Position numbers and translations under genes: made by a program. This document shows, piece after piece, positions 1 to 64,000 of a stretch of 64,000 nucleotides of DNA (its first letter is position 1; every line of letters begins with the position of its first letter). The notes below the pieces were generated by a model. That model was not told where the DNA came from, made no database searches, and was given only the letters and a program-made list of their open reading frames with translations. Origin of the DNA: Ferribacterium limneticum (GTDB lineage Bacteria; Pseudomonadota; Gammaproteobacteria; Burkholderiales; Rhodocyclaceae); contig NZ_CP075190.1 of NCBI RefSeq assembly GCF_020510585.1, positions 1,858,001-1,922,000 on the forward strand. The letters run 5' to 3'.

Positions 1-1580
1 CGCTGGCGTTGCGGGTCGTAGCCGAGCACGCTCTGGTTCCAGGCGTTATTGATTGCTTCCCAGCGGTAGCGCAGTGTCCTGATCCAGTCGGCGCGCAGCT
101 GGATGAGCATCGGCAGCGGTTCGCCGAAAGCGAGTGCATCGGCGATGCCCGTTTCGATTCGGCTGGGCGACACGGCAGCCGTCGGGTCGACGCGGACCCA
201 GCCCTTGCCGGCCAGCCAGACTTCGGCCCAGGCATGGGCGTCGGACTGGCGGACAACGAGGTATTGATCGAGCGGATTGAATTCGCCGCCCTGATAGCCA
301 CCGACAACGCGGGCCGGAATGCCGGCAGCGCGCATGAGTGTGACGAAGGCGGCGGCGTAGTGTTCGCAGAAACCGCGTTTGGTCTCAAAAAGGAAATCAT
401 CGATGCCGTGGAGTCCGAGGAGCGGCGGTTGCAGCGTGTAGGTGAATTCGGCGTTGAACAGGGCGAGTGCCTTGGCGATCACGGCCTCGGGTGCGTTGCC
501 GGCGCGCCATTGGGCGGCGAGGGCGCGGGTCTGCGGATTGCCGCTGGCCGGCAGGGCCAGGTTGCGGCGCAGCACCTGTGGGTCTTCGCTCAAATTGAAG
601 CGGTAGTCGAGGCTGGCGGACAGGCGGAGGCGTTTTCGCTCATTGATCGCATTCTGGCTGATGGCGGTCATCGTTCCGTTCAGGAGCGTCTCGGCAGGCA
701 ACGCGATGGGGGCATCGAGGGCCAGTAACCAGCGCTGGTTGTGGGCCTCCAGCGTGGTTTCGTAGCCGATGGGCGGTGAGAGGCTTTCGAGCTGGGCAGC
801 CGGCTGGCGTCCTTTGTACAGGTGCCAGGTAGTGCCATCGAATTGCTCCATGACCGGGCCGCGCCAGTAGAGCTTCTGCCTGGGCGGCAGCGGCCCGTCG
901 AAGCGCACGCGAAAGGCGATGTCGGCATTCTGGACAAGTTGGGCGATGCTGCCCGGCGACATGCTGTCGGATAGCCCGGTCTTGCCGGTAAAGGCATCCG
1001 CGGGCAAACCCCAGAGTGGCCCGGAGATGCGCGGGAAAAGCAGAAAAAGGACGAGCATGAAAGGGATGGCTTGGAGGCAGAGCACGCCGGAATAGCGCAG
1101 GGTGTCCCGTGTGGTGCTCGACGGGCCGCCGTGCAGGCGGATCAGCGTCGCCGTGACCAGCCACATCGCGGCGAGCAGCCAGAGGCCGGTCGGGATGCTT
1201 TGCGAATACAGGTAGTGGGTGAGCAGCAAAAAATAGCCGAGGGTGACGACGACCATCGCATCGCGTCGCGACTTCAGTTCGAGCAGCTTCATGGTCATGA
1301 ACATGACCAGCATGGCAACCCCGGCGTCGCGCCCGAACAGGGTGTGGAATTCGAGCAGGATGCCGGCGCTGCCGGCGCCGACCAGCGGTATCAATATCCA
1401 GCGGCCGGGCAGGCGATGGTCTTTCCACCACAGCCAGACGGCCCACAGCAGCAGGGCGCCGGCCACCGTGCTGAGCCATGGTGGCTGATGCATGAAGTGC
1501 GGCGCCGTCGTCGCCAGCGCGGTGGCGAACAGCCAGGGCGTGGCGTGGCGGTCGAGCGCTTCGCGGGCTGGCGTGCTCAT
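1..1580 (-). CDS. Transglutaminase-like membrane protein, TgpA/DUF3488 type (partial, 3' end outside window)
   Basis: Reading the minus strand from the ATG at 1580 gives an open frame that runs off the window (at least 526 residues). The N-terminal ~190 residues are hydrophobic membrane segments (DUF3488-like). A transglutaminase core follows with GFCEHYA (catalytic Cys), VVGGYQGGEFNP and DAHAWAEVWLAGKGW followed by VDPTA, so Cys, His and Asp are all present. The start overlaps the stop of the DUF58 gene by ATGA. MoxR-DUF58-TgpA is a recurrent operon; in Pseudomonas TgpA is a periplasmic-facing transglutaminase. The physiological substrate is unknown. The expected final C-terminal membrane helix is outside the window. 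Confidence 0.85.
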   Translation of the reverse strand, partial: MSTPAREALDRHATPWLFATALATTAPHFMHQPPWLSTVAGALLLWAVWLWWKDHRLPGRWILIPLVGAGSAGILLEFHTLFGRDAGVAMLVMFMTMKLLELKSRRDAMVVVTLGYFLLLTHYLYSQSIPTGLWLLAAMWLVTATLIRLHGGPSSTTRDTLRYSGVLCLQAIPFMLVLFLLFPRISGPLWGLPADAFTGKTGLSDSMSPGSIAQLVQNADIAFRVRFDGPLPPRQKLYWRGPVMEQFDGTTWHLYKGRQPAAQLESLSPPIGYETTLEAHNQRWLLALDAPIALPAETLLNGTMTAISQNAINERKRLRLSASLDYRFNLSEDPQVLRRNLALPASGNPQTRALAAQWRAGNAPEAVIAKALALFNAEFTYTLQPPLLGLHGIDDFLFETKRGFCEHYAAAFVTLMRAAGIPARVVGGYQGGEFNPLDQYLVVRQSDAHAWAEVWLAGKGWVRVDPTAAVSPSRIETGIADALAFGEPLPMLIQLRADWIRTLRYRWEAINNAWNQSVLGYDPQRQ

Positions 1581-2527
1581 GGCTGGCAGAGAGCGAGGGC
1601 TTCGAGGCAGAGCTGGCGATGACGCTCGCCGCTGCCGGTCGGGATGTCGACGCCGGGCAGGCGCAGTCCGTAATGGGCGTCGGCCACATCGGCGGCGAGC
1701 ACCCAGCCGGTCAGGATGCCGATCCGGGTTTCGTCGCTCAGCGCGGTGTCGGTCAGTTGCCAGTCGAGCCTCAGTTCAACCTGCGCACCGCCGGCAAATT
1801 GCTTGATCAGCAGCGGGCCATTGGCGTTACGGGCGCTGGCCTTCCAGGCGACGTGGCGCGGCGAGTCGGCCGGCTGGCGGTCGCGAAATCCGGCGAAATC
1901 CTCCTGCCCGCCATCGCCGCTGCGTTCGCCGCCAACTGGCGTCGGTGAGGCAACCGGCAGTGGCGCGGCAATCGGCTGCGGATAGACCAGGCAGCGCATG
2001 GCCGGTTGCAGGTAGGCCCAGGCGGTAAACAGGCCGAGCGGATAGCGGGTTGATAGCCGGATGCGCGGCAAATCCAGCCAGCCCCGGGTTTTCGCGCTGA
2101 CCGGAATGTTCAATTTTGAGCTTTTTTTCCGGTTGACCGTAGCAAACACCGGGTTGCCGCTTTCGGCCTCCAGTTCGAGCCCGAGGCGCGGGGTAGGGCG
2201 GTCGTTGTCGAGCGTGATCTGAAAATGCGCCGTTTCCCCGGCAAAAACCGGCGCGCTGCGCCCCGGCGTGACGATCAGCCCGTGCAGGTTGCGAAAGGTG
2301 TGGATCATGCCGACGATGCCCAGCCCGGCGAGCAGGAAAACCAGCGCGTGACCGAGTGCCAGGTTGTAGTTGATGGCGCCGATCAGCATGACGATGAGCG
2401 CCAGGGCGTAGAGCAGGCCGCCGCGCGAGGGGATGATGAAGACGCGCCGCTGGCCGAGGCGCATGGGTGCCGTGCCGTCGCTATGCCAGCGAAACAGTTT
2501 TTGCTGCAGGGTGGCGACGATGCCCAC
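1577..2527 (-). CDS. DUF58 domain protein with an embedded dispersed repeat
   Basis: This 316-residue protein has two N-terminal membrane segments (about residues 30-75) followed by a beta-rich domain and the DUF58 region (RHVAWKASARN, about residue 220). It lies 5 bp downstream of the MoxR ATPase gene and overlaps the next gene by ATGA, so the three form one operon. Family function is poorly known; MoxR/DUF58 pairs are thought to act as chaperone and client or in envelope stress. Residues about 127-139 (ATVNRKKSSKLN) are encoded by a copy of the window's dispersed repeat read on its antisense strand. The flanking sequence resumes normal DUF58 similarity, so the repeat is an in-frame insertion in a loop. 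Confidence 0.85.
   Translation of the reverse strand: MGIVATLQQKLFRWHSDGTAPMRLGQRRVFIIPSRGGLLYALALIVMLIGAINYNLALGHALVFLLAGLGIVGMIHTFRNLHGLIVTPGRSAPVFAGETAHFQITLDNDRPTPRLGLELEAESGNPVFATVNRKKSSKLNIPVSAKTRGWLDLPRIRLSTRYPLGLFTAWAYLQPAMRCLVYPQPIAAPLPVASPTPVGGERSGDGGQEDFAGFRDRQPADSPRHVAWKASARNANGPLLIKQFAGGAQVELRLDWQLTDTALSDETRIGILTGWVLAADVADAHYGLRLPGVDIPTGSGERHRQLCLEALALCQP
2111..2146 (+). repeat. Dispersed repeat, copy 1 (inside DUF58 gene)
   Basis: CAATTTTGAG, a T run, then CCGGTTGACCGTAGCAAAC. It lies in the DUF58 coding sequence on the antisense strand. Confidence 0.85.
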
Positions 2528-2532
2528 GGAGC

Positions 2533-3483
2533 TCAGGGAATGGCGACGGTGCGGATCAGGGCGGTGATGTCTTCGGCCAGCGCGTAGCCACCCCCCTGCG
2601 CCGAGCGCAGGCGGTGCCGGGCGACGGCCGGGAGGACGGCCTGCACGTCGTCGGGCAACACCATGTCGCGCCCGGCCAGCCAGGCCCAGGCGCGGGCGGC
2701 GGCGAGCAGGGCGAGGCCGGCGCGCGGCGACAGGCCATGCTGGTAGGCTGGATTCTGGCGCGTCGCTTCGACCAGTGCCTGGACGTAATCGATCAGCGGA
2801 CCGGCCGCGTGGATGGCTGATGCTTCCTGCTGCAAGGCTGGCAGGTCATCGGGCGCGAGCAATGGCGTCAGTTCCTCGACGCGGCGCCGCTGACCACCGG
2901 CGACGAGCAGGGCGCGTTCGGCGGTGCGGTCCGGGTAGCCGAGTTCGAGGCGCATCAGGAAGCGGTCGAGCTGTGATTCGGGCAGCGGAAAAGTGCCGAT
3001 CTGGTGCGCCGGGTTCTGCGTGGCGATGACGAAGAAGGGCGTCGGCAACATTCGCGTCTGGCCCTCGGCCGTGACCTGGCCTTCCTCCATTGCTTCAAGC
3101 AGGGCGCTCTGCGTTTTCGGTGTGGCGCGGTTGATCTCGTCGGCCAGCACAAGCTGGGCGAAGACCGGGCCGGGCAGGAAACGGAAGTCGCTGCGCTCGC
3201 GCTCGAAAACCGAAACACCGGTGATGTCGGCCGGCAGCAAATCGCTGGTGAACTGGATGCGCGAAAACTGCAGCCCGAGCAGCCGGGCCAGCGTGTGGGC
3301 CAGCGTCGTCTTGCCCATGCCCGGCAGGTCTTCGATCAGTAAATGGCCGTTGGCCAGCAGGCAGGCAATGGCCAGCCGGATTTCATGATCCTTGCCGAGA
3401 ATGATCCGGCCAGCCTGCTCGAGAACGCCGTCGAATGCCCGCGGGCGACCGGCAAGTCCGGAAAGTGTGCTTTTCAACATCAT
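2533..3483 (-). CDS. MoxR-family AAA+ ATPase
   Basis: This 316-residue AAA+ ATPase has Walker A DLPGMGKTTLAHT near residue 54, Walker B LVLADEINRATPKTQ near 110, sensor 1 FFVIATQNPAHQIGTF and a C-terminal lid domain, the usual MoxR length and order. It is first in an operon with the DUF58 and transglutaminase genes. It probably remodels or loads a partner protein at the membrane. Two consecutive ATG codons open the frame; the upstream one at 3483 is used here. The divergent gap to the deacetylase gene (3484-3600) must hold the promoter of both units, but no convincing -35/-10 pair was seen. Confidence 0.92.
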   Translation of the reverse strand: MMLKSTLSGLAGRPRAFDGVLEQAGRIILGKDHEIRLAIACLLANGHLLIEDLPGMGKTTLAHTLARLLGLQFSRIQFTSDLLPADITGVSVFERERSDFRFLPGPVFAQLVLADEINRATPKTQSALLEAMEEGQVTAEGQTRMLPTPFFVIATQNPAHQIGTFPLPESQLDRFLMRLELGYPDRTAERALLVAGGQRRRVEELTPLLAPDDLPALQQEASAIHAAGPLIDYVQALVEATRQNPAYQHGLSPRAGLALLAAARAWAWLAGRDMVLPDDVQAVLPAVARHRLRSAQGGGYALAEDITALIRTVAIP

Positions 3484-3600
3484 GGGATTCCGCTGTGTCT
3501 GTTCAAACCCATTCTAATGCTTGAAGCGGCGCGATGAATGGGACGATAATGACAATTCGACGTGCGCCGTTTTGTGCGCCGCTTCGCAGAGAGAGAACAA

Positions 3601-4527
3601 GTGACGACCACTGCCATCATCACCCATCGTGACTGCCAGTTGCACGACATGGGTTCGCATCACCCGGAATGCCCGCAGCGTCTGACCGCCATCAACGATC
3701 ACCTGATCGCTCAGGGGATCGACGCCTATTTCGTCTACTACGACGCGCCGCTCGCCACTTTTGAACAACTGATGCGCGTCCATCCCGCTTCTCATCTCGA
3801 ACGCCTCAAGCGTGCCTCGCCGGAACTGGGCGTCGTGCACCTCGACCCTGATACCGCGATGAATCCGCACACCTGGCAGGCTGCGCTGCGGGCTGCCGGG
3901 TCCGGCTGTCTGGCCGTCGACCTCGTCATGAAGGGCGAAATCGAAAACGGTTTCTGTGCCGTGCGACCGCCCGGTCATCACTGCGAGAAAGCAAACCCGA
4001 TGGGTTTCTGCTTCTTCAACAATGTCGCCGTCGCGGCAAAACATGCCCTTGTGGCCCACGGCCTGGAGCGCGTGGCAATCATCGATTTCGACGTGCACCA
4101 CGGCAACGGTACCGAAGACTGCTTTGCCGGTGACGAGCAGGTACTGATGTGCTCCATCTTCCAGCACCCGTTCTATCCCTACTGTGGCACCGACAAGCCG
4201 GCTGCCAATATGTGCAACGTGCCGCTGGCCTCGGGTTGCGGCGGCGAAGAATTCCGCGATGCCGTCACCCAGGTGTGGATGCCTCGCCTGCGCGAATTCA
4301 AGCCGCAGATGATCCTGATTTCGGCCGGTTTTGACGCCCACTTCGAGGACGACATGGGCAACCTGCGCTTCCTCGAAAAAGACTATGCCTGGGTCACCGA
4401 TCAGCTCAAACAGCTGGCCGCCGAAATGTGCAACAAGCGTATCGTCTCCATGCTTGAAGGCGGCTACGTGATGACCTCGCTGGCCCGTAGTGTTGGCGCG
4501 CACCTGCGCTCGCTGGCTGATCTGTAG
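3601..4527 (+). CDS. Histone deacetylase family protein (acetoin utilization/acetylpolyamine amidohydrolase-like)
   Basis: This 308-residue arginase/deacetylase-fold enzyme carries RPPGHHCEKANPMGFC, the zinc-binding IIDFDVHHGNGTED, SAGFDAHFEDD and LEGGYV (catalytic Tyr), all expected for a class II-type HDAC family enzyme. The GTG at 3601 is chosen over an upstream GTG at 3562 because it follows the purine-rich GAGAGAGAAC and puts TTAIITHRDCQLHD at the N terminus, as in relatives. The natural substrate in bacteria is uncertain (acetyl-lysine, acetylpolyamine or other amide). It is a monocistronic gene, followed by a possible terminator and lysC. Confidence 0.9.
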   Translation: MTTTAIITHRDCQLHDMGSHHPECPQRLTAINDHLIAQGIDAYFVYYDAPLATFEQLMRVHPASHLERLKRASPELGVVHLDPDTAMNPHTWQAALRAAGSGCLAVDLVMKGEIENGFCAVRPPGHHCEKANPMGFCFFNNVAVAAKHALVAHGLERVAIIDFDVHHGNGTEDCFAGDEQVLMCSIFQHPFYPYCGTDKPAANMCNVPLASGCGGEEFRDAVTQVWMPRLREFKPQMILISAGFDAHFEDDMGNLRFLEKDYAWVTDQLKQLAAEMCNKRIVSMLEGGYVMTSLARSVGAHLRSLADL

Positions 4528-4553
4528 CCGCTGTTTTCTTTCGGAAAAAGACC

Positions 4554-4582
4554 AGGGTGGGGTAAAATCCCGCCCTCTTTTT
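4554..4582 (+). terminator. Possible terminator between deacetylase gene and lysC
   Basis: An 8-bp stem with one G-T pair (AGGGTGGG / CCCGCCCT) encloses the loop GTAAAAT and is followed by CTTTTTC. The loop also contains TAAAAT, which could instead be the -10 of a lysC promoter. Both readings are possible. Confidence 0.4.
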
Positions 4583-4612
4583 CATGTTTCCAATGTTTAA
4601 CCGGACAAATCC

Positions 4613-5833
4613 ATGGCGTTGATTGTTCAAAAATACGGCGGTACGTCGGTCGGTAATCCCGAGCGCATCAAGAATGTCGCCAAACGCGTTGCCAAGTTCC
4701 AGGCACAGGGCCATCAAGTGGTCGTCGTCGTCTCTGCAATGAGTGGCGAAACCAACAAACTGATTGCGCTGGCCAAGGAAGTTCAGGCCACTCCCGATCC
4801 GCGCGAGCTGGATGCCATCATGTCCACCGGCGAACAGGTCACCACCGGCCTGCTCTCCATGGCGCTGATGGACATCGGCTGCAAGGCGAAAAGCTACACC
4901 GGCGGCCAGGTCAAGGTGCTGACAGACAGCACGCACACCAAGGCGCGCATCCTGTCGATCGACGAATCCAACATGCGCCGCGATCTCGATGCCGGCCACG
5001 TTGTCGTCGTCGCCGGCTTCCAGGGTGTCGACGAGCACGGCAACATTACGACGCTCGGCCGTGGCGGTTCCGACACCTCGGGCGTCGCCCTCGCTGCCGC
5101 GCTGAAGGCTGACGAGTGCCAGATCTACACCGACGTCGATGGCGTCTACACCACCGACCCGCGCGTCGTGCCCGAAGCCAAGAAGCTCGACACCATCACC
5201 TTCGAAGAGATGCTGGAAATGGCCAGCCTCGGCTCCAAGGTGCTGCAGATCCGCTCGGTCGAATTCGCCGGCAAGTACAAGGTCAAACTGCGCGTTCTTT
5301 CCAGCTTCCAGGATGAAGGGGAAGGCACGCTGATCACTGTTGAGGAAGACAAGAACATGGAACAACCGATCATTTCCGGTATCGCTTTCAACCGCGACGA
5401 AGCCAAGCTCACCATGCTCGGCGTTCCCGATACCCCGGGCATCGCCTACCAGATCCTGGGCTCCATCGCCGACGCCAACATCGACGTCGACATGATCATC
5501 CAGAACGTTGGCCACGACGGCACCACCGATTTCTCCTTCACGGTCAACCGTGGCGACTTTGCCAAGGCCCAGAGCATTCTGGAAGGCGTCAAAGCCAAAC
5601 TGGGTGCTCGCGAAATCACAGGTGACAACAAGATCTGCAAGGTCTCCGCCGTCGGCGTCGGCATGCGCTCGCACCCGGGCGTTGCCTCCAAGATGTTCAA
5701 GGCCCTGGCTGACGAAGGCATCAACATCCAGATGATCTCGACCTCCGAGATCAAGATTTCCGTCGTCCTTGACGAGAAGTACCTGGAACTCGCTGTCCGC
5801 ATGCTGCACCGCGCTTTCGGTCTCGACCAGTAA
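4613..5833 (+). CDS. lysC: Aspartate kinase
   Basis: This 406-residue enzyme phosphorylates L-aspartate, the first step to Lys, Thr and Met. It begins with the diagnostic KYGGTSVGNPERIKNVA and carries SAMSGETNKL, STGEQV and the GRGGSDTSGVALA substrate region. Two ACT regulatory domains occupy about residues 265-406 (LGVPDTPGIAYQILGSIA; VGVGMRSHPGVASKMF). The length matches the monofunctional lysine/threonine-sensitive class common in betaproteobacteria. The gene is followed by a tRNA-Ser with its own promoter. No internal start giving a separate beta subunit was examined in detail. Confidence 0.97.
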   Translation: MALIVQKYGGTSVGNPERIKNVAKRVAKFQAQGHQVVVVVSAMSGETNKLIALAKEVQATPDPRELDAIMSTGEQVTTGLLSMALMDIGCKAKSYTGGQVKVLTDSTHTKARILSIDESNMRRDLDAGHVVVVAGFQGVDEHGNITTLGRGGSDTSGVALAAALKADECQIYTDVDGVYTTDPRVVPEAKKLDTITFEEMLEMASLGSKVLQIRSVEFAGKYKVKLRVLSSFQDEGEGTLITVEEDKNMEQPIISGIAFNRDEAKLTMLGVPDTPGIAYQILGSIADANIDVDMIIQNVGHDGTTDFSFTVNRGDFAKAQSILEGVKAKLGAREITGDNKICKVSAVGVGMRSHPGVASKMFKALADEGINIQMISTSEIKISVVLDEKYLELAVRMLHRAFGLDQ

Positions 5834-5835
5834 GT

Positions 5836-5864
5836 TTGACCAAAGGGCGCGGAGGCTATATCAT
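5836..5864 (+). promoter_or_regulatory. Sigma-70 promoter of tRNA-Ser
   Basis: TTGACC (5836-5841), a 17-bp spacer and TATCAT (5859-5864) stand 15 bp before the tRNA 5' end and begin just after the lysC stop codon. The spacing is ideal, and each hexamer differs from consensus by one base. Confidence 0.8.
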
Positions 5865-5878
5865 CCGCGCCTCTTGAT

Positions 5879-5971
5879 GGACACGTGGCCGAGTGGTCGA
5901 AGGCACACCCCTGCTAAGGGTGCATCCGGGCAAAACCTGGATCCAGGGTTCGAATCCCTGCGTGTCCGCCA
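5879..5971 (+). tRNA. tRNA-Ser (anticodon GCU)
   Basis: The 7-bp acceptor stem GGACACG/CGTGTCC, D arm (GTGGCCGAGTGGTCGAAGGC), anticodon loop CTGCTAA with GCT, a long variable arm (CATCCGGGCAAAACCTGGAT) and T-arm GGTTCGAATCC are all present. The CCA end is encoded. The long variable arm and GCU anticodon identify the serine isoacceptor for AGC/AGU. Confidence 0.97.
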
Positions 5972-5983
5972 ATATCAAGCAAT

Positions 5984-6008
5984 AAAGCGCCTTTCGGGGC
6001 GCTTTTTT
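5984..6008 (+). terminator. Rho-independent terminator after tRNA-Ser
   Basis: The hairpin AAAGCGCC-TTTC-GGGGCGCTTTTTTG has a GC-rich stem with a T run and lies 13 bp after the tRNA. Confidence 0.88.
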
Positions 6009-6228
6009 GTTGCCCCATCGCCAGGATCACCGCTAAAGAAAATGCTCGAAGCTGTTGCCAGATTTTCCGTTCAGGTTTGGATAGCCGCTAACCGTTTCGC
6101 CGGTTACGCGCTGCTCAACCTGGTTGAAGATCCGGCCATATTGGCGTTTGCCTTTTGCTGATGGCATACGTGGTCTTGTAGCATCGTCGTCTGGAGCGTA
6201 GATTAGATAAATCCGAAGGGAGATATCC

Positions 6229-6591
6229 ATGCGCTACCACATCCTTCTAGCTCTTCTGCTTGCTTCCAGTGCATCGCAGGCGGATGTCTTTACCTGCCAC
6301 ACGCGTTCCGGAGACGTAGTCTATTCCGACCTTCCTTGCGACAAGGGGGCAATAATAGAAAAGATCAGCCCGAGCGAGTCGGTGTCTGATCCGGTTGCCG
6401 CCCAGAAAGAGCTTGAACGGCAAAAGGCTTACGCCGAGAGGCAAGCCGCCGAAAATGCGCGGGAAAGGGCTGCTGCACCCATGCCGGCAATCCTTCCGGA
6501 TTACTCCAGTCCGCCTCCTAAATCGCCAGCGCCGACGCCGTTGTCGCCGTCATCGTCAGGGCAATCGAATACTCCCCCAAATCTCCGGTGA
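6229..6591 (+). CDS. Secreted DUF4124-domain protein
   Basis: This 120-residue protein has a clear signal peptide (MRYHILLALLLASSASQA, cleavage near residue 18) followed by a short domain DVFTCHTRSGDVVYSDLPC with two cysteines, typical of DUF4124 small periplasmic proteins. A Glu/Ala-rich helix and a Pro/Ser-rich tail follow. The ribosome-binding site GAAGGGAG precedes the ATG. No function is established for this family. It stands alone; the tail is directly followed by a copy of the dispersed repeat in the convergent gap. Confidence 0.75.
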   Translation: MRYHILLALLLASSASQADVFTCHTRSGDVVYSDLPCDKGAIIEKISPSESVSDPVAAQKELERQKAYAERQAAENARERAAAPMPAILPDYSSPPPKSPAPTPLSPSSSGQSNTPPNLR

Positions 6592-6603
6592 GCCGGCGGC
6601 CAC

Positions 6604-6642
6604 TGCGACGGTCAACCGGAAATTTCGCCCAATTTTGAAATG
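6604..6642 (-). repeat. Dispersed repeat, copy 2 (convergent gap)
   Basis: Read on the minus strand it gives CATTTCAAAATTGGGCG, then AAATTTCCGGTTGACCGTCG. It lies between the 3' ends of the DUF4124 gene and the GIY-YIG gene. Confidence 0.9.
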
Positions 6643-6658
6643 TTGTCGTGGGCCGTGT

Positions 6659-6964
6659 TTACGGCAAGCAGCGGGTGACTGATTCGGGGTCGGGTATTTC
6701 AGCAGGCGCCTGAACAAGGGAAGCCGCATACCGGCGCTTCTCGCCGGGCGACAACTGCTTGATCCGGTATTCCGCCTTCGAGGCCGATGAACGATCAGGA
6801 TGGTTTTCATAGCCCAGCAGCCGGAACGGCGGGTGCGAGCGCGTATAGCGGGCGCCGGTGCCCTGGCAATGGGCGGCATAGCGGCCCTCAACGTCGACTG
6901 CGATACCGGTGTAGATGCTGCCATCGACGCACTCGATCATGTACAGAAACCAGGGCTTGGTCAT
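6659..6964 (-). CDS. GIY-YIG nuclease-fold protein (UPF0213-like)
   Basis: This 101-residue protein has the compact GIY-YIG core: FLYMIECVDGSIYTGIA, the conserved Arg in VEGRYAAH, GARYTRSHPP and a Glu in KAEYRIKQLSPGEKR. Size and motifs match the small stand-alone UPF0213/YhbQ group. Some relatives cleave nucleic acid, but the biological role is unclear. Its start overlaps the stop of the preceding small gene by ATGA, so they are translationally coupled. Confidence 0.88.
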   Translation of the reverse strand: MTKPWFLYMIECVDGSIYTGIAVDVEGRYAAHCQGTGARYTRSHPPFRLLGYENHPDRSSASKAEYRIKQLSPGEKRRYAASLVQAPAEIPDPESVTRCLP

Positions 6965-7212
6965 GCTTCAGTCGAGCGGTCGAGGGCGCGGCGGATGCGC
7001 TCGATGGTCGCCTCGACCGGCGCCTGGCGGGGCACGTCGAGGCCGAGATCGCGGGCGATGGCATTAACCTTGGCCGGATTGAGCGGGATGCCGCCGCGGT
7101 CCACCGCTGCTATCAGTTGGCGGGCCCGCGCGTAGTCCGAGAGTGGGGCGGGGCGGCCGAAAAACAGCGCCCATATGCGCGAGAAAAGGCCCGTCGGCCG
7201 GCGTGATCCCAT
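6961..7212 (-). CDS. Small conserved hypothetical protein
   Basis: This is an 83-residue protein from the ATG at 7212 (MGSRRPTGLFSRIW). A longer in-frame start at 7290 exists but would overlap the divergent exonuclease gene, which has its own ribosome-binding site, so it is less likely. The C-terminal half (DYARARQLIAAVDRGG and NAIARDLGLDV) is helical and resembles short conserved proteins of betaproteobacteria with no known role. It is coupled by ATGA to the GIY-YIG gene. Confidence 0.6.
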   Translation of the reverse strand: MGSRRPTGLFSRIWALFFGRPAPLSDYARARQLIAAVDRGGIPLNPAKVNAIARDLGLDVPRQAPVEATIERIRRALDRSTEA

Positions 7213-7244
7213 ACACTTGCTTCTGGATAAAAGCTTAAGGATAC

Positions 7245-7958
7245 ATGGATGCAGCTGGCAATGAAGATGGAACGACCCAGGAGCGCACAATCTTGAGCGA
7301 AGTAACGATCAGCCGCAGCATGCTCGCCGCGAGCGAGTTGCCGATATACAACGGCGTTTCGATGGCCAGAATTACGCTGGTCGGCGATGCCGCCCTGGCC
7401 GAGCGGGCACTGGCCGCTTTGCTCGCGGCGCCGGCCATCGGTTTCGACACCGAGTCGAAGCCCACCTTCCTGAAAGGCGAGATCTCCACCGGACCGCACC
7501 TCGTTCAACTGGCCACCGACGAACACGTCTATCTTTTTCCCGTCGTCGTCGCCGCCAATCATGATGTGCTGCGGCAAATCCTCGCCGCCCAGAACGTCCT
7601 CAAGGTCGGCTTCGGTCTTGGCAATGATCGCAGCGCCCTGCGTTCGCGCCTCGGCATTGAGTTGGCCAATGTGCTCGACCTTGGCGAAGCGCTGCGCGGC
7701 CCCGGCCATCGCGGCACGGTCGGAGCAAAAGTCGCCGTCGCCCACTACTTCGGCCAGAAATTCCAGAAATCGAAAAAAGTCGGCACCAGCAACTGGGCCA
7801 GTGCGCGCCTCAACGAGCGCCAGTTGTTATACGCTGCCAACGACGCGCATGTCGCCCTGCAGATCTACCGGGCCTGGCTGCGCGACCCGGAGCGCCTGGC
7901 GCAAGCCGCGCCGGCCCCGGCAATCCAACCAAGCTCAGGAAACAAAAATCATGGCTGA
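7245..7958 (+). CDS. 3'-5' exonuclease, RNase D/DEDDy type
   Basis: This 237-residue protein has the exonuclease signature IGFDTESKP (DxE), the middle Asp in FGLGNDRSALRSRLG, and YAANDAHVALQIY (Tyr and final Asp), hence the DEDDy class. The ATG at 7245 follows AAGGA by five bases. There is no HRDC domain, so it is shorter than RNase D itself. Its target (RNA or DNA end trimming) is not known from sequence. It overlaps yceH by 8 bp and is the first gene of a likely three-gene unit with yceH and the arginase-family gene. Confidence 0.88.
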   Translation: MDAAGNEDGTTQERTILSEVTISRSMLAASELPIYNGVSMARITLVGDAALAERALAALLAAPAIGFDTESKPTFLKGEISTGPHLVQLATDEHVYLFPVVVAANHDVLRQILAAQNVLKVGFGLGNDRSALRSRLGIELANVLDLGEALRGPGHRGTVGAKVAVAHYFGQKFQKSKKVGTSNWASARLNERQLLYAANDAHVALQIYRAWLRDPERLAQAAPAPAIQPSSGNKNHG

Positions 7959-8589
7959 ACCACTGCCCATGCTGTCATTGCTGGAAACCCGTGTACTCGG
8001 CACCCTCGTCGAAAAACAGCGCACTGTGCCCGACACCTATCCGCTCTCGGTTAATGCGCTGCTCGCCGGCTGCAACCAGAAAACGAGCCGTAATCCGGTC
8101 ATCGAAGCCAGCGAGAGCGATGTCGTGCAAGCCATCGATGTCCTGAAAGGTCTCTGGCTGGTCAATGAAATCAGCGGCAGCCGGGTCAGCCGTTTCGAGC
8201 ATCGTCTCGAAAAGATTCTCGGCGTGCCGACACAAGCCTCGGCACTGCTCACCGTGCTCATGCTGCGCGGGCCGCAAACGGCCGGCGAACTGCGCCTCAA
8301 CTGCGAACGCCTGCACCGCTTTGCCGACATCTCGTCGGTCGAAGCCTTCCTCGAAGAACTGGCCAGCAGGGAAGAGGGCGCATTGGTCGTCGAACTGCCG
8401 CGCCTGCCCGGATCGCGCGAAAACCGCTGGATGCACCTGCTCAGCGGCGAGCCGGAAATCGAAACGATGCTACCGGCAAAGTCGTCGCATACGCCCAACC
8501 AGGAAGTCGAAGAATTAAAGGCGAGGGTGACCGCGCTTGAAACCGAGCTGGCTGAAATGCGCACCCGTCTAACTGCAATCGGCGCATGA
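7951..8589 (+). CDS. yceH: YceH/DUF480 family protein
   Basis: This 212-residue protein starts with LLETRVLGTLVEKQRTVPDTY and contains NALLAGCNQKTSRNPV and LMLRGPQTAGELR, the diagnostic blocks of the two winged-helix DUF480 fold. A C-terminal coiled-coil (about residues 180-210) follows. The ATG at 7951 overlaps the exonuclease stop. The stop overlaps the next ATG (ATGA). The fold suggests nucleic acid or protein interaction, but no function is established. Confidence 0.9.
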   Translation: MAEPLPMLSLLETRVLGTLVEKQRTVPDTYPLSVNALLAGCNQKTSRNPVIEASESDVVQAIDVLKGLWLVNEISGSRVSRFEHRLEKILGVPTQASALLTVLMLRGPQTAGELRLNCERLHRFADISSVEAFLEELASREEGALVVELPRLPGSRENRWMHLLSGEPEIETMLPAKSSHTPNQEVEELKARVTALETELAEMRTRLTAIGA

Positions 8590-9488
8590 AAACCTGCCAT
8601 CCGGCCAGCCTCACGCGCATTCGCATCATCGGTGCCGCCAGCGGCATCGGGGCGCAGGATCGCGCCTGCGAAGACGGTCCGGTCGCTTTTCATCGTTCGC
8701 AAGCCTGGCACGAACTCGAACATCACCCATTAATTGACTGGGGCAAGACACTGTTTGCCCCGCAAGGCGATCATGCCTCGATCACCGGACGAATCTCCGC
8801 GTTGTGCCGCAATCTCGCCGACGAAGTTGCGCTCGCCCTGCGCGCCAGCGAGTTTCCGGTCGTCATCGGTGGCGACCACTCCGTCGCCATCGGTACCTGG
8901 AGCGGCGTTGCCCGCGCCATTGCCGAACCGATCGGCCTGCTCTGGATCGATGCCCATCTCGACAGCCACACCCCGGAAACCAGCTACTCCGGCGCCATCC
9001 ACGGCATGCCGCTGGCCTGCCTGCTCGGCCGTGGCGACAAGCGCCTGCTCAACATCGGGCTGGAAGGCACCCAGATCAGCTCTGCACACACCGTTGTCCT
9101 CGGGCCGCGCAGCTACGAACCGGAAGAACTTGAATTCCTGCAGCGCATGCAGGTGCGCATCATCGACGGCGACGAAATACACCGCCGTGGCTTCGCCGCC
9201 TGTCTCGACGAAGCAATAGCCATCGTCGCCAGCGCCCCGGCTGGTTTTGGCGTGACGCTCGACCTCGACGCCATCGATCCTCGCCTGGCCCCGGGCGTCG
9301 GCAGCCCCGAGCCGGATGGCCTGGTCGTACACGACGCAGTGGAAGCCATGCGCCGAATCGGTGGCCTGCCCGGGCTGAAGGCGCTAGAAATCGTCGAATA
9401 CAACCCGGACCGCGACCGCCACGGGACAACGGCCGGGCTGATCTCGGATCTGATTGGTGAGTTGCTGCCACCGGGCAGTGACAGGTAG
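8586..9488 (+). CDS. Arginase/agmatinase (ureohydrolase) family protein
   Basis: This 300-residue ureohydrolase has the three metal-binding blocks GGDHSVAIG, WIDAHLDSHTPETS and TLDLDAIDPRLAPGVGSPEPDG. The last two carry all expected Asp and His ligands of the dimanganese centre. Gene order and length favour arginase (L-arginine to ornithine and urea), although agmatinase or another guanidino substrate cannot be excluded. It is coupled to yceH by ATGA. A small GC hairpin follows the stop. Confidence 0.85.
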   Translation: MKTCHPASLTRIRIIGAASGIGAQDRACEDGPVAFHRSQAWHELEHHPLIDWGKTLFAPQGDHASITGRISALCRNLADEVALALRASEFPVVIGGDHSVAIGTWSGVARAIAEPIGLLWIDAHLDSHTPETSYSGAIHGMPLACLLGRGDKRLLNIGLEGTQISSAHTVVLGPRSYEPEELEFLQRMQVRIIDGDEIHRRGFAACLDEAIAIVASAPAGFGVTLDLDAIDPRLAPGVGSPEPDGLVVHDAVEAMRRIGGLPGLKALEIVEYNPDRDRHGTTAGLISDLIGELLPPGSDR

Positions 9489-9490
9489 TT

Positions 9491-9507
9491 CGCCGGCGCG
9501 ACCGGCG
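9491..9507 (+). terminator. Weak hairpin after the arginase-family gene
   Basis: CGCCGG-CGCGA-CCGGCG forms a 6-bp stem, but the T run starts only 12 bp later. It is a possible terminator only. Confidence 0.3.
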
Positions 9508-9593
9508 TCGAGCATTCAACTTTTTCTCGATCCCCTTTATGGCCCGCAGGGCAAGCCCCTCTCAATTCCGGTTGAGTAGCTTGCGAGCGATAT

Positions 9594-9677
9594 GACGAAA
9601 GCACCATTCTGTTGAGGTTTGGGGCCTATTCTGACAGGCAGAAGCTGTCTACGAATTCGACGGCAAGCCGCGATCCT
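9594..9677 (+). repeat. Left copy of ~84-bp direct repeat flanking the toxin-antitoxin pair
   Basis: The segment starting GACGAAAGCACC and ending GCCGCGATCCT recurs at 10338-10420 with roughly 80 % identity by eye. Shared blocks include GAGGTTTGGGGC, CTGACAGGCA and CTACGAATTCG. A small hairpin AGGCA-GAAGC-TGTCT is kept in the other copy as AGGCA-ATAC-TGCCT, with a compensating base change. Confidence 0.75.
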
Positions 9678-9678
9678 A

Positions 9679-9710
9679 TTGACGGCAACCAAATTCGGTA
9701 CTAAATTTGG
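9679..9710 (+). promoter_or_regulatory. Promoter and overlapping operator of the toxin-antitoxin operon
   Basis: TTGACG (9679-9684), a 17-bp spacer and TAAATT (9702-9707) form a good promoter. An inverted repeat CCAAATT-N8-AATTTGG (9689-9710) lies across spacer and -10, where binding by antitoxin or toxin-antitoxin complex would repress. A strong AGGAGG site then precedes the antitoxin ATG. Confidence 0.7.
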
Positions 9711-9734
9711 GTCTAGTGAATTCCAGGAGGTAAC

Positions 9735-10013
9735 ATGCAGTCAATCGCCAACATCAAATCCATTTCGTACCTGAAAAGCCATGCGGCGCAGATTTCTGAA
9801 GAATTGGAAATGAACGGGAATCCGTTTGTGATCACCCAGAATGGTGAGGCCAGCATGGTGATTGAGGGCGTCAAGCAGTTTCAGGAAAAAGAAGCGCTCA
9901 TTGCGGCTTTGAAAATCATCGCCTTGGGCGAGAAGGACCGCTTACAAGGGAAAGGCATTTCCGCTGCCGAATCACGGGCGCAACTGCTGGCTGCTCGTCA
10001 AAACCGCAAATAA
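9735..10013 (+). CDS. Antitoxin, Phd/YefM family
   Basis: This 92-residue protein has the N-terminal Phd/YefM DNA-binding fold (SISYLKSHAAQISEEL, then GNPFVITQNGEASMVIEG) and a charged helical C terminus (about residues 50-92) expected to wrap the toxin. The ribosome-binding site CCAGGAGGTAAC is near consensus. The stop codon shares a base with the toxin start (TAATG). It is probably an autorepressor acting on the palindrome over its own promoter. Confidence 0.9.
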   Translation: MQSIANIKSISYLKSHAAQISEELEMNGNPFVITQNGEASMVIEGVKQFQEKEALIAALKIIALGEKDRLQGKGISAAESRAQLLAARQNRK

Positions 10014-10333
10014 TGGCGGTCATCATTCTTCCCGATGCCCAGGCGGACTTGCTTTCGCTTCAGGACTACATGCTCGACAAGTGGGGCGAAGCCGAATGGC
10101 TGAAAGCTGAGGACGAGATTTTCGAAAAACTGGATAAAGTTGACTCTGGGATTTTCAATGGAACGCCAGTCCAAGAACTTGCGTCAGTGGGCATCTTGGA
10201 TTACCAGAACGTTTACACCTCGCATCACAAATTGGTCTACCGACGCATCGGCAGTGATACCTATGTGTACCTCATTGCTGGACATAGGCAGGACTACCCC
10301 ACGATTCTGGTGAAACGGTTATTGAGTCGGTGA
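10013..10333 (+). CDS. Toxin, RelE/ParE superfamily
   Basis: This 106-residue basic protein has the RelE/ParE fold: ILPDAQADLLSLQDYM at the N terminus, then YTSHHKLVYRRIGSDTYVYLIAGHRQDY near the C terminus. It follows the antitoxin with a one-base overlap. ParE-type (gyrase) and RelE-type (ribosome-dependent mRNA cleavage) members cannot be told apart here. The start region IILPDAQADL and RQDYPTILVKRLL resemble the ParE/StbE-like branch. Confidence 0.88.
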   Translation: MAVIILPDAQADLLSLQDYMLDKWGEAEWLKAEDEIFEKLDKVDSGIFNGTPVQELASVGILDYQNVYTSHHKLVYRRIGSDTYVYLIAGHRQDYPTILVKRLLSR

Positions 10334-10337
10334 TTTG

Positions 10338-10420
10338 GCGAAAGCACCTTTCCAGCGAGGTTTGGGGCTTTTCCTGACAGGCAATACTGCCTACGAATTC
10401 GGCGGCAAGCCGCTATCCTT
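10338..10420 (+). repeat. Right copy of ~84-bp direct repeat flanking the toxin-antitoxin pair
   Basis: This is the second copy of the repeat at 9594-9677, in the same orientation, beginning four bases after the toxin stop codon. The two copies bracket the whole module including its promoter. Confidence 0.75.
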
Positions 10421-10458
10421 CAACATCCTTGCAGCGCAATAACCCCAAGAAAAATAAA

Positions 10459-10494
10459 GGGGGAGGAGCTATTGCATCCCCCCGATCCTCCCCC
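10459..10494. repeat. 9-bp inverted repeat in the EPS leader region
   Basis: GGGGGAGGA (10459-10467) is mirrored by TCCTCCCCC (10486-10494), 18 bases apart. No T run follows, so it is not a classical terminator. The gap 10334-10783 holds no convincing gene. Confidence 0.5.
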
Positions 10495-10550
10495 AATGGC
10501 CAAGTGTCATTGGAATGCAACACGCGTCGGATATTGTTTCTGGGTTGGCT

Positions 10551-10565
10551 GCGTCAAAATGACGC
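10551..10565. promoter_or_regulatory. Palindrome GCGTCA-AAA-TGACGC upstream of epsL
   Basis: A perfect 6-bp inverted repeat with a 3-bp centre lies about 47 bp before the AGTC box and promoter of epsL. This is a typical place for a second regulator to bind. The protein is unknown. Confidence 0.45.
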
Positions 10566-10612
10566 AAGCGTTTCTTATTTATGGCTGCCAATTGTGAAGA
10601 TAATCACGGATT

Positions 10613-10655
10613 AGTCTGAATGGGCTGTTGCCGGTATTTGTGGGAGAAGTAAAAT
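10613..10655 (+). promoter_or_regulatory. AGTC-box promoter of the EPS operon
   Basis: AGTCTGAATGGGCT (10613-10626) is one base upstream of TTGCCG (10628-10633), followed after 16 bp by TAAAAT (10650-10655). The same arrangement of box, one base and TTG precedes both PEP-CTERM genes. Overlap of the box with the -35 fits an activator such as EpsA. The link to EpsA is inference. Confidence 0.6.
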
Positions 10656-10783
10656 CGCGCCCGGTCTGTTCATGCATATTGAATGGTCTGTCAGCTCCGG
10701 CGGGTTGAAAAACCGCTCTCTCATCGATGAAGTCGGCTATCCAGGGTAAAAATGCTGCAGTGCAATGTGGTAACATTTCAAGA

Positions 10784-12034
10784 ATGATGTCATGCCGAAA
10801 AATCCTGATCGCATCTGCGGCCTCCATACTTGTTCATGCATCCGTTGCGGTGGCGAACGAGGGCGATGTCGTCAATCTGAGTGCCGCGCTCACGATGATG
10901 CATGACAACAACCTGTTTCGCCTGGCTCCGTCGGTGAACCCAGCCAGTTTTGGTCTGGAAGGGCGTTCCGACACCATCACCATGGCCACGCTGGGCCTCA
11001 ATCTCAACAAGACCTTTGGCCTGCAGCAACTGATCGGCAATGTCAGTTTTGTCGACACCAGCTACAAGCGCAACAACTACCTCGATTTCCTGGCCCTGAA
11101 CTACGATGGCAAGTGGCTGTGGGCAGTCGGCACCCGCTGGACGGGCGAACTTTCCCTTGATCGTGCCGAATCGCTCAACACTTATGCCGACTACACCACC
11201 AGCAACTATCGGGCGCGTAACGTCCGCCTGATCGAGAACGAGCGTTTCACCGCCAATTACTGGTTTCACACCAGCTGGGCGGCCTTCCTCGGCGTTTCGC
11301 GTACCAGCGTGACCAACGAACAGGCTGTCCTGGCCGAAAATGATTACGAAGCCAGCGGCTTCAACTACGGCATCCGTTTCCGCCCCGTTTCCGGCAACAC
11401 CGTTGCGCTGCGCGTCAAGCAGCTGGATGGCAGCTACTCGAATCGGCCGTTCAATGCTGCCGCGCAGTCCGACAACGGGTTTTCGCACAACAGCGTCGAG
11501 CTTGATGCCAGCTGGCTGCTCACCGGCAAGACGCAATTGCGCAGCCGGCTCGAATACCTCGAACGTAAGCACGACCACTTTGCCTCGCGCGACTACAGCG
11601 GCTGGGCCGGCAACCTCGATCTCGTCTATGCCGCCACCGGCAAGAGCAGTTTGACCTTCGGCTACAAGCACGCTCTGGAAGGCTTCCAGAGCAGTTACCG
11701 GGAAGCGCAACCACCTTTCGGACAGATCACCTCCAGCTATTACGAGCTTGACGAACTCAACCTTGGTGCCCGCTGGGCCGCTACTGAAAAGATTTCCACC
11801 GGCGCCCGCCTGGGTTACGGCAAGCGCAGCTATCGCGGCGAAATAGCCCCGCTGCCTGCCGGTGTCGAGCCGCGTGAAGACAAGATTTCTCGGGCCGGCC
11901 TCGATATCGGCTACCGGCCCGCGCGCTGGCTAGAACTCAAAGCCGGCATGAATTTCGAAAAGCGTAACGTCAACGACGACCGCTACGACTACAACGACCG
12001 CACCACTTTTGTCTCGCTCAGCGCCCAGTACTGA
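10784..12034 (+). CDS. epsL: EpsL-type exopolysaccharide outer-membrane beta-barrel protein
   Basis: This 416-residue protein has a signal peptide (KILIASAASILVHASVAVA) followed by a long series of amphipathic beta strands ending in FVSLSAQY, a C-terminal aromatic typical of outer-membrane barrels. It matches the XrtB-associated EpsL family that accompanies exosortase-B EPS loci, and is thought to form or assist the outer-membrane polysaccharide exit. The ATG at 10784 gives a proper signal peptide; an upstream in-frame ATG at 10727 would add 19 non-hydrophobic residues. It is the first gene of the eps operon, about 130 bp after the AGTC-box promoter. Confidence 0.85.
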   Translation: MMSCRKILIASAASILVHASVAVANEGDVVNLSAALTMMHDNNLFRLAPSVNPASFGLEGRSDTITMATLGLNLNKTFGLQQLIGNVSFVDTSYKRNNYLDFLALNYDGKWLWAVGTRWTGELSLDRAESLNTYADYTTSNYRARNVRLIENERFTANYWFHTSWAAFLGVSRTSVTNEQAVLAENDYEASGFNYGIRFRPVSGNTVALRVKQLDGSYSNRPFNAAAQSDNGFSHNSVELDASWLLTGKTQLRSRLEYLERKHDHFASRDYSGWAGNLDLVYAATGKSSLTFGYKHALEGFQSSYREAQPPFGQITSSYYELDELNLGARWAATEKISTGARLGYGKRSYRGEIAPLPAGVEPREDKISRAGLDIGYRPARWLELKAGMNFEKRNVNDDRYDYNDRTTFVSLSAQY

Positions 12035-12085
12035 CGTGACCCACGCCATTCAAGAATCCGCTGCAACCATTTTTAAGGTGACCCT

Positions 12086-13021
12086 GTGAACAAGCTCAAA
12101 ACCATCTCTGCCGTTGTTCTTTCCACCCTGGTACTTGGCGCTTGCGGCGATCGTCCGCCCGAGAAAAAAGCGGCTACCCAGGTTGCCGCCAAAGTGAATG
12201 ACGGCGAAATCTCCGTTCATCAGATCAACTTCGTGCTGCAGCGCACACCCAACATTCCCGCCGCCAAGGCCGAAGCCGCCAAGCGCCAAGTGCTGGAAAG
12301 CCTGATCGACCAGGAACTGGCCGTGCAGCAGGCCATGGAAGCCAAGCTTGAGCGCACGCCGAATGTCATGCAGGCCATCGAAAGTGCCCGCCGCGAAATT
12401 CTCGCCCGCGCCTTCATCGAGCAAAAGGTTGCCAAGCAGGCCAAGCCCTCGGCCGAAGAGGTCCACAAGTTCTACGGCGAGCATCCCGAGCTGTTTGCCA
12501 ACCGCAAGATCTACCGCCTTGAAGAAGTCGGCTTTGCCGCCAGCCCGGAAATCATCGCCGGTGTGAAGGCGCAGCTGGGCAGCGGCAAATTCTCGGTGGC
12601 TGAAGTGGTCAGTGGCCTCAAGGCCAAGGGCGTTGAAGTTGCCGGCGGTGTCAGCGTCAAGGCCGCCGAACAACTCTCCCTCGAATTGCTGCCGCGTATG
12701 GCGCAAGCCAAGGATGGTCAGATCCAGATGATCGAGAACCAGGGCCGTGTTGCCCTCGTCACCGTGCTCGCCAGCAAGCCCGAGCCAATGGACGAAATCA
12801 AGGCCCAGCCTTTCATCGAAAATTTCATCAACAACAAGCAAAAATCCGAAGCCGCCCGCAGCACCATGAAAGAGCTGCGTGAAAAGGCCAAGATCGAATA
12901 CGCCGGCGAATTTGTCGCACCTGCGCCGGCCGCTGCTGCCGCGCCTGCCGAAGCGCCGCAAAAGGCTGCTGCCACCCCCACCGAGGCTGCCGTCAACAAA
13001 GGCATTGCCGGTCTCAAGTAA
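12086..13021 (+). CDS. epsD: EpsD-family peptidyl-prolyl cis-trans isomerase lipoprotein
   Basis: This 311-residue lipoprotein has lipobox LVLGACGD at residues 16-23. It has a SurA/parvulin-like N-terminal helical region (LIDQELAVQQAMEAKLER) and a partial PPIC domain. An Ala/Pro-rich tail (about residues 270-300) ends it. EpsD proteins are encoded in XrtB EPS loci and probably help fold the export barrel in the periplasm. Catalytic isomerase activity is uncertain, because the PPIC motif is weak. It follows epsL by 51 bp and precedes epsE by 18 bp. Confidence 0.85.
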   Translation: MNKLKTISAVVLSTLVLGACGDRPPEKKAATQVAAKVNDGEISVHQINFVLQRTPNIPAAKAEAAKRQVLESLIDQELAVQQAMEAKLERTPNVMQAIESARREILARAFIEQKVAKQAKPSAEEVHKFYGEHPELFANRKIYRLEEVGFAASPEIIAGVKAQLGSGKFSVAEVVSGLKAKGVEVAGGVSVKAAEQLSLELLPRMAQAKDGQIQMIENQGRVALVTVLASKPEPMDEIKAQPFIENFINNKQKSEAARSTMKELREKAKIEYAGEFVAPAPAAAAAPAEAPQKAAATPTEAAVNKGIAGLK

Positions 13022-13039
13022 AGCGGAAATCACACATCC

Positions 13040-13849
13040 ATGAGCACCCTACACAGACTTCTCCTCGGCATTCTCGTCACCTTTGGCCTGATCGCCGGCG
13101 CGCAGGCGCAGGGCAAGCAGGTCGACTACCGCCTGGGGGCCGGCGACGCCATCAAGATCAGCGTCTTCCAGAACCCTGACCTCACGGTTGAAACCCGCGT
13201 CGCCGAAAGCGGCGCCGTCACCTATCCGCTGATCGGTGCCGTGCAGCTTGGCGGGCTGTCGATTGCCGATGCCGAGTTGGCCATTGCCAACAAGCTGCGC
13301 GAAGGCGGCTTTGTGCAAAAGCCGCAGGTCAACATCCTGCTCATGCAATTCAAGGGTAATCAGGTTTCCATCCTCGGCATGGTCAATCGCCCGGGCCGCT
13401 ACCCCATTGAAACCGGCAACACCCGCCTGACCGACATGCTGGCCACGGCCGGCGGTGCCATCCCCTCCGGCGGCGCCGATGTCATCATTCTTTCCGGCCT
13501 GCGCGACGGCAAGGCCTACCGCCAGGAAATCGATATCCCCGCCATGTTCATCAGCGGCAATACCGATCTCGACATTCCGGTGCTTGGAGGCGACATCATC
13601 TATGTCCATCGCGCCCCGGTTTTTTACATCTACGGTGAAGTCCAGCGCGGCGGCTCCTATCGCCTGGAGCGCAACATGAGCGTGCTGCAGGGCCTGGCCC
13701 AGAGTGCCGGCCTGACCATTCGCGGCACCGAGCGCGGCCTGCGCATTCATCGTCGCGGTCCGGACGGCAAGGTACAGATCATCTCCCCGGAAAAGTCCGA
13801 CCTCATTCAAGCCGACGACGTTCTCTACGTCCAGGAAAGCTTCTTCTAA
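13040..13849 (+). CDS. epsE: EpsE polysaccharide export protein (Wza-like)
   Basis: This 269-residue secreted protein has a signal peptide (LLLGILVTFGLIAGAQAQ), the Poly_export domain (YRLGAGDAIKISVFQNPDLT) and two SLBB repeats (VSILGMVNRPGRYPI; FYIYGEVQRGGSYRLE). This is the outer-membrane auxiliary type that forms the translocation channel for capsule or EPS. It has no lipobox, unlike E. coli Wza, which agrees with the EpsE family of methanolan-type loci. The gene sits between epsD and epsF, as expected. Confidence 0.93.
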   Translation: MSTLHRLLLGILVTFGLIAGAQAQGKQVDYRLGAGDAIKISVFQNPDLTVETRVAESGAVTYPLIGAVQLGGLSIADAELAIANKLREGGFVQKPQVNILLMQFKGNQVSILGMVNRPGRYPIETGNTRLTDMLATAGGAIPSGGADVIILSGLRDGKAYRQEIDIPAMFISGNTDLDIPVLGGDIIYVHRAPVFYIYGEVQRGGSYRLERNMSVLQGLAQSAGLTIRGTERGLRIHRRGPDGKVQIISPEKSDLIQADDVLYVQESFF

Positions 13850-13873
13850 AAAGAAGATCACCGAAAGCCCCGC

Positions 13874-15322
13874 ATGACTTTTCAGCAATTCCTCCTCATC
13901 CTCTGGGCGCGCCGCAAGCTGGCGTTGTCGATTTTTGGCGTCACCGTGCTGACCACGCTGGTCATCAGCCTGATCCTGCCCAAGGAATACACCGCCACCA
14001 CCTCGCTGGTCATCGACGTCAAGTCACCCGATCCCATCGCTGGCATGATCATGCAGGGCATGATGGCGCCTGGCTACATGGCGACGCAGATGGACATCAT
14101 CAACAGCGACCGCGTGGCCACCCGCGTCGTCAAGCTGCTTGGCTTCGAGAAGAGTGCCGATGCCGTCGAGAAGTGGAAGGAAGCCAGCGAAGGCAAGGGC
14201 ACGTTGGAAAGCTACTACGCCGCAATCCTGCAAAAGAAGCTCGACATCAAGCCCTCCCGCGAGAGCAACGTCATCAACGTGAATTTCTCCGGTGCCGACC
14301 CGATGTTTGCCGCGGCCGTCGCCAACGCCTTTGCCCAGGCCTACATCGACACCTCCATCGAAATGCGCGTCGAACCGGCCCGCCAATACAGCGCCTGGTT
14401 TGAAGAACGCCAGAAAGGCCTGCGCGCCAATCTGGAAAAAACCCAGTCCCGCCTTTCTGCCTACCAGCAGGAAAAAGGCATCGTCGTTACCGACGACCGC
14501 ATGATCGACAACGAAACGGCCCGCCTCAACGATCTGACCATGCAGCTTTCCGCCACCCAGGCCCAGCGCGCCGACGCCTCCAGCCGGCAAAAGAGCGGGA
14601 CCAGCGAACTCTCACTCGAAGTGCTGCAGAATCCCCTGATCCAGGGGCTCAAGGCTGATATCGCCCGTGCTGAATCGCAGCTTTCGCAAATCGGCAGCAA
14701 CCTCGGCAAGAACCACCCGCAAGTCCTGCAGCTTGAAGCTCAGATCGAGGAACAGCGCCAGCAACTGCGCCAGGAAATTGGCCGCATTTCCGGCGGTAAC
14801 GCCGTCGCCAGCAAGTTCGGTGTCGTCAAGCAGGACGAACTCAAGAGAGCTATCGAAGAGCAGAAAAAGCGCGTGCTGGCCATCCGCTCCGAGCGCGATG
14901 AACTCAGCGTGCTGGTCAACGACGTCGAAACCGCCCGCCGCGCCTACGAGGCCGTCGGCCAGCGCATGACGCAAAGCAACCTCGAAGGCCAGTCGCAGCA
15001 GACCAACGTGCTCGTGCTCAGCCCGGCCACCGAGCCGACGCAGCACTCACGGCCCAAAGTTTTCCTCAACGTGCTGGTCTCCATCTTCCTCGGCACCATG
15101 CTCGGTGTAGGCGCCGCGCTCGTGCTCGAACTCAGCCAGCGCCGCATCCGTTCGGCCGAAGACCTCACTCTGGCGCTTGACCTGCCCGTGCTCGCCGAAC
15201 TCGATTCCGCGCTGCCCAAGGCAAAAAGAGGGTTTCGATTTTGGGCAAAAAATCCGGTTGACCGTGGCAATCGCGAACCCGCTCTCAATACCGGCAATCA
15301 GCCAGCCGCAGCGAAGGCCTGA
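13874..15322 (+). CDS. epsF: EpsF chain-length determinant (Wzz/GumC-type) with embedded repeat near C terminus
   Basis: This 482-residue inner-membrane co-polymerase has a Wzz domain with TM1 near residues 18-36 (LALSIFGVTVLTTLVISLIL), a long periplasmic coiled-coil (about 170-370), and TM2 near 395-415 (VFLNVLVSIFLGTMLGVGAA). It would set polymer length together with the EpsG kinase. Residues about 454-466 (RFWAKNPVDRGNRE) are encoded by the sense strand of a dispersed repeat copy. They fall in the cytoplasmic tail just after PVLAELDSALP, the region that contacts the kinase in related systems. Confidence 0.93.
   Translation: MTFQQFLLILWARRKLALSIFGVTVLTTLVISLILPKEYTATTSLVIDVKSPDPIAGMIMQGMMAPGYMATQMDIINSDRVATRVVKLLGFEKSADAVEKWKEASEGKGTLESYYAAILQKKLDIKPSRESNVINVNFSGADPMFAAAVANAFAQAYIDTSIEMRVEPARQYSAWFEERQKGLRANLEKTQSRLSAYQQEKGIVVTDDRMIDNETARLNDLTMQLSATQAQRADASSRQKSGTSELSLEVLQNPLIQGLKADIARAESQLSQIGSNLGKNHPQVLQLEAQIEEQRQQLRQEIGRISGGNAVASKFGVVKQDELKRAIEEQKKRVLAIRSERDELSVLVNDVETARRAYEAVGQRMTQSNLEGQSQQTNVLVLSPATEPTQHSRPKVFLNVLVSIFLGTMLGVGAALVLELSQRRIRSAEDLTLALDLPVLAELDSALPKAKRGFRFWAKNPVDRGNREPALNTGNQPAAAKA
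15236..15272 (+). repeat. Dispersed repeat, copy 3 (inside epsF)
   Basis: CGATTTTGGGCAAAAAAT, then CCGGTTGACCGTGGCAATC, in frame in the epsF C-terminal tail. Confidence 0.85.
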
Positions 15323-15328
15323 TCAGAG

Positions 15329-16198
15329 ATGAACGCAATGACCGAAAAACTCGACACCGGCGCCGGCCGCTCCATCGGCGCCATTCTCATCGACAACGGC
15401 CGCCTGACGCCGGAAGCCGCCGAGCGCATCCTCAAGCTGCAAAAAGAGCAGGGCCTGCGCTTTGGCGATGCCGCCATCCAGCTTGGCCTGCTCACTGAAG
15501 CCGACATCCAGCAGGCGCTCTCCCGCCAGTACGACTACCCCTACCTGATGCCCGGTGACGAGCGCGTCAGCGAAGAAGTCGTCGCCGCCTTCAAACCCTT
15601 CAGCCCCATCGTCGAACAACTGCGCGCCGTGCGCAGCCAGCTCATGCTGCGCTGGTTCGATGCCGATGTCGGCCACAAGACATTGGCCGTCGTTAGCGCG
15701 GGCAGGGCAGAAGGCCGCAGCTTCACCGCCGCCAACCTCGCCGTCGTTTTCTCGCAACTCGGCGAGCGCACGCTGCTGATCGATGCCGACCTGCGCAACC
15801 CGAGCCAGCACCAGCTCTTCCGCCTCGAAAACAAACTCGGTCTTTCCAGCCTGCTGGCTGGCCGCGCCGAACTGGCCGAAGCTGTCACCCGCATCCCCGG
15901 CCTCATCGATCTTTCCGTCTTGCCGGCTGGCGCCACCCCGCCTAACCCGCAGGAACTGCTGGCCCGCCCCGTGTTCAACGCGCTGATGGCCACCGCCGCC
16001 GGCCAGTACGACATCGTGATCGTCGACACCCCGGCCGGCGCAGAAACCGCCGACAGCCAGACCATCTCTGCCCGCACCCGCGGCGCCGTCGTCGTCGCCC
16101 GCAAGGACATGTCGTCCGCCCCCGCCCTGCAAGCCTTCGTCACCTCGCTACAGCACAGCGGTGTTGCGGTTGTTGGCGCAGTGCTCAACAACGGGTAG
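15329..16198 (+). CDS. epsG: EpsG chain-length determinant tyrosine kinase (BY-kinase-like)
   Basis: This 289-residue protein has an N-terminal GspE-N/MshEN-like region (ILIDNGRLTPEAAERILKL) followed by a P-loop BY-kinase domain with Walker A' TLLIDADLRNPSQH and Walker B IVIVDTPAG. The Walker A loop reads SAGRAEGRSF, with Arg where a Lys is usual; this is seen in the EpsG family, but its effect on catalysis is unknown. No tyrosine-rich tail is present. It pairs with EpsF to control polymerisation. A terminator-like hairpin and a dispersed repeat follow the gene. Confidence 0.9.
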   Translation: MNAMTEKLDTGAGRSIGAILIDNGRLTPEAAERILKLQKEQGLRFGDAAIQLGLLTEADIQQALSRQYDYPYLMPGDERVSEEVVAAFKPFSPIVEQLRAVRSQLMLRWFDADVGHKTLAVVSAGRAEGRSFTAANLAVVFSQLGERTLLIDADLRNPSQHQLFRLENKLGLSSLLAGRAELAEAVTRIPGLIDLSVLPAGATPPNPQELLARPVFNALMATAAGQYDIVIVDTPAGAETADSQTISARTRGAVVVARKDMSSAPALQAFVTSLQHSGVAVVGAVLNNG

Positions 16199-16291
16199 CC
16201 CAGCATGCGGTTCAGTTCATTCTCGCTTTGCTCCTCGGATGCGCGTTTTCGCCATAGAAACCGACGCACCTCCGTCTTGCGCAGCAAAAAT

Positions 16292-16314
16292 ACCGGGGGT
16301 TATCCCCGGTTTTT
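16292..16314 (+). terminator. Terminator-like hairpin between epsG and xrtB
   Basis: ACCGGGG-GTTAT-CCCCGGT is followed by TTTTG, with A-rich sequence on the 5' side, so it could work in both directions. Its place inside the eps cluster suggests partial termination or a processing boundary. Confidence 0.7.
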
Positions 16315-16334
16315 GCGAGATGCACTGCCTATGA

Positions 16335-16374
16335 CATTTCATTTTTCGGCAAAATTTCCGGTTGACCGTAGCAG
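16335..16374 (+). repeat. Dispersed repeat, copy 4 (epsG-xrtB gap)
   Basis: CATTTCATTTTTCGGCAAAA, then TTTCCGGTTGACCGTAGCAG. It is 22 bp before xrtB and follows the hairpin at 16292. Confidence 0.9.
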
Positions 16375-16395
16375 TCAGCCGCCAAAGGTCTGGCA

Positions 16396-17292
16396 ATGAA
16401 CCACGCAGCACAAAACGGGCAGATACTCCCGGCGCAACCCCGCCTGGCCATCGCCGAATGGTTCCCCATTTTCATCGGCCTCATCGCGCTCTACGTACCC
16501 ACCTGGGTCGATCTTTCCCGCACCATCTGGGCCACCGAAGCGCAGGCGCACGGCCCCATCATCCTCGGCGTGGCCCTGTGGTTCTTCTGGAAGCAACGCC
16601 TCGTCATCCACGAAATGCCCACAGCGCCCTCCAAGACCGGTTGGCCGCTCTTCATCCTTGGCCTGCTGCTCTACGCCATCGGCCGCTCGCAAGACATTCT
16701 GCTCTTTGAAGTCGGCTCGCAAATCATTGTCATCGCCAGCCTGCTGCTCATCCTGCGCGGCTGGGCAGCCCTGGGCGCTGCCTGGTTCCCTCTCTTCTTC
16801 CTGCTCTTCATGATCCCGCTGCCAGGCGCCTTCGTCGATGCGCTGACGCTGCCCATGAAGATGGCCGTCTCCTACGTGGCCGAAAACGTACTCTACTGGG
16901 TGGGCTACCCCATCTCGCGCAGCGGTGTCATCCTGCAGATTGGCCAGTACAAACTGCTCGTTGCCGACGCCTGCGCCGGCCTGCAAACCCTATTCACGCT
17001 CGAAGCGCTTGGCCTGCTCTACCTTAATATCGTTCGCCACGACTCATTCTTCAGAAACGTGACGCTGGCCATCTTCATCATCCCCATTTCCTTCACCGCC
17101 AACGTCATCCGCGTCATGGTGCTGACCCTCATCACCTACCATTTTGGTGACGAAGCAGGGCAGGGCTTCCTGCATGGCTTTGCCGGCATGGTGCTTTTTA
17201 TCACCGCGTTGCTGATCATCATGGGCGTTGATTCGCTACTGCAACTTGGCGAAAAGCGCTGGCGCAGCCAGTCGGCTACGGTCAAGGCATAA
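16396..17292 (+). CDS. xrtB: Exosortase B (cysteine transpeptidase-like membrane enzyme)
   Basis: This 298-residue protein has eight or so membrane segments and the exosortase catalytic triad: Cys in LVADACAGLQTLF, Arg in FTANVIRVMVLT and His in GFLHGFAGM. Exosortases cut and anchor proteins with a PEP-CTERM tail at the outer face of the membrane. Subtype B is assigned from the neighbours epsI, epsE-G and epsL and from overall sequence. Two PEP-CTERM substrates are encoded at 41.9 and 48.5 kb. It is separated from epsG by a hairpin and a dispersed repeat. Confidence 0.93.
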   Translation: MNHAAQNGQILPAQPRLAIAEWFPIFIGLIALYVPTWVDLSRTIWATEAQAHGPIILGVALWFFWKQRLVIHEMPTAPSKTGWPLFILGLLLYAIGRSQDILLFEVGSQIIVIASLLLILRGWAALGAAWFPLFFLLFMIPLPGAFVDALTLPMKMAVSYVAENVLYWVGYPISRSGVILQIGQYKLLVADACAGLQTLFTLEALGLLYLNIVRHDSFFRNVTLAIFIIPISFTANVIRVMVLTLITYHFGDEAGQGFLHGFAGMVLFITALLIIMGVDSLLQLGEKRWRSQSATVKA

Positions 17293-17296
17293 ACCC

Positions 17297-17983
17297 ATGA
17301 ACCTCCCGATCCGCAACATCATCCTGCTCGTCCTCATGCTAGCCAGCGCTGGCCTCGCCGTCGCCATGCGGCCAACGCACAAGATCGCTGACCAGGGGCC
17401 GAAGGTGGTTCTGGAAACCATGATTCCGCATGCCTTTGGCGAGTGGCAAGAAAAGAAACAATCGGGTACCCAAATTGTCGACCCGCAAACCAAAGAAATG
17501 CTCGACAAAATTTACAGCCAAACACTATCCCGCACCTATGTAAATGGCAGCGGCTATCGCATCATGCTTTCCATTGCCTATGGCAATGACCAAAGCGATT
17601 CCATGCAGGTGCATAAACCAGAGGTCTGCTACCCGGCGCAGGGCTTCGCGCTGCAGGGCAAGCAATCGGGCACCCTCATTGTCAAGAATGGCGAAATTCC
17701 GGTGATCCGCATTCTCACCACCCTGGGGCAGCGCAGCGAACCTGTCACCTACTGGACAACCATCGGAGATCAGGTTGTTAAACCCGGCATCCACAAAAAG
17801 CTCGCCGAAATGAGCTATGGCCTGAGCGGAAAAATACCCGACGGCATGCTCATTCGCGTTTCCTCCATCGACGCGCAAAGCGACAACGCCTACCAAATTC
17901 AAAACCGCTTTGCTGCCCAGATGCTCGAAGCACTGGCCCCGGAACACCGCCAACGCCTTACCGGCAATCTTCAACCTAACTAG
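17297..17983 (+). CDS. epsI: EpsI, exosortase-associated protein
   Basis: This 228-residue protein has an N-terminal membrane anchor ([18 protein letters not shown]) and the EpsI domain: [23 protein letters not shown], then TYWTTIGDQ. EpsI occurs right after, or fused to, exosortases of EPS loci; its molecular role is unknown, and the conserved HxPExCYP-like block hints at a catalytic or binding function. The ATG at 17297, four bases after the xrtB stop, is preferred over an upstream in-frame start inside xrtB. Confidence 0.9.
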
Positions 17984-17987
17984 AACC

Positions 17988-19124
17988 ATGACTGACTCTA
18001 TGACCACCACGCAAAAAACAGCACTCATCACCGGCATCACCGGCCAGGACGGCGCCTATCTTGCCGAATTCCTGCTCAAGAAGGGCTACATCGTTCATGG
18101 CATCAAGCGTCGTGCTTCGTCCTTCAACACTGACCGCATCGATCACCTCTACCAAGACCCGCACGTCGAAAACAAGAACTTCGTCCTGCACTACGGTGAC
18201 CTCACCGACTCCACCAACCTGATCCGCATCATCCAGCAGACCCAGCCCGACGAAATCTACAACCTCGGCGCCATGAGCCACGTGGCGGTCAGCTTCGAAT
18301 CCCCCGAATACACCGCCAACGCCGACGGCATGGGCACCTTGCGCATCCTCGAAGCCATCCGCATCCTTGGTCTTGAGAAGAAGACCAAGTTCTACCAGGC
18401 ATCCACCAGCGAACTCTACGGTCTGGTGCAAGAGATTCCGCAAAAGGAAACCACGCCTTTCTACCCGCGCAGCCCCTACGCCGTCGCCAAGATGTACGCC
18501 TACTGGATCACCGTTAACTACCGTGAAGCCTATGGCATCTACGCCTGCAACGGCATCCTGTTCAACCACGAATCCCCGCTGCGCGGCGAAACCTTCGTCA
18601 CCCGCAAGATCACCCGTGCCGTCGCCCGCATGGCGCTCGGCCTGCAAGACTGCCTCTACCTCGGCAACCTTTCGTCACTGCGCGACTGGGGCCATGCCCG
18701 CGACTACGTTGAAATGCAGTGGCTGATGCTGCAACAAGAGACGCCGGACGACTTCGTTATCGCCACCGGCGTTCAATACAGCGTCCGCCAGTTTGTCGAA
18801 TTCGCTGCCGCCGAACTTGGCATCCAGCTACGCTGGGACGGTGAAGGCGAGAAAGAAGTTGGCGTCGTTACTGCCGTCACCAACAAGGAAGCCAAAGTCA
18901 AAGTCGGCGACACCATCGTCAAGGTCGACCCGCGCTACTTCCGCCCGACCGAAGTCGAAACCCTGCTCGGCGACCCGACCAAGGCCAAGGAAAAACTCGG
19001 CTGGGTGCCCAAGACCACCCTGGCCGAACTCGTCCAGGAAATGGTCCAGGCCGACTACACCGCCGCCAAGCGCGATGCCCTCGTCAAGATGGCCGGCTTC
19101 CAAGCCTTCGATTACCACGAATAA
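17988..19124 (+). CDS. gmd: GDP-mannose 4,6-dehydratase
   Basis: This 378-residue short-chain dehydrogenase has the NADP-binding [40 protein letters not shown] and [10 protein letters not shown] (Tyr-x3-Lys). It converts GDP-D-mannose to GDP-4-keto-6-deoxymannose, the precursor of GDP-L-fucose. An alternative ATG at 18000 would drop four residues. It is followed three bases later by fcl, giving the complete GDP-L-fucose branch. Codon use is typical of the GC-rich host. Confidence 0.95.
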
Positions 19125-19127
19125 GCC

Positions 19128-20108
19128 ATGGACAAGAACGCCAAAATTTACGTAGCCGGCCACCGTGGCATGGTGGGTTCCGCCATCGTGCGCAACCTCC
19201 AGGCCAAGGGTTACACCAACATCGTCACCCGCACGCATCAGGAGCTCGACCTGATCAATCAGGCTGCGGTCGACCTGTTTTTTGAGCAAGAAAAGCCGGA
19301 CTACGTGTTTTTGGCAGCGGCCAAGGTGGGCGGCATCATCGCCAACAACACCTACCCGGCTCAGTTCATCCGCGAAAACCTGGTGATCCAGACCAACATC
19401 ATCCACGCCGCTTACGTGAACAACGTCAAGCGCCTGATGTTCCTCGGTTCCAGCTGCATCTACCCGCGCATGGCCCCGCAACCGATGAGCGAAGAATGCC
19501 TGCTCACCGGTCCGCTGGAACCGACCAACCGGCCCTACGCGTTGGCCAAGATCGCCGGCATTGAAATGTGCTGGAGCTACAACCGGCAGTACGGCACCAA
19601 GTACCTTGCCGTTATGCCCACCAATCTCTACGGCCCCGGCGACAACTATCACCCGGAAAATAGCCACGTCATCCCGGCGCTGATTCGCAAGTTCCACGAA
19701 GCAAAGATTGCAAATGACCCAACAGTTACGGTTTGGGGAACCGGAACGCCAAAGCGGGAATTCCTCTACAGCGAAGATATGGCTGATGCCTGCGTCTTCC
19801 TGAGCAATCTTCCTGATGACAAGTACGAAAGTCTGCTCGGTAGTGATGAGTCAAAGACCGGGAAATTCGAGCCGCCGCTCGTCAATATCGGTGTAGGAGA
19901 CGACGTTACGATCAAGGAGTTGGCCGAGGCTGTCATGAAGGCTGTGCAATTCGAAGGAGAGATCGTTTTTGATTCAAGCAAGCCAGATGGAACGCCACGA
20001 AAGCTGATGGATACCACTCGTTTGAACGGGATCGGATGGCATCCTTCAATGGGCTTTTCTGAGGGGCTTGCGCGTGCGTATGACGACTTCAAATCGCAGT
20101 CGCATTAG
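19128..20108 (+). CDS. fcl: GDP-L-fucose synthase
   Basis: This 326-residue epimerase/reductase has [33 protein letters not shown] and [13 protein letters not shown] (Tyr-x3-Lys), and so makes GDP-L-fucose from the Gmd product. The first ~560 bp use mostly G/C third positions. From about 19,690 (after [15 protein letters not shown]) third positions become A/T-rich and stay so to the stop. The gene therefore looks like a mosaic, with its 3' part belonging to the transferred segment that follows. Confidence 0.95.
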
Positions 20109-20216
20109 CCCAACGGATGGCAGCTTGATTTTTTCTCTGTCTTGCTGCCCCCGCTTTCTTCTCCCACTTAATTTCAGCCTAACTCTAATAGCGGCTTGTG
20201 GCAGGAGCTGTGACTA

Positions 20217-21701
20217 ATGGAGGGGAGCGATAAAGCAGTCGTCGGTAGCAAGGCTGTGCGAGCTGCTGCCTGGGGATATGCAGGGAGCCTTGCAAAAGTC
20301 TTGATCCAGCTTGTGGCTCAAGCTGTACTCGCCCGAATCCTTGGTCCAGGCGAATACGGCGTTTTCGCGATTGGCCTGGTGGTCGTTTCGCTGTCGATAT
20401 TTTTCGCTGACTCCGGTGCCGGTGCCGCACTTATCCAACGAGCTACCAACGAACCAGAAATAATTTCCTTTGCCTTTGGCATCCAGTTGTTGCTTGGTGT
20501 GGTGGTGACAGCCTTGATCTGGTTGTTGGCCGGCCCAATTGCCGAGTTCTACCGCGAGCCGAGAGCAGAGATCATTATTCGCGTTCTTGGCTTGGTGGTT
20601 TTCATTACAGCAGCAAGCTCGGTGTCAGCCAGCCTGCTCAAACGGCAGCTTGATTTCAAGACATTGCAGTTCGGGCAGGTTGCCGGCTTTTTCACCGGAT
20701 ACATTCTGGTTGGCATTCCCGTAGCCCTTGCCGGGGGCGGGGTCTGGAGTCTCGTCTTTGCTTGGCTTGTTCAAGCGCTGGTCACAGCGGCGTGGTGGTA
20801 TCGCAAGGTGACGCATCCGCTGCGCCCCAGATTCAGTTCGCCAGGAGGGAAAGGCCTGCTGAATTTTGGCGGAGCAACCATCGTTAGCAATCTTTCGACA
20901 TGGGCTTCGAGCAACGTCGACAAGATCGTGGTTGGCCGCGTGATGTCTTCGGCATCGCTAGGACTTTATACCGTTCCCTTTACCCTGCTGGGTACGGTAG
21001 CGGCCCAGATTCTCGCAACCCTGCAACCAGTTTTGTTCTCCGCGTCATCCCGCTTCGCCAACGACATTGGTGCTCTTCGCCGCTCCTATCTGAGCGTACT
21101 GGAAAGCGTTGCGCTACTTCTGCTCCCCGTTTTCGCGACAGTTGCCGTGATTCCCGAGGTTGTGCTGAACGGTATCTATGGCCCCCGTTGGGTCGATGCC
21201 GCAAGCATCATGCAAGCCGCGTCGGTGGGCATGGCGTTTTACACACTTGGTGCGTTAGGTACCCCCATTCTTTGGGCCATGAACCGGGTGAAGAAAGAAG
21301 CTGTTCCACAAATGTTTGCAACCCTGATCTTGCTGATTGTTTCCATTTACCTTGCTCAGTTTTCAGCCAGCAACGTTGCATGGGGCGTAGCAGCAGTAAG
21401 TCTTGGTCGAACGATTTGGGTGCTACGGCTGGTTTGCCAAGCATTAGACATGAATTGGAAAGATGCTTTGAGAGCTCTGCTGCCCGCTGCAATAGCTGCT
21501 TGCCTGTGTGCGATGGCTGCAACTGCCATGGCTAATAGTTTGACTGTGTTCGATATACAGGCAGTCCTGGTGCTGGGCCTTGTTGTTATCTGCAGTGCAT
21601 TGGTACTTGCACTGGCAGTGCTCATGATGAAAGGGCGAATCCTGTCACCCGATCTTGATTCCCGTGTTGGCAGTCTGATTCGAAGAGTATATTCAAGATG
21701 A
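20217..21701 (+). CDS. Polysaccharide flippase, Wzx/PST family
   Basis: This 494-residue protein with 12-14 predicted membrane segments opens with RAAAWGYAGSLAKVLIQLVAQ and contains ARILGPGEYGVFAIGLVVVS, the usual Wzx/lipopolysaccharide-biosynthesis signature. It would flip the lipid-linked EPS repeat unit to the periplasm. It is the first gene of a long translationally coupled set, with its stop overlapping the next ATG (ATGA). GC content is lower than in the eps genes. Confidence 0.9.
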   Translation: MEGSDKAVVGSKAVRAAAWGYAGSLAKVLIQLVAQAVLARILGPGEYGVFAIGLVVVSLSIFFADSGAGAALIQRATNEPEIISFAFGIQLLLGVVVTALIWLLAGPIAEFYREPRAEIIIRVLGLVVFITAASSVSASLLKRQLDFKTLQFGQVAGFFTGYILVGIPVALAGGGVWSLVFAWLVQALVTAAWWYRKVTHPLRPRFSSPGGKGLLNFGGATIVSNLSTWASSNVDKIVVGRVMSSASLGLYTVPFTLLGTVAAQILATLQPVLFSASSRFANDIGALRRSYLSVLESVALLLLPVFATVAVIPEVVLNGIYGPRWVDAASIMQAASVGMAFYTLGALGTPILWAMNRVKKEAVPQMFATLILLIVSIYLAQFSASNVAWGVAAVSLGRTIWVLRLVCQALDMNWKDALRALLPAAIAACLCAMAATAMANSLTVFDIQAVLVLGLVVICSALVLALAVLMMKGRILSPDLDSRVGSLIRRVYSR

Positions 21702-22249
21702 AGCTTCTTCCCATTCTCCGCCGATACCGAAATGGCCTTCGATTGTGGTTGTTACGCCTAACTGGCTACATTCCCTCGCACAACATGCGCAAGGCAATCT
21801 ATCGAGCTTTCGGAATGAAAATTGGTTGCCGTACTTATATATACGCTGGTGCAGAAGTTCGTGCGCCAGAACGAATTGAAATTGGGGACGACTGCGTAAT
21901 TGGCCATCAGGCGATTCTCGATGGCCGAAATGGCATCCGAATTGGCAATAACGTCAATATAAGTACCGGCGCCTGGATCTGGACCATGCAACATGATCCG
22001 CAAAGTCCAACGTTTGCAGCAGTCGGCGGGGCTGTGGTTGTTGAGGATAACGCCTGGATTTCAGGGCGCGCGATTGTGTTGCCTAACGTAATTATCGGAA
22101 ACGGTGCGGTGGTGGCGACAGGGGCTGTTGTTACAAAAAGTGTTCCCCCATTTTCTATTAATGGTGGCGTTCCAGCGAAAGTAATTGGCCAGCGCAAAGA
22201 TAAATTAAATTACAAATTGGGCGAATATAAACCCGTACCGTTTTTTTGA
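21698..22249 (+). CDS. Hexapeptide-repeat acetyltransferase
   Basis: This 183-residue left-handed beta-helix protein has hexapeptide repeats from about residue 45 (IGCRTYIYAGAEV, IGDDCVIGHQAIL, IGNNVNIS) and the ending GAVVTKSVPPFSINGGVPA typical of the NodL/maltose acetyltransferase/WcaF group. The catalytic His is probably that in MQHDPQ. It likely O-acetylates a sugar of the repeat unit. The gene overlaps the flippase gene by ATGA. AT-rich composition starts to dominate in its 3' half. Confidence 0.87.
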   Translation: MKLLPILRRYRNGLRLWLLRLTGYIPSHNMRKAIYRAFGMKIGCRTYIYAGAEVRAPERIEIGDDCVIGHQAILDGRNGIRIGNNVNISTGAWIWTMQHDPQSPTFAAVGGAVVVEDNAWISGRAIVLPNVIIGNGAVVATGAVVTKSVPPFSINGGVPAKVIGQRKDKLNYKLGEYKPVPFF

Positions 22250-22296
22250 AAGTTCAAAAAAATTAGAAGATGAAAATCAGGTTGATCGGATATTAA

Positions 22297-23709
22297 ATGT
22301 ACTTCATGTTGCCGATTGTAATAATAGTCGAAATTGTATTTGCTCTAATTCTAGGGTTCTTTGCTGTTAGAGTAATTCAACTCGCAAACTCTGCTGATCG
22401 CCGTTCAGCATTTCTTATTTTATCATTGTTGATTCTCGGGTCGGCAATGAGCATTTTTATATCTGGGCGGGTCTTGGTTTCTGAGGCATTGTTTTCCTCT
22501 TTGGAACAAACAACCTCGATGTATGGAGAACTGTTTGGGCGTGCATCAAATTATGCATTAATAGGTGTGAGTTTAATTGTATTGGCGAAAAATTTTCACC
22601 TTACATACAAAAATATAGATATTTACGGGAAGTTTATTTTTTGTGCTTTTTTCTTATATTCGATATTTTCGCCATTGATGGCTGGGTTGTTTGGAACTCA
22701 ACCTCGCCTCATATTTTCATTTTTTGTGGCGCCATTGGTATTCTCTGCGTTGGTGTCGCTTGGTGGGTTAGATACGAAGTATTTTATAGAGAAATTAAAA
22801 TTAACGTTGGGTGTTGTAATTGGCTTTAGCTTAGGATTAATTGCTGTCTTTCCGTCGCTTGTAATAGAACCGTATGGTATTAGTCATATACCGGGTTTTC
22901 CATATAGGTTTTGGGGGCTGACTTTGCATGCGAACTCGATGGGCCCCCTTGCATTTCTTTTGTTATTCTCGGAGTTAATTTTCCCAGGAAAAAATAAGTT
23001 TGTACGCTACATGTTACTGGTAACGGCTGTTATGGCCTTTGTTCTGGCACAGTCTAAAACAGCATGGGTTGCAGGCATGGTTGCGCTTGCGGTGATTGTT
23101 TCAATGGAAAAGATGGATTTTCAAAACAAAGAAAATGGTGGCCGTGCGATAGTAAATTTACTATTTGCAATGGTTGTTGTTTCAATCCTAATTTGGTTTG
23201 GTATTCAATACTTGGATTCAATGCAACGGCTATTTGGGGCAAAAGAGTTTGGCGGAGGGGATTTTTCAGGGCGGCCTATTATATGGAAATTGGCGTTTTC
23301 AGAATGGATGAGTAATATCATTTTTGGTTACGGACCATTTATATGGACACCTGAGTATAGGATTGCTCACAATATGAATTTCGCCTTCCATGCACACAGC
23401 CAGTTTTTTCAGATTATTGGTGAGTCAGGTGCAATTGGCTTAGTAAGTTTATTGATATATATCGGGGCGTTGTTTTTTGCTTCGGTTCGGGCAAGTGGTC
23501 CGGTGAAGCGGTTCTTGATTGGCTATCTGATCTTTGTTCTGATTAGATCAATTTCTGAGCCAACATTTCGGATGTTAAATCCTACCGGTGGGGATGTTTT
23601 AATTCATTTGCCTTTGTTTGTTATGGCTGTGTTGTCGTTAAAAGAGTTGCCTGGTGGTAATTATTTTTACACAAAAAATAATACTAACAATATTTTATTT
23701 AATAGATGA
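22297..23709 (+). CDS. Wzy-like polysaccharide polymerase/O-antigen ligase family protein
   Basis: This 470-residue integral membrane protein has about 11 hydrophobic segments and a periplasmic loop with GYGPFIWTPEYRI followed by NFAFHAHSQFFQIIGESG, resembling the Wzy_C/O-antigen ligase loop with its conserved His and Gln. It is the obvious candidate for the EPS polymerase, as no other is encoded nearby. The gene is strongly AT-rich compared with flanking housekeeping genes. Assignment rests on topology and the loop rather than strong sequence signatures. Confidence 0.78.
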   Translation: MYFMLPIVIIVEIVFALILGFFAVRVIQLANSADRRSAFLILSLLILGSAMSIFISGRVLVSEALFSSLEQTTSMYGELFGRASNYALIGVSLIVLAKNFHLTYKNIDIYGKFIFCAFFLYSIFSPLMAGLFGTQPRLIFSFFVAPLVFSALVSLGGLDTKYFIEKLKLTLGVVIGFSLGLIAVFPSLVIEPYGISHIPGFPYRFWGLTLHANSMGPLAFLLLFSELIFPGKNKFVRYMLLVTAVMAFVLAQSKTAWVAGMVALAVIVSMEKMDFQNKENGGRAIVNLLFAMVVVSILIWFGIQYLDSMQRLFGAKEFGGGDFSGRPIIWKLAFSEWMSNIIFGYGPFIWTPEYRIAHNMNFAFHAHSQFFQIIGESGAIGLVSLLIYIGALFFASVRASGPVKRFLIGYLIFVLIRSISEPTFRMLNPTGGDVLIHLPLFVMAVLSLKELPGGNYFYTKNNTNNILFNR

Positions 23710-24701
23710 CATCCATCAATATCGTTCAAGTAAATCATCCAAGAGTCGATACAACGTTAGTTCGATTTTTGGCAGTGATTTTTATAACAAATTCGCATCT
23801 TGATTTGTTATATCCTGATCCGCGATTGGGTACGGGGGGGGCCATTGGAAATGCGCTGTTTTTCTTTCTTTCTGGTTTCGGAATCGTATCAAGTCTTAGT
23901 GCAGCAAAGGTTTCGTTTGGGTTTGTTGATTATATAAAGCGCAGGCTTATAAAGATTTACCCTTCGGTCTGGTTGGTTACAGGTTTATTTTTTTTGATCA
24001 ATGAATCAGTTCGTGTTGATGGGTTGGGTGCTATTTTAAGTTATTTTATATGGCCAACTGGATATTGGTTCATTTCGGCAATAGTTATTTTCTATATTCC
24101 GTTTTATTTCATCGGAAAATTTGAATCGAGATTGATTTTCGCGGTAGCGCTTGTGTTATTTATCCCGTTTTTTTATTTCTATCGATACTTGGATCTTTCT
24201 GTTTTCTCTCTTGAAAGTGGAGATTTTAAGTGGATAGGGTATTTTCAGATTATGTTGGTTGGGGGATTGTTTTCCCGATTTCGATTTGAGTATTTTACCC
24301 AACGGCAAATGTTTTTGATTGTTTTTGGGTTAATCTTGATGTTCTATATGGCTAAAATATTTGTTTTTAAGACTGGGTTTGGTGACTTTCAGTTTTTAAT
24401 TCATTTTTTACTTCTTGCTTTGGTATGCTCATTGTTTGAGATTTTATCAAACGATGATGTCGTTGAATATTTTCGTTCAAAAAAAATATTTTCTGCAGTT
24501 TCTTTGGTTGGTGGAGCATCCCTTGAAATATACTTGGTACAAGTACCGCTGATTCCATACTTAAAGAGTTTTGATGTGGTTTTCCCATTTAATATTGTTT
24601 TTGCATTTTTGGCCGTTTCTTTAATTGGTATTCTGATTGGCTATATTGCGCCACGGCTATTTTATTATTTGTTTGTAAAAGGCTTGGGGGTGCAGTTGTG
24701 A
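23706..24701 (+). CDS. Acyltransferase family 3 membrane protein
   Basis: This 331-residue protein with ten or so membrane segments starts VDTTLVRFLAVIFITNSHLD, the acyltransferase-3 N terminus in which the His (here NSHLD) is catalytic, followed by GGAIGNALFFFLSGFGI. It would transfer an acetyl or other acyl group onto the exopolysaccharide from the cytoplasmic side. Start and stop are coupled to neighbours by ATGA and GTGA. It shares the strongly AT-rich composition of the polymerase gene. Confidence 0.87.
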   Translation: MTSINIVQVNHPRVDTTLVRFLAVIFITNSHLDLLYPDPRLGTGGAIGNALFFFLSGFGIVSSLSAAKVSFGFVDYIKRRLIKIYPSVWLVTGLFFLINESVRVDGLGAILSYFIWPTGYWFISAIVIFYIPFYFIGKFESRLIFAVALVLFIPFFYFYRYLDLSVFSLESGDFKWIGYFQIMLVGGLFSRFRFEYFTQRQMFLIVFGLILMFYMAKIFVFKTGFGDFQFLIHFLLLALVCSLFEILSNDDVVEYFRSKKIFSAVSLVGGASLEIYLVQVPLIPYLKSFDVVFPFNIVFAFLAVSLIGILIGYIAPRLFYYLFVKGLGVQL

Positions 24702-25438
24702 AGATTTCAATTGTTACTTGCACATGGAACAGCTTTGAATATATTTCAGAATCTATTGATTCGGTAATCAAGCAGAATTTTAAAGATTATGAAATCGTCT
24801 TTGTCGATGGTGGCTCCACGGATGGCACTTTGGACAAGATTGATGCAGTTTGCCATCCCAAAAAGGTGCTCCATAACATCCGCGGTGGTATCGCGAAAGC
24901 AATGAACGCCGGTATAGAGGCTGCCGATGGCGATATCGTTGCCCATATGCATTCAGATGACTATTACCTGGATGCTGATGTTTTTTCACGAGTGGTGGAA
25001 CACTTCGACAGGACGGGCTGCAAATGGCTATTTGGCCGGATTCTTTCCGATGTTGGCGGGAACCTTCAAAAAGAGGCCTACACGATCCCGCGTTACAGTT
25101 ACGACACTTTGCTCAAGCGCAACATCGTTCCGCACGCTGCAACTTTTGTGCGCCGTGATGTATTCCAGGAGCTTGGTGGATTTAGTGAAACCTACCGGCT
25201 CGCCATGGATTACGAGATGTGGCTGCGCGTAGGCAAAAAATACGATCCTGTTCAATTGGATGAATATCTCGCTGCGTTCCGGCGCCATCCTGGCAGCGCA
25301 ACAGAGGCGAATAGGGTTCGCTCGTTCAATGAGGATTTTCGAGCTCGTTTTCAGTATTCGCCGCTTACCCGGTGGCCCGAGTTTGCGTTGCGTTACGGCG
25401 TGCGCCGTTATCGTTTGATGCGCGAACTGGCGGCTTGA
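24698..25438 (+). CDS. Glycosyltransferase family 2
   Basis: This 246-residue GT-A enzyme has ISIVTCTWNSFEYISESIDS, IVFVDGGSTDGTLDKID, the DxD-like MHSDDYYLD and AMDYEMWLRVGKKY. It would add one sugar to the lipid-linked repeat. The GTG start overlaps the previous stop (GTGA). The first ~150 bp are AT-rich like the upstream genes. From about 24,850 the GC content climbs again, a second apparent composition boundary inside a coding sequence. Confidence 0.92.
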   Translation: MKISIVTCTWNSFEYISESIDSVIKQNFKDYEIVFVDGGSTDGTLDKIDAVCHPKKVLHNIRGGIAKAMNAGIEAADGDIVAHMHSDDYYLDADVFSRVVEHFDRTGCKWLFGRILSDVGGNLQKEAYTIPRYSYDTLLKRNIVPHAATFVRRDVFQELGGFSETYRLAMDYEMWLRVGKKYDPVQLDEYLAAFRRHPGSATEANRVRSFNEDFRARFQYSPLTRWPEFALRYGVRRYRLMRELAA

Positions 25439-25442
25439 GGTA

Positions 25443-26552
25443 ATGGGGGTCGTTCTGCTTTCCAATGGGTTTCAGCCGGATTACGAGGCTGGTTTTGCCA
25501 ATGGACTGGCAAAAAATGGTGTTGCGGTCACCTTGATTGCGTCAGATAGAACCTTGTATGAGCACCTGCAAGCTGGTGTTTCCACGATCAATCTGCGTGG
25601 TTCACAAGATCGAAACCGGGCTGCCTGGAAGAAGGCGCTCAACCTTGGAATTTATATTTTTCGTTTGATGTCATTTCTTGTGTTGAAACGACCAGTACTT
25701 CATCTAACAGGTTTGTTTCTGACTGGTTATGAAAAAAGTTGGGTTTTCGAATGCCGTACCTACCGCCTTTTGTCGCGCAGGTTGGTAATGACAGTCCACA
25801 ACGTGTTGCCGCACGACCGGGATACACCTGAAATGCGCGAAGTGTTTCGCCAGGTATATGGCATACCGCATTGCCTGGTCGTGCACACGGCCAAGGCCAG
25901 GCAACGCCTGATTTCTGAGTTCAATGTTGAGCCTGGCCGCATCGTTGTCATGGAGCATGGGCTGGATGACTTGGTTCATGTATCAGCGGAAGCTATTCAG
26001 GCTACCCGTGAACAGTTGCATGTTGGAAATTTTGATCGCCTTGTCATTTTTTTTGGGGCCGTCATGCGTTATAAAGGTGTCGATTTGCTTATTGAAGCAG
26101 CGCGGCATTTTTCTAATGGCACGCGTGTTCATATTGCCGGCCGTTGCGCTGATAGCAGGTATCAAAAGGAACTTGAGGCCTTGCTGCATGATCATCCACT
26201 TGGCCAAGCAATTACCTGGCAAAACTCATATTTGTCGGAGGAATACGTCAGTCATTTGCTGGGTGCTGCAGATGTTCTGGTTATGCCTTACCGGCACATA
26301 GATCAGAGCGGTGTGCTGTTCGCAGCGATGCGCCACGGCACACCTATCGTTGCATTTGACGTTGGGAGTTTTCATGACTATCTACCGGATGGAGTTGGGC
26401 TCGTTGTTCCCGCTGGCGATCTCCCTGCCTTGGCGGCAGCTATTGCTGAGATTCCGTCCTCACGTCAGCTTCGTCCAGAAATCCATAAGGTGGCAGAGGG
26501 TTTTCTTTGGCAGAAAACGGTTCGCCCAGTACTGGAATGTTATGAAGGCTGA
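25443..26552 (+). CDS. Glycosyltransferase family 4-type (GT-B)
   Basis: This 369-residue protein has VGVVLLSNGFQPDYEAGFA-type N terminus and a C-terminal GT-B nucleotide-sugar domain: VIFFGAVMRYKGVDLLIEAA, VLVMPYRHIDQSGVLFAAM and GTPIVAFDVGSF. The E-x7-E motif is replaced by QSGVLFAAM, with no first Glu at the expected place, seen in some family members. Donor and acceptor are unknown. It starts 4 bp after the GT2 gene, and its 3' end overlaps the lyase gene by 11 bp. Confidence 0.88.
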   Translation: MGVVLLSNGFQPDYEAGFANGLAKNGVAVTLIASDRTLYEHLQAGVSTINLRGSQDRNRAAWKKALNLGIYIFRLMSFLVLKRPVLHLTGLFLTGYEKSWVFECRTYRLLSRRLVMTVHNVLPHDRDTPEMREVFRQVYGIPHCLVVHTAKARQRLISEFNVEPGRIVVMEHGLDDLVHVSAEAIQATREQLHVGNFDRLVIFFGAVMRYKGVDLLIEAARHFSNGTRVHIAGRCADSRYQKELEALLHDHPLGQAITWQNSYLSEEYVSHLLGAADVLVMPYRHIDQSGVLFAAMRHGTPIVAFDVGSFHDYLPDGVGLVVPAGDLPALAAAIAEIPSSRQLRPEIHKVAEGFLWQKTVRPVLECYEG

Positions 26553-28470
26553 CAGGCACTTGGCGACGCCGCTGATATTCCGCCCTGCCGGCGCTCTGCT
26601 TCTATTCTTTGGCTTGCTGAGCGGGGCACTAGGCGCTGACGTGATGGATGCTCAGAGTCGCGTTGCCAAAGAGGATTGGACGCTTGCGCAAAGTACCGTG
26701 GCCTCTGATCAGGCGTGGCAAGGGTGGTTGGCCGGGCGCAAGCAATCTCTGGATTCGTGGATGGCCAAGCCACGGGACCGTGCCGAGTGGGTTTCCGGTT
26801 GGCAACATGATCTGGTCGATCCTGCAACACAGGCATCTGTGAATTGGAGACCTGAGATGCCATTGCCGCCGGATGGTCCTGCAGCCCAAGGGAAGTTTCG
26901 CCAGGCTTGGGTTTCGTGGGAGCGGTCAAATAATTTTGTACGTGTTGTCGAGGCCGCACGTATCTATCGGGTTACAGGTGAAACGCGTTACGCCAATTGG
27001 GCAGCTAACCAGCTCGATTTTTATGCCGAAAACTATGCCAGATGGCCTTTGCGCATGTGGAATGGCAAGGCTCGCATGATGGGGCAGAGCCTCGACGAGG
27101 CTACTGGTGCGATCGCCTTGATCGAAGCGGTCAGACTGCTTCAGGACTACGTGCCGTCATCGCGTCAGGCTCATTGGCGCGATGAATTGTTCTTGCCGAT
27201 AGTGGAGAATCTTCGGGATTTCAATACAGGCGTAAACAACATTTCGCTATGGCATGCCGTGGCTATTTCTGTCATCGGTATTCAGTTCAACGATCCTGCG
27301 TTGGTTTCGGTAGGGCTCGATGGCTCGAAAGGGGTTCGGGCATTGCTCAAGGCAGGGGTCACTGCCAACTCACTGTGGTACGAGGGTAGTTTTTCCTATA
27401 ACGCGTATGTTTTGCGGGCGCTGGCCCCATTGTTTGTAAACGCCTCGCTGGCCGGTCGTTCGGCAAGCCTGCAGCCAGAAATGAATTTGGCAAAAAACAT
27501 GCTCCTGGCGCCTATGCAACTACGCTTTGATGATGGCTTTTTGCCCACACCAAGTGATGCCACTGGCCGGGCTCCTGCGCTGGACCTCGGTTTGTTTTTA
27601 GAAATGTATCGGGTTCTGGATACACGCGTTGGACGGGTTGAGGCGATGCGACGCAAAACCTGGGAAACCCTTGTCGATCCTCTTCTGGACCCGCTACCTC
27701 CACTTGAGGTTCTGCCACCTGTCAAATCAGTTCATCTTGCGGCGACCAGGATGGCTATGCTCAAGTCTGGTGGGTGGCAGGTCTTTATGCACTATGGGCA
27801 ATTGATCCAGCACCATGCCCAGGAAGAAGCGCTTTCCTCGGAAATCTATTTCAACGATGTTCCTGTGGTTCTTGATCCGGGGACAGTCCCCTACGGTTCA
27901 AAACTGCATGAGCAGTATTTCAGGCGTGCGGTCGCTCACAACGTGCCGCTTGTCGATGGCGCGGGGCAGGTTGGCTGGAACCCGGGTGTGATGAAGAGTT
28001 TCTCTTCGGTAAGCATGGACGCCAGTCAGCCCAGCTATCGGCCGGATGCTGCCGCACAACGAAAAATTTCAATACAAGGTAGTGAGCTAAGGGAAATCAC
28101 TTCGATTAGTTTGAAACCGGAGATCAAAGGGTCGCGCCGGCTTGGATTTCTTTTCAATACCGAATGCCAGGCAAATTTGCCGGATGCGCAGTTGACTGCT
28201 GAAAGCTCGGCGGCACCACCTGACGGGACCGGATTTTCTTTCTGGGAAGGAACTACGGTTCGTATGGCCCCTCCGCGCTGGCAAGCAGAACTGCAGTGCG
28301 GGAAAAATCGCTTCAAACTCGACGTGACGGTTAGCGGGCCTCATATGATTTATCAGGCCTTGGCACCGACTACGCCATTACCAAAACGACGCACGGTGGT
28401 TTACATGGAATTGCATGGTCGCGCTGCATCAGTGGACATGAAAATAACTCCTTTGGTTGGCAACCAATGA
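26542..28470 (+). CDS. Periplasmic polysaccharide lyase (alginate lyase/heparinase II-III-like)
   Basis: This 642-residue protein from the ATG at 26542 has an export signal (PAGALLLFFGLLSGALGAD). The N-terminal (alpha/alpha) toroid domain, about residues 60-370, contains NNISLWHAVAISVIG and SLWYEGSFSYNAYVLRA, the alginate_lyase/Hepar_II_III pattern with Asn, His and Tyr. The C-terminal beta-sandwich, about 400-640, holds HYGQLIQHHAQEEALSSEIYF. It probably cleaves the uronic-acid-containing polymer made by this locus, for length control or release. Ugd in the same locus would supply the glucuronate it needs. Confidence 0.85.
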   Translation: MKADRHLATPLIFRPAGALLLFFGLLSGALGADVMDAQSRVAKEDWTLAQSTVASDQAWQGWLAGRKQSLDSWMAKPRDRAEWVSGWQHDLVDPATQASVNWRPEMPLPPDGPAAQGKFRQAWVSWERSNNFVRVVEAARIYRVTGETRYANWAANQLDFYAENYARWPLRMWNGKARMMGQSLDEATGAIALIEAVRLLQDYVPSSRQAHWRDELFLPIVENLRDFNTGVNNISLWHAVAISVIGIQFNDPALVSVGLDGSKGVRALLKAGVTANSLWYEGSFSYNAYVLRALAPLFVNASLAGRSASLQPEMNLAKNMLLAPMQLRFDDGFLPTPSDATGRAPALDLGLFLEMYRVLDTRVGRVEAMRRKTWETLVDPLLDPLPPLEVLPPVKSVHLAATRMAMLKSGGWQVFMHYGQLIQHHAQEEALSSEIYFNDVPVVLDPGTVPYGSKLHEQYFRRAVAHNVPLVDGAGQVGWNPGVMKSFSSVSMDASQPSYRPDAAAQRKISIQGSELREITSISLKPEIKGSRRLGFLFNTECQANLPDAQLTAESSAAPPDGTGFSFWEGTTVRMAPPRWQAELQCGKNRFKLDVTVSGPHMIYQALAPTTPLPKRRTVVYMELHGRAASVDMKITPLVGNQ

Positions 28471-29729
28471 AGATTTTGCTTTCAGCATTTGCGTGCGCCC
28501 CAAATACGGGTAGTGAGCCTGGCGTGGGTTGGCGGTGGGCTACTGAGCTGGCAAAAGAGCACGAAGTGGTTGTTGTCACCGATATAACTCGTCGAGCTCT
28601 TATTGAGCCTTACCTTGCGGAGAATCCTGTTCCTGGTCTTCGCATTGCCTACTACCGGCCGACTTGGTTAAGTACTGCACCATTGAATTCATCGACTGCT
28701 CAGTTGCTCTATACGGTCTGGCAGTTTGGTCTGTGGCGTTTTGCCAAGAGCTTGCACAGGGTAGAGCGTTTTGATGTCGCTATGCATGTTACGTATGGTG
28801 TATTCCGTCACCCATCCTTTCTTGGTTTTCTGGGCATCCCGTTTGTATTTGGCCCCTTGGGTGGTGGCGAGGATGCTCCAGGCCGGCTCAAGCGCTCTAT
28901 CAAGGGGCGCGAGAGAATTAAAGAGTGGCTGCGTGCTGCAATAAACAAGGTATCGCTGCTTGACCCTTTTCTCTGGGTGGCATTTGGCCGGGCGACTTCG
29001 ATTCTGGTCAAGACCGAGGATACAAAAAATGCTCTTCCTTGGCCGTTTCGGCATCGTGCACTGGTGTATCCGGAAATTGGTATCGATACCCTACAGGGTG
29101 TCACTCCAAGCCACAGGGCTGCAGTTGATCCTTTGAGGGTTCTGTTTGCTGGCCGTCTAGTTGGGTGGAAAGGTGCTCATTTAGCGGTTCGTGCTGTTGC
29201 GCTGGCACGGAGCCGTGGTGTTCGCATCGATTTCACCTTGCTAGGGCGAGGCCCTTATGAGGCCGAACTTCACCGCTTGGCAGCGAGTCTTGGATGTCAT
29301 GGTGAGGTTAACTGGATCAAGCAAATTCCCCAGCAAGAGTTGTTCGCTCTTTACCGCACGATGCATTGTTTCCTCTTCCCCAGCTTGCATGACTCCAGCG
29401 GTAACGTTGTACTTGAGGCTCAAGCCAATGGTTTGCCTGTTGTTTGCCTGGCCTTGGGCGGGCCCGCCACGCTAGTGTCAGATCAGACTGCCATCGTCGT
29501 CCCTGTTGATGGGGATGAAACAGATGTTGTGAATAGGCTTTCATTGGCTCTGGAAAAGCTCTCTGAAGACGAGGCGCTGCGATTGGGAATGGCCGAGATG
29601 GCCATTCAGCATGCAGCTTCATTTACCTGGAGTGGCCGTGCTTTAGGCGCCTTGGCGACGGTTTCTGGAGTTGATGCTGATAGCGCACTGCCAAGCTCCA
29701 GGAAACTGGTTGATTTGGAGAGTCATTGA
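28467..29729 (+). CDS. Glycosyltransferase family 4 (GT-B)
   Basis: This 420-residue protein starts MKILLSAFACAPNTGSEPGV, followed by GWRWATELAKEHEVVVVTD, a recognisable GT4 subfamily of EPS loci. The C-terminal domain has VLFAGRLVGWKGAHLAVRA and FPSLHDSSGNVVLEAQANGL (E-x7-E region). It is coupled to both neighbours (ATGA in, TGATG out). Its sugar specificity cannot be read from sequence. Confidence 0.92.
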   Translation: MKILLSAFACAPNTGSEPGVGWRWATELAKEHEVVVVTDITRRALIEPYLAENPVPGLRIAYYRPTWLSTAPLNSSTAQLLYTVWQFGLWRFAKSLHRVERFDVAMHVTYGVFRHPSFLGFLGIPFVFGPLGGGEDAPGRLKRSIKGRERIKEWLRAAINKVSLLDPFLWVAFGRATSILVKTEDTKNALPWPFRHRALVYPEIGIDTLQGVTPSHRAAVDPLRVLFAGRLVGWKGAHLAVRAVALARSRGVRIDFTLLGRGPYEAELHRLAASLGCHGEVNWIKQIPQQELFALYRTMHCFLFPSLHDSSGNVVLEAQANGLPVVCLALGGPATLVSDQTAIVVPVDGDETDVVNRLSLALEKLSEDEALRLGMAEMAIQHAASFTWSGRALGALATVSGVDADSALPSSRKLVDLESH

Positions 29730-30352
29730 TGCTTTCGTCGTTACGTGCTTTTGCGCGGCAAATACAAACTCGATTGCTTGTCGCAGGGAAAAAGGCCTTT
29801 CTTACCTACGGCAATGATCTCCATATAGGTAAAGGTACCCGTCTCTGGGCACCCAAGAAAATACTCATCGGCTCCGGTGTTTACATCGGTAAGCAGGTAC
29901 ACATCGAAGCCAACTGTGAAATTGGCGATTACTGCCTGCTTGCCAATCGCGTCTCTATTGTTGGGCGCCACGACCATGACTTTTCTGTCGTTGGCTTTCC
30001 TGTGCGCTATGCGCCATGGATTGGTAGTCGACGTTTTCCCAGTCCTTTCCTGGATGAAAAGGCTGTAATCGAGAGTGACGTCTGGTTGGGGTATGGGGTG
30101 ATTGTGCTAACCGGCGTCACTGTTGGTCGTGGCTCTGTTGTGGCTGCAGGGAGCGTCGTCAGCAAAGACATTCCACCGTATTCGATTGCAGCAGGCGTGC
30201 CGGCTCGGGTTGTCGGGCAACGTTTTCAGGACTCTTCGGTTATCGCACGTCACGAAACTGCAATTCGCGACGGGGTTTTTGGTTTTTCCGAGCGTGGTTA
30301 TGACTACTGCGTTATTGAGCCTGCCTTGGAAAAAGAAAGAGGCATAAATTGA
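29729..30352 (+). CDS. Hexapeptide-repeat acyltransferase (WcaF/colanic acid type)
   Basis: This 207-residue protein has left-handed beta-helix repeats (IGKGTRLWAPKKILIGSGVY, IGDYCLLANRVSIVG), the catalytic-type GRHDHDF and the classic closing block GSVVSKDIPPYSIAAGVPAR. It is a second soluble O-acetyltransferase of the locus. The ATG at 29729 shares bases with the preceding stop (TGATG). Confidence 0.88.
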   Translation: MLSSLRAFARQIQTRLLVAGKKAFLTYGNDLHIGKGTRLWAPKKILIGSGVYIGKQVHIEANCEIGDYCLLANRVSIVGRHDHDFSVVGFPVRYAPWIGSRRFPSPFLDEKAVIESDVWLGYGVIVLTGVTVGRGSVVAAGSVVSKDIPPYSIAAGVPARVVGQRFQDSSVIARHETAIRDGVFGFSERGYDYCVIEPALEKERGIN

Positions 30353-31479
30353 AGAAGGTTGTGATTCTCCAGCATCGGCTATTGCATTACCGCACGAAGT
30401 TTTTTGATCAGCTACGTTCGGTTTGTGCCGAGCGTGGCATCGAGTTGGACTTGGTACACGGTCAGGCTTCCCGCCGAGAGCTAATCAAGAAAGACGAGGG
30501 CAGTTTGCCTTGGGCTCACAAGGTCAGGAATCGATTTCTTGAGATGGGGAGTCGGGATATTGTCTGGCAGCCATTTCCTGCACAGCTCAAGGATGTTGAT
30601 CTGGTGGTCGTCATGCAGGAAAACCGGATTCTGTCGAACTACCCATTGCTGATAAACCGGCTGTGGTCGAAGCGGAAGGTGGGTTATTGGGGGCATGGCA
30701 AGAACTTCCAGAGCGATGCGCCGACTGGCTTGCGCGAGAAATGGAAGGATTTTTTGCTGACTCGTGTCGACTGGTGGTTTGCGTACACGGAGATGACCGT
30801 GGATATCCTCGCCAGGGCGGGTTACCCGCGGAGCCAGATCACTTGTCTGGATAACGCGATTGACAGTAGCGGGTTCAAGGCGGACCTGGCCTCGTGTTCG
30901 GCGGCTGAGGTTTCGGCGGAAAAGGGGCGCTTGGGTATCGAGCCTGATGCGCCTGTTGGCTTGTTTTGTGGCTCGCTGTATCCAGACAAGCGCCTCGATC
31001 TGCTGATTGCATCGGCGGATCTGATTCGCCAGAAGGTGCCGGATTTTGCGTTGGTGGTGATAGGCGATGGCCCTTCGATGCCAGAGATGCGGGAAGCGGC
31101 AGCGACGCGCTCATGGATACATCTGCTTGGCGTCCGGAAGGGCCGTGAAAAGGCGCTGTATTTCCGCATGGGGGATGTGATGTTGAACCCCGGTCTGGTT
31201 GGTTTGCATATTGTTGATGCGTTTTGCAGTGGTCTGGTGATGATGACGACGACAACGGCTCGCCACTCGCCGGAGGTTGCTTATTTGCGTGATGGGGTGA
31301 ATGGCATGGCCACGGCTGATTCGCCGGAAGCGTACAGCGGTGCGGTGCTGGAGGTGATCACGAACCCGGTTCGTCTGGCCAGCATGAAGCAGGCTGCGCT
31401 GGCTGATAGCGAGCGCTACACGCTGGAAAACATGGTTCTGCACTTTGCGGATGGTATTGAGGCGGCGATTCGTGGATAG
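30349..31479 (+). CDS. Glycosyltransferase family 4 (GT-B)
   Basis: This 376-residue GT-B protein has the N-terminal VVILQHRLLHYRTKFFDQL and a C-terminal domain with GLFCGSLYPDKRLDLLIASA, VVIGDGPSMPEMRE and NPGLVGLHIVDAF. The TTG start at 30349 follows AAAGAAAGAGG and overlaps the upstream stop (TTGA). Substrates are unknown. Composition has returned to the host level here. Confidence 0.9.
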   Translation: MKKVVILQHRLLHYRTKFFDQLRSVCAERGIELDLVHGQASRRELIKKDEGSLPWAHKVRNRFLEMGSRDIVWQPFPAQLKDVDLVVVMQENRILSNYPLLINRLWSKRKVGYWGHGKNFQSDAPTGLREKWKDFLLTRVDWWFAYTEMTVDILARAGYPRSQITCLDNAIDSSGFKADLASCSAAEVSAEKGRLGIEPDAPVGLFCGSLYPDKRLDLLIASADLIRQKVPDFALVVIGDGPSMPEMREAAATRSWIHLLGVRKGREKALYFRMGDVMLNPGLVGLHIVDAFCSGLVMMTTTTARHSPEVAYLRDGVNGMATADSPEAYSGAVLEVITNPVRLASMKQAALADSERYTLENMVLHFADGIEAAIRG

Positions 31480-32227
31480 AAAAGGCGCAAAAATACTCGG
31501 TGCATTTATCGATGCGCCGGACTGGAAGACAGCCCTTGAGCGTGTCTCAGGCTGGGCGGCTCGTAGTGAAAGCCGCTATGTGTGTATCTGCAACGTTCAC
31601 TCTGTTGTTACCACCGGGCAGGACGCTGAGTTCAGCCGTGTGGTCTCAGAGGCGGACATGGCGACGCCCGATGGCGCACCGGTTGCCTGGATGCTGCGCA
31701 AGCTCGGGTTTGCCGGGCAGCAGCGCATTAATGGCCCGGATTTGATGTGGAAGTATTGCGAGCAGGCGAGCAAGCGCGGCGAGTCGATTTTTCTGTACGG
31801 CGGGTCGGATGAAACATTGGCGATCCTGCAGCCCAAATTGTTGGCTGCCTTTCCGGGGCTGAAGATCGCGGGTGCGATTTCACCCCCTTTTCGGGCGCTG
31901 AGCGCTGAAGAGGATGCGGCGGATGTGGCGCGAATGAATGCTTCTGGTGCCGGTACTGTCTGGGTGAGCCTCGGGTGCCCGAAGCAGGAGAAGTGGATGG
32001 CGGCGCACCGCGGCACGATCAACGCCGTGATGATTGGCGTGGGTGCGGCGTTTGATTATCACGCCGGGACGATTGTTCGTGCGCCTTTGTGGATGCAGCG
32101 TTATGGGCTGGAATGGTTTCACCGTTTGTGTTCGGAGCCGGGGCGCTTGTGGAAGCGTTATTTGGTGACCAACACCTTGTTTGTGTTGGGTGCGATTAAA
32201 CAGCTGGCGTTTGGCCGTGCTCGATAG
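31472..32227 (+). CDS. WecB/TagA/CpsF family glycosyltransferase (GT26)
   Basis: This 251-residue protein has all three family blocks: NVHSVVTTGQDAEFSRVV, MATPDGAPVAWMLRKLG (catalytic Asp region) and VWVSLGCPKQEKWMAAHRG. GT26 enzymes add N-acetylmannosamine, ManNAcA or glucose-type sugars to lipid-linked intermediates. The GTG at 31472 is chosen because it follows GAGGCGG and gives VDRKGAKILGAFIDAP; a TTG at 31445 is also in frame. It overlaps the end of the preceding gene. Confidence 0.92.
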   Translation: MDRKGAKILGAFIDAPDWKTALERVSGWAARSESRYVCICNVHSVVTTGQDAEFSRVVSEADMATPDGAPVAWMLRKLGFAGQQRINGPDLMWKYCEQASKRGESIFLYGGSDETLAILQPKLLAAFPGLKIAGAISPPFRALSAEEDAADVARMNASGAGTVWVSLGCPKQEKWMAAHRGTINAVMIGVGAAFDYHAGTIVRAPLWMQRYGLEWFHRLCSEPGRLWKRYLVTNTLFVLGAIKQLAFGRAR

Positions 32228-32696
32228 GCAGGCTTTTCTCTCGGTGGTTGATTTGGCGCCGCTGGTTGCGGTCGACCTTGTTTTGGTCCGAAATTCTTGC
32301 GAGGTCTTGCTCGGCTTGCGCAAGAACCGCCCGGCACAGGGCTTCTGGTTTGTGCCCGGCGGCCGGATTTTCAAGAACGAAAAAATGGCGGATGCGCTGG
32401 TTCGGGTTGCCGGTGTGGAGCTTGGCTTGGGCGAGTCATTCCGCAAGGGTGAGTTGTCTCCCCGGTTGATTGGCAGCTTTGAGCATTTTTATCCGGATTG
32501 TTTTGCCGGCGAATGCGAGGTTTCGACGCACTACGTGGTGCTCGGGCACCGGCTGGATGTGCCGGCAGATTTTGATCTGCCGCTGGTGGATGCCCAGCAT
32601 GCCGAGTTTCGCTGGTGGCCCCTGGATGAGGCTTTGGCCTCGGATGCGGTGCATCGTTTTACAAAAGATTATTTGTTGTTGAAAGGTATGCAATGA
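32217..32696 (+). CDS. gmm: GDP-mannose mannosyl hydrolase (Nudix)
   Basis: This 159-residue protein resembles E. coli Gmm: [20 protein letters not shown] and [14 protein letters not shown], with [16 protein letters not shown] near the end. The modified Nudix box of Gmm is recognisable ([20 protein letters not shown] followed by ELG). The family hydrolyses GDP-mannose or GDP-glucose to sugar and GDP, tuning the donor pool. The GTG at 32217 overlaps the GT26 stop; no better start is seen. It is coupled to ugd by ATGA. Confidence 0.9.
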
Positions 32697-33859
32697 AGAT
32701 TGCCATTGCCGGTACCGGCTATGTTGGTTTGTCGAATGCGATGTTGCTGGCGCAGCATCATGAGGTGGTAGCGCTGGATATCGTGCCGGAAAAGGTGGCG
32801 ATGTTGCAGCGGAAGCACTCGCCGATTGTCGATGACGAGATTGAGGATTTTCTTCAGAACCGGCCGCTGAATTTCCGCGCCACCTTAGATAAGGTCGAGG
32901 CGTATGCCGGGGCTGTTTTCGTGATCATCGCCACGCCGACGGACTACGACCCGGAGACCAACTACTTCAACACGCGCTCGGTGGAGGCAGTGGTGAGGGA
33001 TGTGCTGGCGATCAATCCGGCGGCGACGATGGTGATCAAGTCGACGGTGCCGGTGGGTTATACCGAGAAGCTGCGGGCGGAACTGGGTTGCGATAATGTG
33101 ATTTTCTCGCCGGAGTTTTTGCGCGAGGGGCGGGCGCTCTACGACAACCTGCATCCGTCACGCATCATTGTGGGCGAGCGTTCTGAGCGGGCGCAGGTGT
33201 TTGCTGATTTGTTGAAGGAGGGGGCGGTCAGCAAGGATGCGCAGGTTTTGTTGACGAACTCGACCGAGGCCGAGGCGATCAAGTTGTTTGCCAATACCTA
33301 CCTGGCGATGCGCGTGGCTTACTTTAACGAGCTGGATACCTATGCCGAATCGCACGGGCTGGATACGCGACAAATCATCGACGGCGTGAGCCTGGACCCG
33401 CGTATTGGCGGACATTACAACAATCCATCATTCGGCTACGGCGGTTATTGCCTGCCCAAGGATACAAAGCAGTTACTGGCCAATTACAGCGATGTGCCGC
33501 AGAACCTGATTCATGCGATTGTCGAGTCGAACACGACCCGCAAGGATTTCGTGGCGGACAGCATCCTGCGCATGAAGCCCAAGGTGGTGGGGGTGTATCG
33601 GCTGATCATGAAGGCGGGGTCGGATAACTTCCGTGCTTCGAGCATCCAGGGAATCATGAAACGCATCAAGGCCAAGGGTATCGAGGTGATTGTTTATGAG
33701 CCAGTGGTGACGGACGCCGAGTTTTTCCATTCCCGCGTGGTGAACGATTTGGCCGAGTTCAAGCGCATTGCCGATGTGATCGTGGCGAATCGGGTGACGG
33801 ACGATATCAGCGATGTGGTGAATAAGGTTTATACGCGGGATTTGTTTGGCAAGGATTGA
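32693..33859 (+). CDS. ugd: UDP-glucose 6-dehydrogenase
   Basis: This 388-residue enzyme, the same length as E. coli Ugd, has [19 protein letters not shown] (NAD site), [31 protein letters not shown] and [15 protein letters not shown] with the catalytic Cys. It oxidises UDP-glucose to UDP-glucuronate, giving an acidic sugar for the polymer. It is the last gene of the coupled run. A dispersed repeat and manC follow. Confidence 0.96.
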
Positions 33860-33862
33860 GCA

Positions 33863-33907
33863 CATTTCATTTTTGGTCGATTTTTCCGGTTGACCGTAGC
33901 AATCAAC
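33863..33907 (+). repeat. Dispersed repeat, copy 5 (before manC copy 1)
   Basis: CATTTCATTTTTGGTCGAT, then TTTTCCGGTTGACCGTAGCA, extended by ATCAACG. GTTGA and TCAAC form a small inverted repeat at its right end. Confidence 0.9.
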
Positions 33908-35378
33908 GTTTTTCATAGGTGTGGATTTTCATGACCCAGATTCTCCCCGTCGTTCTTTCTGGTGGTTCCGGCACGCGTCTGTGGCCGCTGTCCCGGGAGA
34001 AATACCCGAAGCAGTTGTTGCCGCTGGTCGGCGAACAATCGATGTTGCAGGCGACGGTAGCGCGCCTCGACGGCCTGGCCGACATGGCCGGGCCGCTGCT
34101 GGTGTGCAACGAGGAGCATCGCTTCGTCGTCGCCGAACAAGTTCGCACGCTGGGTCTGCACGGCTCGGTCCTGCTTGAACCCTTCGGTCGCAACACCGCT
34201 CCGGCCCTTGCCCTGGCCGCCCTGTGGGCGGTGCGTGACGGAGAAGACCCGGTCCTCGTCGTCATGCCGGCCGACCACGACATCGCCGACGGCGCCGCCT
34301 TCCGTGACGCCGTCAGCCGCGCCGTCACCCTTGCTGCCACTGGCGTCACTGTCACCTTCGGGATCACCCCCGACTGCCCGGAAACCGGCTACGGCTACAT
34401 CCAGCGCGGCCAGGCCCTGGCCGACGGCTCCGGCGGCTTCGCGCTAGCCCGCTTCGTCGAAAAACCCGACCGCCCGACCGCCGAAAGCTACCTCGACTCC
34501 GGCGACTACCTCTGGAACAGCGGCATCTTCGTCATGAAAGCCTCCGTCTGGATCACCGCCCTCGGGATCTGTCGTCCCGACATTCTGGCCGCCTGCCAAA
34601 AAGCCCTGGCCGGTGGCAAGACCGATGGCGACTTCGTTCGCGTCGATGTCGACGCCTTCAAAGCCTGTCCATCCGACTCCATCGACTACGCCGTCATGGA
34701 ACGCCTGACCACCGGCGGCGCCGGCCTGCCCAAAGCCGCCGTCATCCCGCTCACCGCCGGCTGGTCCGACGTTGGCGCCTGGGACGCCCTGTGGAAAGTC
34801 CTGCCCAAATGCGGCCAAGGCAACGCCACCCGCGGTGACGTCATGCTCGAAAACTGTCGCGACACCCTGGTCGTCTCAGAAGGCCGCCTCGTTGCCTGCA
34901 TCGGCGTCAGCAACCTCGTCGTCGTCGAAACCGACGATGCTGTTCTCGTCGTTCATCACGATGCGACACAAGACGTCAAAAAGATTGTCGACCGCCTCAA
35001 AGCCGACCAGCGCAGCGTCGCCCAATGGCACCGCAAGGTCTATCGCCCCTGGGGCTGGTACGACGGCGTCGATGCCGGCGAGCGCTTCCAGGTCAAGCGC
35101 ATCGGCGTCAAGCCGGGCGGCACCCTGTCACTGCAAATGCACCACCACCGCGCCGAGCACTGGATCGTCGTCAGTGGTACCGCACGGGTGACCAGGGGCG
35201 ACGAAACCTTCCTCGTCTCCGAGAACCAGTCAACCTACATCCCGCTCGGCATGACCCACCGCCTGGAAAACCCCGGTGTCGTGCCACTCGAAATGATCGA
35301 AGTGCAGTCGGGCAGCTACCTGGGCGAGGACGATATCGTGCGCTTTGAGGATACGTACGGGCGGAGTTGAGGGGCGGG
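33889..35378 (+). repeat. ~1.49-kb direct repeat, left copy (manC with leader)
   Basis: Homology with 40282-41770 begins in the dispersed-repeat core GTTGACCGTAGCAATCAACG and ends eight bases past the manC stop (GGGGCGGG). The copies are in the same orientation, 6.4 kb apart start to start. Confidence 0.9.
33931..35370 (+). CDS. manC: Mannose-1-phosphate guanylyltransferase/mannose-6-phosphate isomerase, copy 1
   Basis: This 479-residue bifunctional enzyme has the N-terminal pyrophosphorylase motif SGGSGTRLWPLSREKYPKQ, FVEKPDRPTAESYL, and a C-terminal cupin isomerase (YRPWGWYDGVDAGERFQVK; LSLQMHHHRAEHW). It makes GDP-mannose for gmd and mannosyl units. The ATG at 33931 follows AGGTG; upstream GTG codons are weaker. 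The segment 33889-35378 is duplicated at 40282-41770, and the two proteins differ at only about ten positions, such as LDGLAD/LGGLAD and WITALG/WISALG. Confidence 0.96.
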   Translation: MTQILPVVLSGGSGTRLWPLSREKYPKQLLPLVGEQSMLQATVARLDGLADMAGPLLVCNEEHRFVVAEQVRTLGLHGSVLLEPFGRNTAPALALAALWAVRDGEDPVLVVMPADHDIADGAAFRDAVSRAVTLAATGVTVTFGITPDCPETGYGYIQRGQALADGSGGFALARFVEKPDRPTAESYLDSGDYLWNSGIFVMKASVWITALGICRPDILAACQKALAGGKTDGDFVRVDVDAFKACPSDSIDYAVMERLTTGGAGLPKAAVIPLTAGWSDVGAWDALWKVLPKCGQGNATRGDVMLENCRDTLVVSEGRLVACIGVSNLVVVETDDAVLVVHHDATQDVKKIVDRLKADQRSVAQWHRKVYRPWGWYDGVDAGERFQVKRIGVKPGGTLSLQMHHHRAEHWIVVSGTARVTRGDETFLVSENQSTYIPLGMTHRLENPGVVPLEMIEVQSGSYLGEDDIVRFEDTYGRS

Positions 35379-35406
35379 TTTGGCGGCTGGCGGCGCTGGA
35401 TGGGCT

Positions 35407-35445
35407 TGCTACGGTCAACCGGAAATTTGGGCTGATTTTGAAATG
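35407..35445 (-). repeat. Dispersed repeat, copy 6 (after manC copy 1)
   Basis: Read on the minus strand: CATTTCAAAATCAGCCC, then AAATTTCCGGTTGACCGTAG. It is oriented opposite to copy 5 across manC. Confidence 0.9.
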
Positions 35446-35593
35446 GTGTCGCCGGCTTATGGTCAATGCGGCGATCGTAGCCGCGCGGTGGTTCATCGTG
35501 GCATCACGCGATACGGCTCCCCATGAGGGTGCCTGTTTCGTCTTCAAATGTGATTGCCCCGAGAGGCTGACCGGTTTGTCATTCAATGTGTCG

Positions 35594-35623
35594 TTGTAGT
35601 ACACTAATTTATGTGTACTACAA
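35594..35623. promoter_or_regulatory. Perfect 11-bp inverted repeat, candidate operator
   Basis: TTGTAGTACAC (35594-35604) and GTGTACTACAA (35613-35623) are separated by TAATTTAT. It lies 16 bp before the start of the nucleotidyltransferase-like gene, so a bound protein would block its promoter or leader. Confidence 0.7.
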
Positions 35624-35638
35624 CTTGCTGAACTGCTC

Positions 35639-36694
35639 ATGGAATTGCAAAGCGCTGTTACTCAGACTCTCTATTCGCAATTGCTCGAAGAGGCGATGGC
35701 GTATGGCGTTTTGATCTTTGAGAATGGGGTAGTTGGCAGTCCTTACATCAATACGGCAAGAGGGAAGCGCTACGTCTATTGGCAGATCAAGTTGCCCGAT
35801 GGTCGCTTCAAGCGAAAGTCGATTGGTGTTGAGAGTGACGCGACGACGGCAATGATCAGCAGTTTGCTTGAGCGTAAGAAAACGGCTGAGGATGCCATTG
35901 CCGGGCTGCGGGCAACGACACGCGCCTTTGTGGGTAGTGGCGGGATGTCTGTCGAACCGGCGCATTTCAAGGTGCTGGAATGGCTGGCTCGTTGTGGTCT
36001 GTTTTCCAAAGGCGTGGTGGTGGTTGGCTCGCACGCATTTGCCGGTATCGGCAATTCACTGGGGGTTCGTTGGGGCAGCAGCCTCAAGACAACTGACATG
36101 GATTTTGCGCGGCCGACCGGAATTAGTCTGGCAATCCCTGATTCAGGGGAGACGATTCGCGTTCCTGAGGTCATGAAGGAACTCGATGATTCGTTTTTTG
36201 AGGTTCCAAGGCTCAATCTTAAACACCCGTCGACATCCATGATGAGCCGGAAGACGAAGGTAAAGATCGATTTTTTGACAACCCAAAAGACATTGGACGA
36301 CGATACGCCGCACTACTTTCCTGACCTTTCGATTGCCGCCGAGCCACTGAAATTCATGGATTACCTGATTGGCGGTCAACTGTCGCAAGGTTTGCTGGTT
36401 GGTTCCTACGCGATCCCGGTGACTTTGCCCGACCCGGCTCGCTTTGCGCTGCACAAGCTGGTGGTCGCACAGGAGCGGACAGCGTCTTTTCAAACGAAGG
36501 TTGAAAAGGATATCGCCCAGGCTTCCGAGGTGGTTGAAGCCTTGGTCGAAACAGGGCGAAGAGATGATCTTGAGTTGGCCCACACGGCCCTGCTTGCCTT
36601 GCCCTATGGTTCTCCAAAGGCAAGTTTGCAAAAATCGGCCGAGCGAATGCGTGGGGTGGCAAAGCAAACCGTGCTGGCGATGCTTGCTGGCTAG
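35639..36694 (+). CDS. GSU2403-like nucleotidyltransferase-fold protein
   Basis: This 351-residue protein is unrelated to sugar metabolism. An N-terminal region (GKRYVYWQIKLPDGRFKRKS) precedes a nucleotidyltransferase-like core with VVVVGSHAFAGIGNSLGVRW, the acidic TTDMDFARP and KVKIDFLTTQ, as in the GSU2403 family. Members are scattered and of unknown function, with a MNT/AbiEii-type fold. It is a single gene with an 11-bp palindrome just upstream. It interrupts sugar genes between manC and rfbB, so it looks acquired. The start at 35639 (ATG) is the only sensible one. Confidence 0.7.
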   Translation: MELQSAVTQTLYSQLLEEAMAYGVLIFENGVVGSPYINTARGKRYVYWQIKLPDGRFKRKSIGVESDATTAMISSLLERKKTAEDAIAGLRATTRAFVGSGGMSVEPAHFKVLEWLARCGLFSKGVVVVGSHAFAGIGNSLGVRWGSSLKTTDMDFARPTGISLAIPDSGETIRVPEVMKELDDSFFEVPRLNLKHPSTSMMSRKTKVKIDFLTTQKTLDDDTPHYFPDLSIAAEPLKFMDYLIGGQLSQGLLVGSYAIPVTLPDPARFALHKLVVAQERTASFQTKVEKDIAQASEVVEALVETGRRDDLELAHTALLALPYGSPKASLQKSAERMRGVAKQTVLAMLAG

Positions 36695-36813
36695 TCCGTA
36701 AGTGGCAAAGGACGGGGTTAAAGGAAATGGGGGGTTTGTCTTATAAACCCGGGATTGAAACCAAGGCGTCGTAGTAAATTGCCGTATGAATAGTCATTTT
36801 TGATGGAGCAGTC

Positions 36814-37872
36814 ATGATTTTAGTTACCGGTGCAGCAGGTTTTATCGGCAGTAATTTCGTGTTGGACTGGCTGGCCCAGTCCGATGAGCCGGTCATCAAC
36901 CTCGATGACCTGACCTACGCGGGTAACCTCGAGAACCTCGCTTCGCTTGATGGCGATGCGCGGCATATCTTCGTCAAGGGCAGCATCGGCGACTTCGATC
37001 TGGTGTCGAAGTTGCTGGCCGAGCACCAGCCGCGGGCGGTGGTCAATTTTGCTGCCGAATCGCACGTCGACCGCAGCATCCATGGCCCGGAAGACTTCAT
37101 CCAGACCAATATCGTCGGCACCTTCCGCCTGCTCGAAGCCGTGCGGGCTTTCCACGGTCAACTGGAAAAAACGGCAAAAAATGAATTCCGGTTTCTTCAT
37201 GTGTCGACCGACGAAGTTTACGGTTCGCTGGCCAAGGATGATCCGGCCTTTACAGAAACCCACCAGTACGAACCGAACAGCCCGTACTCGGCGAGCAAGG
37301 CGGCGAGCGACCATCTGGTGCGCGCCTACCACCACACCTACGGCCTGCCGGTACTGACTACCAACTGTTCCAACAACTACGGTCCTTACCATTTCCCGGA
37401 AAAGCTGATCCCGCTGGTCATCCACAACGCGCTGGCCGGCAAGGCGCTGCCCATCTACGGCGACGGCCAGCAGATTCGTGACTGGCTCTACGTCAAGGAT
37501 CACTGCAGTGCCATCCGCCGCGTGCTTGAAGCGGGCAGGGTCGGCGAGACCTACAACGTCGGTGGCTGGAACGAGAAACCGAATCTCGACGTCGTGCATA
37601 CGCTGTGCGCCATCCTCGACGAACTCAGCCCGCGCGCCGACGGCAAGCCTTACGTCGAGCAGATCACCTACGTCACCGATCGCCCGGGCCATGATCGTCG
37701 CTACGCGATTGACGCGACCAAGATCGAACGCGAACTCGGCTGGAAGCCGGCCGAAACCTTCGAAACCGGCATCAAGAAGACCGTGCAGTGGTATCTGGAT
37801 AACCAGGCCTGGGTGGCCAATGTGACCAGCGGCGCTTACCAGAACTGGGTCGGCAAGCAGTACAGCGTCTGA
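36814..37872 (+). CDS. rfbB: dTDP-glucose 4,6-dehydratase with embedded dispersed repeat
   Basis: This 352-residue enzyme has [45 protein letters not shown] and [20 protein letters not shown] (Tyr-x3-Lys). It makes dTDP-4-keto-6-deoxyglucose, the second step to dTDP-L-rhamnose. Residues about 112-124 ([13 protein letters not shown]) correspond to a dispersed repeat copy read antisense, in a surface loop just before the conserved [10 protein letters not shown] block that varies in length in the family. It is first in the order rfbB-rfbD-rfbA-rfbC. Confidence 0.96.
37151..37186 (-). repeat. Dispersed repeat, copy 7 (inside rfbB)
   Basis: Read on the minus strand: AATTCATTTTTTGCCGTTTT, then TTCCAGTTGACCGTGGA. 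One core base differs (CCAG for CCGG). It is in frame in rfbB. Confidence 0.75.
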
Positions 37873-37874
37873 TC

Positions 37875-38762
37875 ATGAAAATTCTTCTGACAGGCAAGAA
37901 CGGCCAGGTTGGATTCGAGTTGCAGCGGGCTTTGGCGCCGCTCGGCGAGGTGGTTGCGGTTGATCACCAGGAATGCGACCTCGCCAATGCGGACGCCATC
38001 CGTCGGCTGGTGGCCGAGATCAAGCCGCAGGTGATCATCAATCCGGCGGCCTACACGGCCGTGGACAAGGCAGAAGCCGAGCCGGCTCTGGCCCGGGCCA
38101 TCAACGGCACGGCGCCCGGCGTCTTCGGTGAGGAAGCGGCCCGTCTTGGCGCGCTGGTCATCCATTACTCGACGGACTATGTCTTTGACGGCAGCAAGTC
38201 CGGCGCTTATCTGGAAAGCGATGCGCCCAATCCGCAAAGCGTTTATGGTCAGACCAAGCTGGCCGGTGAGCAGGGCTTGCAGGCGAGCGGGGCGGATTAC
38301 CTGATCTTTCGCACGAGCTGGGTGTTTGGCGCGCACGGCGCCAATTTTGCCAAGACCATGCTGCGTCTGGCGGCCGAGCGCGATGGCTTGAAGATCGTCG
38401 CCGACCAGTTTGGTGCGCCGACCTCGGCTGCGCTGCTGGCTGACGTGACGGCGCAGGTGCTCGGGCGCTACCAGCGCGAGGGCAGGGCGGGCTTCCCGTT
38501 CGGCCTTTATCACCTGGTCGCCGGTGGCTGCACGACGTGGCACGAATACGCGCAGACGGTGGTGCGCGCTGCGCAGGCAGCCGGCAAGCCGCTCAAGCTG
38601 ACGGCCGAAGATATCCTGCCGATCACCACCGCCGATTACCCGCTGCCGGCGCCCCGGCCGAGCAATTCCCGACTCGACACGAGCCACCTGCGCCAGACCT
38701 TCGGGCTGGAACTGCCTGATTGGCATAGCGGGCTGGATCACGTGCTGCAACAAATTCTTTGA
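37875..38762 (+). CDS. rfbD: dTDP-4-dehydrorhamnose reductase
   Basis: This 295-residue enzyme has LLTGKNGQVGFELQRAL, INPAAYTAVDKAEAEP, HYSTDYVFDGSKSG and YGQTKLAGEQ (Tyr-x3-Lys). It reduces dTDP-4-keto-L-rhamnose to dTDP-L-rhamnose, the last step of the branch. It begins two bases after the rfbB stop and is followed by rfbA 14 bp later. Confidence 0.96.
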   Translation: MKILLTGKNGQVGFELQRALAPLGEVVAVDHQECDLANADAIRRLVAEIKPQVIINPAAYTAVDKAEAEPALARAINGTAPGVFGEEAARLGALVIHYSTDYVFDGSKSGAYLESDAPNPQSVYGQTKLAGEQGLQASGADYLIFRTSWVFGAHGANFAKTMLRLAAERDGLKIVADQFGAPTSAALLADVTAQVLGRYQREGRAGFPFGLYHLVAGGCTTWHEYAQTVVRAAQAAGKPLKLTAEDILPITTADYPLPAPRPSNSRLDTSHLRQTFGLELPDWHSGLDHVLQQIL

Positions 38763-38776
38763 TTTGAGGACACATC

Positions 38777-39655
38777 ATGCGTAAAGGCATCATCCTGGCC
38801 GGCGGTTCCGGCACTCGTCTCTACCCGGTCACCCTGGCTGTTTCCAAGCAACTGCTGCCGATCCACGATAAGCCGATGATCTACTATCCGCTGACGACCC
38901 TGATGCTGGCGGGGATTCGCGACATCCTGATCATTTCGACGCCGCAAGACACGCCGCGCTTTCAGCAATTGCTGGGTGACGGCAGCCAGTGGGGTCTCAA
39001 TTTGCAATACGCCATCCAGCCCAGCCCGGATGGCCTGGCCCAGGCTTTCATCATCGGTCGCGACTTCGTCGGCAATGGCGACAGCGCGCTGGTCCTCGGC
39101 GACAACATTTTCTACGGCCACGAGTTTGCCAACGATCTCGGTGAAGCCGGTGCCCAGACCAGCGGCGCAACGGTCTTCGCCTACCACGTGCATGATCCGG
39201 AACGTTACGGCGTGGTCGAGTTCGACAAGGCAGGGCAGGCGGTTAGCCTCGAAGAAAAGCCGAAGGTGCCGAAGTCGAATTACGCGGTGACCGGCCTCTA
39301 TTTCTACGACAACCAGGTGCTCGACATCTCGCGTGATCTCAAGCCGTCGCCCCGTGGCGAGCTGGAAATCACCGATGTGAATCGCGTCTATCTCGAGCGC
39401 CAGCAGTTGAACGTGCAGGTCATGGGCCGCGGCCATGCCTGGCTCGATACCGGCACGCACGAAAGCCTGCTCGACGCCAGCCAGTTCATCGCCACCATCG
39501 AAAAGCGCCAAGGTCTCAAGGTGGCGTGTCCGGAAGAAATTGCCTTCCGCAAGGGTTGGGTCGATGCCGGCCAACTCGAGAAGCTGGCCCAGCCGATGAT
39601 CAAGAACCTCTACGGCCAGTATCTGATGGGCTTGCTCAAAGAACGGGTGTTCTGA
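38777..39655 (+). CDS. rfbA: Glucose-1-phosphate thymidylyltransferase
   Basis: This 292-residue enzyme has [45 protein letters not shown] and [17 protein letters not shown], all hallmarks of RmlA. It makes dTDP-glucose from dTTP and glucose-1-phosphate, first step to dTDP-rhamnose. The stop overlaps the rfbC start (TGATG). Confidence 0.97.
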
Positions 39656-40197
39656 TGCGCGCGATACCTACCGCAATTCCCGATGTGATCGCGCTCTATC
39701 CCAAGGTTTTTGGCGACGACCGCGGTTTTTTCTATGAGAGTTACAACCAGAAGGCCTTTCAGGAAGCCACCGGGCTGGATGTGACCTTCGTCCAGGACAA
39801 CCACTCCAAGTCTGCCCGCAATGTCCTGCGCGGCCTGCACTATCAAGTGCAACATCCACAGGGCAAGCTGGTGCGCGTGGTGCAGGGCGAGGTCTTCGAT
39901 GTCGCGGTCGACATCCGCAAAGGCTCAAAAACCTACGGTCAGTGGGTTGGTGAATTGCTGTCGGCGGACAACAAGCGCCAACTATGGATTCCGCCCGGCC
40001 TGGCCCACGGCTTTGTCGTGCTCTCCGAAACGGCAGAGTTTCTCTATAAGACCACCGATTACTACGCACCGGCGCATGAGCGCTGCATCGCGTGGAACGA
40101 CCCGGATCTGGCGATTGACTGGCAACTCGTCGGCGAACCACTGCTCTCGGCCAAGGATGCGGCTGGGCAGCGGTTCAAGGATGCGGTTGGGGAGTAG
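39655..40197 (+). CDS. rfbC: dTDP-4-dehydrorhamnose 3,5-epimerase
   Basis: This 180-residue cupin has GDDRGFFYESYNQKAFQE, VQDNHSKSARNVLRGLHYQ (catalytic His) and PGLAHGFVVLSETAEFLYKT. It catalyses the third step to dTDP-L-rhamnose. The ATG at 39655 overlaps the rfbA stop. A gap with a dispersed repeat separates it from the second manC. Confidence 0.96.
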   Translation: MRAIPTAIPDVIALYPKVFGDDRGFFYESYNQKAFQEATGLDVTFVQDNHSKSARNVLRGLHYQVQHPQGKLVRVVQGEVFDVAVDIRKGSKTYGQWVGELLSADNKRQLWIPPGLAHGFVVLSETAEFLYKTTDYYAPAHERCIAWNDPDLAIDWQLVGEPLLSAKDAAGQRFKDAVGE

Positions 40198-40254
40198 GCG
40201 AGGTTTGTTGCCGTTCCCTGGCCATGCGGCCTGAGGACCAAGAAGTTCTGATCC

Positions 40255-40301
40255 GGATTTTGTTTTTGGGCTAAATTCCCAGTTGACCGTAGCAATCAAC
40301 G
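40255..40301 (+). repeat. Dispersed repeat, copy 8 (before manC copy 2)
   Basis: GGATTTTGTTTTTGGGC, then TAAATTCCCAGTTGACCGTA and GCAATCAACG. Its right half is identical to copy 5, as part of the manC duplication. Confidence 0.88.
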
Positions 40302-41770
40302 TTTTCATAGGTGTGGATGTTCATGACCCAGATTCTCCCCGTCGTACTCTCCGGTGGTTCCGGCACGCGTCTGTGGCCGCTGTCGCGCGAGAAATACCCG
40401 AAGCAGCTGTTGCCGCTGGTCGGCGAACAGTCGATGTTGCAGGCGACGGTAGCGCGTCTCGGTGGCCTGGCCGACATGGCGGGGCCGCTGCTCGTCTGCA
40501 ACGAAGAGCATCGCTTCGTCGTCGCCGAACAAGTCCGCACTCTCGGTTTGCAAGGCTCGGTCCTGCTTGAACCCTTCGGCCGCAACACTGCCCCGGCCCT
40601 CGCCCTGGCCGCCCTGTGGGCCGTCCGTGACGGCGAAGATCCCGTCCTCGTCGTCATGCCGGCCGACCACGACATCGCCGACGGCGCCGCCTTCCGTGAC
40701 GCCGTCGGCCGCGCCGTCACCCTGGCCGCCACCGGCGTCACCGTCACCTTCGGCATCACCCCCGACTGCCCGGAAACCGGCTACGGCTACATCCAGCGCG
40801 GCCAGGCCCTGGCCGACGGCTCAGGCGGCTTTGCGCTAGCCCGCTTTGTTGAAAAGCCCGACCGCCCGACCGCCGAAAGCTACCTCGACTCCGGCGACTA
40901 CCTCTGGAACAGCGGCATCTTTGTCATGAAGGCTTCAGTCTGGATCAGCGCCCTCGGGATCTGTCGCCCCGACATACTGGCTGCCTGCCAAAAGGCCCTG
41001 GCCGGCGGCAAGACCGACGGCGACTTCGTTCGCGTCGATGTAGAAGCCTTCAAAGCCTGCCCCTCTGACTCCATCGACTACGCAGTCATGGAACGCCTGA
41101 CCGCCGGTGGTGCCGGCCTGCCCAAAGCCGCTGTCATCCCACTCACCGCCGGCTGGTCCGACGTCGGCGCCTGGGATGCCCTGTGGAAAGTCCTGCCCAA
41201 ATGCGGCCAAGGCAACGCTACCCGCGGTGACGTCATGCTCGAAAACTGTCGTGACACCCTCGTTGTCTCGGAAGGCCGCCTCGTCGCCTGCATCGGCGTC
41301 AGCAACCTCGTCGTCGTTGAAACCGACGATGCCGTCCTCGTCGTCCACCACGACGCGACACAAGACGTCAAAAAGATTGTCGACCGCCTCAAAGCCGACA
41401 AGCGCAGCGTCGCCCAATGGCACCGCAAGGTCTATCGCCCCTGGGGCTGGTACGACGGCGTCGATGCCGGCGAGCGCTTCCAGGTCAAGCGCATCGGCGT
41501 CAAGCCGGGCGGCACCCTGTCACTGCAAATGCACCACCACCGCGCCGAACACTGGATCGTCGTCAGTGGTACCGCACGGGTGACCAAGGGCGAAGAAACT
41601 TTCCTCGTCACCGAGAACCAGTCGACCTACATCCCGCTGGGCATGACGCACCGCCTGGAAAACCCTGGCGTCGTCCCGCTCGAAATGATCGAAGTGCAGT
41701 CCGGCAGCTACCTCGGCGAGGACGATATCGTGCGCTTTGAGGATACTTACGGGCGGAGTTGAGGGGCGGG
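40282..41770 (+). repeat. ~1.49-kb direct repeat, right copy (manC with leader)
   Basis: This is the partner of 33889-35378, one base shorter because of a T deletion in the leader. Differences in the coding part are mainly at third codon positions. Confidence 0.9.
40323..41762 (+). CDS. manC: Mannose-1-phosphate guanylyltransferase/mannose-6-phosphate isomerase, copy 2
   Basis: This 479-residue protein is nearly identical to the product of the gene at 33931, with the same motifs (SGGSGTRLWPLSREKYPKQ; LSLQMHHHRAEHW). All active-site blocks are intact, so both copies should be functional. Differences cluster at variable positions (for example TKGEETFLVTE against TRGDETFLVSE). The leader includes the same dispersed-repeat core and the AGGTG site before the ATG at 40323. 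It ends the sugar-nucleotide segment and is followed by an AGTC-box promoter. Confidence 0.96.
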   Translation: MTQILPVVLSGGSGTRLWPLSREKYPKQLLPLVGEQSMLQATVARLGGLADMAGPLLVCNEEHRFVVAEQVRTLGLQGSVLLEPFGRNTAPALALAALWAVRDGEDPVLVVMPADHDIADGAAFRDAVGRAVTLAATGVTVTFGITPDCPETGYGYIQRGQALADGSGGFALARFVEKPDRPTAESYLDSGDYLWNSGIFVMKASVWISALGICRPDILAACQKALAGGKTDGDFVRVDVEAFKACPSDSIDYAVMERLTAGGAGLPKAAVIPLTAGWSDVGAWDALWKVLPKCGQGNATRGDVMLENCRDTLVVSEGRLVACIGVSNLVVVETDDAVLVVHHDATQDVKKIVDRLKADKRSVAQWHRKVYRPWGWYDGVDAGERFQVKRIGVKPGGTLSLQMHHHRAEHWIVVSGTARVTKGEETFLVTENQSTYIPLGMTHRLENPGVVPLEMIEVQSGSYLGEDDIVRFEDTYGRS

Positions 41771-41783
41771 CTCTCAAGCTTTT

Positions 41784-41827
41784 AGTCTGAATGGACTATT
41801 GTCATAAAGACCGCCACAACTCACTAT
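41784..41827 (+). promoter_or_regulatory. AGTC-box promoter of the first PEP-CTERM gene
   Basis: The perfect box AGTC-TGAATG-GACT (41784-41797) is one base upstream of TTGTCA (41799-41804), followed after 17 bp by the weak -10 CACTAT (41822-41827). It is the same layout as at 10613 and 48413. Confidence 0.65.
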
Positions 41828-41828
41828 T

Positions 41829-41858
41829 CTTTCTGAATAGTTATTGATTTTCAGAAAG
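41829..41858 (+). promoter_or_regulatory. Leader hairpin before the PEP-CTERM start codon
   Basis: CTTTCTGA (41829-41836) pairs with TCAGAAAG (41851-41858) over a 14-base loop. The stem ends nine bases before the ATG, so it would fold over the ribosome-binding region. Confidence 0.5.
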
Positions 41859-41867
41859 CGTATTCCC

Positions 41868-42404
41868 ATGAAAAAATTCATTTCCGGTATGGCTCTTGCC
41901 GTCGCTGCCGTTTCCGCGTTTGCTGCGCCCGCTCCATCCGCTTCGCTGACGACCTCAGGTGCAACGTTTGCCGAGTTTACCGGGACCACCGTTGGCAGCA
42001 ACGACATCAACGTCAACAACACGCTGTTCTGGATGTACGAAGGTAGCAACCTCGGTTTCAACAGCTATTTGCTGATGTTTGATCCGCTCTCCAATGGTTC
42101 GATGGCTGGTTCCGTGTCCTTCTCCGGCAATATTGCCTACGTCGCTTCGGCGAAGCTTGCCCTGGTTGGCACTGACTTCCTGTTCGGCAAGCCAGGTGTG
42201 ACGTACGACTGGAAGGCCAACTCGGGTCTCGAAGCCGCCGATTCGTTCAGTGTCACTGGCAATACGCTGACCTTGAGCTGGACAGGTGCAAGCCCCGGCG
42301 ACAACATTCGTGTTCTGACTGCCGTGCCGGAACCGGAAAGCTACGCCATGTTCCTGGCCGGCCTGTGCCTTGTTGGCGCCATGGTTCGCCGCAAGAGCAT
42401 CTGA
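41868..42404 (+). CDS. PEP-CTERM sorting-domain protein
   Basis: This 178-residue secreted protein has a signal peptide (FISGMALAVAAVSAFA), a beta-rich Ser/Thr/Asn/Gly-rich body and the C-terminal sorting tail VPEPESYAMFLAGLCLVGAM followed by VRRKSI: PEP motif, hydrophobic helix, basic end. It is a predicted substrate of XrtB (16.4 kb). The body resembles no known enzyme; such proteins are thought to be surface or EPS-matrix components. The ATG at 41868 is chosen because it begins the signal peptide. A strong terminator follows. Confidence 0.9.
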   Translation: MKKFISGMALAVAAVSAFAAPAPSASLTTSGATFAEFTGTTVGSNDINVNNTLFWMYEGSNLGFNSYLLMFDPLSNGSMAGSVSFSGNIAYVASAKLALVGTDFLFGKPGVTYDWKANSGLEAADSFSVTGNTLTLSWTGASPGDNIRVLTAVPEPESYAMFLAGLCLVGAMVRRKSI

Positions 42405-42427
42405 TCGTAACGTTCAGCTTGCAGAAT

Positions 42428-42452
42428 GCCGCCTTCGGGCGGCTTTTTTTTG
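42428..42452 (+). terminator. Rho-independent terminator after the PEP-CTERM gene
   Basis: GCCGCC-TTCG-GGCGGC is followed by nine T. The hairpin is strong, with a stable tetraloop. Confidence 0.92.
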
Positions 42453-42470
42453 TCTATAAGGAGTAGTAGC

Positions 42471-43574
42471 GTGGCAAAGGGAATGATTTTGGCGGCAGGC
42501 CAGGGAACGCGGGTTCGTCCATTGACCAAGGATTGGCCGAAGCCGATGGTGCCGATTCTCGGCAAGCCGGTCATGGCTTACCTGATCGAGCATCTGGTGC
42601 GCTACGGCATCACCGACATCATGGTCAACGTGGCTTATCACCATAAAAAAATCGAAGAGTATTTCGGCGACGGCCGACGCTGGGGCGCCAATATCGGCTA
42701 TTCCTATGAAGGCGTTTGCGATCATGGCGATATTCTCCCCCGGCCCAAGGGCTCGGCCGGTGGCATGAAGGCGATTCAGGATTTCAGCGGGTTTTTCGAT
42801 GAAACGACGCTGGTGATCTGCGGCGATGCGATTGTCGATCTCGATATCGGCGCAGCGTTGTTTGAGCATAAGAGCAAGGGGGCGCTGGCCAGCGTGGTGA
42901 CGCTGGAAGTGCCGAACGATCAGGTGCAGAACTACGGCATCGTGGTGGCTGACGACGATGGCAAGATCGAATCCTTCCAGGAAAAGCCGAAGCCTGCTGA
43001 GGCCAGGTCGAAGCTGGCGAGCACCGGGATCTATATTTTCGAGCCGCAGGTGCTGGATCTGGTGCCGTCGGGTGTCGAGTTCGATATTGGCAGCCAGTTG
43101 TTCCCGCTTATGGCGGAAAAGGGCTTCCCGTTCTACGCCCAGAGCCGTTTCTTCAACTGGATCGATATTGGTCGAGTGACCGATTACTGGTCGGTACTGC
43201 AGCGCGTGCTGCGTGGCGAGGTGGCCGAGATGGACATGCCGGGCAAGGAGATCATGCCGGGTGTCTGGGTTGGCCCGAATGTCTCGATCAATTGGGATAG
43301 TTCGAAAATTGTCGGGCCGGTTTATATCGGCTCAAGCGTCAGGATCGAGCCAGGTTGCTCGGTCATCGGTCCGGCCTGGATCGGTCATGGCAGTCATCTG
43401 CGTCAGGGCGCCAAGGTGATTCGTAGCGTGCTCTTCGAGTACACTCGCATCGGCGAGGGTATGGAGTTCTCTGAAATGATCGTTTCACCCCGTTATTGCG
43501 TAGACCGCGCCGGCGACACGACCTATGTCGGCGATGACCGCTGCAAATTGCGCTGGGGTGATGCGCGGGGGTGA
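42471..43574 (+). CDS. Sugar-nucleotide pyrophosphorylase-like nucleotidyltransferase (NDP-sugar synthase)
   Basis: This 367-residue protein has the N-terminal nucleotidyltransferase domain MILAAGQGTRVRPLTKDWPK, VPILGKPVMAYLIEHLV, and YGIVVADDDGKIESFQEKP. A C-terminal left-handed beta-helix follows (VWVGPNVSINWDSSKIVGPV). It resembles mannose-1-phosphate guanylyltransferase/GlmU-like enzymes, but the exact sugar and nucleotide are not decidable. GTG at 42471 follows AAGGAG. It may supply one more activated sugar for the EPS. It stands between a terminator and the VanZ gene. Confidence 0.85.
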   Translation: MAKGMILAAGQGTRVRPLTKDWPKPMVPILGKPVMAYLIEHLVRYGITDIMVNVAYHHKKIEEYFGDGRRWGANIGYSYEGVCDHGDILPRPKGSAGGMKAIQDFSGFFDETTLVICGDAIVDLDIGAALFEHKSKGALASVVTLEVPNDQVQNYGIVVADDDGKIESFQEKPKPAEARSKLASTGIYIFEPQVLDLVPSGVEFDIGSQLFPLMAEKGFPFYAQSRFFNWIDIGRVTDYWSVLQRVLRGEVAEMDMPGKEIMPGVWVGPNVSINWDSSKIVGPVYIGSSVRIEPGCSVIGPAWIGHGSHLRQGAKVIRSVLFEYTRIGEGMEFSEMIVSPRYCVDRAGDTTYVGDDRCKLRWGDARG

Positions 43575-43723
43575 TTTGTTGTCAGCAGACCCCGCCCCGA
43601 CACCAGCCCTTGAAGAGGAGGGCGTGGCTATCCATGTGATTGCCCAAGGGCGACGGATCCCTCGTGGCGAGGATACAGCGATAGCCTTTCCAGTTGGCAC
43701 ATGGTTGTTTTTTGAGGAACGAT

Positions 43724-44083
43724 ATGGATGCAGAGCGCATGATGGCGAATCAGCCTTGGGTACGCAGCCGTTTCTGGCTGGTGGCGGGGCTGTTTGGCGT
43801 GTCAGCGTTGTTCGTGCTGGGGGCGCAGCCCTTCGCTGTCGGGATTATCCCTTCGCCGTTTGACAAGCTGGCGCATGCGCTGTTGTTCGGCTGCCTTTTT
43901 CTTGTGCTGGATAGCGCGCTGGCGTTGCCGCTCTGGCTGGTGCTGGTGACTCCTTTGCTGATTTCAGCGGCCGATGAGTTTCACCAGCTTTTCTTGCCTG
44001 GCCGACAGCCGGATCTGGCTGACTGGTGGGCGGGCTTGTGCGGGGTTTTGCTGGCCGCCTGCTGGCGTCATTTCCGGCGCTGA
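43724..44083 (+). CDS. VanZ-like family membrane protein
   Basis: This 119-residue protein with three or four membrane helices has FDKLAHALLFGCLFLVL and the signature DEFHQLFLPGRQPDLADWWAG of VanZ-like proteins. The ATG at 43724 follows GAGGAAC. Function in this context is unknown; similar genes are common near XrtB/PEP-CTERM loci. The 149-bp gap before it holds no clear gene. It ends 15 bp before the convergent epsA. Confidence 0.85.
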   Translation: MDAERMMANQPWVRSRFWLVAGLFGVSALFVLGAQPFAVGIIPSPFDKLAHALLFGCLFLVLDSALALPLWLVLVTPLLISAADEFHQLFLPGRQPDLADWWAGLCGVLLAACWRHFRR

Positions 44084-44098
44084 CTGACCGAGTTTTGC

Positions 44099-44902
44099 CT
44101 AGGCAAAGCGGTAGTTATTTTCCGGCAACCCATTGTTGGCAATGTCTTCCAGCTTGCCGACCGCCTGGGCGCGGTTGCTGACGTTGATCTTTTTGAAAAT
44201 CCGCTGCAGGTGGTTTTTGACCGTGAATGAGCTGATGTCAAGGATCATACCGATTTCAATATTGGTCTTGCCGCTGCGAACCCATTCAAGAATCTCGATT
44301 TCACGTGTGCTGAGGCCTGACTTGATCAGGGTGTTGATCAGCTTGGGGGCGGCGACCTGCTCGGGTTCGTAGATCGGCAGGCCATCGGTTTTCCGGACGG
44401 CAGCATCGACATGGGGAAGGAGTAGCTCAAAGAGCTTTCTTTCCTGCTCGCTAAAGCTGCCATCCCGTCTGAGCAGGATGTACAGATGATCCGCCTTGAA
44501 GCGGGTGTCTGGAATTGCATGGAATAAAATGTGTTTCATTTCATGTAATTCTGATTTAAGAATTATTGCATCAATATTACTGTCACTTACGCTGGACATG
44601 GAGGCTGATGTGACCCGGCCTGATCCGGCGACCCAATGCTGGTGAACTCCGTTTCTGAAGTCATGAATGATGCTATGCAGAGGCTTTGCGCTACGTATTC
44701 CGGGGATCGCAGAAACAATGTCATAGTGATAGGTTTCACCACCGATTGCGCCGCTGAAGCAGATGAGAACGTCATGCTGAATGGCTTCCTGGAAGTCACC
44801 CTGTAGCCATAGAAAGAGCTGAAAGTGGCTCTGGATGGACAACGAGTTATGCATGATCCGGACAATCAGTTCAGGATCGAGTTTTGGCTTGCTGGATGCC
44901 AT
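44099..44902 (-). CDS. epsA: EpsA-type LuxR-family transcriptional regulator
   Basis: This 267-residue protein has a C-terminal LuxR/GerE helix-turn-helix (LSTREIEILEWVRSGKTNIE, followed by IGMILDISSFTVKNHLQ) at about residues 200-260 and an N-terminal sensory region of unknown ligand. It matches the EpsA regulators of exosortase-B EPS loci. The ATG at 44902 gives MASSKPKLDPEL; a longer start at 45025 would add 41 residues covering the likely promoter. It is divergent from the glycosylphosphotransferase gene, and an AGTC half-site pair lies in between. Confidence 0.85.
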   Translation of the reverse strand: MASSKPKLDPELIVRIMHNSLSIQSHFQLFLWLQGDFQEAIQHDVLICFSGAIGGETYHYDIVSAIPGIRSAKPLHSIIHDFRNGVHQHWVAGSGRVTSASMSSVSDSNIDAIILKSELHEMKHILFHAIPDTRFKADHLYILLRRDGSFSEQERKLFELLLPHVDAAVRKTDGLPIYEPEQVAAPKLINTLIKSGLSTREIEILEWVRSGKTNIEIGMILDISSFTVKNHLQRIFKKINVSNRAQAVGKLEDIANNGLPENNYRFA

Positions 44903-44945
44903 ATCACTGGTGTATATCCGTGGTTTGGAGCCTGCATTATGCGAT

Positions 44946-44969
44946 AGTCTTTTTTTTGCAATGTGGACT
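44946..44969. promoter_or_regulatory. AGTC-N16-GACT pair in the epsA promoter region
   Basis: AGTC (44946-44949) and GACT (44966-44969), embedded in ATAGTC...GACTAT, are 16 bp apart. This is exactly 10 bp, one helical turn, more than in the three other boxes. It lies in the divergent region and could serve autoregulation of epsA or the gene at 45067. Confidence 0.4.
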
Positions 44970-45066
44970 ATTTCACGAACAATTAAAATGTTGCAGTGCG
45001 GCATGGCCTTGCACTTGGGATACAATTTGTCCTGGTTAAATACTCAATAAGTCTTCGGTTAATGCC

Positions 45067-46488
45067 ATGAACATTTTGTCCTCCTCGCGTTTCGGTGGTG
45101 TTGCCTCGAATCGCCCATTTCTGGGTATGGAACGGGTTGGTGGGGCATTGTTTCGACTTTTTGAATCGCTGGTCGATCCAATTACGGTGCTCGCTACGCT
45201 TTTTGGGCTGATGCTGTGGTTTCGCGATGACCAGTACGCCCATTACGCGGTGCTCGGGGTGCTCGTTTTTTCGCTGACCTTTCCGGGCAAGAGCCTGATT
45301 CAGGAGACGGTGCGGGGCAGTATCCGCGAGGTCCTTATCAGTTGGATGGGGATCGCCGCACTGTTGATATTTTTTGGCTTGGCAACCGGGCTTTATAAGC
45401 AATTTCCGGAAGAGGTTTTGTTTAATTGGCTATGGATAGCGCCTGTCGCCCAGTTGGCTGGTCATTTCCTGTTCCGGATCACGATGCCCGCCGTGCTTGC
45501 TGCGAACGGCTTTCCGAAGCGGGCTATTGTGGTTGGCTGCAACGAATTGGGCCGCCATCTGGCAACCGAGATTGATGGTCATCCGATGCAGGGCATCAAG
45601 CTGAACGGATATTTCGATGATCGCGACCTCGAGCGACTCGATATGGGGCAGGGTCGCCTGATTGGGCGTTTTTCAGACGTCGCTGACTACGTCAAGGCCA
45701 ACAAGATTGATCTGATCTACCTCGCCTTGCCGATGGCGACGCAGCCGCGGATTCTTTCCTTGCTCGAATCGCTGAACGACACGACGGCTTCGGTTTATTT
45801 TGTGCCGGATATCTTCGTCACCGACCTGATTCAGGCGCGCATGGATGCAGTTGGCCGGATGCCGGTGGTTGCCGTGTGCGACACGCCGTTTTCCGGGTTG
45901 AATGGCATCGTCAAGCGTCTGAGCGACATCGTTCTTTCCATCCTGATCCTGATTTTGATTTCGCCTGTCCTGCTCGTCGTCGCCGGTCTGGTCAAACTGA
46001 GTTCGCCTGGCCCGATCATTTTCAAGCAGCGCCGCTATGGTCTCGATGGCGAGGAGATTATGGTCTACAAGTTTCGCTCGATGAGCGTGTGCGAAGATGG
46101 TCCGAACGTGGCCCAGGCGCGCAAGGGCGATGCCCGGGTGACACGCATTGGCGGCATTCTTCGCCGGACTTCGCTCGACGAGTTGCCGCAGTTCATGAAC
46201 GTCTTGCAGGGGCGCATGAGCATTGTCGGCCCACGGCCGCATGCTGTCGCTCACAATGAGATGTATCGCAAGCTGATCAAGGGCTACATGGTTCGCCACA
46301 AGGTCAAGCCGGGTATCACCGGCTGGGCTCAGGTCAATGGTTATCGTGGCGAAACGGAAACGCTGGACAAGATGCAGGCGCGTATCGACTACGATCTCGA
46401 GTATCTGCGCAACTGGTCATTGCATCTCGATCTTTACATCATTTTTCGCACCGTCCTGCTTGTCTTCAAGGACGCGAGCGCCTACTGA
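45067..46488 (+). CDS. Undecaprenyl-phosphate glucose phosphotransferase (EpsB/WcaJ-like)
   Basis: This 473-residue polyprenyl glycosylphosphotransferase has four N-terminal membrane helices, a CoA-binding-like domain (RAIVVGCNELGRHLATEIDG), a fifth helix and the bacterial sugar-transferase domain: KLSSPGPIIFKQRRYGLDGE, YKFRSMSVCEDG, RTSLDELPQFMNVLQGRMS and VKPGITGWAQVNGYRGET. It starts the repeat unit by moving a sugar phosphate, most often glucose, to undecaprenyl phosphate. It is divergent from epsA. It should be the priming enzyme for the whole EPS pathway here. Confidence 0.95.
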   Translation: MNILSSSRFGGVASNRPFLGMERVGGALFRLFESLVDPITVLATLFGLMLWFRDDQYAHYAVLGVLVFSLTFPGKSLIQETVRGSIREVLISWMGIAALLIFFGLATGLYKQFPEEVLFNWLWIAPVAQLAGHFLFRITMPAVLAANGFPKRAIVVGCNELGRHLATEIDGHPMQGIKLNGYFDDRDLERLDMGQGRLIGRFSDVADYVKANKIDLIYLALPMATQPRILSLLESLNDTTASVYFVPDIFVTDLIQARMDAVGRMPVVAVCDTPFSGLNGIVKRLSDIVLSILILILISPVLLVVAGLVKLSSPGPIIFKQRRYGLDGEEIMVYKFRSMSVCEDGPNVAQARKGDARVTRIGGILRRTSLDELPQFMNVLQGRMSIVGPRPHAVAHNEMYRKLIKGYMVRHKVKPGITGWAQVNGYRGETETLDKMQARIDYDLEYLRNWSLHLDLYIIFRTVLLVFKDASAY

Positions 46489-46498
46489 GGCCAGGCCG

Positions 46499-47212
46499 AT
46501 GACATTTTCGGCTTTCCGGAAAAGATGTTTGCCGGCTTTCGTGGTGCTGGGCCTGCTTGTTCCTGTGCTTGGTCATTCTGCGGAGACAGTCGCGCGTCGG
46601 GACAACCCGCGCGTACACCTTCGGCTGGACAAGCGCCCGGTAGCACCAAGCCCGTTTCGCCTGGAGATTCAGCGTTCGGACTATCGGCTGAATACCGGTG
46701 CGGTGACTGAGGCGATCACTCCTCAGAAAAAAGGCTCGGCGCTCTCGGCGATGATTGATCGCCATGCCAATCAAAAAGGGCTCGATCCGGCGCTGGTCCA
46801 TGCTGTCATTCGCGCCGAATCAGCCTATCGTCCCGATGCGCTTTCGCCGAAGGGGGCAATCGGCCTGATGCAGGTCATGCCGGCGACCGGCAGACGCTTT
46901 GGCGTCAGCGATCTCGATGTGCCGGAACGCAATCTGCTGGCCGGCACGACTTATCTCCGGCATCTGCTCGATCGTTTTGACAATGTGCCGTTGGCGCTGG
47001 CTGCCTACAATGCGGGCGAAGGGGCAGTGAGCCGCTTTGGCAACAAGATTCCGCCTTATCCGGAGACTCAGGGCTATGTTCAGGGAATTCTTCGCTCGTA
47101 CCGGAAGGAACTGAGTCTGGATACCCCCGTGCCGACCCTCTATACGGATGGTGTTCGCCTCGCTGCAGACGATCTGGCGCCGTATCGCCTGGTCAATACA
47201 GGCCGGTATTGA
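46499..47212 (+). CDS. Lytic transglycosylase (SLT domain)
   Basis: This 237-residue periplasmic protein has a signal peptide (LPAFVVLGLLVPVLGHSA) and an SLT domain (VIRAESAYRPDALSPKGAIG followed by LMQVMPATG; AAYNAGEGAVSRFG), with catalytic Glu in RAESAY. It cleaves peptidoglycan, possibly opening a path for the export channel. ATG at 46499 lies ten bases after the glycosylphosphotransferase stop; longer frames lack a signal peptide. Such a gene often accompanies XrtB EPS loci. Confidence 0.92.
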   Translation: MTFSAFRKRCLPAFVVLGLLVPVLGHSAETVARRDNPRVHLRLDKRPVAPSPFRLEIQRSDYRLNTGAVTEAITPQKKGSALSAMIDRHANQKGLDPALVHAVIRAESAYRPDALSPKGAIGLMQVMPATGRRFGVSDLDVPERNLLAGTTYLRHLLDRFDNVPLALAAYNAGEGAVSRFGNKIPPYPETQGYVQGILRSYRKELSLDTPVPTLYTDGVRLAADDLAPYRLVNTGRY

Positions 47213-47300
47213 GGCCTCGTCCGCCTTCTGATATCTGCTTGGGGCGGTATTTTTGTCGAGTCGGCGGAATGGTGGCGCGGTCTTTTATAATGGTCCCCTT

Positions 47301-47330
47301 CTGTGTCTCATGAATGGCAATCAGACACAG
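47301..47330. repeat. 8-bp perfect inverted repeat upstream of the DnaJ-like gene
   Basis: CTGTGTCT (47301-47308) and AGACACAG (47323-47330) are 14 bp apart, just after a TATAAT-like hexamer at 47286-47291. It may be an operator or a leader stem. Confidence 0.5.
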
Positions 47331-47386
47331 GCTTTTGACCCCATGTGCATCGGCAGTCTCGCGTTGTTGTGGGGCTGGCCTGGTCA

Positions 47387-48394
47387 ATGCAGTCAATGAA
47401 TTCCAATCCCCATGAAATTCTCGGTGTTTCGCCCGGGGCTGCGCCGGCCGAGCTGAAGCGCGCCTATCGGCGGCTGGCCATGCGCTGGCATCCGGATCGG
47501 AGCGATCATCCGCAGGCTACAGAACGTTTCAAGCAGATCAATGCTGCTTACGAGCAGTTGCTTGCGGTCGATGCCGAGGATGTTGATGAAGCTGAAGCGC
47601 CTCAGGCCGAACCCAATGAAAGCATGGCAAGGGCTGCCGATATTCGGCTCAACCTTGAGGTCAGCCTGGAAGAGGCTGCCGCCGGCTGCCGCAAGACTAT
47701 CCATTACACGCGTGGCAATGCCTGCCCGACCTGCGAGGGCACGGGCGAACACGGCATGACCAGAACGCGCTTTTGCAGTGCCTGTCATGGTAGCGGCCGG
47801 GTGCATGACGCCAAGCGCAATCTCGTCCGATGCGAGGAGTGTGGCGGGCGCGGGCTGTTTACCGAGCGTATTTGCAAGGATTGTGGCGGCAGCGGCCGCG
47901 AACTGGCTGAGGTCAGCCTGGAAATTCGCGTGCCGCACGGCATGTTGCCGGGCGATGAACTACGCCTTGCCGGGCAGGGCGAGCCGAGTGATGACGAGCT
48001 GCAGGCTGGCGATCTTTACCTGACGATCGTCATTTGCTCGCATCCGCTTTACCAGTTGCGTGGTCGCGACCTGTATTTCCAGATGCCGGTCAGCGCGCTG
48101 GCCATGATGGCCGGTGGTGATGTCGATTTGCCTTCGTTGGCTGGCGTGATCTGCCGTTCGCTGGATGCCGGCGCAGCAGAGCGTCGGCAGTTGCGGCTGG
48201 CCGGCAAGGGCTATCCGGGGCGCGGCAAGAATCACTCAGGCGATTTGGTGGTCGAGCTGGAGCCTGTCTTCCCGAGCAAGCTCAGCGTCCGACAACGCAA
48301 ACTGCTGTTGCAGGCCAATGCGGCGCTGCTTGACGATGCGACGGAGTCTCTACCGAAGATTGCCGATTGGCGAAATGCTCACGGCATGACTTGA
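47387..48394 (+). CDS. DnaJ-like J-domain and zinc-finger protein
   Basis: This 335-residue protein has a J domain (NPHEILGVSPGAAPAELKRA, HPD in MRWHPDRSDH) and the DnaJ central region with four zinc-binding repeats: CPTCEGTG, CSACHGSG, CEECGGRG and CKDCGGSG. The substrate-binding C-terminal domain follows. It lacks the Gly/Phe-rich linker of DnaJ itself, replaced by an acidic stretch, so it is probably an accessory Hsp70 co-chaperone. Starts at 47387 and 47396 are equally placed; neither has a clear ribosome-binding site. Confidence 0.85.
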   Translation: MQSMNSNPHEILGVSPGAAPAELKRAYRRLAMRWHPDRSDHPQATERFKQINAAYEQLLAVDAEDVDEAEAPQAEPNESMARAADIRLNLEVSLEEAAAGCRKTIHYTRGNACPTCEGTGEHGMTRTRFCSACHGSGRVHDAKRNLVRCEECGGRGLFTERICKDCGGSGRELAEVSLEIRVPHGMLPGDELRLAGQGEPSDDELQAGDLYLTIVICSHPLYQLRGRDLYFQMPVSALAMMAGGDVDLPSLAGVICRSLDAGAAERRQLRLAGKGYPGRGKNHSGDLVVELEPVFPSKLSVRQRKLLLQANAALLDDATESLPKIADWRNAHGMT

Positions 48395-48412
48395 TCAGCG
48401 GCATCGCAGGTT

Positions 48413-48456
48413 AGTCCATTCAGACTATTGTGCTGCTTTCTGGTTGCTTATACCAT
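48413..48456 (+). promoter_or_regulatory. AGTC-box promoter of the second PEP-CTERM gene
   Basis: AGTC-CATTCA-GACT (48413-48426) is the reverse complement of the box at 41784. One base later comes TTGTGC (48428-48433), then 17 bp, then TACCAT (48451-48456). Because the box is palindromic, position relative to the -35 is kept while the centre is inverted. Confidence 0.65.
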
Positions 48457-48484
48457 TTGCCTAATATCTCAATGAAAGTTACCC

Positions 48485-49075
48485 GTGACACTCGCATCCC
48501 GTCTTAAGCCACTCGTTCTTGCCGCTTCCCTAGTGGCCTCTACCATGGCGCTCGCAGCTTCCGGTGATTTTGTAGTTGATGCCAATGCAAATAGTACCGG
48601 TGGGGGCGTTGGTGTGGCGACTTTTGCGCTGCTTGCCGGTCAGGAGTTTTCCGTTTCGGTTGCTGCCAACGATCTTTGGAGCGCTGGCCCCCTCCCGCGT
48701 TGGTCAAACGCTGATGGTTTGGTGGGCGATCTATTCTACACAGCCGGCACTGATTCGGAAGTTCCGGTTTATGCAATTGGCACCCAGATTGGCCAAGCCT
48801 TTTCGCAACACGGCCAAGGCGGTCTGAGCGCTGCTTACGGAAGTCTGGTCGGGCAGATTGGTAACGGAAGTTTTTTCAAGATTGGCACGAGTTATAGCGG
48901 TACGGCTACTGCAGCGGGTATCTTGAACCTCTACTATTTCGACTCCATTAATTCGGATAACACGGGCAGCATTTCGGCTCACGTTTCCGCAGTTCCCGAG
49001 CCGGAAACCTATGCCATGCTGTTGGCCGGTCTCGGCCTGTTGGGTGGCATTTATCGTCGCCGCAAACAAAAGTAA
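48485..49075 (+). CDS. PEP-CTERM sorting-domain protein
   Basis: This 196-residue protein has a signal peptide (PLVLAASLVASTMALA), a Gly/Ser-rich beta body and the C-terminal tail VPEPETYAMLLAGLGLLGGI followed by YRRRKQK, a textbook PEP-CTERM sorting signal and a predicted XrtB substrate. The GTG at 48485 places the signal peptide properly. It has an AGTC-box promoter 72 bp upstream and a strong terminator downstream, so it is transcribed alone. Its role is not known; its body is unlike that of the other PEP-CTERM protein. Confidence 0.9.
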   Translation: MTLASRLKPLVLAASLVASTMALAASGDFVVDANANSTGGGVGVATFALLAGQEFSVSVAANDLWSAGPLPRWSNADGLVGDLFYTAGTDSEVPVYAIGTQIGQAFSQHGQGGLSAAYGSLVGQIGNGSFFKIGTSYSGTATAAGILNLYYFDSINSDNTGSISAHVSAVPEPETYAMLLAGLGLLGGIYRRRKQK

Positions 49076-49099
49076 GCCACGATCTTCGCATGTTCAGAC

Positions 49100-49130
49100 A
49101 AACGGGAACTTCGGTTCCCGTTTTGCTTTT
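49100..49130 (+). terminator. Rho-independent terminator after the second PEP-CTERM gene
   Basis: AAACGGGAAC-TTCG-GTTCCCGTTTTGCTTTT has a 10-bp stem with a stable tetraloop and T-rich tail. Confidence 0.92.
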
Positions 49131-49145
49131 CTGGCTGCCGGCAGG

Positions 49146-49700
49146 CTATTGCGCTACTGCTCGCGGATCGGGTTGGAAATTGAAACATCCGGCGACCTTG
49201 TTCCGGTGAATGCTTTGAACCGGTAGTAGGCCCCATGAGATATTGATCACGCCTTCACCAGCCATCAACAATAGCCAGTCTTCTTCTTTAACTGCTACGT
49301 TCCTGCCTTGCCGGCATTGATCGAGAAAAACCGGTAGTTCGCGGTCGTCGAGCAGTCCTATACCCAGGCTCGTTTCGAGCAGGATGCTGCCTTCTTCGTC
49401 GAGGTAAATGGCCTTGATTTCACCGGCTGGCTTGCCGGTGTGGCTGACGAAGGACTCGCCGTCGCGGTGGAAGACCCATGGGGTGTAGGCCAGTTCAACG
49501 AAAACCCGTTGCGGGCCGTTCTGCAGAAACCAGCAGCCTGACTCGTCACAACCGTACTGCCGGTTGATGAAGTTGATCAGGCCGCTGTGCGTCACGCGCT
49601 CCCCTTGCAATCGCCAGTCGCCCCGCCGGTCGAGCGACAGCCAGTCGTAACAGGCGGGGACGTTGGGCCACTTGGCGATGGCGGAGAGATCGACGGTCAT
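49146..49700 (-). CDS. Conserved hypothetical protein (DUF2946-like) downstream of gcvP
   Basis: This is a 184-residue soluble protein starting [20 protein letters not shown] and containing HSGLINFINRQYGCDESGCW and QNGPQRVFVELAYTPWVF. It resembles a family of uncharacterised proteins common in betaproteobacteria, but I am not certain of the Pfam label. The start overlaps the gcvP stop (TAATG), so it is translated with the glycine cleavage operon. No function is known. It lacks a signal peptide or membrane segments. Confidence 0.7.
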   Translation of the reverse strand: MTVDLSAIAKWPNVPACYDWLSLDRRGDWRLQGERVTHSGLINFINRQYGCDESGCWFLQNGPQRVFVELAYTPWVFHRDGESFVSHTGKPAGEIKAIYLDEEGSILLETSLGIGLLDDRELPVFLDQCRQGRNVAVKEEDWLLLMAGEGVINISWGLLPVQSIHRNKVAGCFNFQPDPRAVAQ

Positions 49701-52606
49701 TAGTCGGCGTAGGCTTCCATCGGCGGACAGGCGCAGTTCAGGTTGCGGTCGCCGTACACATCGTCGATGCGATTGACGCTCGGCCAGAACTTGTTGGCAG
49801 CCACCCAGGGCAGCGGAAAGACGGCTTGCTCGCGGCTATACGGGTGTTTCCAGTCGCCATCAATGACGTCCGCCTGCGAATGCGGAGCATTCTTGAGCGG
49901 GTTGTTGTCAGCCGACCAGACGCCATTTTCGATCTGGCGGATTTCCTCACGGATGCTGACCAGGGCTGCGATGAAGCGGTCCAGTTCAGCCTTCGATTCG
50001 GATTCCGTCGGCTCGACCATGATCGTGCCCGCCACCGGGAAGGACACTGTCGGTGCGTGGAAGCCGTAGTCCATGAGGCGCTTGGCGATGTCGGTTTCGC
50101 TGATCCCGGTCGCTGCCTTGAGCGGGCGAATGTCAAAGATGCACTCGTGGGCGACGCGGCCGTTCTTGCCGACGTAGAGCACGGGGTAATGGGCCTTCAA
50201 CTGCTGGGCAACGTAGTTGGCGTTGAGGATGGCGACTTGCGTGGCCTTCTTGACGCCTTCACCGCCGAGCATGGCGAGATACATCCACGAAATGGTCAGG
50301 ATCGAGGCCGAACCGAACGGGGCGGCGGAAACGGCGCCCTGACCGGCATTGACGCGGTTGGCGTCGCCCGTTGGCTGGACGGCGTGGTCGGCCATGAATG
50401 GCGCCAGATGGGCCTTGAGGCCGATCGGCCCCATGCCCGGTCCGCCGCCGCCGTGGGGGATGGCGAAGGTCTTGTGCAGGTTCATGTGGCTGACGTCGGC
50501 GCCGATGAAGCCGGGCGAGGTCAGGCCAACCTGGGCGTTGAGGTTGGCGCCGTCCATGTACACCTGGCCGCCGTTGGCATGGACGATGGCACAGATGTCG
50601 CGCACCGCTTCCTCGAAGACGCCGTGGGTGGACGGGTAGGTGATCATCAGGCAGGCGAGGTCATCCTTGTGTTCCTCGGCCTTGGCCTTGAGGTCGGCGA
50701 CATCGACGTTGCCGCTGTCATCGCAATCGACAACGACGACCTTCATGTTGGCCATCTGCGCCGTGGCCGGGTTGGTGCCGTGCGCCGATTTCGGAATCAA
50801 GCAGACGTTGCGGTGAGCTTCGCCACGGCTGGCGTGGTAGCGGGCAATCGCCACCATGCCGGCATATTCGCCCTGGGCGCCGGAGTTCGGCTGCATGCAG
50901 ATGGCGTCGAAGCCGGTGATGGTCTTCAGCCACTCGGTCAGGCCATCGATCATTTCGAGATAGCCGACGGCCTGATCGCGCGGCGCGAACGGGTGCAGGC
51001 CACCGAATTCCGGCCAGGTGACCGGGATCATTTCGCTGGTCGCGTTCAGCTTCATGGTGCACGAGCCGAGCGAGATCATCGAGTGGTCGAGGGCCAGGTC
51101 CTTGTTCTGCAGCGACTTGAGGTAGCGCAGCATCTCGTGTTCGGTGTGGTGCGTGTTGAATACCGGGTGCTGGAGCACGGCGTCACTGCGGATCAGCGCG
51201 TCGGGCAGGGCAGAGTCGGCGGCGGCGACCTGGGCGTCGATGGCGTCCATGTCCAGCGTGACCTGGGTGATCAGCTTGAACAGGGTGGCGACATCAGCTC
51301 GCGTCGTGGTTTCGTCGAAAGAAATGCCGAGCACACCGGCCGAGACGCGGCGCAGGTTATAACCGGCGGCCAGGGCGTCGTGATAGACGGTTTCAGCGCG
51401 GGCGCCAAGGTCAAGATGCACGGTGTCGTAGAACTGCTTGGTCAGCAGGCTGACGCCGGCGCGCTTGAGGCCCTCGGCGAGGATCGCAGTCAAACGATGG
51501 ATGCGGCCGGCGATGGTGCGCAGGCCTTCGGCGCCGTGATAGACGGCGTACATGCCGGCCATGTTGGCGAGCAGCACTTGCGAGGTGCAAATGTTGGAGT
51601 TGGCCTTCTCGCGGCGGATGTGTTGCTCACGGGTCTGCAGGGCCATGCGGTAGGCCGTCTTGCCGCGGGCATCCTTGGACAGGCCGATGATGCGGCCCGG
51701 CATCGAGCGGACGAAGGCTTCGCGGGTGGCGAAGAAGGCGGCGTGCGGACCGCCGAAGCCCATCGGGATGCCGAAGCGCTGGCTCGAGCCGAGGGCGATG
51801 TCGGCACCCATGGCGCCGGGCGACTTGAGCAGGACCAGCGCCATAAGGTCGGAGGCGACGGCAACGGTCGTGCCCTTGGTCTTGAGGGCGGCGATGGTCG
51901 CGGTCAGATCGCGGACTTCGCCGTTGTCGCCCGGGTACTGGAGCAGGGCGCCGAAGAAATCTTCACTTTCGATTTTTGGGCCATTTTGCGGGTTGACCGT
52001 GGCAATGACCAGTTCGAAGCCGAAATAGCCGGCGCGGGTCTTGACCACGTCAATTGTCTGCGGGAAGCAGTTGGCATCGACCAGAAAGCGATTGGATTTC
52101 GACTTGGAAACTCGACGCGCCATGGTCATTGCTTCGGCTGCGGCGGTGGCTTCGTCGAGCAGTGAGGCGTTGGCGATTTCCAGGCCGGTCAGGTCGACGA
52201 CCATCTGCTGGAAATTCATCAGTGCTTCGAGGCGGCCCTGGGCGATTTCAGCCTGGTAAGGCGTGTAGGCGGTGTACCAGCCCGGGTTTTCCAGAACATT
52301 GCGGACGATGACTTTGGGCGTCATGGTGTCGTAATAGCCCATGCCGATGCAGGACTTGTTGACGACATTCTTGCTGGCGATGGCCTTGAGGTCGGCTAGT
52401 GCTTCGTGTTCGCGACGCGGCGCGGGCAGCGGCAGGTCAGCCGGCAGGCGGATGGCGGCGGGGACAGTCTGTTCGATCAGCTGTTCGAGACTCTCGGCCC
52501 CGATGGCGGCCAGCATGGCGGCCATTTCGGTTGAGCACGGGCCTATGTGACGGCCAATGAACTCGTCGTGCTGCTCCAGGGCTGAAAGGGGAAGATTCAA
52601 CGGCAT
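49700..52606 (-). CDS. gcvP: Glycine dehydrogenase (P protein) with embedded dispersed repeat
   Basis: This 968-residue PLP enzyme of the glycine cleavage system has FIGRHIGP at the N terminus, [13 protein letters not shown], and the PLP-lysine block [19 protein letters not shown]. It decarboxylates glycine and passes the aminomethyl group to GcvH. ATG at 52606 follows AAGGA; an upstream in-frame start would run through REP hairpins. Residues about 200-214 ([14 protein letters not shown]) are encoded by a dispersed repeat copy read antisense, between ELV and [11 protein letters not shown], where relatives vary in length. Confidence 0.96.
51964..52006 (+). repeat. Dispersed repeat, copy 9 (inside gcvP)
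   Basis: CACTTTCGATTTTTGGGCC, then ATTTTGCGGGTTGACCGTGG and CAATG. It is antisense to gcvP and in frame. Confidence 0.8.
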
Positions 52607-52639
52607 GGGAATCCTTGCATAGAAATACTTGAATACGTC

Positions 52640-52700
52640 ATCCCCGCGCAGGCGGGGATCCTGTGGTTTGATGTTTCCGGGCTCCCGCTTGTGCGGGAGC
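52640..52700. repeat. Pair of REP-like palindromes between gcvH and gcvP
   Basis: ATCCCCGC-GCAG-GCGGGGAT (52640-52659) and GCTCCCGC-TTGT-GCGGGAGC (52681-52700) are two GC-rich hairpins 21 bp apart. The first belongs to the widespread CATCCCCGCGCAGGCGGGGA type of proteobacterial intergenic repeats. It may modulate gcvP expression or mRNA stability. Confidence 0.75.
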
Positions 52701-52712
52701 GACATGCAGCTT

Positions 52713-53099
52713 TCAGGCGGCGTCAGCGACGGCCTGGTAAGCAGCAGCGTCAAGCATCTTGTCGAGGTCGGCGGCGTTGTCCGGGGTCAGCTTGAACAGC
52801 CACGCGGCGTAGGCGTCCTGATTGACCGATTCCGGCGCATCGGCAGCCGCTTGATTGACTTCGGTGACGGTGCCGGAGATCGGTGCATAGACGTCAGCCG
52901 CAGCCTTGACGGATTCGACGACGGCGATTTCCTTTTCGGCATCGAAATGGGCACCGACTTCTGGCAGTTCGACGAAAACGAGGTCGCCAAGAGCTTCTTG
53001 GGCGTGGTCGGTAATGCCGACGGTGACGGAGCCATCAGCGTTGAGCAGCATCCATTCGTGGGAGGCGGTGTACTTGAGGTTGGCGAGGACGTTGGACAT
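52713..53099 (-). CDS. gcvH: Glycine cleavage system H protein
   Basis: This 128-residue lipoyl carrier has [20 protein letters not shown] and [20 protein letters not shown], where Lys in ESVKA is lipoylated. It shuttles the aminomethyl group from GcvP to GcvT and on to dihydrolipoamide dehydrogenase. It sits between gcvT (23 bp upstream) and gcvP, from which it is separated by the REP pair. The length is normal. Confidence 0.97.
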
Positions 53100-53122
53100 G
53101 GTTTTCTCCTGAATGGGGTGAA

Positions 53123-54214
53123 TTAGATGACTGCTTTGCCGTTGCGGGCGAATACGGGTTTGGTGACCTTGGCCTTGAGCGCCTTGCCACGAATATCGAC
53201 TTCGACTTCTTCGCCGATCTGCACGCCGAGCGGCAGGCGGGCGAGGGCGATGGACTGCTGGAGCGTCGGCGAGAAACTGCCGGAGGTGATTTCACCGTCG
53301 CCGTGCGGGGTCATGACCTTCTGATGGCCGCGCAGCACGCCCTTGTCGAGCAAGATCAGGCCGAGGAATTGTTTCTGCTGGCCAGCCGCGGTCAACGCGG
53401 ATTTACCGACGAAATCACGATCGGTATTGAGCGAAACGGTCCACGCCAGACCGGCGTCGAGCGGCGAAACCGTTTCATCCATGTCCTGGCCGTAGAGATT
53501 CATGCCGGCTTCGAGGCGCAGCGTGTCGCGGGCACCGAGGCCGCAAGGGACGACGCCGACGGCATTGAGCTTGTTCCACAGTGATTCAGCTTCGCCGGCA
53601 GGCAGCATGATTTCGTAGCCGTCTTCACCGGTGTAGCCGGTGCTGGCGATGAAGTACTGATCGACTTCAGCGGCGAAGAAAGCCTTCAGACCTTCCGTCG
53701 CAGCTTTGGCCTGCGGCAGCACTTCCCAGACCTTGGCCCGGGCATTCGGGCCCTGCACGGCGATGATGCCGAGATTGTTGGCTCCGTCGCGGCGCTGGGT
53801 GATGGTCACGTCGAGTTTCCACTCGGTGACCTTGGCCTGCATCCAGGCCAGATCCTTTTCGGCGGTGCCGGCATTGACGACGATGCGGAAGCGCGTGTCG
53901 GTCAGGAAATAGATGATCAGGTCGTCGATGACACCGCCAGCGTCATTGAGCATGGCCGCGTAAAGCGCCTTGCCGGAAACCTTGAGTTTGGCCACATCGT
54001 TGGCGACGAGGCGGGAGAGGAAGGGGCGGCAATCGGCGCCGACGACGTCCACCGGGCACATGTGCGAAACATCGAACATGCCGCAGTTGTTGCGTACGGC
54101 ATGGTGCTCCTCGATCTGCGAGCCGTAGTTCACTGGCATGTCCCAGCCACCGAAATCGACCATCCGGGCGTTCATTGCGCGGTGAGCGGCATTTAAAACC
54201 GTTTTCTTCAGCAT
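53123..54214 (-). CDS. gcvT: Aminomethyltransferase (glycine cleavage T protein)
   Basis: This 363-residue folate enzyme has [49 protein letters not shown] and [20 protein letters not shown], all conserved in GcvT. It releases ammonia from the H-protein intermediate and forms 5,10-methylene-THF. It is the first gene of the gcvT-gcvH-gcvP operon, preceded by a tandem glycine riboswitch. Confidence 0.97.
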
Positions 54215-54257
54215 ATCAATCCTTTGCAGGCATTTGTTAATGCCAGTTCTAGAAACG

Positions 54258-54301
54258 AAAAAGGGGTGAAACGAAAGATCGGATCTTGCGTTTCACCCCT
54301 C
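54258..54301 (-). terminator. Riboswitch-linked terminator upstream of gcvT
   Basis: On the minus strand AGGGGTGAAACG pairs with CGTTTCACCCCT, followed by TTTTTCG. The stem begins directly after the second glycine aptamer, so it is the likely expression platform, terminating when glycine is low. Confidence 0.85.
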
Positions 54302-54470
54302 TGTCCTCGATACCTGAGAGATTTGCCCCATCGGTGGATGCCAGCAGTAGCCGCCATCGCTCTCCAGAGTTTTTTGGCTTGCGCCGTGTTCCGCGGTCCT
54401 TTTGCCTGAGCGTTTTCGGGTGGTTTTGCGCCTTCGGCGGCAGACGGATCTGCGCTCTCCCACGGAACGG
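54302..54470 (-). ncRNA. Tandem glycine riboswitch
   Basis: Minus-strand sequence shows both aptamers. The first has GGGAGAGC, GCCGCCGAAGGCGCAA and CTCAGGCAAAAGGACCG. The second has CTGGAGAGCG, CCACCGATGGGGCAA, CTCTCAGGTA and GACAGAGGGG. These are the family's conserved glycine-binding blocks. Two aptamers before gcvT are usual in proteobacteria and switch on the cleavage system when glycine is abundant. Confidence 0.95.
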
Positions 54471-54475
54471 GTGGC

Positions 54476-54504
54476 ACTATAACGGGATGCTGCTGTCTGA
54501 TCAA
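54476..54504 (-). promoter_or_regulatory. Promoter of the gcv operon/riboswitch
   Basis: On the minus strand TTGATC (54504-54499), a 17-bp spacer and TATAGT (54481-54476) stand just before the riboswitch. Confidence 0.75.
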
Positions 54505-54581
54505 CCTGCTGCACCGCACAAGGGCCTCGGGGCATGGCCTCCTTCGTGCTAGAATCTTCGTTTGCCTTCAACTGCTTACCT

Positions 54582-55421
54582 GTGACGCCTGCCAATTTCG
54601 ATTTTCACTGCCACTCCATCGTTTCTGACGGCTTTCTGCCGCCTCAGGTGGTGGCGCGGCGCGCGGCGGGGAATGGGGTTGATCTTTGGGCGCTGACCGA
54701 TCACGACGATCTCGGCGGTCTGGTTGAGGCCAGAGCAGCAGCTGAAGAAGCGGGCATGGGCTTCGTCAACGGTGTCGAAATCTCCATCGAATGGCGCGGC
54801 GTGCCCATCCATGTCGTTGGCCTGGGTTTTGACGCAGCCGATCCAGCATTAAGTGGCGGCCTCGACGAGTTGCGCGTCGGACGTGTCGAGCGGGCCAAAC
54901 GGATGGGCGACGCGCTCGCCGCCATCGGCATACCCGACGTCTATGAAGGCGCCCTGTGCTTCGTGACCAATCCAAGCCTGATATCCCGCGCCCATTTTGC
55001 CCGCTATCTTGTGTCGATCGGCATTGCTCGCGACGTGTCTGGCGTATTTCAGCATTACCTGACCCCCGGCAAACCGGGCTATGTCGATCATCGCTGGGCG
55101 ACGCTCGAAGAAGCCGTCCGCTGGATCAGCGGCGCCGGCGGGGTGGCAGTTGTCGCGCATCCTGCACGCTACAAGATGTCGGGTGCCGACATGCGCCGTT
55201 TTCTTGATGATTTCAAGGATGTGGGCGGGCAGGGGATCGAAGTGACCTGCGGCAGCCATTCACCCGACCATGTCATGCATTTTGCCCGCCTGGCCCGGCA
55301 CTACGCATTTCACGCCTCACGCGGCTCCGATTTTCACGGGCCGGAAGAAAGTTATGTTGACCTCGGCAAGCTTCCGCAATTGCCGGAAGACTTGAAGCCT
55401 GTCTGGCGTCTGGTGGTCTGA
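54582..55421 (+). CDS. rnm: PHP-domain phosphoesterase, RNase AM (YciV/TrpH)-like
   Basis: This 279-residue PHP enzyme has FDFHCHSIVSDGFLPPQVV, LWALTDHDDLGGLVEA, NGVEISIEW, VVAHPARYKMS and RGSDFHGPEESYVDLG, giving all expected metal-binding His and Asp residues. The family includes 5'-3' exonuclease RNase AM, which trims 5' ends of rRNA. GTG at 54582 gives a short N terminus as in relatives; an earlier start at 54534 is in frame. It heads a run of co-directional genes divergent from gcvT. Confidence 0.88.
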   Translation: MTPANFDFHCHSIVSDGFLPPQVVARRAAGNGVDLWALTDHDDLGGLVEARAAAEEAGMGFVNGVEISIEWRGVPIHVVGLGFDAADPALSGGLDELRVGRVERAKRMGDALAAIGIPDVYEGALCFVTNPSLISRAHFARYLVSIGIARDVSGVFQHYLTPGKPGYVDHRWATLEEAVRWISGAGGVAVVAHPARYKMSGADMRRFLDDFKDVGGQGIEVTCGSHSPDHVMHFARLARHYAFHASRGSDFHGPEESYVDLGKLPQLPEDLKPVWRLVV

Positions 55422-55423
55422 GC

Positions 55424-56050
55424 ATGGCTCGCGTCGTCAATATTCATCCGGAATCGCCGCAGCAGCGTCTGCTCGCCCAGGCCGCCGACTTCATTCGCAA
55501 AGGCGCCATCGTCGCCCTGCCGACTGATTCCTGCTACGCCCTCGGCTGCCATCTCGGTGACAAGGAAGCGCTGGATCGCATCCGGCTGATCCGCCAGATG
55601 GATGAGCGCCATCATCTGACGCTGATGGTCCGGGATCTTTCTGAAATCGCCCATTTCGCGCGGGTCGACAACGCTCAGTATCGTTTGCTCAAGGCGGCGA
55701 CGCCGGGCAGCTACACTTTCATTCTCGAAGGCTCCAAGGAATTGCCGCGCCGGGTCATGCATCCGAAGCGCAAGACCATCGGCCTGCGTGTGCCGGATCA
55801 TCCGGTGGCGCTGGCCTTGCTCGAAGAACTGAACGAGCCGTTGCTGACGACGACCCTGCAATTACCGGGCGACGAGCTTCCTCTCACCGAGGGCTGGGAA
55901 ATCCAGGATCGACTCGATGACCAATTGGAGCTGATTCTCGACTGCGGTCCTTGTGGCACCGAACCGACGACGATTATCGACCTGACCGGGGCGGTGCCGG
56001 AGTTGGTCCGGGCTGGTCGCGGTCCGCTTGAGCTTTTCGGGTTGGGCTGA
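55424..56050 (+). CDS. YciO/YrdC/Sua5 family protein (L-threonylcarbamoyladenylate synthase-like)
   Basis: This 208-residue protein has the YrdC-domain blocks GAIVALPTDSCYALGCHLGD, HHLTLMVRDLSE and GSYTFILEGSKELP, followed by KRKTIGLRVPDHPV. It resembles the YciO branch, which keeps the fold but may not do tRNA t6A synthesis. It starts two bases after the RNase AM stop, a pairing common in betaproteobacteria. No C-terminal Sua5 domain is present. Confidence 0.9.
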   Translation: MARVVNIHPESPQQRLLAQAADFIRKGAIVALPTDSCYALGCHLGDKEALDRIRLIRQMDERHHLTLMVRDLSEIAHFARVDNAQYRLLKAATPGSYTFILEGSKELPRRVMHPKRKTIGLRVPDHPVALALLEELNEPLLTTTLQLPGDELPLTEGWEIQDRLDDQLELILDCGPCGTEPTTIIDLTGAVPELVRAGRGPLELFGLG

Positions 56051-56051
56051 G

Positions 56052-56708
56052 ATGCTGGATATCAATGCCATCGTCCAGACCATCGCGATTCTTGCGCTGC
56101 CGCTGGTTTTCGCCATCACCTTGCATGAAGCAGCCCACGGCTACGCTGCTCGCCATTTCGGCGATCCGACCGCCTGGCAGGCCGGACGGATCAGCCTGAA
56201 TCCTTTACGCCACATCGATCCAATCGGCACCATCCTGATTCCGCTCAGTATCCTGTTGTTTTCCGGCGGCAATTTCCTGTTCGGCTATGCCAAGCCGGTG
56301 CCAGTCGATTTCAATCGCCTGCGTGATCCGAAAAAAGACATGTTCTGGGTTGCCGCCGCCGGTCCGGGTGCCAATCTGCTGATGGCCTGCCTGTGGGCGC
56401 TGGCCTTCAAACTTTCGTGGTTGCTGCCGCAGTTTTTCAGTACGCCGCTGGCACGCATGGCTGAAATGGGTATCCAGATCAATTGCGTGTTGATGGTGCT
56501 CAATCTGTTTCCCTTGCCGCCGCTTGATGGCGGGCGGATTGCCGTCAGCCTGCTGCCGCATTCGATAGCCTGGAAATTTGCCAGGCTTGAGCCCTGGGGC
56601 TTTCCGATTTTGCTGGTGCTGTTGTTCACCGGTATCCTCGGCGCAATCATGAATCCGCTGGTCAATACGTCAGCCGGGCTTATCGCACTCATTTTTGGTC
56701 TCTACTAA
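56052..56708 (+). CDS. Site-2 protease family (M50) membrane metalloprotease
   Basis: This 218-residue protein with about six membrane segments has the zinc-binding ITLHEAAHGYAAR (HExxH) and the second motif NLFPLPPLDGGRIA. It is a compact rhomboid-like M50 peptidase without PDZ or CBS domains. Its substrates are unknown. ATG at 56052 overlaps no upstream gene and begins one base after the YciO stop. It is followed 9 bp later by trpS. Confidence 0.92.
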   Translation: MLDINAIVQTIAILALPLVFAITLHEAAHGYAARHFGDPTAWQAGRISLNPLRHIDPIGTILIPLSILLFSGGNFLFGYAKPVPVDFNRLRDPKKDMFWVAAAGPGANLLMACLWALAFKLSWLLPQFFSTPLARMAEMGIQINCVLMVLNLFPLPPLDGGRIAVSLLPHSIAWKFARLEPWGFPILLVLLFTGILGAIMNPLVNTSAGLIALIFGLY

Positions 56709-56717
56709 ATAAATAAT

Positions 56718-57920
56718 ATGTACGCAGAACGTGTTCTCTCCGGCATGCGCCCGACCGGGTCGCTGCATCTTGGCCACTACCATGGCGTTCTCAAAAACTG
56801 GATCGAACTCCAGCACGAGTATCCCTGCCTGTTCTTCGTCGCTGACTGGCATGCGCTGACCACGCAGTACGATAACCCGCAGGGTATCGAGAAGGCCTCG
56901 ATGGACATGGTGGTCGACTGGCTGGCGGCCGGTGTCGATCCCAACCAGGCGACGCTGTTCGTCCAGTCGCGGGTGCCCGAGCACGCCGAACTGCACCTGC
57001 TGATGTCGATGATGACGCCGCTGAGCTGGCTGGAGCGCGTGCCGACCTACAAGGACCAGCAGGAAAAGCTGGCCGGCAAGGATTTGACGACCTACGGCTT
57101 CCTTGGCTATCCGCTGCTGATGAGCGCCGACATCCTGATCTACCGCGCCGACAAAGTGCCGGTCGGTGAGGACCAGATTCCGCACGTTGAATTCACCCGC
57201 GAACTGGCCCGTCGCTTCAACCACATGTATGGCCGCGAGCCGGGCTTTGAGGACAAGGCGCGCGAAGCCGTCAAGAAACTGGGCAGCAAGAAGGCGCGCC
57301 TTTATGAAGAAATGCGCACCCGTTTCCAGCAGAACGGCGACCGCGAAGCCATCGAGCAGGCGAAGGCTGTGCTCGATGAAGTGCAGCACCTGTCGATGGC
57401 CGACCGCGAGCGCCTGTTCGGCTACCTCGAAGGTACCGGCAAGATGATTCTGGTCGAGCCTGGTTACCTGCTGACCGAAGCCTCCAAGATGCCGGGGCTG
57501 GATGGCCAGAAGATGTCCAAGTCGTACAACAATACGATCACCATGCGCGAATCCGAGGAATCGGTAACCAAGAAGGTACGCAGCATGCCGACCGATCCGG
57601 CGCGCGTGCGTCGCACCGACCCGGGCGAGCCGGCCAAGTGCCCGGTCTGGCAATTGCATCTCGTCTATTCCAACGATGCTTGCAAGGAGTGGGTGCAGCA
57701 GGGCTGCCGCACGGCCGGGATTGGTTGCATCGAATGCAAGCAGCCAGTCATTGACGCCATCCTCAAGGAACAGGCGCCGATGCGCGAGCGCGCACAGGTT
57801 TATCTGGACGATCCGACGTTGGTCAAGAACATCATTGCCGACGGCTGCGAGAAGGCGCGTGAATACGCCCGCGAAACGATGCGTGACGTGCGCGAAGCGA
57901 TGGGGCTGGAATACCACTGA
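56718..57920 (+). CDS. trpS: Tryptophanyl-tRNA synthetase
   Basis: This 400-residue class I synthetase has SGMRPTGSLHLGHYHGVLKN (HIGH-type motif) and GQKMSKSYNN (KMSKS), with FVADWHALTT between. It charges tRNA-Trp. It is a longer form than E. coli TrpS, as in many betaproteobacteria. The stop shares a base with the next start (TGATG), coupling it to the LAB_N protein. Confidence 0.97.
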   Translation: MYAERVLSGMRPTGSLHLGHYHGVLKNWIELQHEYPCLFFVADWHALTTQYDNPQGIEKASMDMVVDWLAAGVDPNQATLFVQSRVPEHAELHLLMSMMTPLSWLERVPTYKDQQEKLAGKDLTTYGFLGYPLLMSADILIYRADKVPVGEDQIPHVEFTRELARRFNHMYGREPGFEDKAREAVKKLGSKKARLYEEMRTRFQQNGDREAIEQAKAVLDEVQHLSMADRERLFGYLEGTGKMILVEPGYLLTEASKMPGLDGQKMSKSYNNTITMRESEESVTKKVRSMPTDPARVRRTDPGEPAKCPVWQLHLVYSNDACKEWVQQGCRTAGIGCIECKQPVIDAILKEQAPMRERAQVYLDDPTLVKNIIADGCEKAREYARETMRDVREAMGLEYH

Positions 57921-58210
57921 TGTTCGATATGGACTGGGAAACGCTGATCTGGATTGGCATCGGCTTCGGCGGGCAGGCGCTGTTCATGATGCGCTTCGTT
58001 ATCCAGTGGTGGAGCAGTGAAAAAGCCAAGATGGTCGTCATACCAGTGTCGTTCTGGTATTTCAGCCTGGCCGGCGGCATCGTGCTGACCATTTACGCCA
58101 TCCACCGCAAGGACCCGGTTTTCATCTTCGGCCAGGCACTCAGTCTGGTCATCTACGTTCGCAACCTGCATCTGCATTACAAAGGCAAGGGCCGCACTGC
58201 GGCCTCCTGA
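57920..58210 (+). CDS. Lipid-A-disaccharide synthase N-terminal (LAB_N) domain membrane protein
   Basis: This 96-residue protein with three membrane helices has GGQALFMMRFVIQWWSSEK, VIPVSFWYFSLAGGI and the ending LVIYVRNLHLHYKGKG, the LAB_N domain. Homologous domains occur in ArnE/lipid A modification contexts; stand-alone members lack a known activity. It is translationally coupled to trpS and starts a run into scpA four bases later. Confidence 0.88.
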   Translation: MFDMDWETLIWIGIGFGGQALFMMRFVIQWWSSEKAKMVVIPVSFWYFSLAGGIVLTIYAIHRKDPVFIFGQALSLVIYVRNLHLHYKGKGRTAAS

Positions 58211-58214
58211 GCGC

Positions 58215-59054
58215 ATGAGCGACGTCCTCGAAGTGCTTCCGGTTGGCGAAGTCGAGCCAGTGGCCCGTGTTTACGGGCAGCCGCTCGAGCAGATGCCGCT
58301 TGATCTGTACATCCCGCCGGATGCGCTGGCCATCATGCTCGATGCCTTCGAGGGGCCGCTTGACCTCCTGCTGTACATGATTCGCCGCGCCAACATCGAT
58401 ATCCTCGATATCCCGATGGCGCCGCTGACCCGGCAATATCTCGATTACGTCGAGGCGATGCGGGCGAGTAATCTCGAGCTGGCCGCTGATTACCTCGTGA
58501 TGGCGGCGATGCTCATCGAAATCAAGTCGCGCATGCTGTTGCCCCGGCCGAAGCTGGGCGAGGGCGATGACGCAGAAGATCCGCGTGCCGAGTTGGTTCG
58601 CCGGCTCATGGAGTACGAGCAGATGAAGCTCGCCGGCCAGAATCTGAATGCGATGCCGCAGGCCGAGCGCGAGTTTTTCTGGGTCGAGACGCTGGTCGAA
58701 AAATCGCTGCTGGTCCGTCAGCCGGAAGTCTCGGTCGATGATCTCAAGGAGGCCTGGATGGCGGTTGTCCGTCAGGCTGGCCTGAAAAAGCACCACCAGA
58801 TCGGGCGCGAAGAATTGTCGGTGCGCGAGCACATGGGCATCATTCTGCGCGCCTTGCAGGCCAAAGGTGGTTTTGTTCAGTTCGAGACCCTGTTCGACCC
58901 TGAAATGGGCGTACCGGGTCTGGTTGTCCATTTCATTGCCATGCTTGAACTGGGCCGCGAAAAACTGATCGAAATCACCCAGACCGAAGCCTTTCAACCC
59001 ATTTACGTCAGAGTGCATCAAGGTGGAACCGAGCCAGGTCAAGAGAGTGCTTGA
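58215..59054 (+). CDS. scpA: Segregation and condensation protein A
   Basis: This 279-residue kleisin has [38 protein letters not shown] and a C-terminal winged helix (about 210-265). With ScpB it bridges SMC in the condensin complex that compacts and segregates the chromosome. The 3' end overlaps scpB by 32 bp, the usual tight coupling. Confidence 0.95.
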
Positions 59055-59568
59055 GGCAGCCCTGCTCGCCGCCCGCGAGCCGATGTCGCCGAGCGAAATG
59101 AAAAAGATGTTCGACGAGGATCTGTCGACCGATACCTTGCGCAAGCTGCTCGACGAGTTGCGCGAGGAATGGGCCGAACGGCCGGTCGAGCTGATCCAGC
59201 TCGCCTCCGGTTGGCGCTTCCGGACGCGGCCCGAATATCTGCCGTATTTGGAACGCCTGAACCCGGAACGGCCGCCGAAATACTCGCGCGCCGTCCTTGA
59301 AACCTTGGCCATCATCGCTTATCGCCAGCCGGTGACGCGTGGCGATATCGAGGAAATCCGCGGCGTTGCAGTCAATACCAACGTCGTCAAAACCCTGGAA
59401 GAGCGCGGCTGGATCGACGTTGTCGGCCATCGCGAAACGCCAGGCCGGCCGGCCCTGTTTGCCACCACCAAACAATTTCTCGATGATCTGGGACTGAGAA
59501 GCGTCAGCGAACTGCCGCCGCTCGAACAAATCGCCCAGACACTGGAGCTGAACTATGAAAACCAATAA
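59023..59568 (+). CDS. scpB: Segregation and condensation protein B
   Basis: This 181-residue protein has [36 protein letters not shown] and [20 protein letters not shown], followed by RGV. This gives two winged-helix domains of the condensin accessory subunit. GTG at 59023 lies inside scpA. The stop overlaps the rluB start region. Confidence 0.95.
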
Positions 59569-60580
59569 ACGCACGCCACTTCGTTCCGCCAGCAAGCCGG
59601 GCGGATTTCAAAAAAGGCCGGAAATTCCGGTTGACCGTAACAATCCGGCCCCGCGCGGCCGCACCTCCCGCAATGCACGCGATGAGGCGCCCGAGGCCGA
59701 AGAAGTGGTCGAGGCGCCCAAGCCGCGCCGTCGCGCCGCGCTGCCGGCAACCGGCCGGGCCAGTCGTGGCAACATAGCCCGCAACGGCAAGGCCGTAGTC
59801 GAAGCCAAGCCCGAGCGTCTGCAGAAGATTCTGGCCCAGGCCGGCGTCGGTTCGCGCCGCGAAATGGAAGAATGGATTTCGGCCGGTAAGGTCACCGTCA
59901 ATGGTGTTGTGGCGACCATCGGCCAGTCCGTCGTGCCGACCGACAAGGTCAAGATCGGCGGCCGGTTGATCAACATCCGCTTCACCGGCAGCACCCGTCC
60001 GCCGCGCGTCCTGATGTATCACAAGCCGGAAGGCGAAATTGTCTCGCGTGACGACCCGGATGGCCGTCCGTCGGTGTTCGCCGCGCTGCCCCGCATGCGC
60101 GGCGGTCGCTGGATCAATGTCGGCCGTCTTGACTTCAATACCTCAGGTTTGCTCATCTTCACGACCTCCGGCGATCTGGCCAACAAGCTGATGCACCCGA
60201 GTTCGGAGCTGGTTCGTGAATACGCCGTGCGCGTGCTCGGCGAACTGACGCTCGAAGCGCAGCAGCAATTGCTGCATGGCGTCGAACTCGAGGATGGCCG
60301 GGCCAATTTCGGGACGTTGCACGACGGCGGTGGCGAAGGTGCCAACCACTGGTATCGCGTCACTATCTTTGAAGGTCGCAACCGCGAAGTGCGTCGCATG
60401 TTCGAGGCAGTTGGCGTTACGGTCAGCCGACTGATCCGTGTCCGCTACGGCCCGTTCGTGCTGCCGCCGCAACTGAAACGTGGCATGGCGCGCGAGCTCA
60501 AAGAGGTGGAAATCAAAATGCTGCTGCGCGACCTCGAAAACAACTCACCAGCGTCCCGAAAGGGCCATGAAAGCACGTAA
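59555..60580 (+). CDS. rluB: 23S rRNA pseudouridine synthase B with embedded dispersed repeat
   Basis: This 341-residue protein has an N-terminal low-complexity basic extension (1-85), an S4 domain ([20 protein letters not shown]) and the RluB/E/F/RsuA catalytic block [20 protein letters not shown] with catalytic Asp. It isomerises a uridine near the peptidyl-transferase centre. Residues about 17-31 ([15 protein letters not shown]) come from a dispersed repeat copy read in the sense direction, inside the disordered tail. It overlaps the scpB end. Confidence 0.93.
59605..59645 (+). repeat. Dispersed repeat, copy 10 (inside rluB)
   Basis: ATTTCAAAAAAGGCCGG, then AAATTCCGGTTGACCGTAAC and AATCC, in the sense direction within the rluB N-terminal tail. 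Confidence 0.88.
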
Positions 60581-60585
60581 ATCGA

Positions 60586-60614
60586 TTTACCAGGAGGAAT
60601 AAATCCGTTATAAT
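60586..60614 (+). promoter_or_regulatory. Promoter of rimP-nusA-infB
   Basis: TTTACC (60586-60591), a 17-bp spacer and consensus TATAAT (60609-60614). A small hairpin (GGTGGGCG-TTT-CGCCCATTTTTT, about 60664-60688) follows in the leader and may attenuate, consistent with autoregulation by NusA. Confidence 0.8.
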
Positions 60615-60692
60615 TCACGGGTTTGTTCCTCCCGTCGTTTTTGGCGGGGCATCTTTTTTTCATGAGGTGGGCGTTTCGCCCATTTTTTATTT

Positions 60693-61139
60693 GTGGCTAT
60701 GGATTTAAACGCACTGCTGGAAACGACGGTTGTCGGTCTGGGTTATGAACTCGTTGATGTCGAGATGTCGCCGCGTGGCCGAACGATTCGTGTCTTCATT
60801 GACGCGCCGGGTCGTGCTACCGGGATTGATGTCGAAGATTGCGCCAAGGTCTCCAATCAGCTGAGCCGTGTTTTCGAAGTGGAGAATTTTGATTTCGACC
60901 GCCTCGAGATTTCTTCGCCAGGCCTCGACCGCGTGGTCAAGAAGGCCGAGGATTTCGAACGCTTTGCCGGTCAGGAGATTCAGATCAAACTGCGTATTCC
61001 GCACGGCGGTCGCCGGAACTTCCAGGGCGAACTGCTGGGCTGCAAGGATGGCAAGGTCGGTCTGCGCCTTGCCAAAGATGATGTGGAACTGGAATTCAAT
61101 AATATCGAGAAGGCACGTCTGGTGCCTCGTTTCGACTGA
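60693..61139 (+). CDS. rimP: Ribosome maturation factor RimP
   Basis: This 148-residue protein has GLGYELVDVEMSPRGRTIRV, IDVEDCAKVSNQLSRVFEVE and LEISSPGLDRVVKKAEDFER, the RimP N and C domains. It helps 30S subunit maturation. The GTG at 60693 (VAMDLNALLE) is taken over an ATG at 60699; both are plausible, with no clear ribosome-binding site. It is the first gene of the classical rimP-nusA-infB operon. Confidence 0.95.
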   Translation: MAMDLNALLETTVVGLGYELVDVEMSPRGRTIRVFIDAPGRATGIDVEDCAKVSNQLSRVFEVENFDFDRLEISSPGLDRVVKKAEDFERFAGQEIQIKLRIPHGGRRNFQGELLGCKDGKVGLRLAKDDVELEFNNIEKARLVPRFD

Positions 61140-61160
61140 AGGACTAGGAGGTTTTAGCCC

Positions 61161-62633
61161 ATGAGCCGTGAAATATTGCTGCTGGTTGATGCACTCGCCC
61201 GCGAAAAGAATGTCGCCAAGGAAATCGTTTTTGGCGCCCTTGAGCTGGCCCTTGCGTCGGCTACCAAGAAGCGCATCAACGACGAGGCCGAAGTGCGCGT
61301 GTCGATCGACCGCAATACGGGCAGCTACGAGTCCTTCCGTCGCTGGCAGGTTGTGCCGGACAACGAATACGTCAACGAATACGTAGAAATTCCGCTGTCG
61401 GAAGCCCAGAAGGACGATCCGGAAATCGAATCCGGCGACACGCTTGAAGAAGGTCTCGAGCCGATCGATTTCGGTCGCATCGGTGCTCAGGCAGCCAAGC
61501 AGGTCATCCTGCAAAAAATTCGTGATGCCGAGCGTGAGCAGATCCTGTCCGATTTCCTCGACCGCAAGGAACATGTCGTTTCCGGCACCATCAAGCGCAT
61601 GGAGCGTGGCAACGCCATTGTCGAAGCCGGCAAGATCGAAGCCCTGCTGCCGCGCGACCAGATGATCCCCAAGGAAAATCTGCGCATCGGCGATCGCATT
61701 CGCGCCTATCTGCTACGCATTGACCGAAATGCCCGCGGCCCGCAGATCATCCTGTCGCGTACCGCACCGGAATTCGTCATCAAGCTGTTCGACATGGAAG
61801 TGCCGGAAATCTCCGATGGCCTCATGGAATTGAAGGCCTGTGCCCGCGACCCCGGTCTGCGTGCCAAGATCGCCGTCAAGTCGAACGACCCGCGCGTTGA
61901 TCCGATCGGCACCTGCGTCGGTCTGCGCGGTTCCCGCGTTACTGCCGTGCGTAACGAAATTGGCGGCGAGAACATCGACATCGTGCTGTGGTCGGCTGAT
62001 CCGGCCCAGTTCGTGATTGGCGCCCTGTCGCCGGCCGAGGTTTCTTCCATCGTTGTTGATGAGGAAAAGCACGCCATGGACGTGGTTGTTGACGAAGACA
62101 ACCTGGCTATCGCCATCGGTCGCAACGGTCAGAACGTTCGTCTGGCTTCCGAACTGACCGGCTGGACCATCAATCTGATGACCCAGGACGAGTCGGCCAA
62201 GCGGTCCGAAGCTGAATACGCAGTGACCCGCGTCACCTTCATGGAAAAGCTGGATATCGACGAAGAACTGGCTGACCTGCTGATCGAGGAAGGCTTCTCG
62301 TCGCTCGAAGAAGTAGCTTACGTGCCGCTCGCCGAGATGCTGGAAATCGACGGGCTGGACGAGGGGATCGTCAATGAACTCCGCAACCGTGCCCGCAACG
62401 TTTTGCTGACGGAAGCGATTGCGACCGAAGAAAAGCTGGAAAATGTTTCCGAGGACCTGATGGGTCTCGAGGGAATGAGCAAGGAATTGGCCGCGAAACT
62501 GGCAGGTCACGACGTCAAGACCCGCGATGATCTCGCGGAGCTGGCGGTAGATGAATTGACGGAAATGACCGGCATCGACGACGAGCGTGCCAAGGGACTC
62601 ATTCTGACGGCACGGGCTCACTGGTTCGAGTGA
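61161..62633 (+). CDS. nusA: Transcription termination/antitermination factor NusA
   Basis: This 490-residue protein has the N-terminal RNAP-binding domain ([20 protein letters not shown]), an S1 domain (about 137-200), KH1/KH2 ([20 protein letters not shown]) and two C-terminal acidic repeats ([40 protein letters not shown]). The double acidic repeat is the proteobacterial form binding RNAP alpha and lambda N-like factors. AGGAGG precedes the start. Confidence 0.97.
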
Positions 62634-62650
62634 GCAGGAGGTAGCAAAGT

Positions 62651-64000
62651 ATGTCCGCAACAACAGTTTCACAATTTGCCGTTGAACTCAAAATGCCAGT
62701 CACGGCCCTGCTCGAGCAATTGAGCAAGGCAGGTGTGGGCAAGGAGGGTGCCAACGATGCGCTGAACGATCAAGACAAGGCCAAGTTGCTTGATTACCTG
62801 CGCCGCGCGCATGGTGACGAGTCGAAGACCAAGATTACGCTGACTCGCAAGCAGACTTCCGAAATCAAGGCGACAGACTCCCATGGTCGCGCCCGTACCG
62901 TTCAGGTTGAGGTGCGCAAGAAGCGCGTTCTGATGAAACGCGAAGTCGGCGAGCATGTGCCGGAGGCAGAACTCGAAGGGCTCGAACTTGAGCCCGAGAT
63001 GCCCGAGGTCGAATTGGCCCCGGAACCGGAGCCTATTCCGGAACCGGTGGTTGAGGTCATCCCGGAGCCGGTGGTTGAAGTGCCGGTCGAGGTGAAGGTT
63101 GAAGCGCCGGTCGAGCCGGTAGTCGAACCCGTTGTCGAGAAGCCGGGTCCGGTTATTCTGGACCGTGCCGCGATTATCGGCGAGAAGGAACTCAAGGCCC
63201 GTGAGGTCGAGTCTCGTCGCTACACGACGCTACGCGAAATCCAGGAGCGCGAACTGCGCGAGAAGCAGGCGCGTGAAGCTGAACTGATCCGCATGCGTCA
63301 GCAGGCAGAAATTGCTGCTGCCGCCGCCAAGGTTGCCGAGCAGGCCAAGCAGCAGGTTGCTGCCGCCGCCAAGGCTGGCGAAGGTGCCGCTCCGGCTGCT
63401 GACAAGGGTACCCTGCACAAGAAGCCGGATGCTCCGGGCAAGAAGGGCGACAAGGGTCGCGTGGCCGATGATGGCAAGAAAAAGGGCGGCCTGAAGACGC
63501 GTGGCTCCGATGGTGGTTCCGGTTGGAAGGACAACCGTCACGGCCACAAGAAGTCGCACAAGGGTGACGATGGTCAGGGCAGCTTCCAGGCGCCGACCGA
63601 ACAGGTCATTCGTGAAGTGCATATTCCTGAAACTATTTCCGTCACCGATCTGGCGCACAAGATGGCCATCAAGGCCATCGAGATCATCAAGGTCATGATG
63701 AAGATGGGTTCGATGGTTACCATCAACCAGGTGCTGGACCAGGAAACGGCGATGATTGTTGTCGAGGAAATGGGCCACAAGGCGTTTGCCGCCAAGCTGG
63801 ACGATCCGGATGCCTTCCTCGAAGAGTCTGCCGATCACAAGGATGTGCCGCTTGAGCCGCGTGCTCCGGTGGTGACCGTCATGGGTCACGTCGACCACGG
63901 CAAGACCTCGCTGCTCGACTACATTCGCCGTGCCAAGGTAGCGGCGGGCGAAGCCGGCGGCATTACCCAGCACATTGGTGCTTACCACGTCGAAACCGAC
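62651..64000 (+). CDS. infB: Translation initiation factor IF-2 (partial, 3' end outside window)
   Basis: The open frame from ATG 62651 to the window edge encodes 450 residues. It contains the IF2_N domain ([20 protein letters not shown]), a long acidic Pro/Glu/Val-rich repeat region (about 115-170), an Ala/Lys helical stretch, a second IF2_N and the GTPase G1 motif [17 protein letters not shown], and runs to [25 protein letters not shown] lies upstream. It is co-transcribed with nusA. No frameshift is seen. Confidence 0.95.

Follow-up and report, generated by a model that had tools for sequence, protein, structure and literature searches.

A dispersed 41-bp motif in Ferribacterium limneticum as a candidate DNA uptake sequence

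Copies of the motif in the window

The window, that is the whole 64-kb stretch of Ferribacterium limneticum DNA analysed here, contains ten copies of a 41-bp motif and a doubtful eleventh, lying either between genes or inside them (Table 1). All ten copies reported in the preliminary description are present, with coordinates correct to within about 5 bases, and the weak eleventh was added by our position matrix. The core was matched 9 times in the window when up to 3 mismatches were allowed, against a mean of 0.01 in shuffled sequences. The copy reported at 37151 on the minus strand has 4 core mismatches, yet its 54.6 bits on a 75-column matrix show it to be genuine. When the window copies were checked in the relative G002, site-genome pairs without a working anchor were excluded from the count.

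Table 1. Motif copies in the 64-kb window, with matrix scores and gene context
Feature	Position	Strand	Score (bits)	Core mismatches	Context
Motif copy	2107..2147	+	54.9	1	Within ORF 1577-2527(-), no Pfam match
Motif copy	6601..6641	-	53.5	3	Intergenic by script gene calls
Motif copy	15232..15272	+	52.3		Within ORF 13874-15322(+), Wzz/GNVR chain-length protein (Pfam)
Motif copy	16336..16376	+	57.7		Intergenic by script gene calls
Motif copy	33864..33904	+	61.7	0	Intergenic by script gene calls
Motif copy	35404..35444	-	52.6		Intergenic by script gene calls
Motif copy	37147..37187	-	52.8		Within ORF 36814-37872(+), nucleotide-sugar dehydratase/epimerase family (Pfam)
Motif copy	40257..40297	+	53.7		Intergenic by script gene calls
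Motif copy	51967..52007	+	47.2		Within ORF 49700-52606(-), glycine cleavage P-protein (Pfam); present and gapless in G002
Weak eleventh copy, doubtful	53381..53421	-	~20 (matrix)		Within ORF 53123-54214(-)
Motif copy	59605..59645	+	46.1		Near N-terminus of ORF 59555-60580(+), RNA pseudouridine synthase with S4 domain (Pfam); present and gapless in G002

The motif unit is sharply bounded and combines two A-tracts with a near-invariant GTTGACCG core, the elements being spaced by about one helical turn. Its 41-bp consensus is ATTTCAATTTTGGCCN(T/A)6CCGGTTGACCGTRGCAATC, a discontinuous motif with GTTGACCGT as core; the core reads GGTTGACCG in the F. limneticum genome and GTYGACCG genus-wide. Information drops to about 0.1 bit per position or less just beyond both ends, and the alignment holds none past +18. 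The midpoints of the A-tracts lie near -14.5 and -3.5, and that of the core lies near +7. TpA steps are depleted in the tracts (6 versus 46 expected and 21 versus 95 expected), and the distance between tract and core is most often 14-15 bases in each of the four genomes examined. A search of Rfam at gathering thresholds gave no family at the copies, and no tRNA lies there, in agreement with the preliminary description, which had set a tRNA aside. Single-strand folding of three copies (four folds) gave values only 0.6-1.8 standard deviations below those of shuffled sequences.

Abundance, context and dialects

Over the whole genome, the core was found 421 times with at most 3 mismatches, against 2 matches in the reversed control, and the earlier estimate of hundreds of copies genome-wide was therefore correct. 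These matches, 219 forward and 202 reverse, are spread across the genome, as had been anticipated from the window, where the repeat was seen as dispersed, present in both orientations and not operon-specific. A profile scan, also proposed at that stage, was carried out with a position matrix on 864 kb of sampled sequence. It returned 158 copies, 84 in one orientation and 74 in the other, and 0 in reversed sequence, leading to an estimate of about 800 copies per genome; 75 of the 158 are located in 400 kb that had been kept out of matrix building. The core was also the most over-represented 9-mer in the first 464-kb sample. The motif has a density of 0.18 per kb in F. limneticum and occurs at least once in 38 of 41 sampled stretches, indicating that it is not confined to a single chromosomal domain. 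The copies avoid each other, since 2 of 120 neighbour gaps are shorter than 500 bp versus 13.5 in simulations, and close inverted pairs are nearly absent.

According to gene calls from our own script (86% coding), 68 of the 158 matrix copies lie wholly inside genes, 45 antisense and 23 sense. Another 72 are intergenic, with an enrichment in convergent gaps (23 of 72 versus 14% expected), and 14 of the 158 directly follow a hairpin, versus 3-4 in controls. The 4-kb windows below 58% GC hold 10 copies in 204 kb (0.049 per kb) and those above hold 148 in 660 kb (0.224 per kb), so that the motif is 4.6 times rarer in low-GC DNA; GC content is only a proxy for acquired DNA. The integrase-bearing stretch L165 carries zero copies. 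The low-density stretch L167 contains an ordinary core gene, and low density is therefore not always a sign of foreign DNA.

The motif is nearly restricted to one genus, whose named members here are Azonexus and Dechloromonas (Rhodocyclaceae). Dialects with at least 40 matches each were found in 44 of 76 genomes of this genus (reversed control at most 3), and the orientations summed over these 44 motif-rich genomes are balanced (7967/7889). Outside the genus, none of the 194 genomes sampled exceeds 9 matches; a few have 6-9 where controls have 0-1. The dialects are clade-specific and share an inner core, and the tree of one gene points to several losses of the motif within the genus. Two genomes, G034 and G063, each carry a dialect of their own. 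That of G063, obtained with an iterative matrix (reversed control 2), reaches about 0.6 copies per kb and is independently backed by k-mers, by the spacing test and by genus-wide counts. In G034 at least one other 9-mer outranks the core variant, and the density in its stretches, which had no reversed control, is biased because they were drawn from contigs already known to have matches.

Rival readings and the origin of the copies

The main rival to an uptake sequence is a chromosome-organising site, bound by a cytoplasmic protein of the nucleoid, of segregation or of replication, a role we consider unlikely. The A-tract and core architecture is typical of a protein site, and an organising protein might well bind at evenly spaced sites all along the chromosome, as the copies are. 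Close relatives often keep the sites, the motif being retained in 26 of 26 comparisons with G002 and G012, and the orientation of copies is weakly uneven with respect to the local GC skew (75 vs 54, p=0.08). However, a comparison of orientation with the replication origin, as the preliminary description had proposed, gave no significant strand bias between replichores (86 vs 72, p=0.30; replichore limits placed by us from the sign of the GC skew, copies counted by eye), and a replication-polarised site of the KOPS or Chi kind is rejected on this result. Sites such as matS, parS, KOPS and Chi are dispersed chromosomal protein sites that are regional, few or strand-polarised, unlike the present motif with its wide occurrence and lack of significant polarity. 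A site of essential chromosome upkeep would not be expected to diverge into dialects and to be lost several times within a single genus, and formation of the motif within conserved genes with amino-acid change suggests drive and not placement. In the earlier proposal of a protein-binding site for chromosome organisation, the protein-binding part is supported by the A-tract and core architecture, and chromosome organisation is not favoured, given the absence of a significant replichore bias and of a single domain, the dialect turnover, the mutual avoidance of copies and their tolerance in genes. A DNA uptake sequence fits all of these features better.

It is very unlikely that the motif acts mainly in transcription, as a terminator, as a promoter with TTGACC as -35 or as an RNA processing site. 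The intergenic share of copies, their excess in convergent gaps and those that follow a hairpin agree with such a role, but the wholly genic copies, antisense as well as sense, speak against it, and the lack of information beyond +18 means that there is no fixed -10 partner. Promoter and terminator were rejected as the main function on these grounds.

Among 138 copies scoring at least 35, orthologous loci were compared at the 21 sites whose flanks could be aligned in six relatives. The 72 comparisons include 32 motif-less counterparts, which span 13 sites and are therefore not independent. A clean 41-bp gap (36-60 bases accepted) was found at 0 of these 32, and the longest individual gap close to the element measures 24 bases. 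In 21 gapless comparisons of present sites with G002 and G012, identity is 0.926 versus 0.850 in the flanks, a value biased upward because the sites were chosen by score. At one coding copy, for which 25 of 30 loci were used, 23 relatives align gaplessly through the motif site. To judge from these alignments, the motif forms within genes by point substitution and not by insertion. Where a motif-less site is non-coding, the sequence of the relative is shorter in 12 of 14 cases (net 2-36 bases) and longer in 2, with the difference spread over several gaps, and insertion is therefore less firmly excluded there than in genes.

The preliminary description had also considered a short mobile element, which would be MITE, REP or RPE-like and insert as a 41-bp unit. 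Although the sharp edges, the dispersed copies in both orientations and some non-coding motif-less counterparts that are 26-36 bases shorter net would agree with it, we reject this identity as extremely improbable, since insertion boundaries were never clean at the motif-less counterparts, relatives are gapless through the coding copy, the folds are not well beyond shuffles, viral contigs had no exact core-pattern match, the plasmid collection had no match and the phage collection had a single weak 25-base match. REP, MITE and Rickettsia palindromic elements are dispersed short repeats, some of them genic, but they are insertions and usually palindromic, which differs from a motif formed in genes by substitution.

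A candidate DNA uptake sequence

We propose that the motif probably serves natural transformation as a DNA uptake sequence. A receptor for DNA on the cell surface, most likely one of the type IV minor pilins, would read the core and the two narrow-groove A-tracts on the same face of the helix. Fragments bearing the motif would be preferentially taken up and recombined, so that new copies arising by substitution could spread by biased transformation, in genes and between them, up to hundreds. The observed architecture, abundance, balanced orientations, even spacing, origin in genes without a clean insertion, dialects and near-restriction to one genus agree with this reading, as does the presence of ComEC and a minor pilin cluster. 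We infer the binding of the motif by a receptor, the bias in uptake and the competence of the cells.

The USS of Pasteurellaceae, among them that of Haemophilus, as described in PMC12616744 and PMC7811141, resemble the motif by a conserved core with two A/T tracts on one side. Their tracts, too, are rigid with a narrow groove, their copies number from hundreds to thousands, and their dialects keep a fixed inner core. However, the USS core, AAGTGCGGT/ACAAGCGGT with GCGG as inner core, is unrelated to GTYGACCG, and USS extend up to 32 nt versus 41 here. USS hosts belong to another bacterial class than the hosts of the motif, whose uptake is putative, and the motif was not filed as a USS, its core being without the GCGG inner core. 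Neisseriaceae and the motif hosts are both Betaproteobacteria. The DUS of Neisseriaceae, whose receptor is ComP, resemble the motif by their clade-specific dialects and by the presence here of a ComP_DUS-family pilin, but this family also occurs in genomes with few or no copies of the motif. DUS are continuous, up to about 13 nt, have a CTG inner core and are without A-tracts, and filing the motif as a DUS was rejected since it is discontinuous and 41 bp long. Both USS and DUS are denser than the motif is in F. limneticum, and close inverted pairs are common in them though not defining. DUS are enriched in the core genome and scarce in recently gained DNA, according to part of PMC2397512.

At 41 bp, the candidate signal would be longer than any in the papers compared. 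It seems somewhat more probable than the contrary that it represents a third family of self-DNA uptake sequences, one of independent origin that has split into three or more dialects and been lost several times inside a single environmental genus (Azonexus/Dechloromonas, Rhodocyclaceae), with a putative three-turn, one-face site made of two minor-groove A-tracts and a sequence-specific core. In part of a 2025 paper, uptake sequences are attributed to two families only, Neisseriaceae and Pasteurellaceae. All-term literature searches gave nothing on uptake sequences in the genus; Azonexus is named once in one paper on gonococcal pili.

Several observations weigh against the uptake reading: the near absence of close inverted pairs, a density below that of USS and DUS in F. 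limneticum though higher in G063, the lean with GC skew, the 6-9 matches in some genomes of other genera, the rank of the G034 core variant, the core gene in the low-density stretch L167 and the often shorter non-coding motif-less relatives. If the uptake reading is true, natural competence would be predicted in bacteria that matter for treating wastewater and reducing perchlorate, and the natural succession of dialects and losses within the genus could serve to find the receptor and to separate drive from selection. A third case, in environmental bacteria, would also test the idea, put forward in PMC7811141, that uptake tags are most important on host mucosa, where foreign DNA abounds.

Competence genes do not discriminate, as ComEC and the ComP_DUS family also occur in genomes poor in the motif or without it, which counts against the uptake reading as well. 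ComEC was found in 36 of 40 genomes with no separation of motif-rich from motif-poor ones, and the ComP_DUS family (PF16732) in 53 of 60 genomes searched, motif-poor ones included, so that this pilin was dropped as a clue to the receptor. In F. limneticum, ComEC is a full-length protein of 696 aa that carries the domains DUF4131, Competence and Lactamase_B. PilY1 and a minor pilin cluster are present as well, and 14 of 16 N_methyl pilin matches are above the cut-off.

Abundance and anatomy of the repeat

The ten copies of the dispersed repeat claimed for the window in the preliminary description all proved genuine, as judged by core matches and a position matrix. The core CCGGTTGACCGTAGCAATC has nine matches in the window at up to three mismatches (0.01 in shuffles); the 4.42-Mb single-contig genome contains 421 (219 forward and 202 reverse), while the backwards-read pattern used as a control gives two. 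The matrix, trained on the window together with 20 stretches, each of 20 kb, from across the genome, holds about 47 bits of information across 75 modelled columns and delimits a sharp-edged unit of 41 bp, from -22 to +18 relative to the core start. The scan was then enlarged by 20 further stretches to a total of 864 kb, and 158 copies were detected at a threshold of at least 20 bits (0 in the reversed sequence), 75 of them in the 400 kb outside matrix training. Extrapolation from these 158 copies gives about 808 per genome.

Read from the left, the unit consists of A/T-T-T-T and C, followed by tract 1, an A-tract at about -17 to -12. A GGCC-like element separates it from tract 2, likewise an A-tract (-6 to -1), after which come CCGGTTGACCG and the right arm TRGCAATC, which is looser. 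Across 87 tabulated sites, GT.GACC is near-invariant. The centres of tract 1, tract 2 and core are spaced by about 10.5-11 bases, which would place both tracts and the core on one face of the helix. The tracts are AAATTT-like or TTTTTT-like strings, and TpA steps are depleted relative to column-shuffling (6 observed vs 46 expected in tract 1, 21 vs 95 in tract 2); such avoidance is characteristic of a minor groove that is rigid and narrow. In each of the four genomes sampled, GTYGACCG most often lies 14-15 bases from a five-base A-tract, and a second maximum occurs at 4-5. Four sampled copies carry the same 18-bp insert (ACGTTTCACGTAGTAAAC-like) exactly where tract 2 meets the core; its sequence is reminiscent of the core, and it may be a tandem unit that has decayed. 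Genuine 19-bp tandem cores also occur (table).

Variant copies of the motif and other features (L numbers, sampled stretches; G000, genome under study; other G numbers, relatives, G142 and G094 being of other genera)
Feature	Location	Strand	Remark
Copy with 18-bp insert	L162 8244-8284	-	insert missing at this site in G002 and G012
Copy with 18-bp insert	L175 19696-19736	-	
Copy with 18-bp insert	L161 10710-10750	+	
Copy with 18-bp insert	L373		
19-bp tandem cores	genome 1569084-1569121		
19-bp tandem cores	L412, about 17480-17520		
Repeat of ~550 bp	L180 7924-8480 (G000 about 2447924-2448480)		inverted arms ~210 bp; many matches in 6/6 relatives compared
41-bp motif copy in the ~550-bp repeat of G000	L180 8178-8218	-	
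Stretch with similarity to several loci in relatives	window 48987-49065		encodes a PEP-CTERM-like tail (VPEPETYAMLLAGLGLLGG...)
Short stretch	window 52632-52705		matches several places in G012, one in G005
Tandem glycine riboswitch	window 54291-54472	-	close to glycine cleavage genes
Three-match core-pattern cluster	G142 contig 150 38771-41481		
Three-match core-pattern cluster	G094 contig 38 40226-42504		

Placement and origin of the copies

According to our own gene calls, by which 13.6% of the sampled DNA is non-coding, 72 of the 158 copies are intergenic, 68 lie wholly within genes and 18 at gene edges. Convergent gaps are enriched among the intergenic copies (23/72 vs 14%, p=1e-4). Copies within genes run antisense in 45 cases and sense in 23, and the two reading frames that have TGA in the consensus are almost unused (1/45 and 0/23, respectively), indicating that intragenic copies are translated. 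Where Pfam names the host gene, it is an ordinary one (glycine cleavage P-protein, pseudouridine synthase, HypF, nucleotide-sugar dehydratase). Copies avoid one another, with neighbour gaps below 500 bp in 2 of 120 cases vs 13.5 expected.

Copies are scarce in low-GC DNA: 4-kb windows below 58% GC hold 10 copies in 204 kb and those above 148 in 660 kb (Spearman 0.36 between density and GC, n=216 windows), whereas by chance alone an A/T-rich motif would be expected more often in such DNA. A stretch of 41% GC with a phage-type integrase has zero copies. The core pattern tried had no exact match in a viral-contig collection; a plasmid collection gave no match and a phage collection one weak match of 25 bases. 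However, low-density stretch L167 carries an EPSP synthase-cytidylate kinase gene, which runs counter to a simple foreign-DNA reading.

In gene L162:17113-19998(-), the 41 bases of one copy align without gaps in all 23 relatives with sequence there (a 24th is missing this part of the gene) and decay across them by substitutions; the second copy of this gene sits in a length-variable linker and shows no 41-bp gap. We also made 72 copy-by-genome comparisons at 21 alignable sites in six relatives, in which the motif was present in 40 and absent in 32. A clean gap of 36-60 bases was seen in none of the 32 motif-less counterparts; single gaps near the element reached 24 at most. Ten of the 18 coding counterparts were exactly equal in length and eight differed by 6-30 bases net; of the 14 non-coding ones, 12 were shorter by 2-36 bases and two longer, the difference being spread over several gaps, so that insertion is less firmly excluded at non-coding sites. 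Inside genes, an inserted unit is ruled out by the lack of clean gaps and the gapless 23-relative alignment. The motif was kept in 26/26 comparisons with G002 and G012, and 7/7 coding sites compared in G034, a relative with a different dialect, were still recognised as the motif by score.

Phylogenetic range and dialects

For genome counts we used the minimal pattern AWWWT-N15-GTYGACCG, with the reversed pattern as control. Of 76 genus genomes (the one under study counted), 44 contain it 40 or more times, the highest count being 623, and the remaining 32 contain it 2-37 times; the control gives at most 3 everywhere. In a family sample of 199 genomes, the five genus members had 41-582 matches and the 194 genomes of other genera at most 9 each. 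A few of the latter had 6-9 vs 0-1 in their controls, and some of these sites are motif-like (e.g. G142 contig 150), perhaps through exchanged DNA; the two three-match clusters (table), in which some matches are motif-like, are possibly DNA exchanged with the motif-bearing genus. Among the 80 loci listed in an exact-core scan of named genomes, titles were Azonexus, Dechloromonas, Rhodocyclaceae or unclassified beta/gammaproteobacterial MAGs only.

G034 keeps the 41-bp layout with core SCSGTYGACCGCRGCA (45 copies, counted over 200 kb of contigs with hits). G063 has a shorter form, GAAATT...GTCGACCGCTG (238 sites in 400 kb, 2 in the reversed control), and almost lacks the form of the genome under study. 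On a midpoint-rooted tree of one gene from 24 genomes, motif-rich genomes are among the first branches and motif-poor ones are scattered in several places, with five changes of state on the best tree, at least three of them forced by well-supported branches. This would suit an old trait lost several times, although a midpoint-rooted tree of a single gene does not suffice to decide the matter. The G063 samples (L301-L320) also contain a CRISPR-like array of about 90 repeats (GTTCCCCCGCGTTCGCGGGGATAGGCC...). Separately, the G000, G002, G034 and G063 samples show a strong excess of 9- and 10-mers around CTGCTCG/CGAGCAG, candidate readings being codon usage or a Chi-like site.

A candidate DNA uptake sequence

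With respect to replication, copies divide 86 vs 72 between the two orientations when replichores are the reference (p=0.30); when local GC skew is used, they divide 75 vs 54 (p=0.08). We consider it unlikely that the motif is a chromosome-organising site. Our analysis points instead to a probable DNA uptake sequence, since its abundance, both orientations, origin by substitution and tolerance in genes resemble those of uptake sequences in the literature, as do the even spacing, the scarcity in atypical DNA, the dialects with a fixed inner core and the combination of a core with two A/T tracts. In these papers, the USS of Pasteurellaceae is a motif of up to 32 nt in which a core of 9 nt is followed downstream by two A/T-rich regions, with dialects that track phylogeny (PMC12616744), A/T tracts are predicted to be rigid and slightly bent, with tract shape linked to uptake (PMC7811141), a bias of orientation within genes is reported (PMC2346458), and Neisseriaceae have DUS dialects and five genomes without DUS (PMC3630211). 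Despite the likeness to USS, the core is unrelated to that of USS. PMC12616744 names only two bacterial families with uptake sequences, and our search, with most subscription journals and preprints outside it, found no paper on uptake sequences in Rhodocyclaceae, Dechloromonas or Azonexus. The kind is already known; what would be new is its occurrence in a third family with an unrelated core.

The genome encodes an intact ComEC (696 aa) and has a cluster of minor pilin genes that includes PilY1 and a pilin of the ComP_DUS family. These carry little weight, as the same families occur in motif-poor relatives. In motif-poor G018 and G035, comEC matches seem truncated or split, which may reflect competence loss. 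Those of several other motif-poor genomes look normal, and that of motif-rich G008 is likewise split, with a stop.
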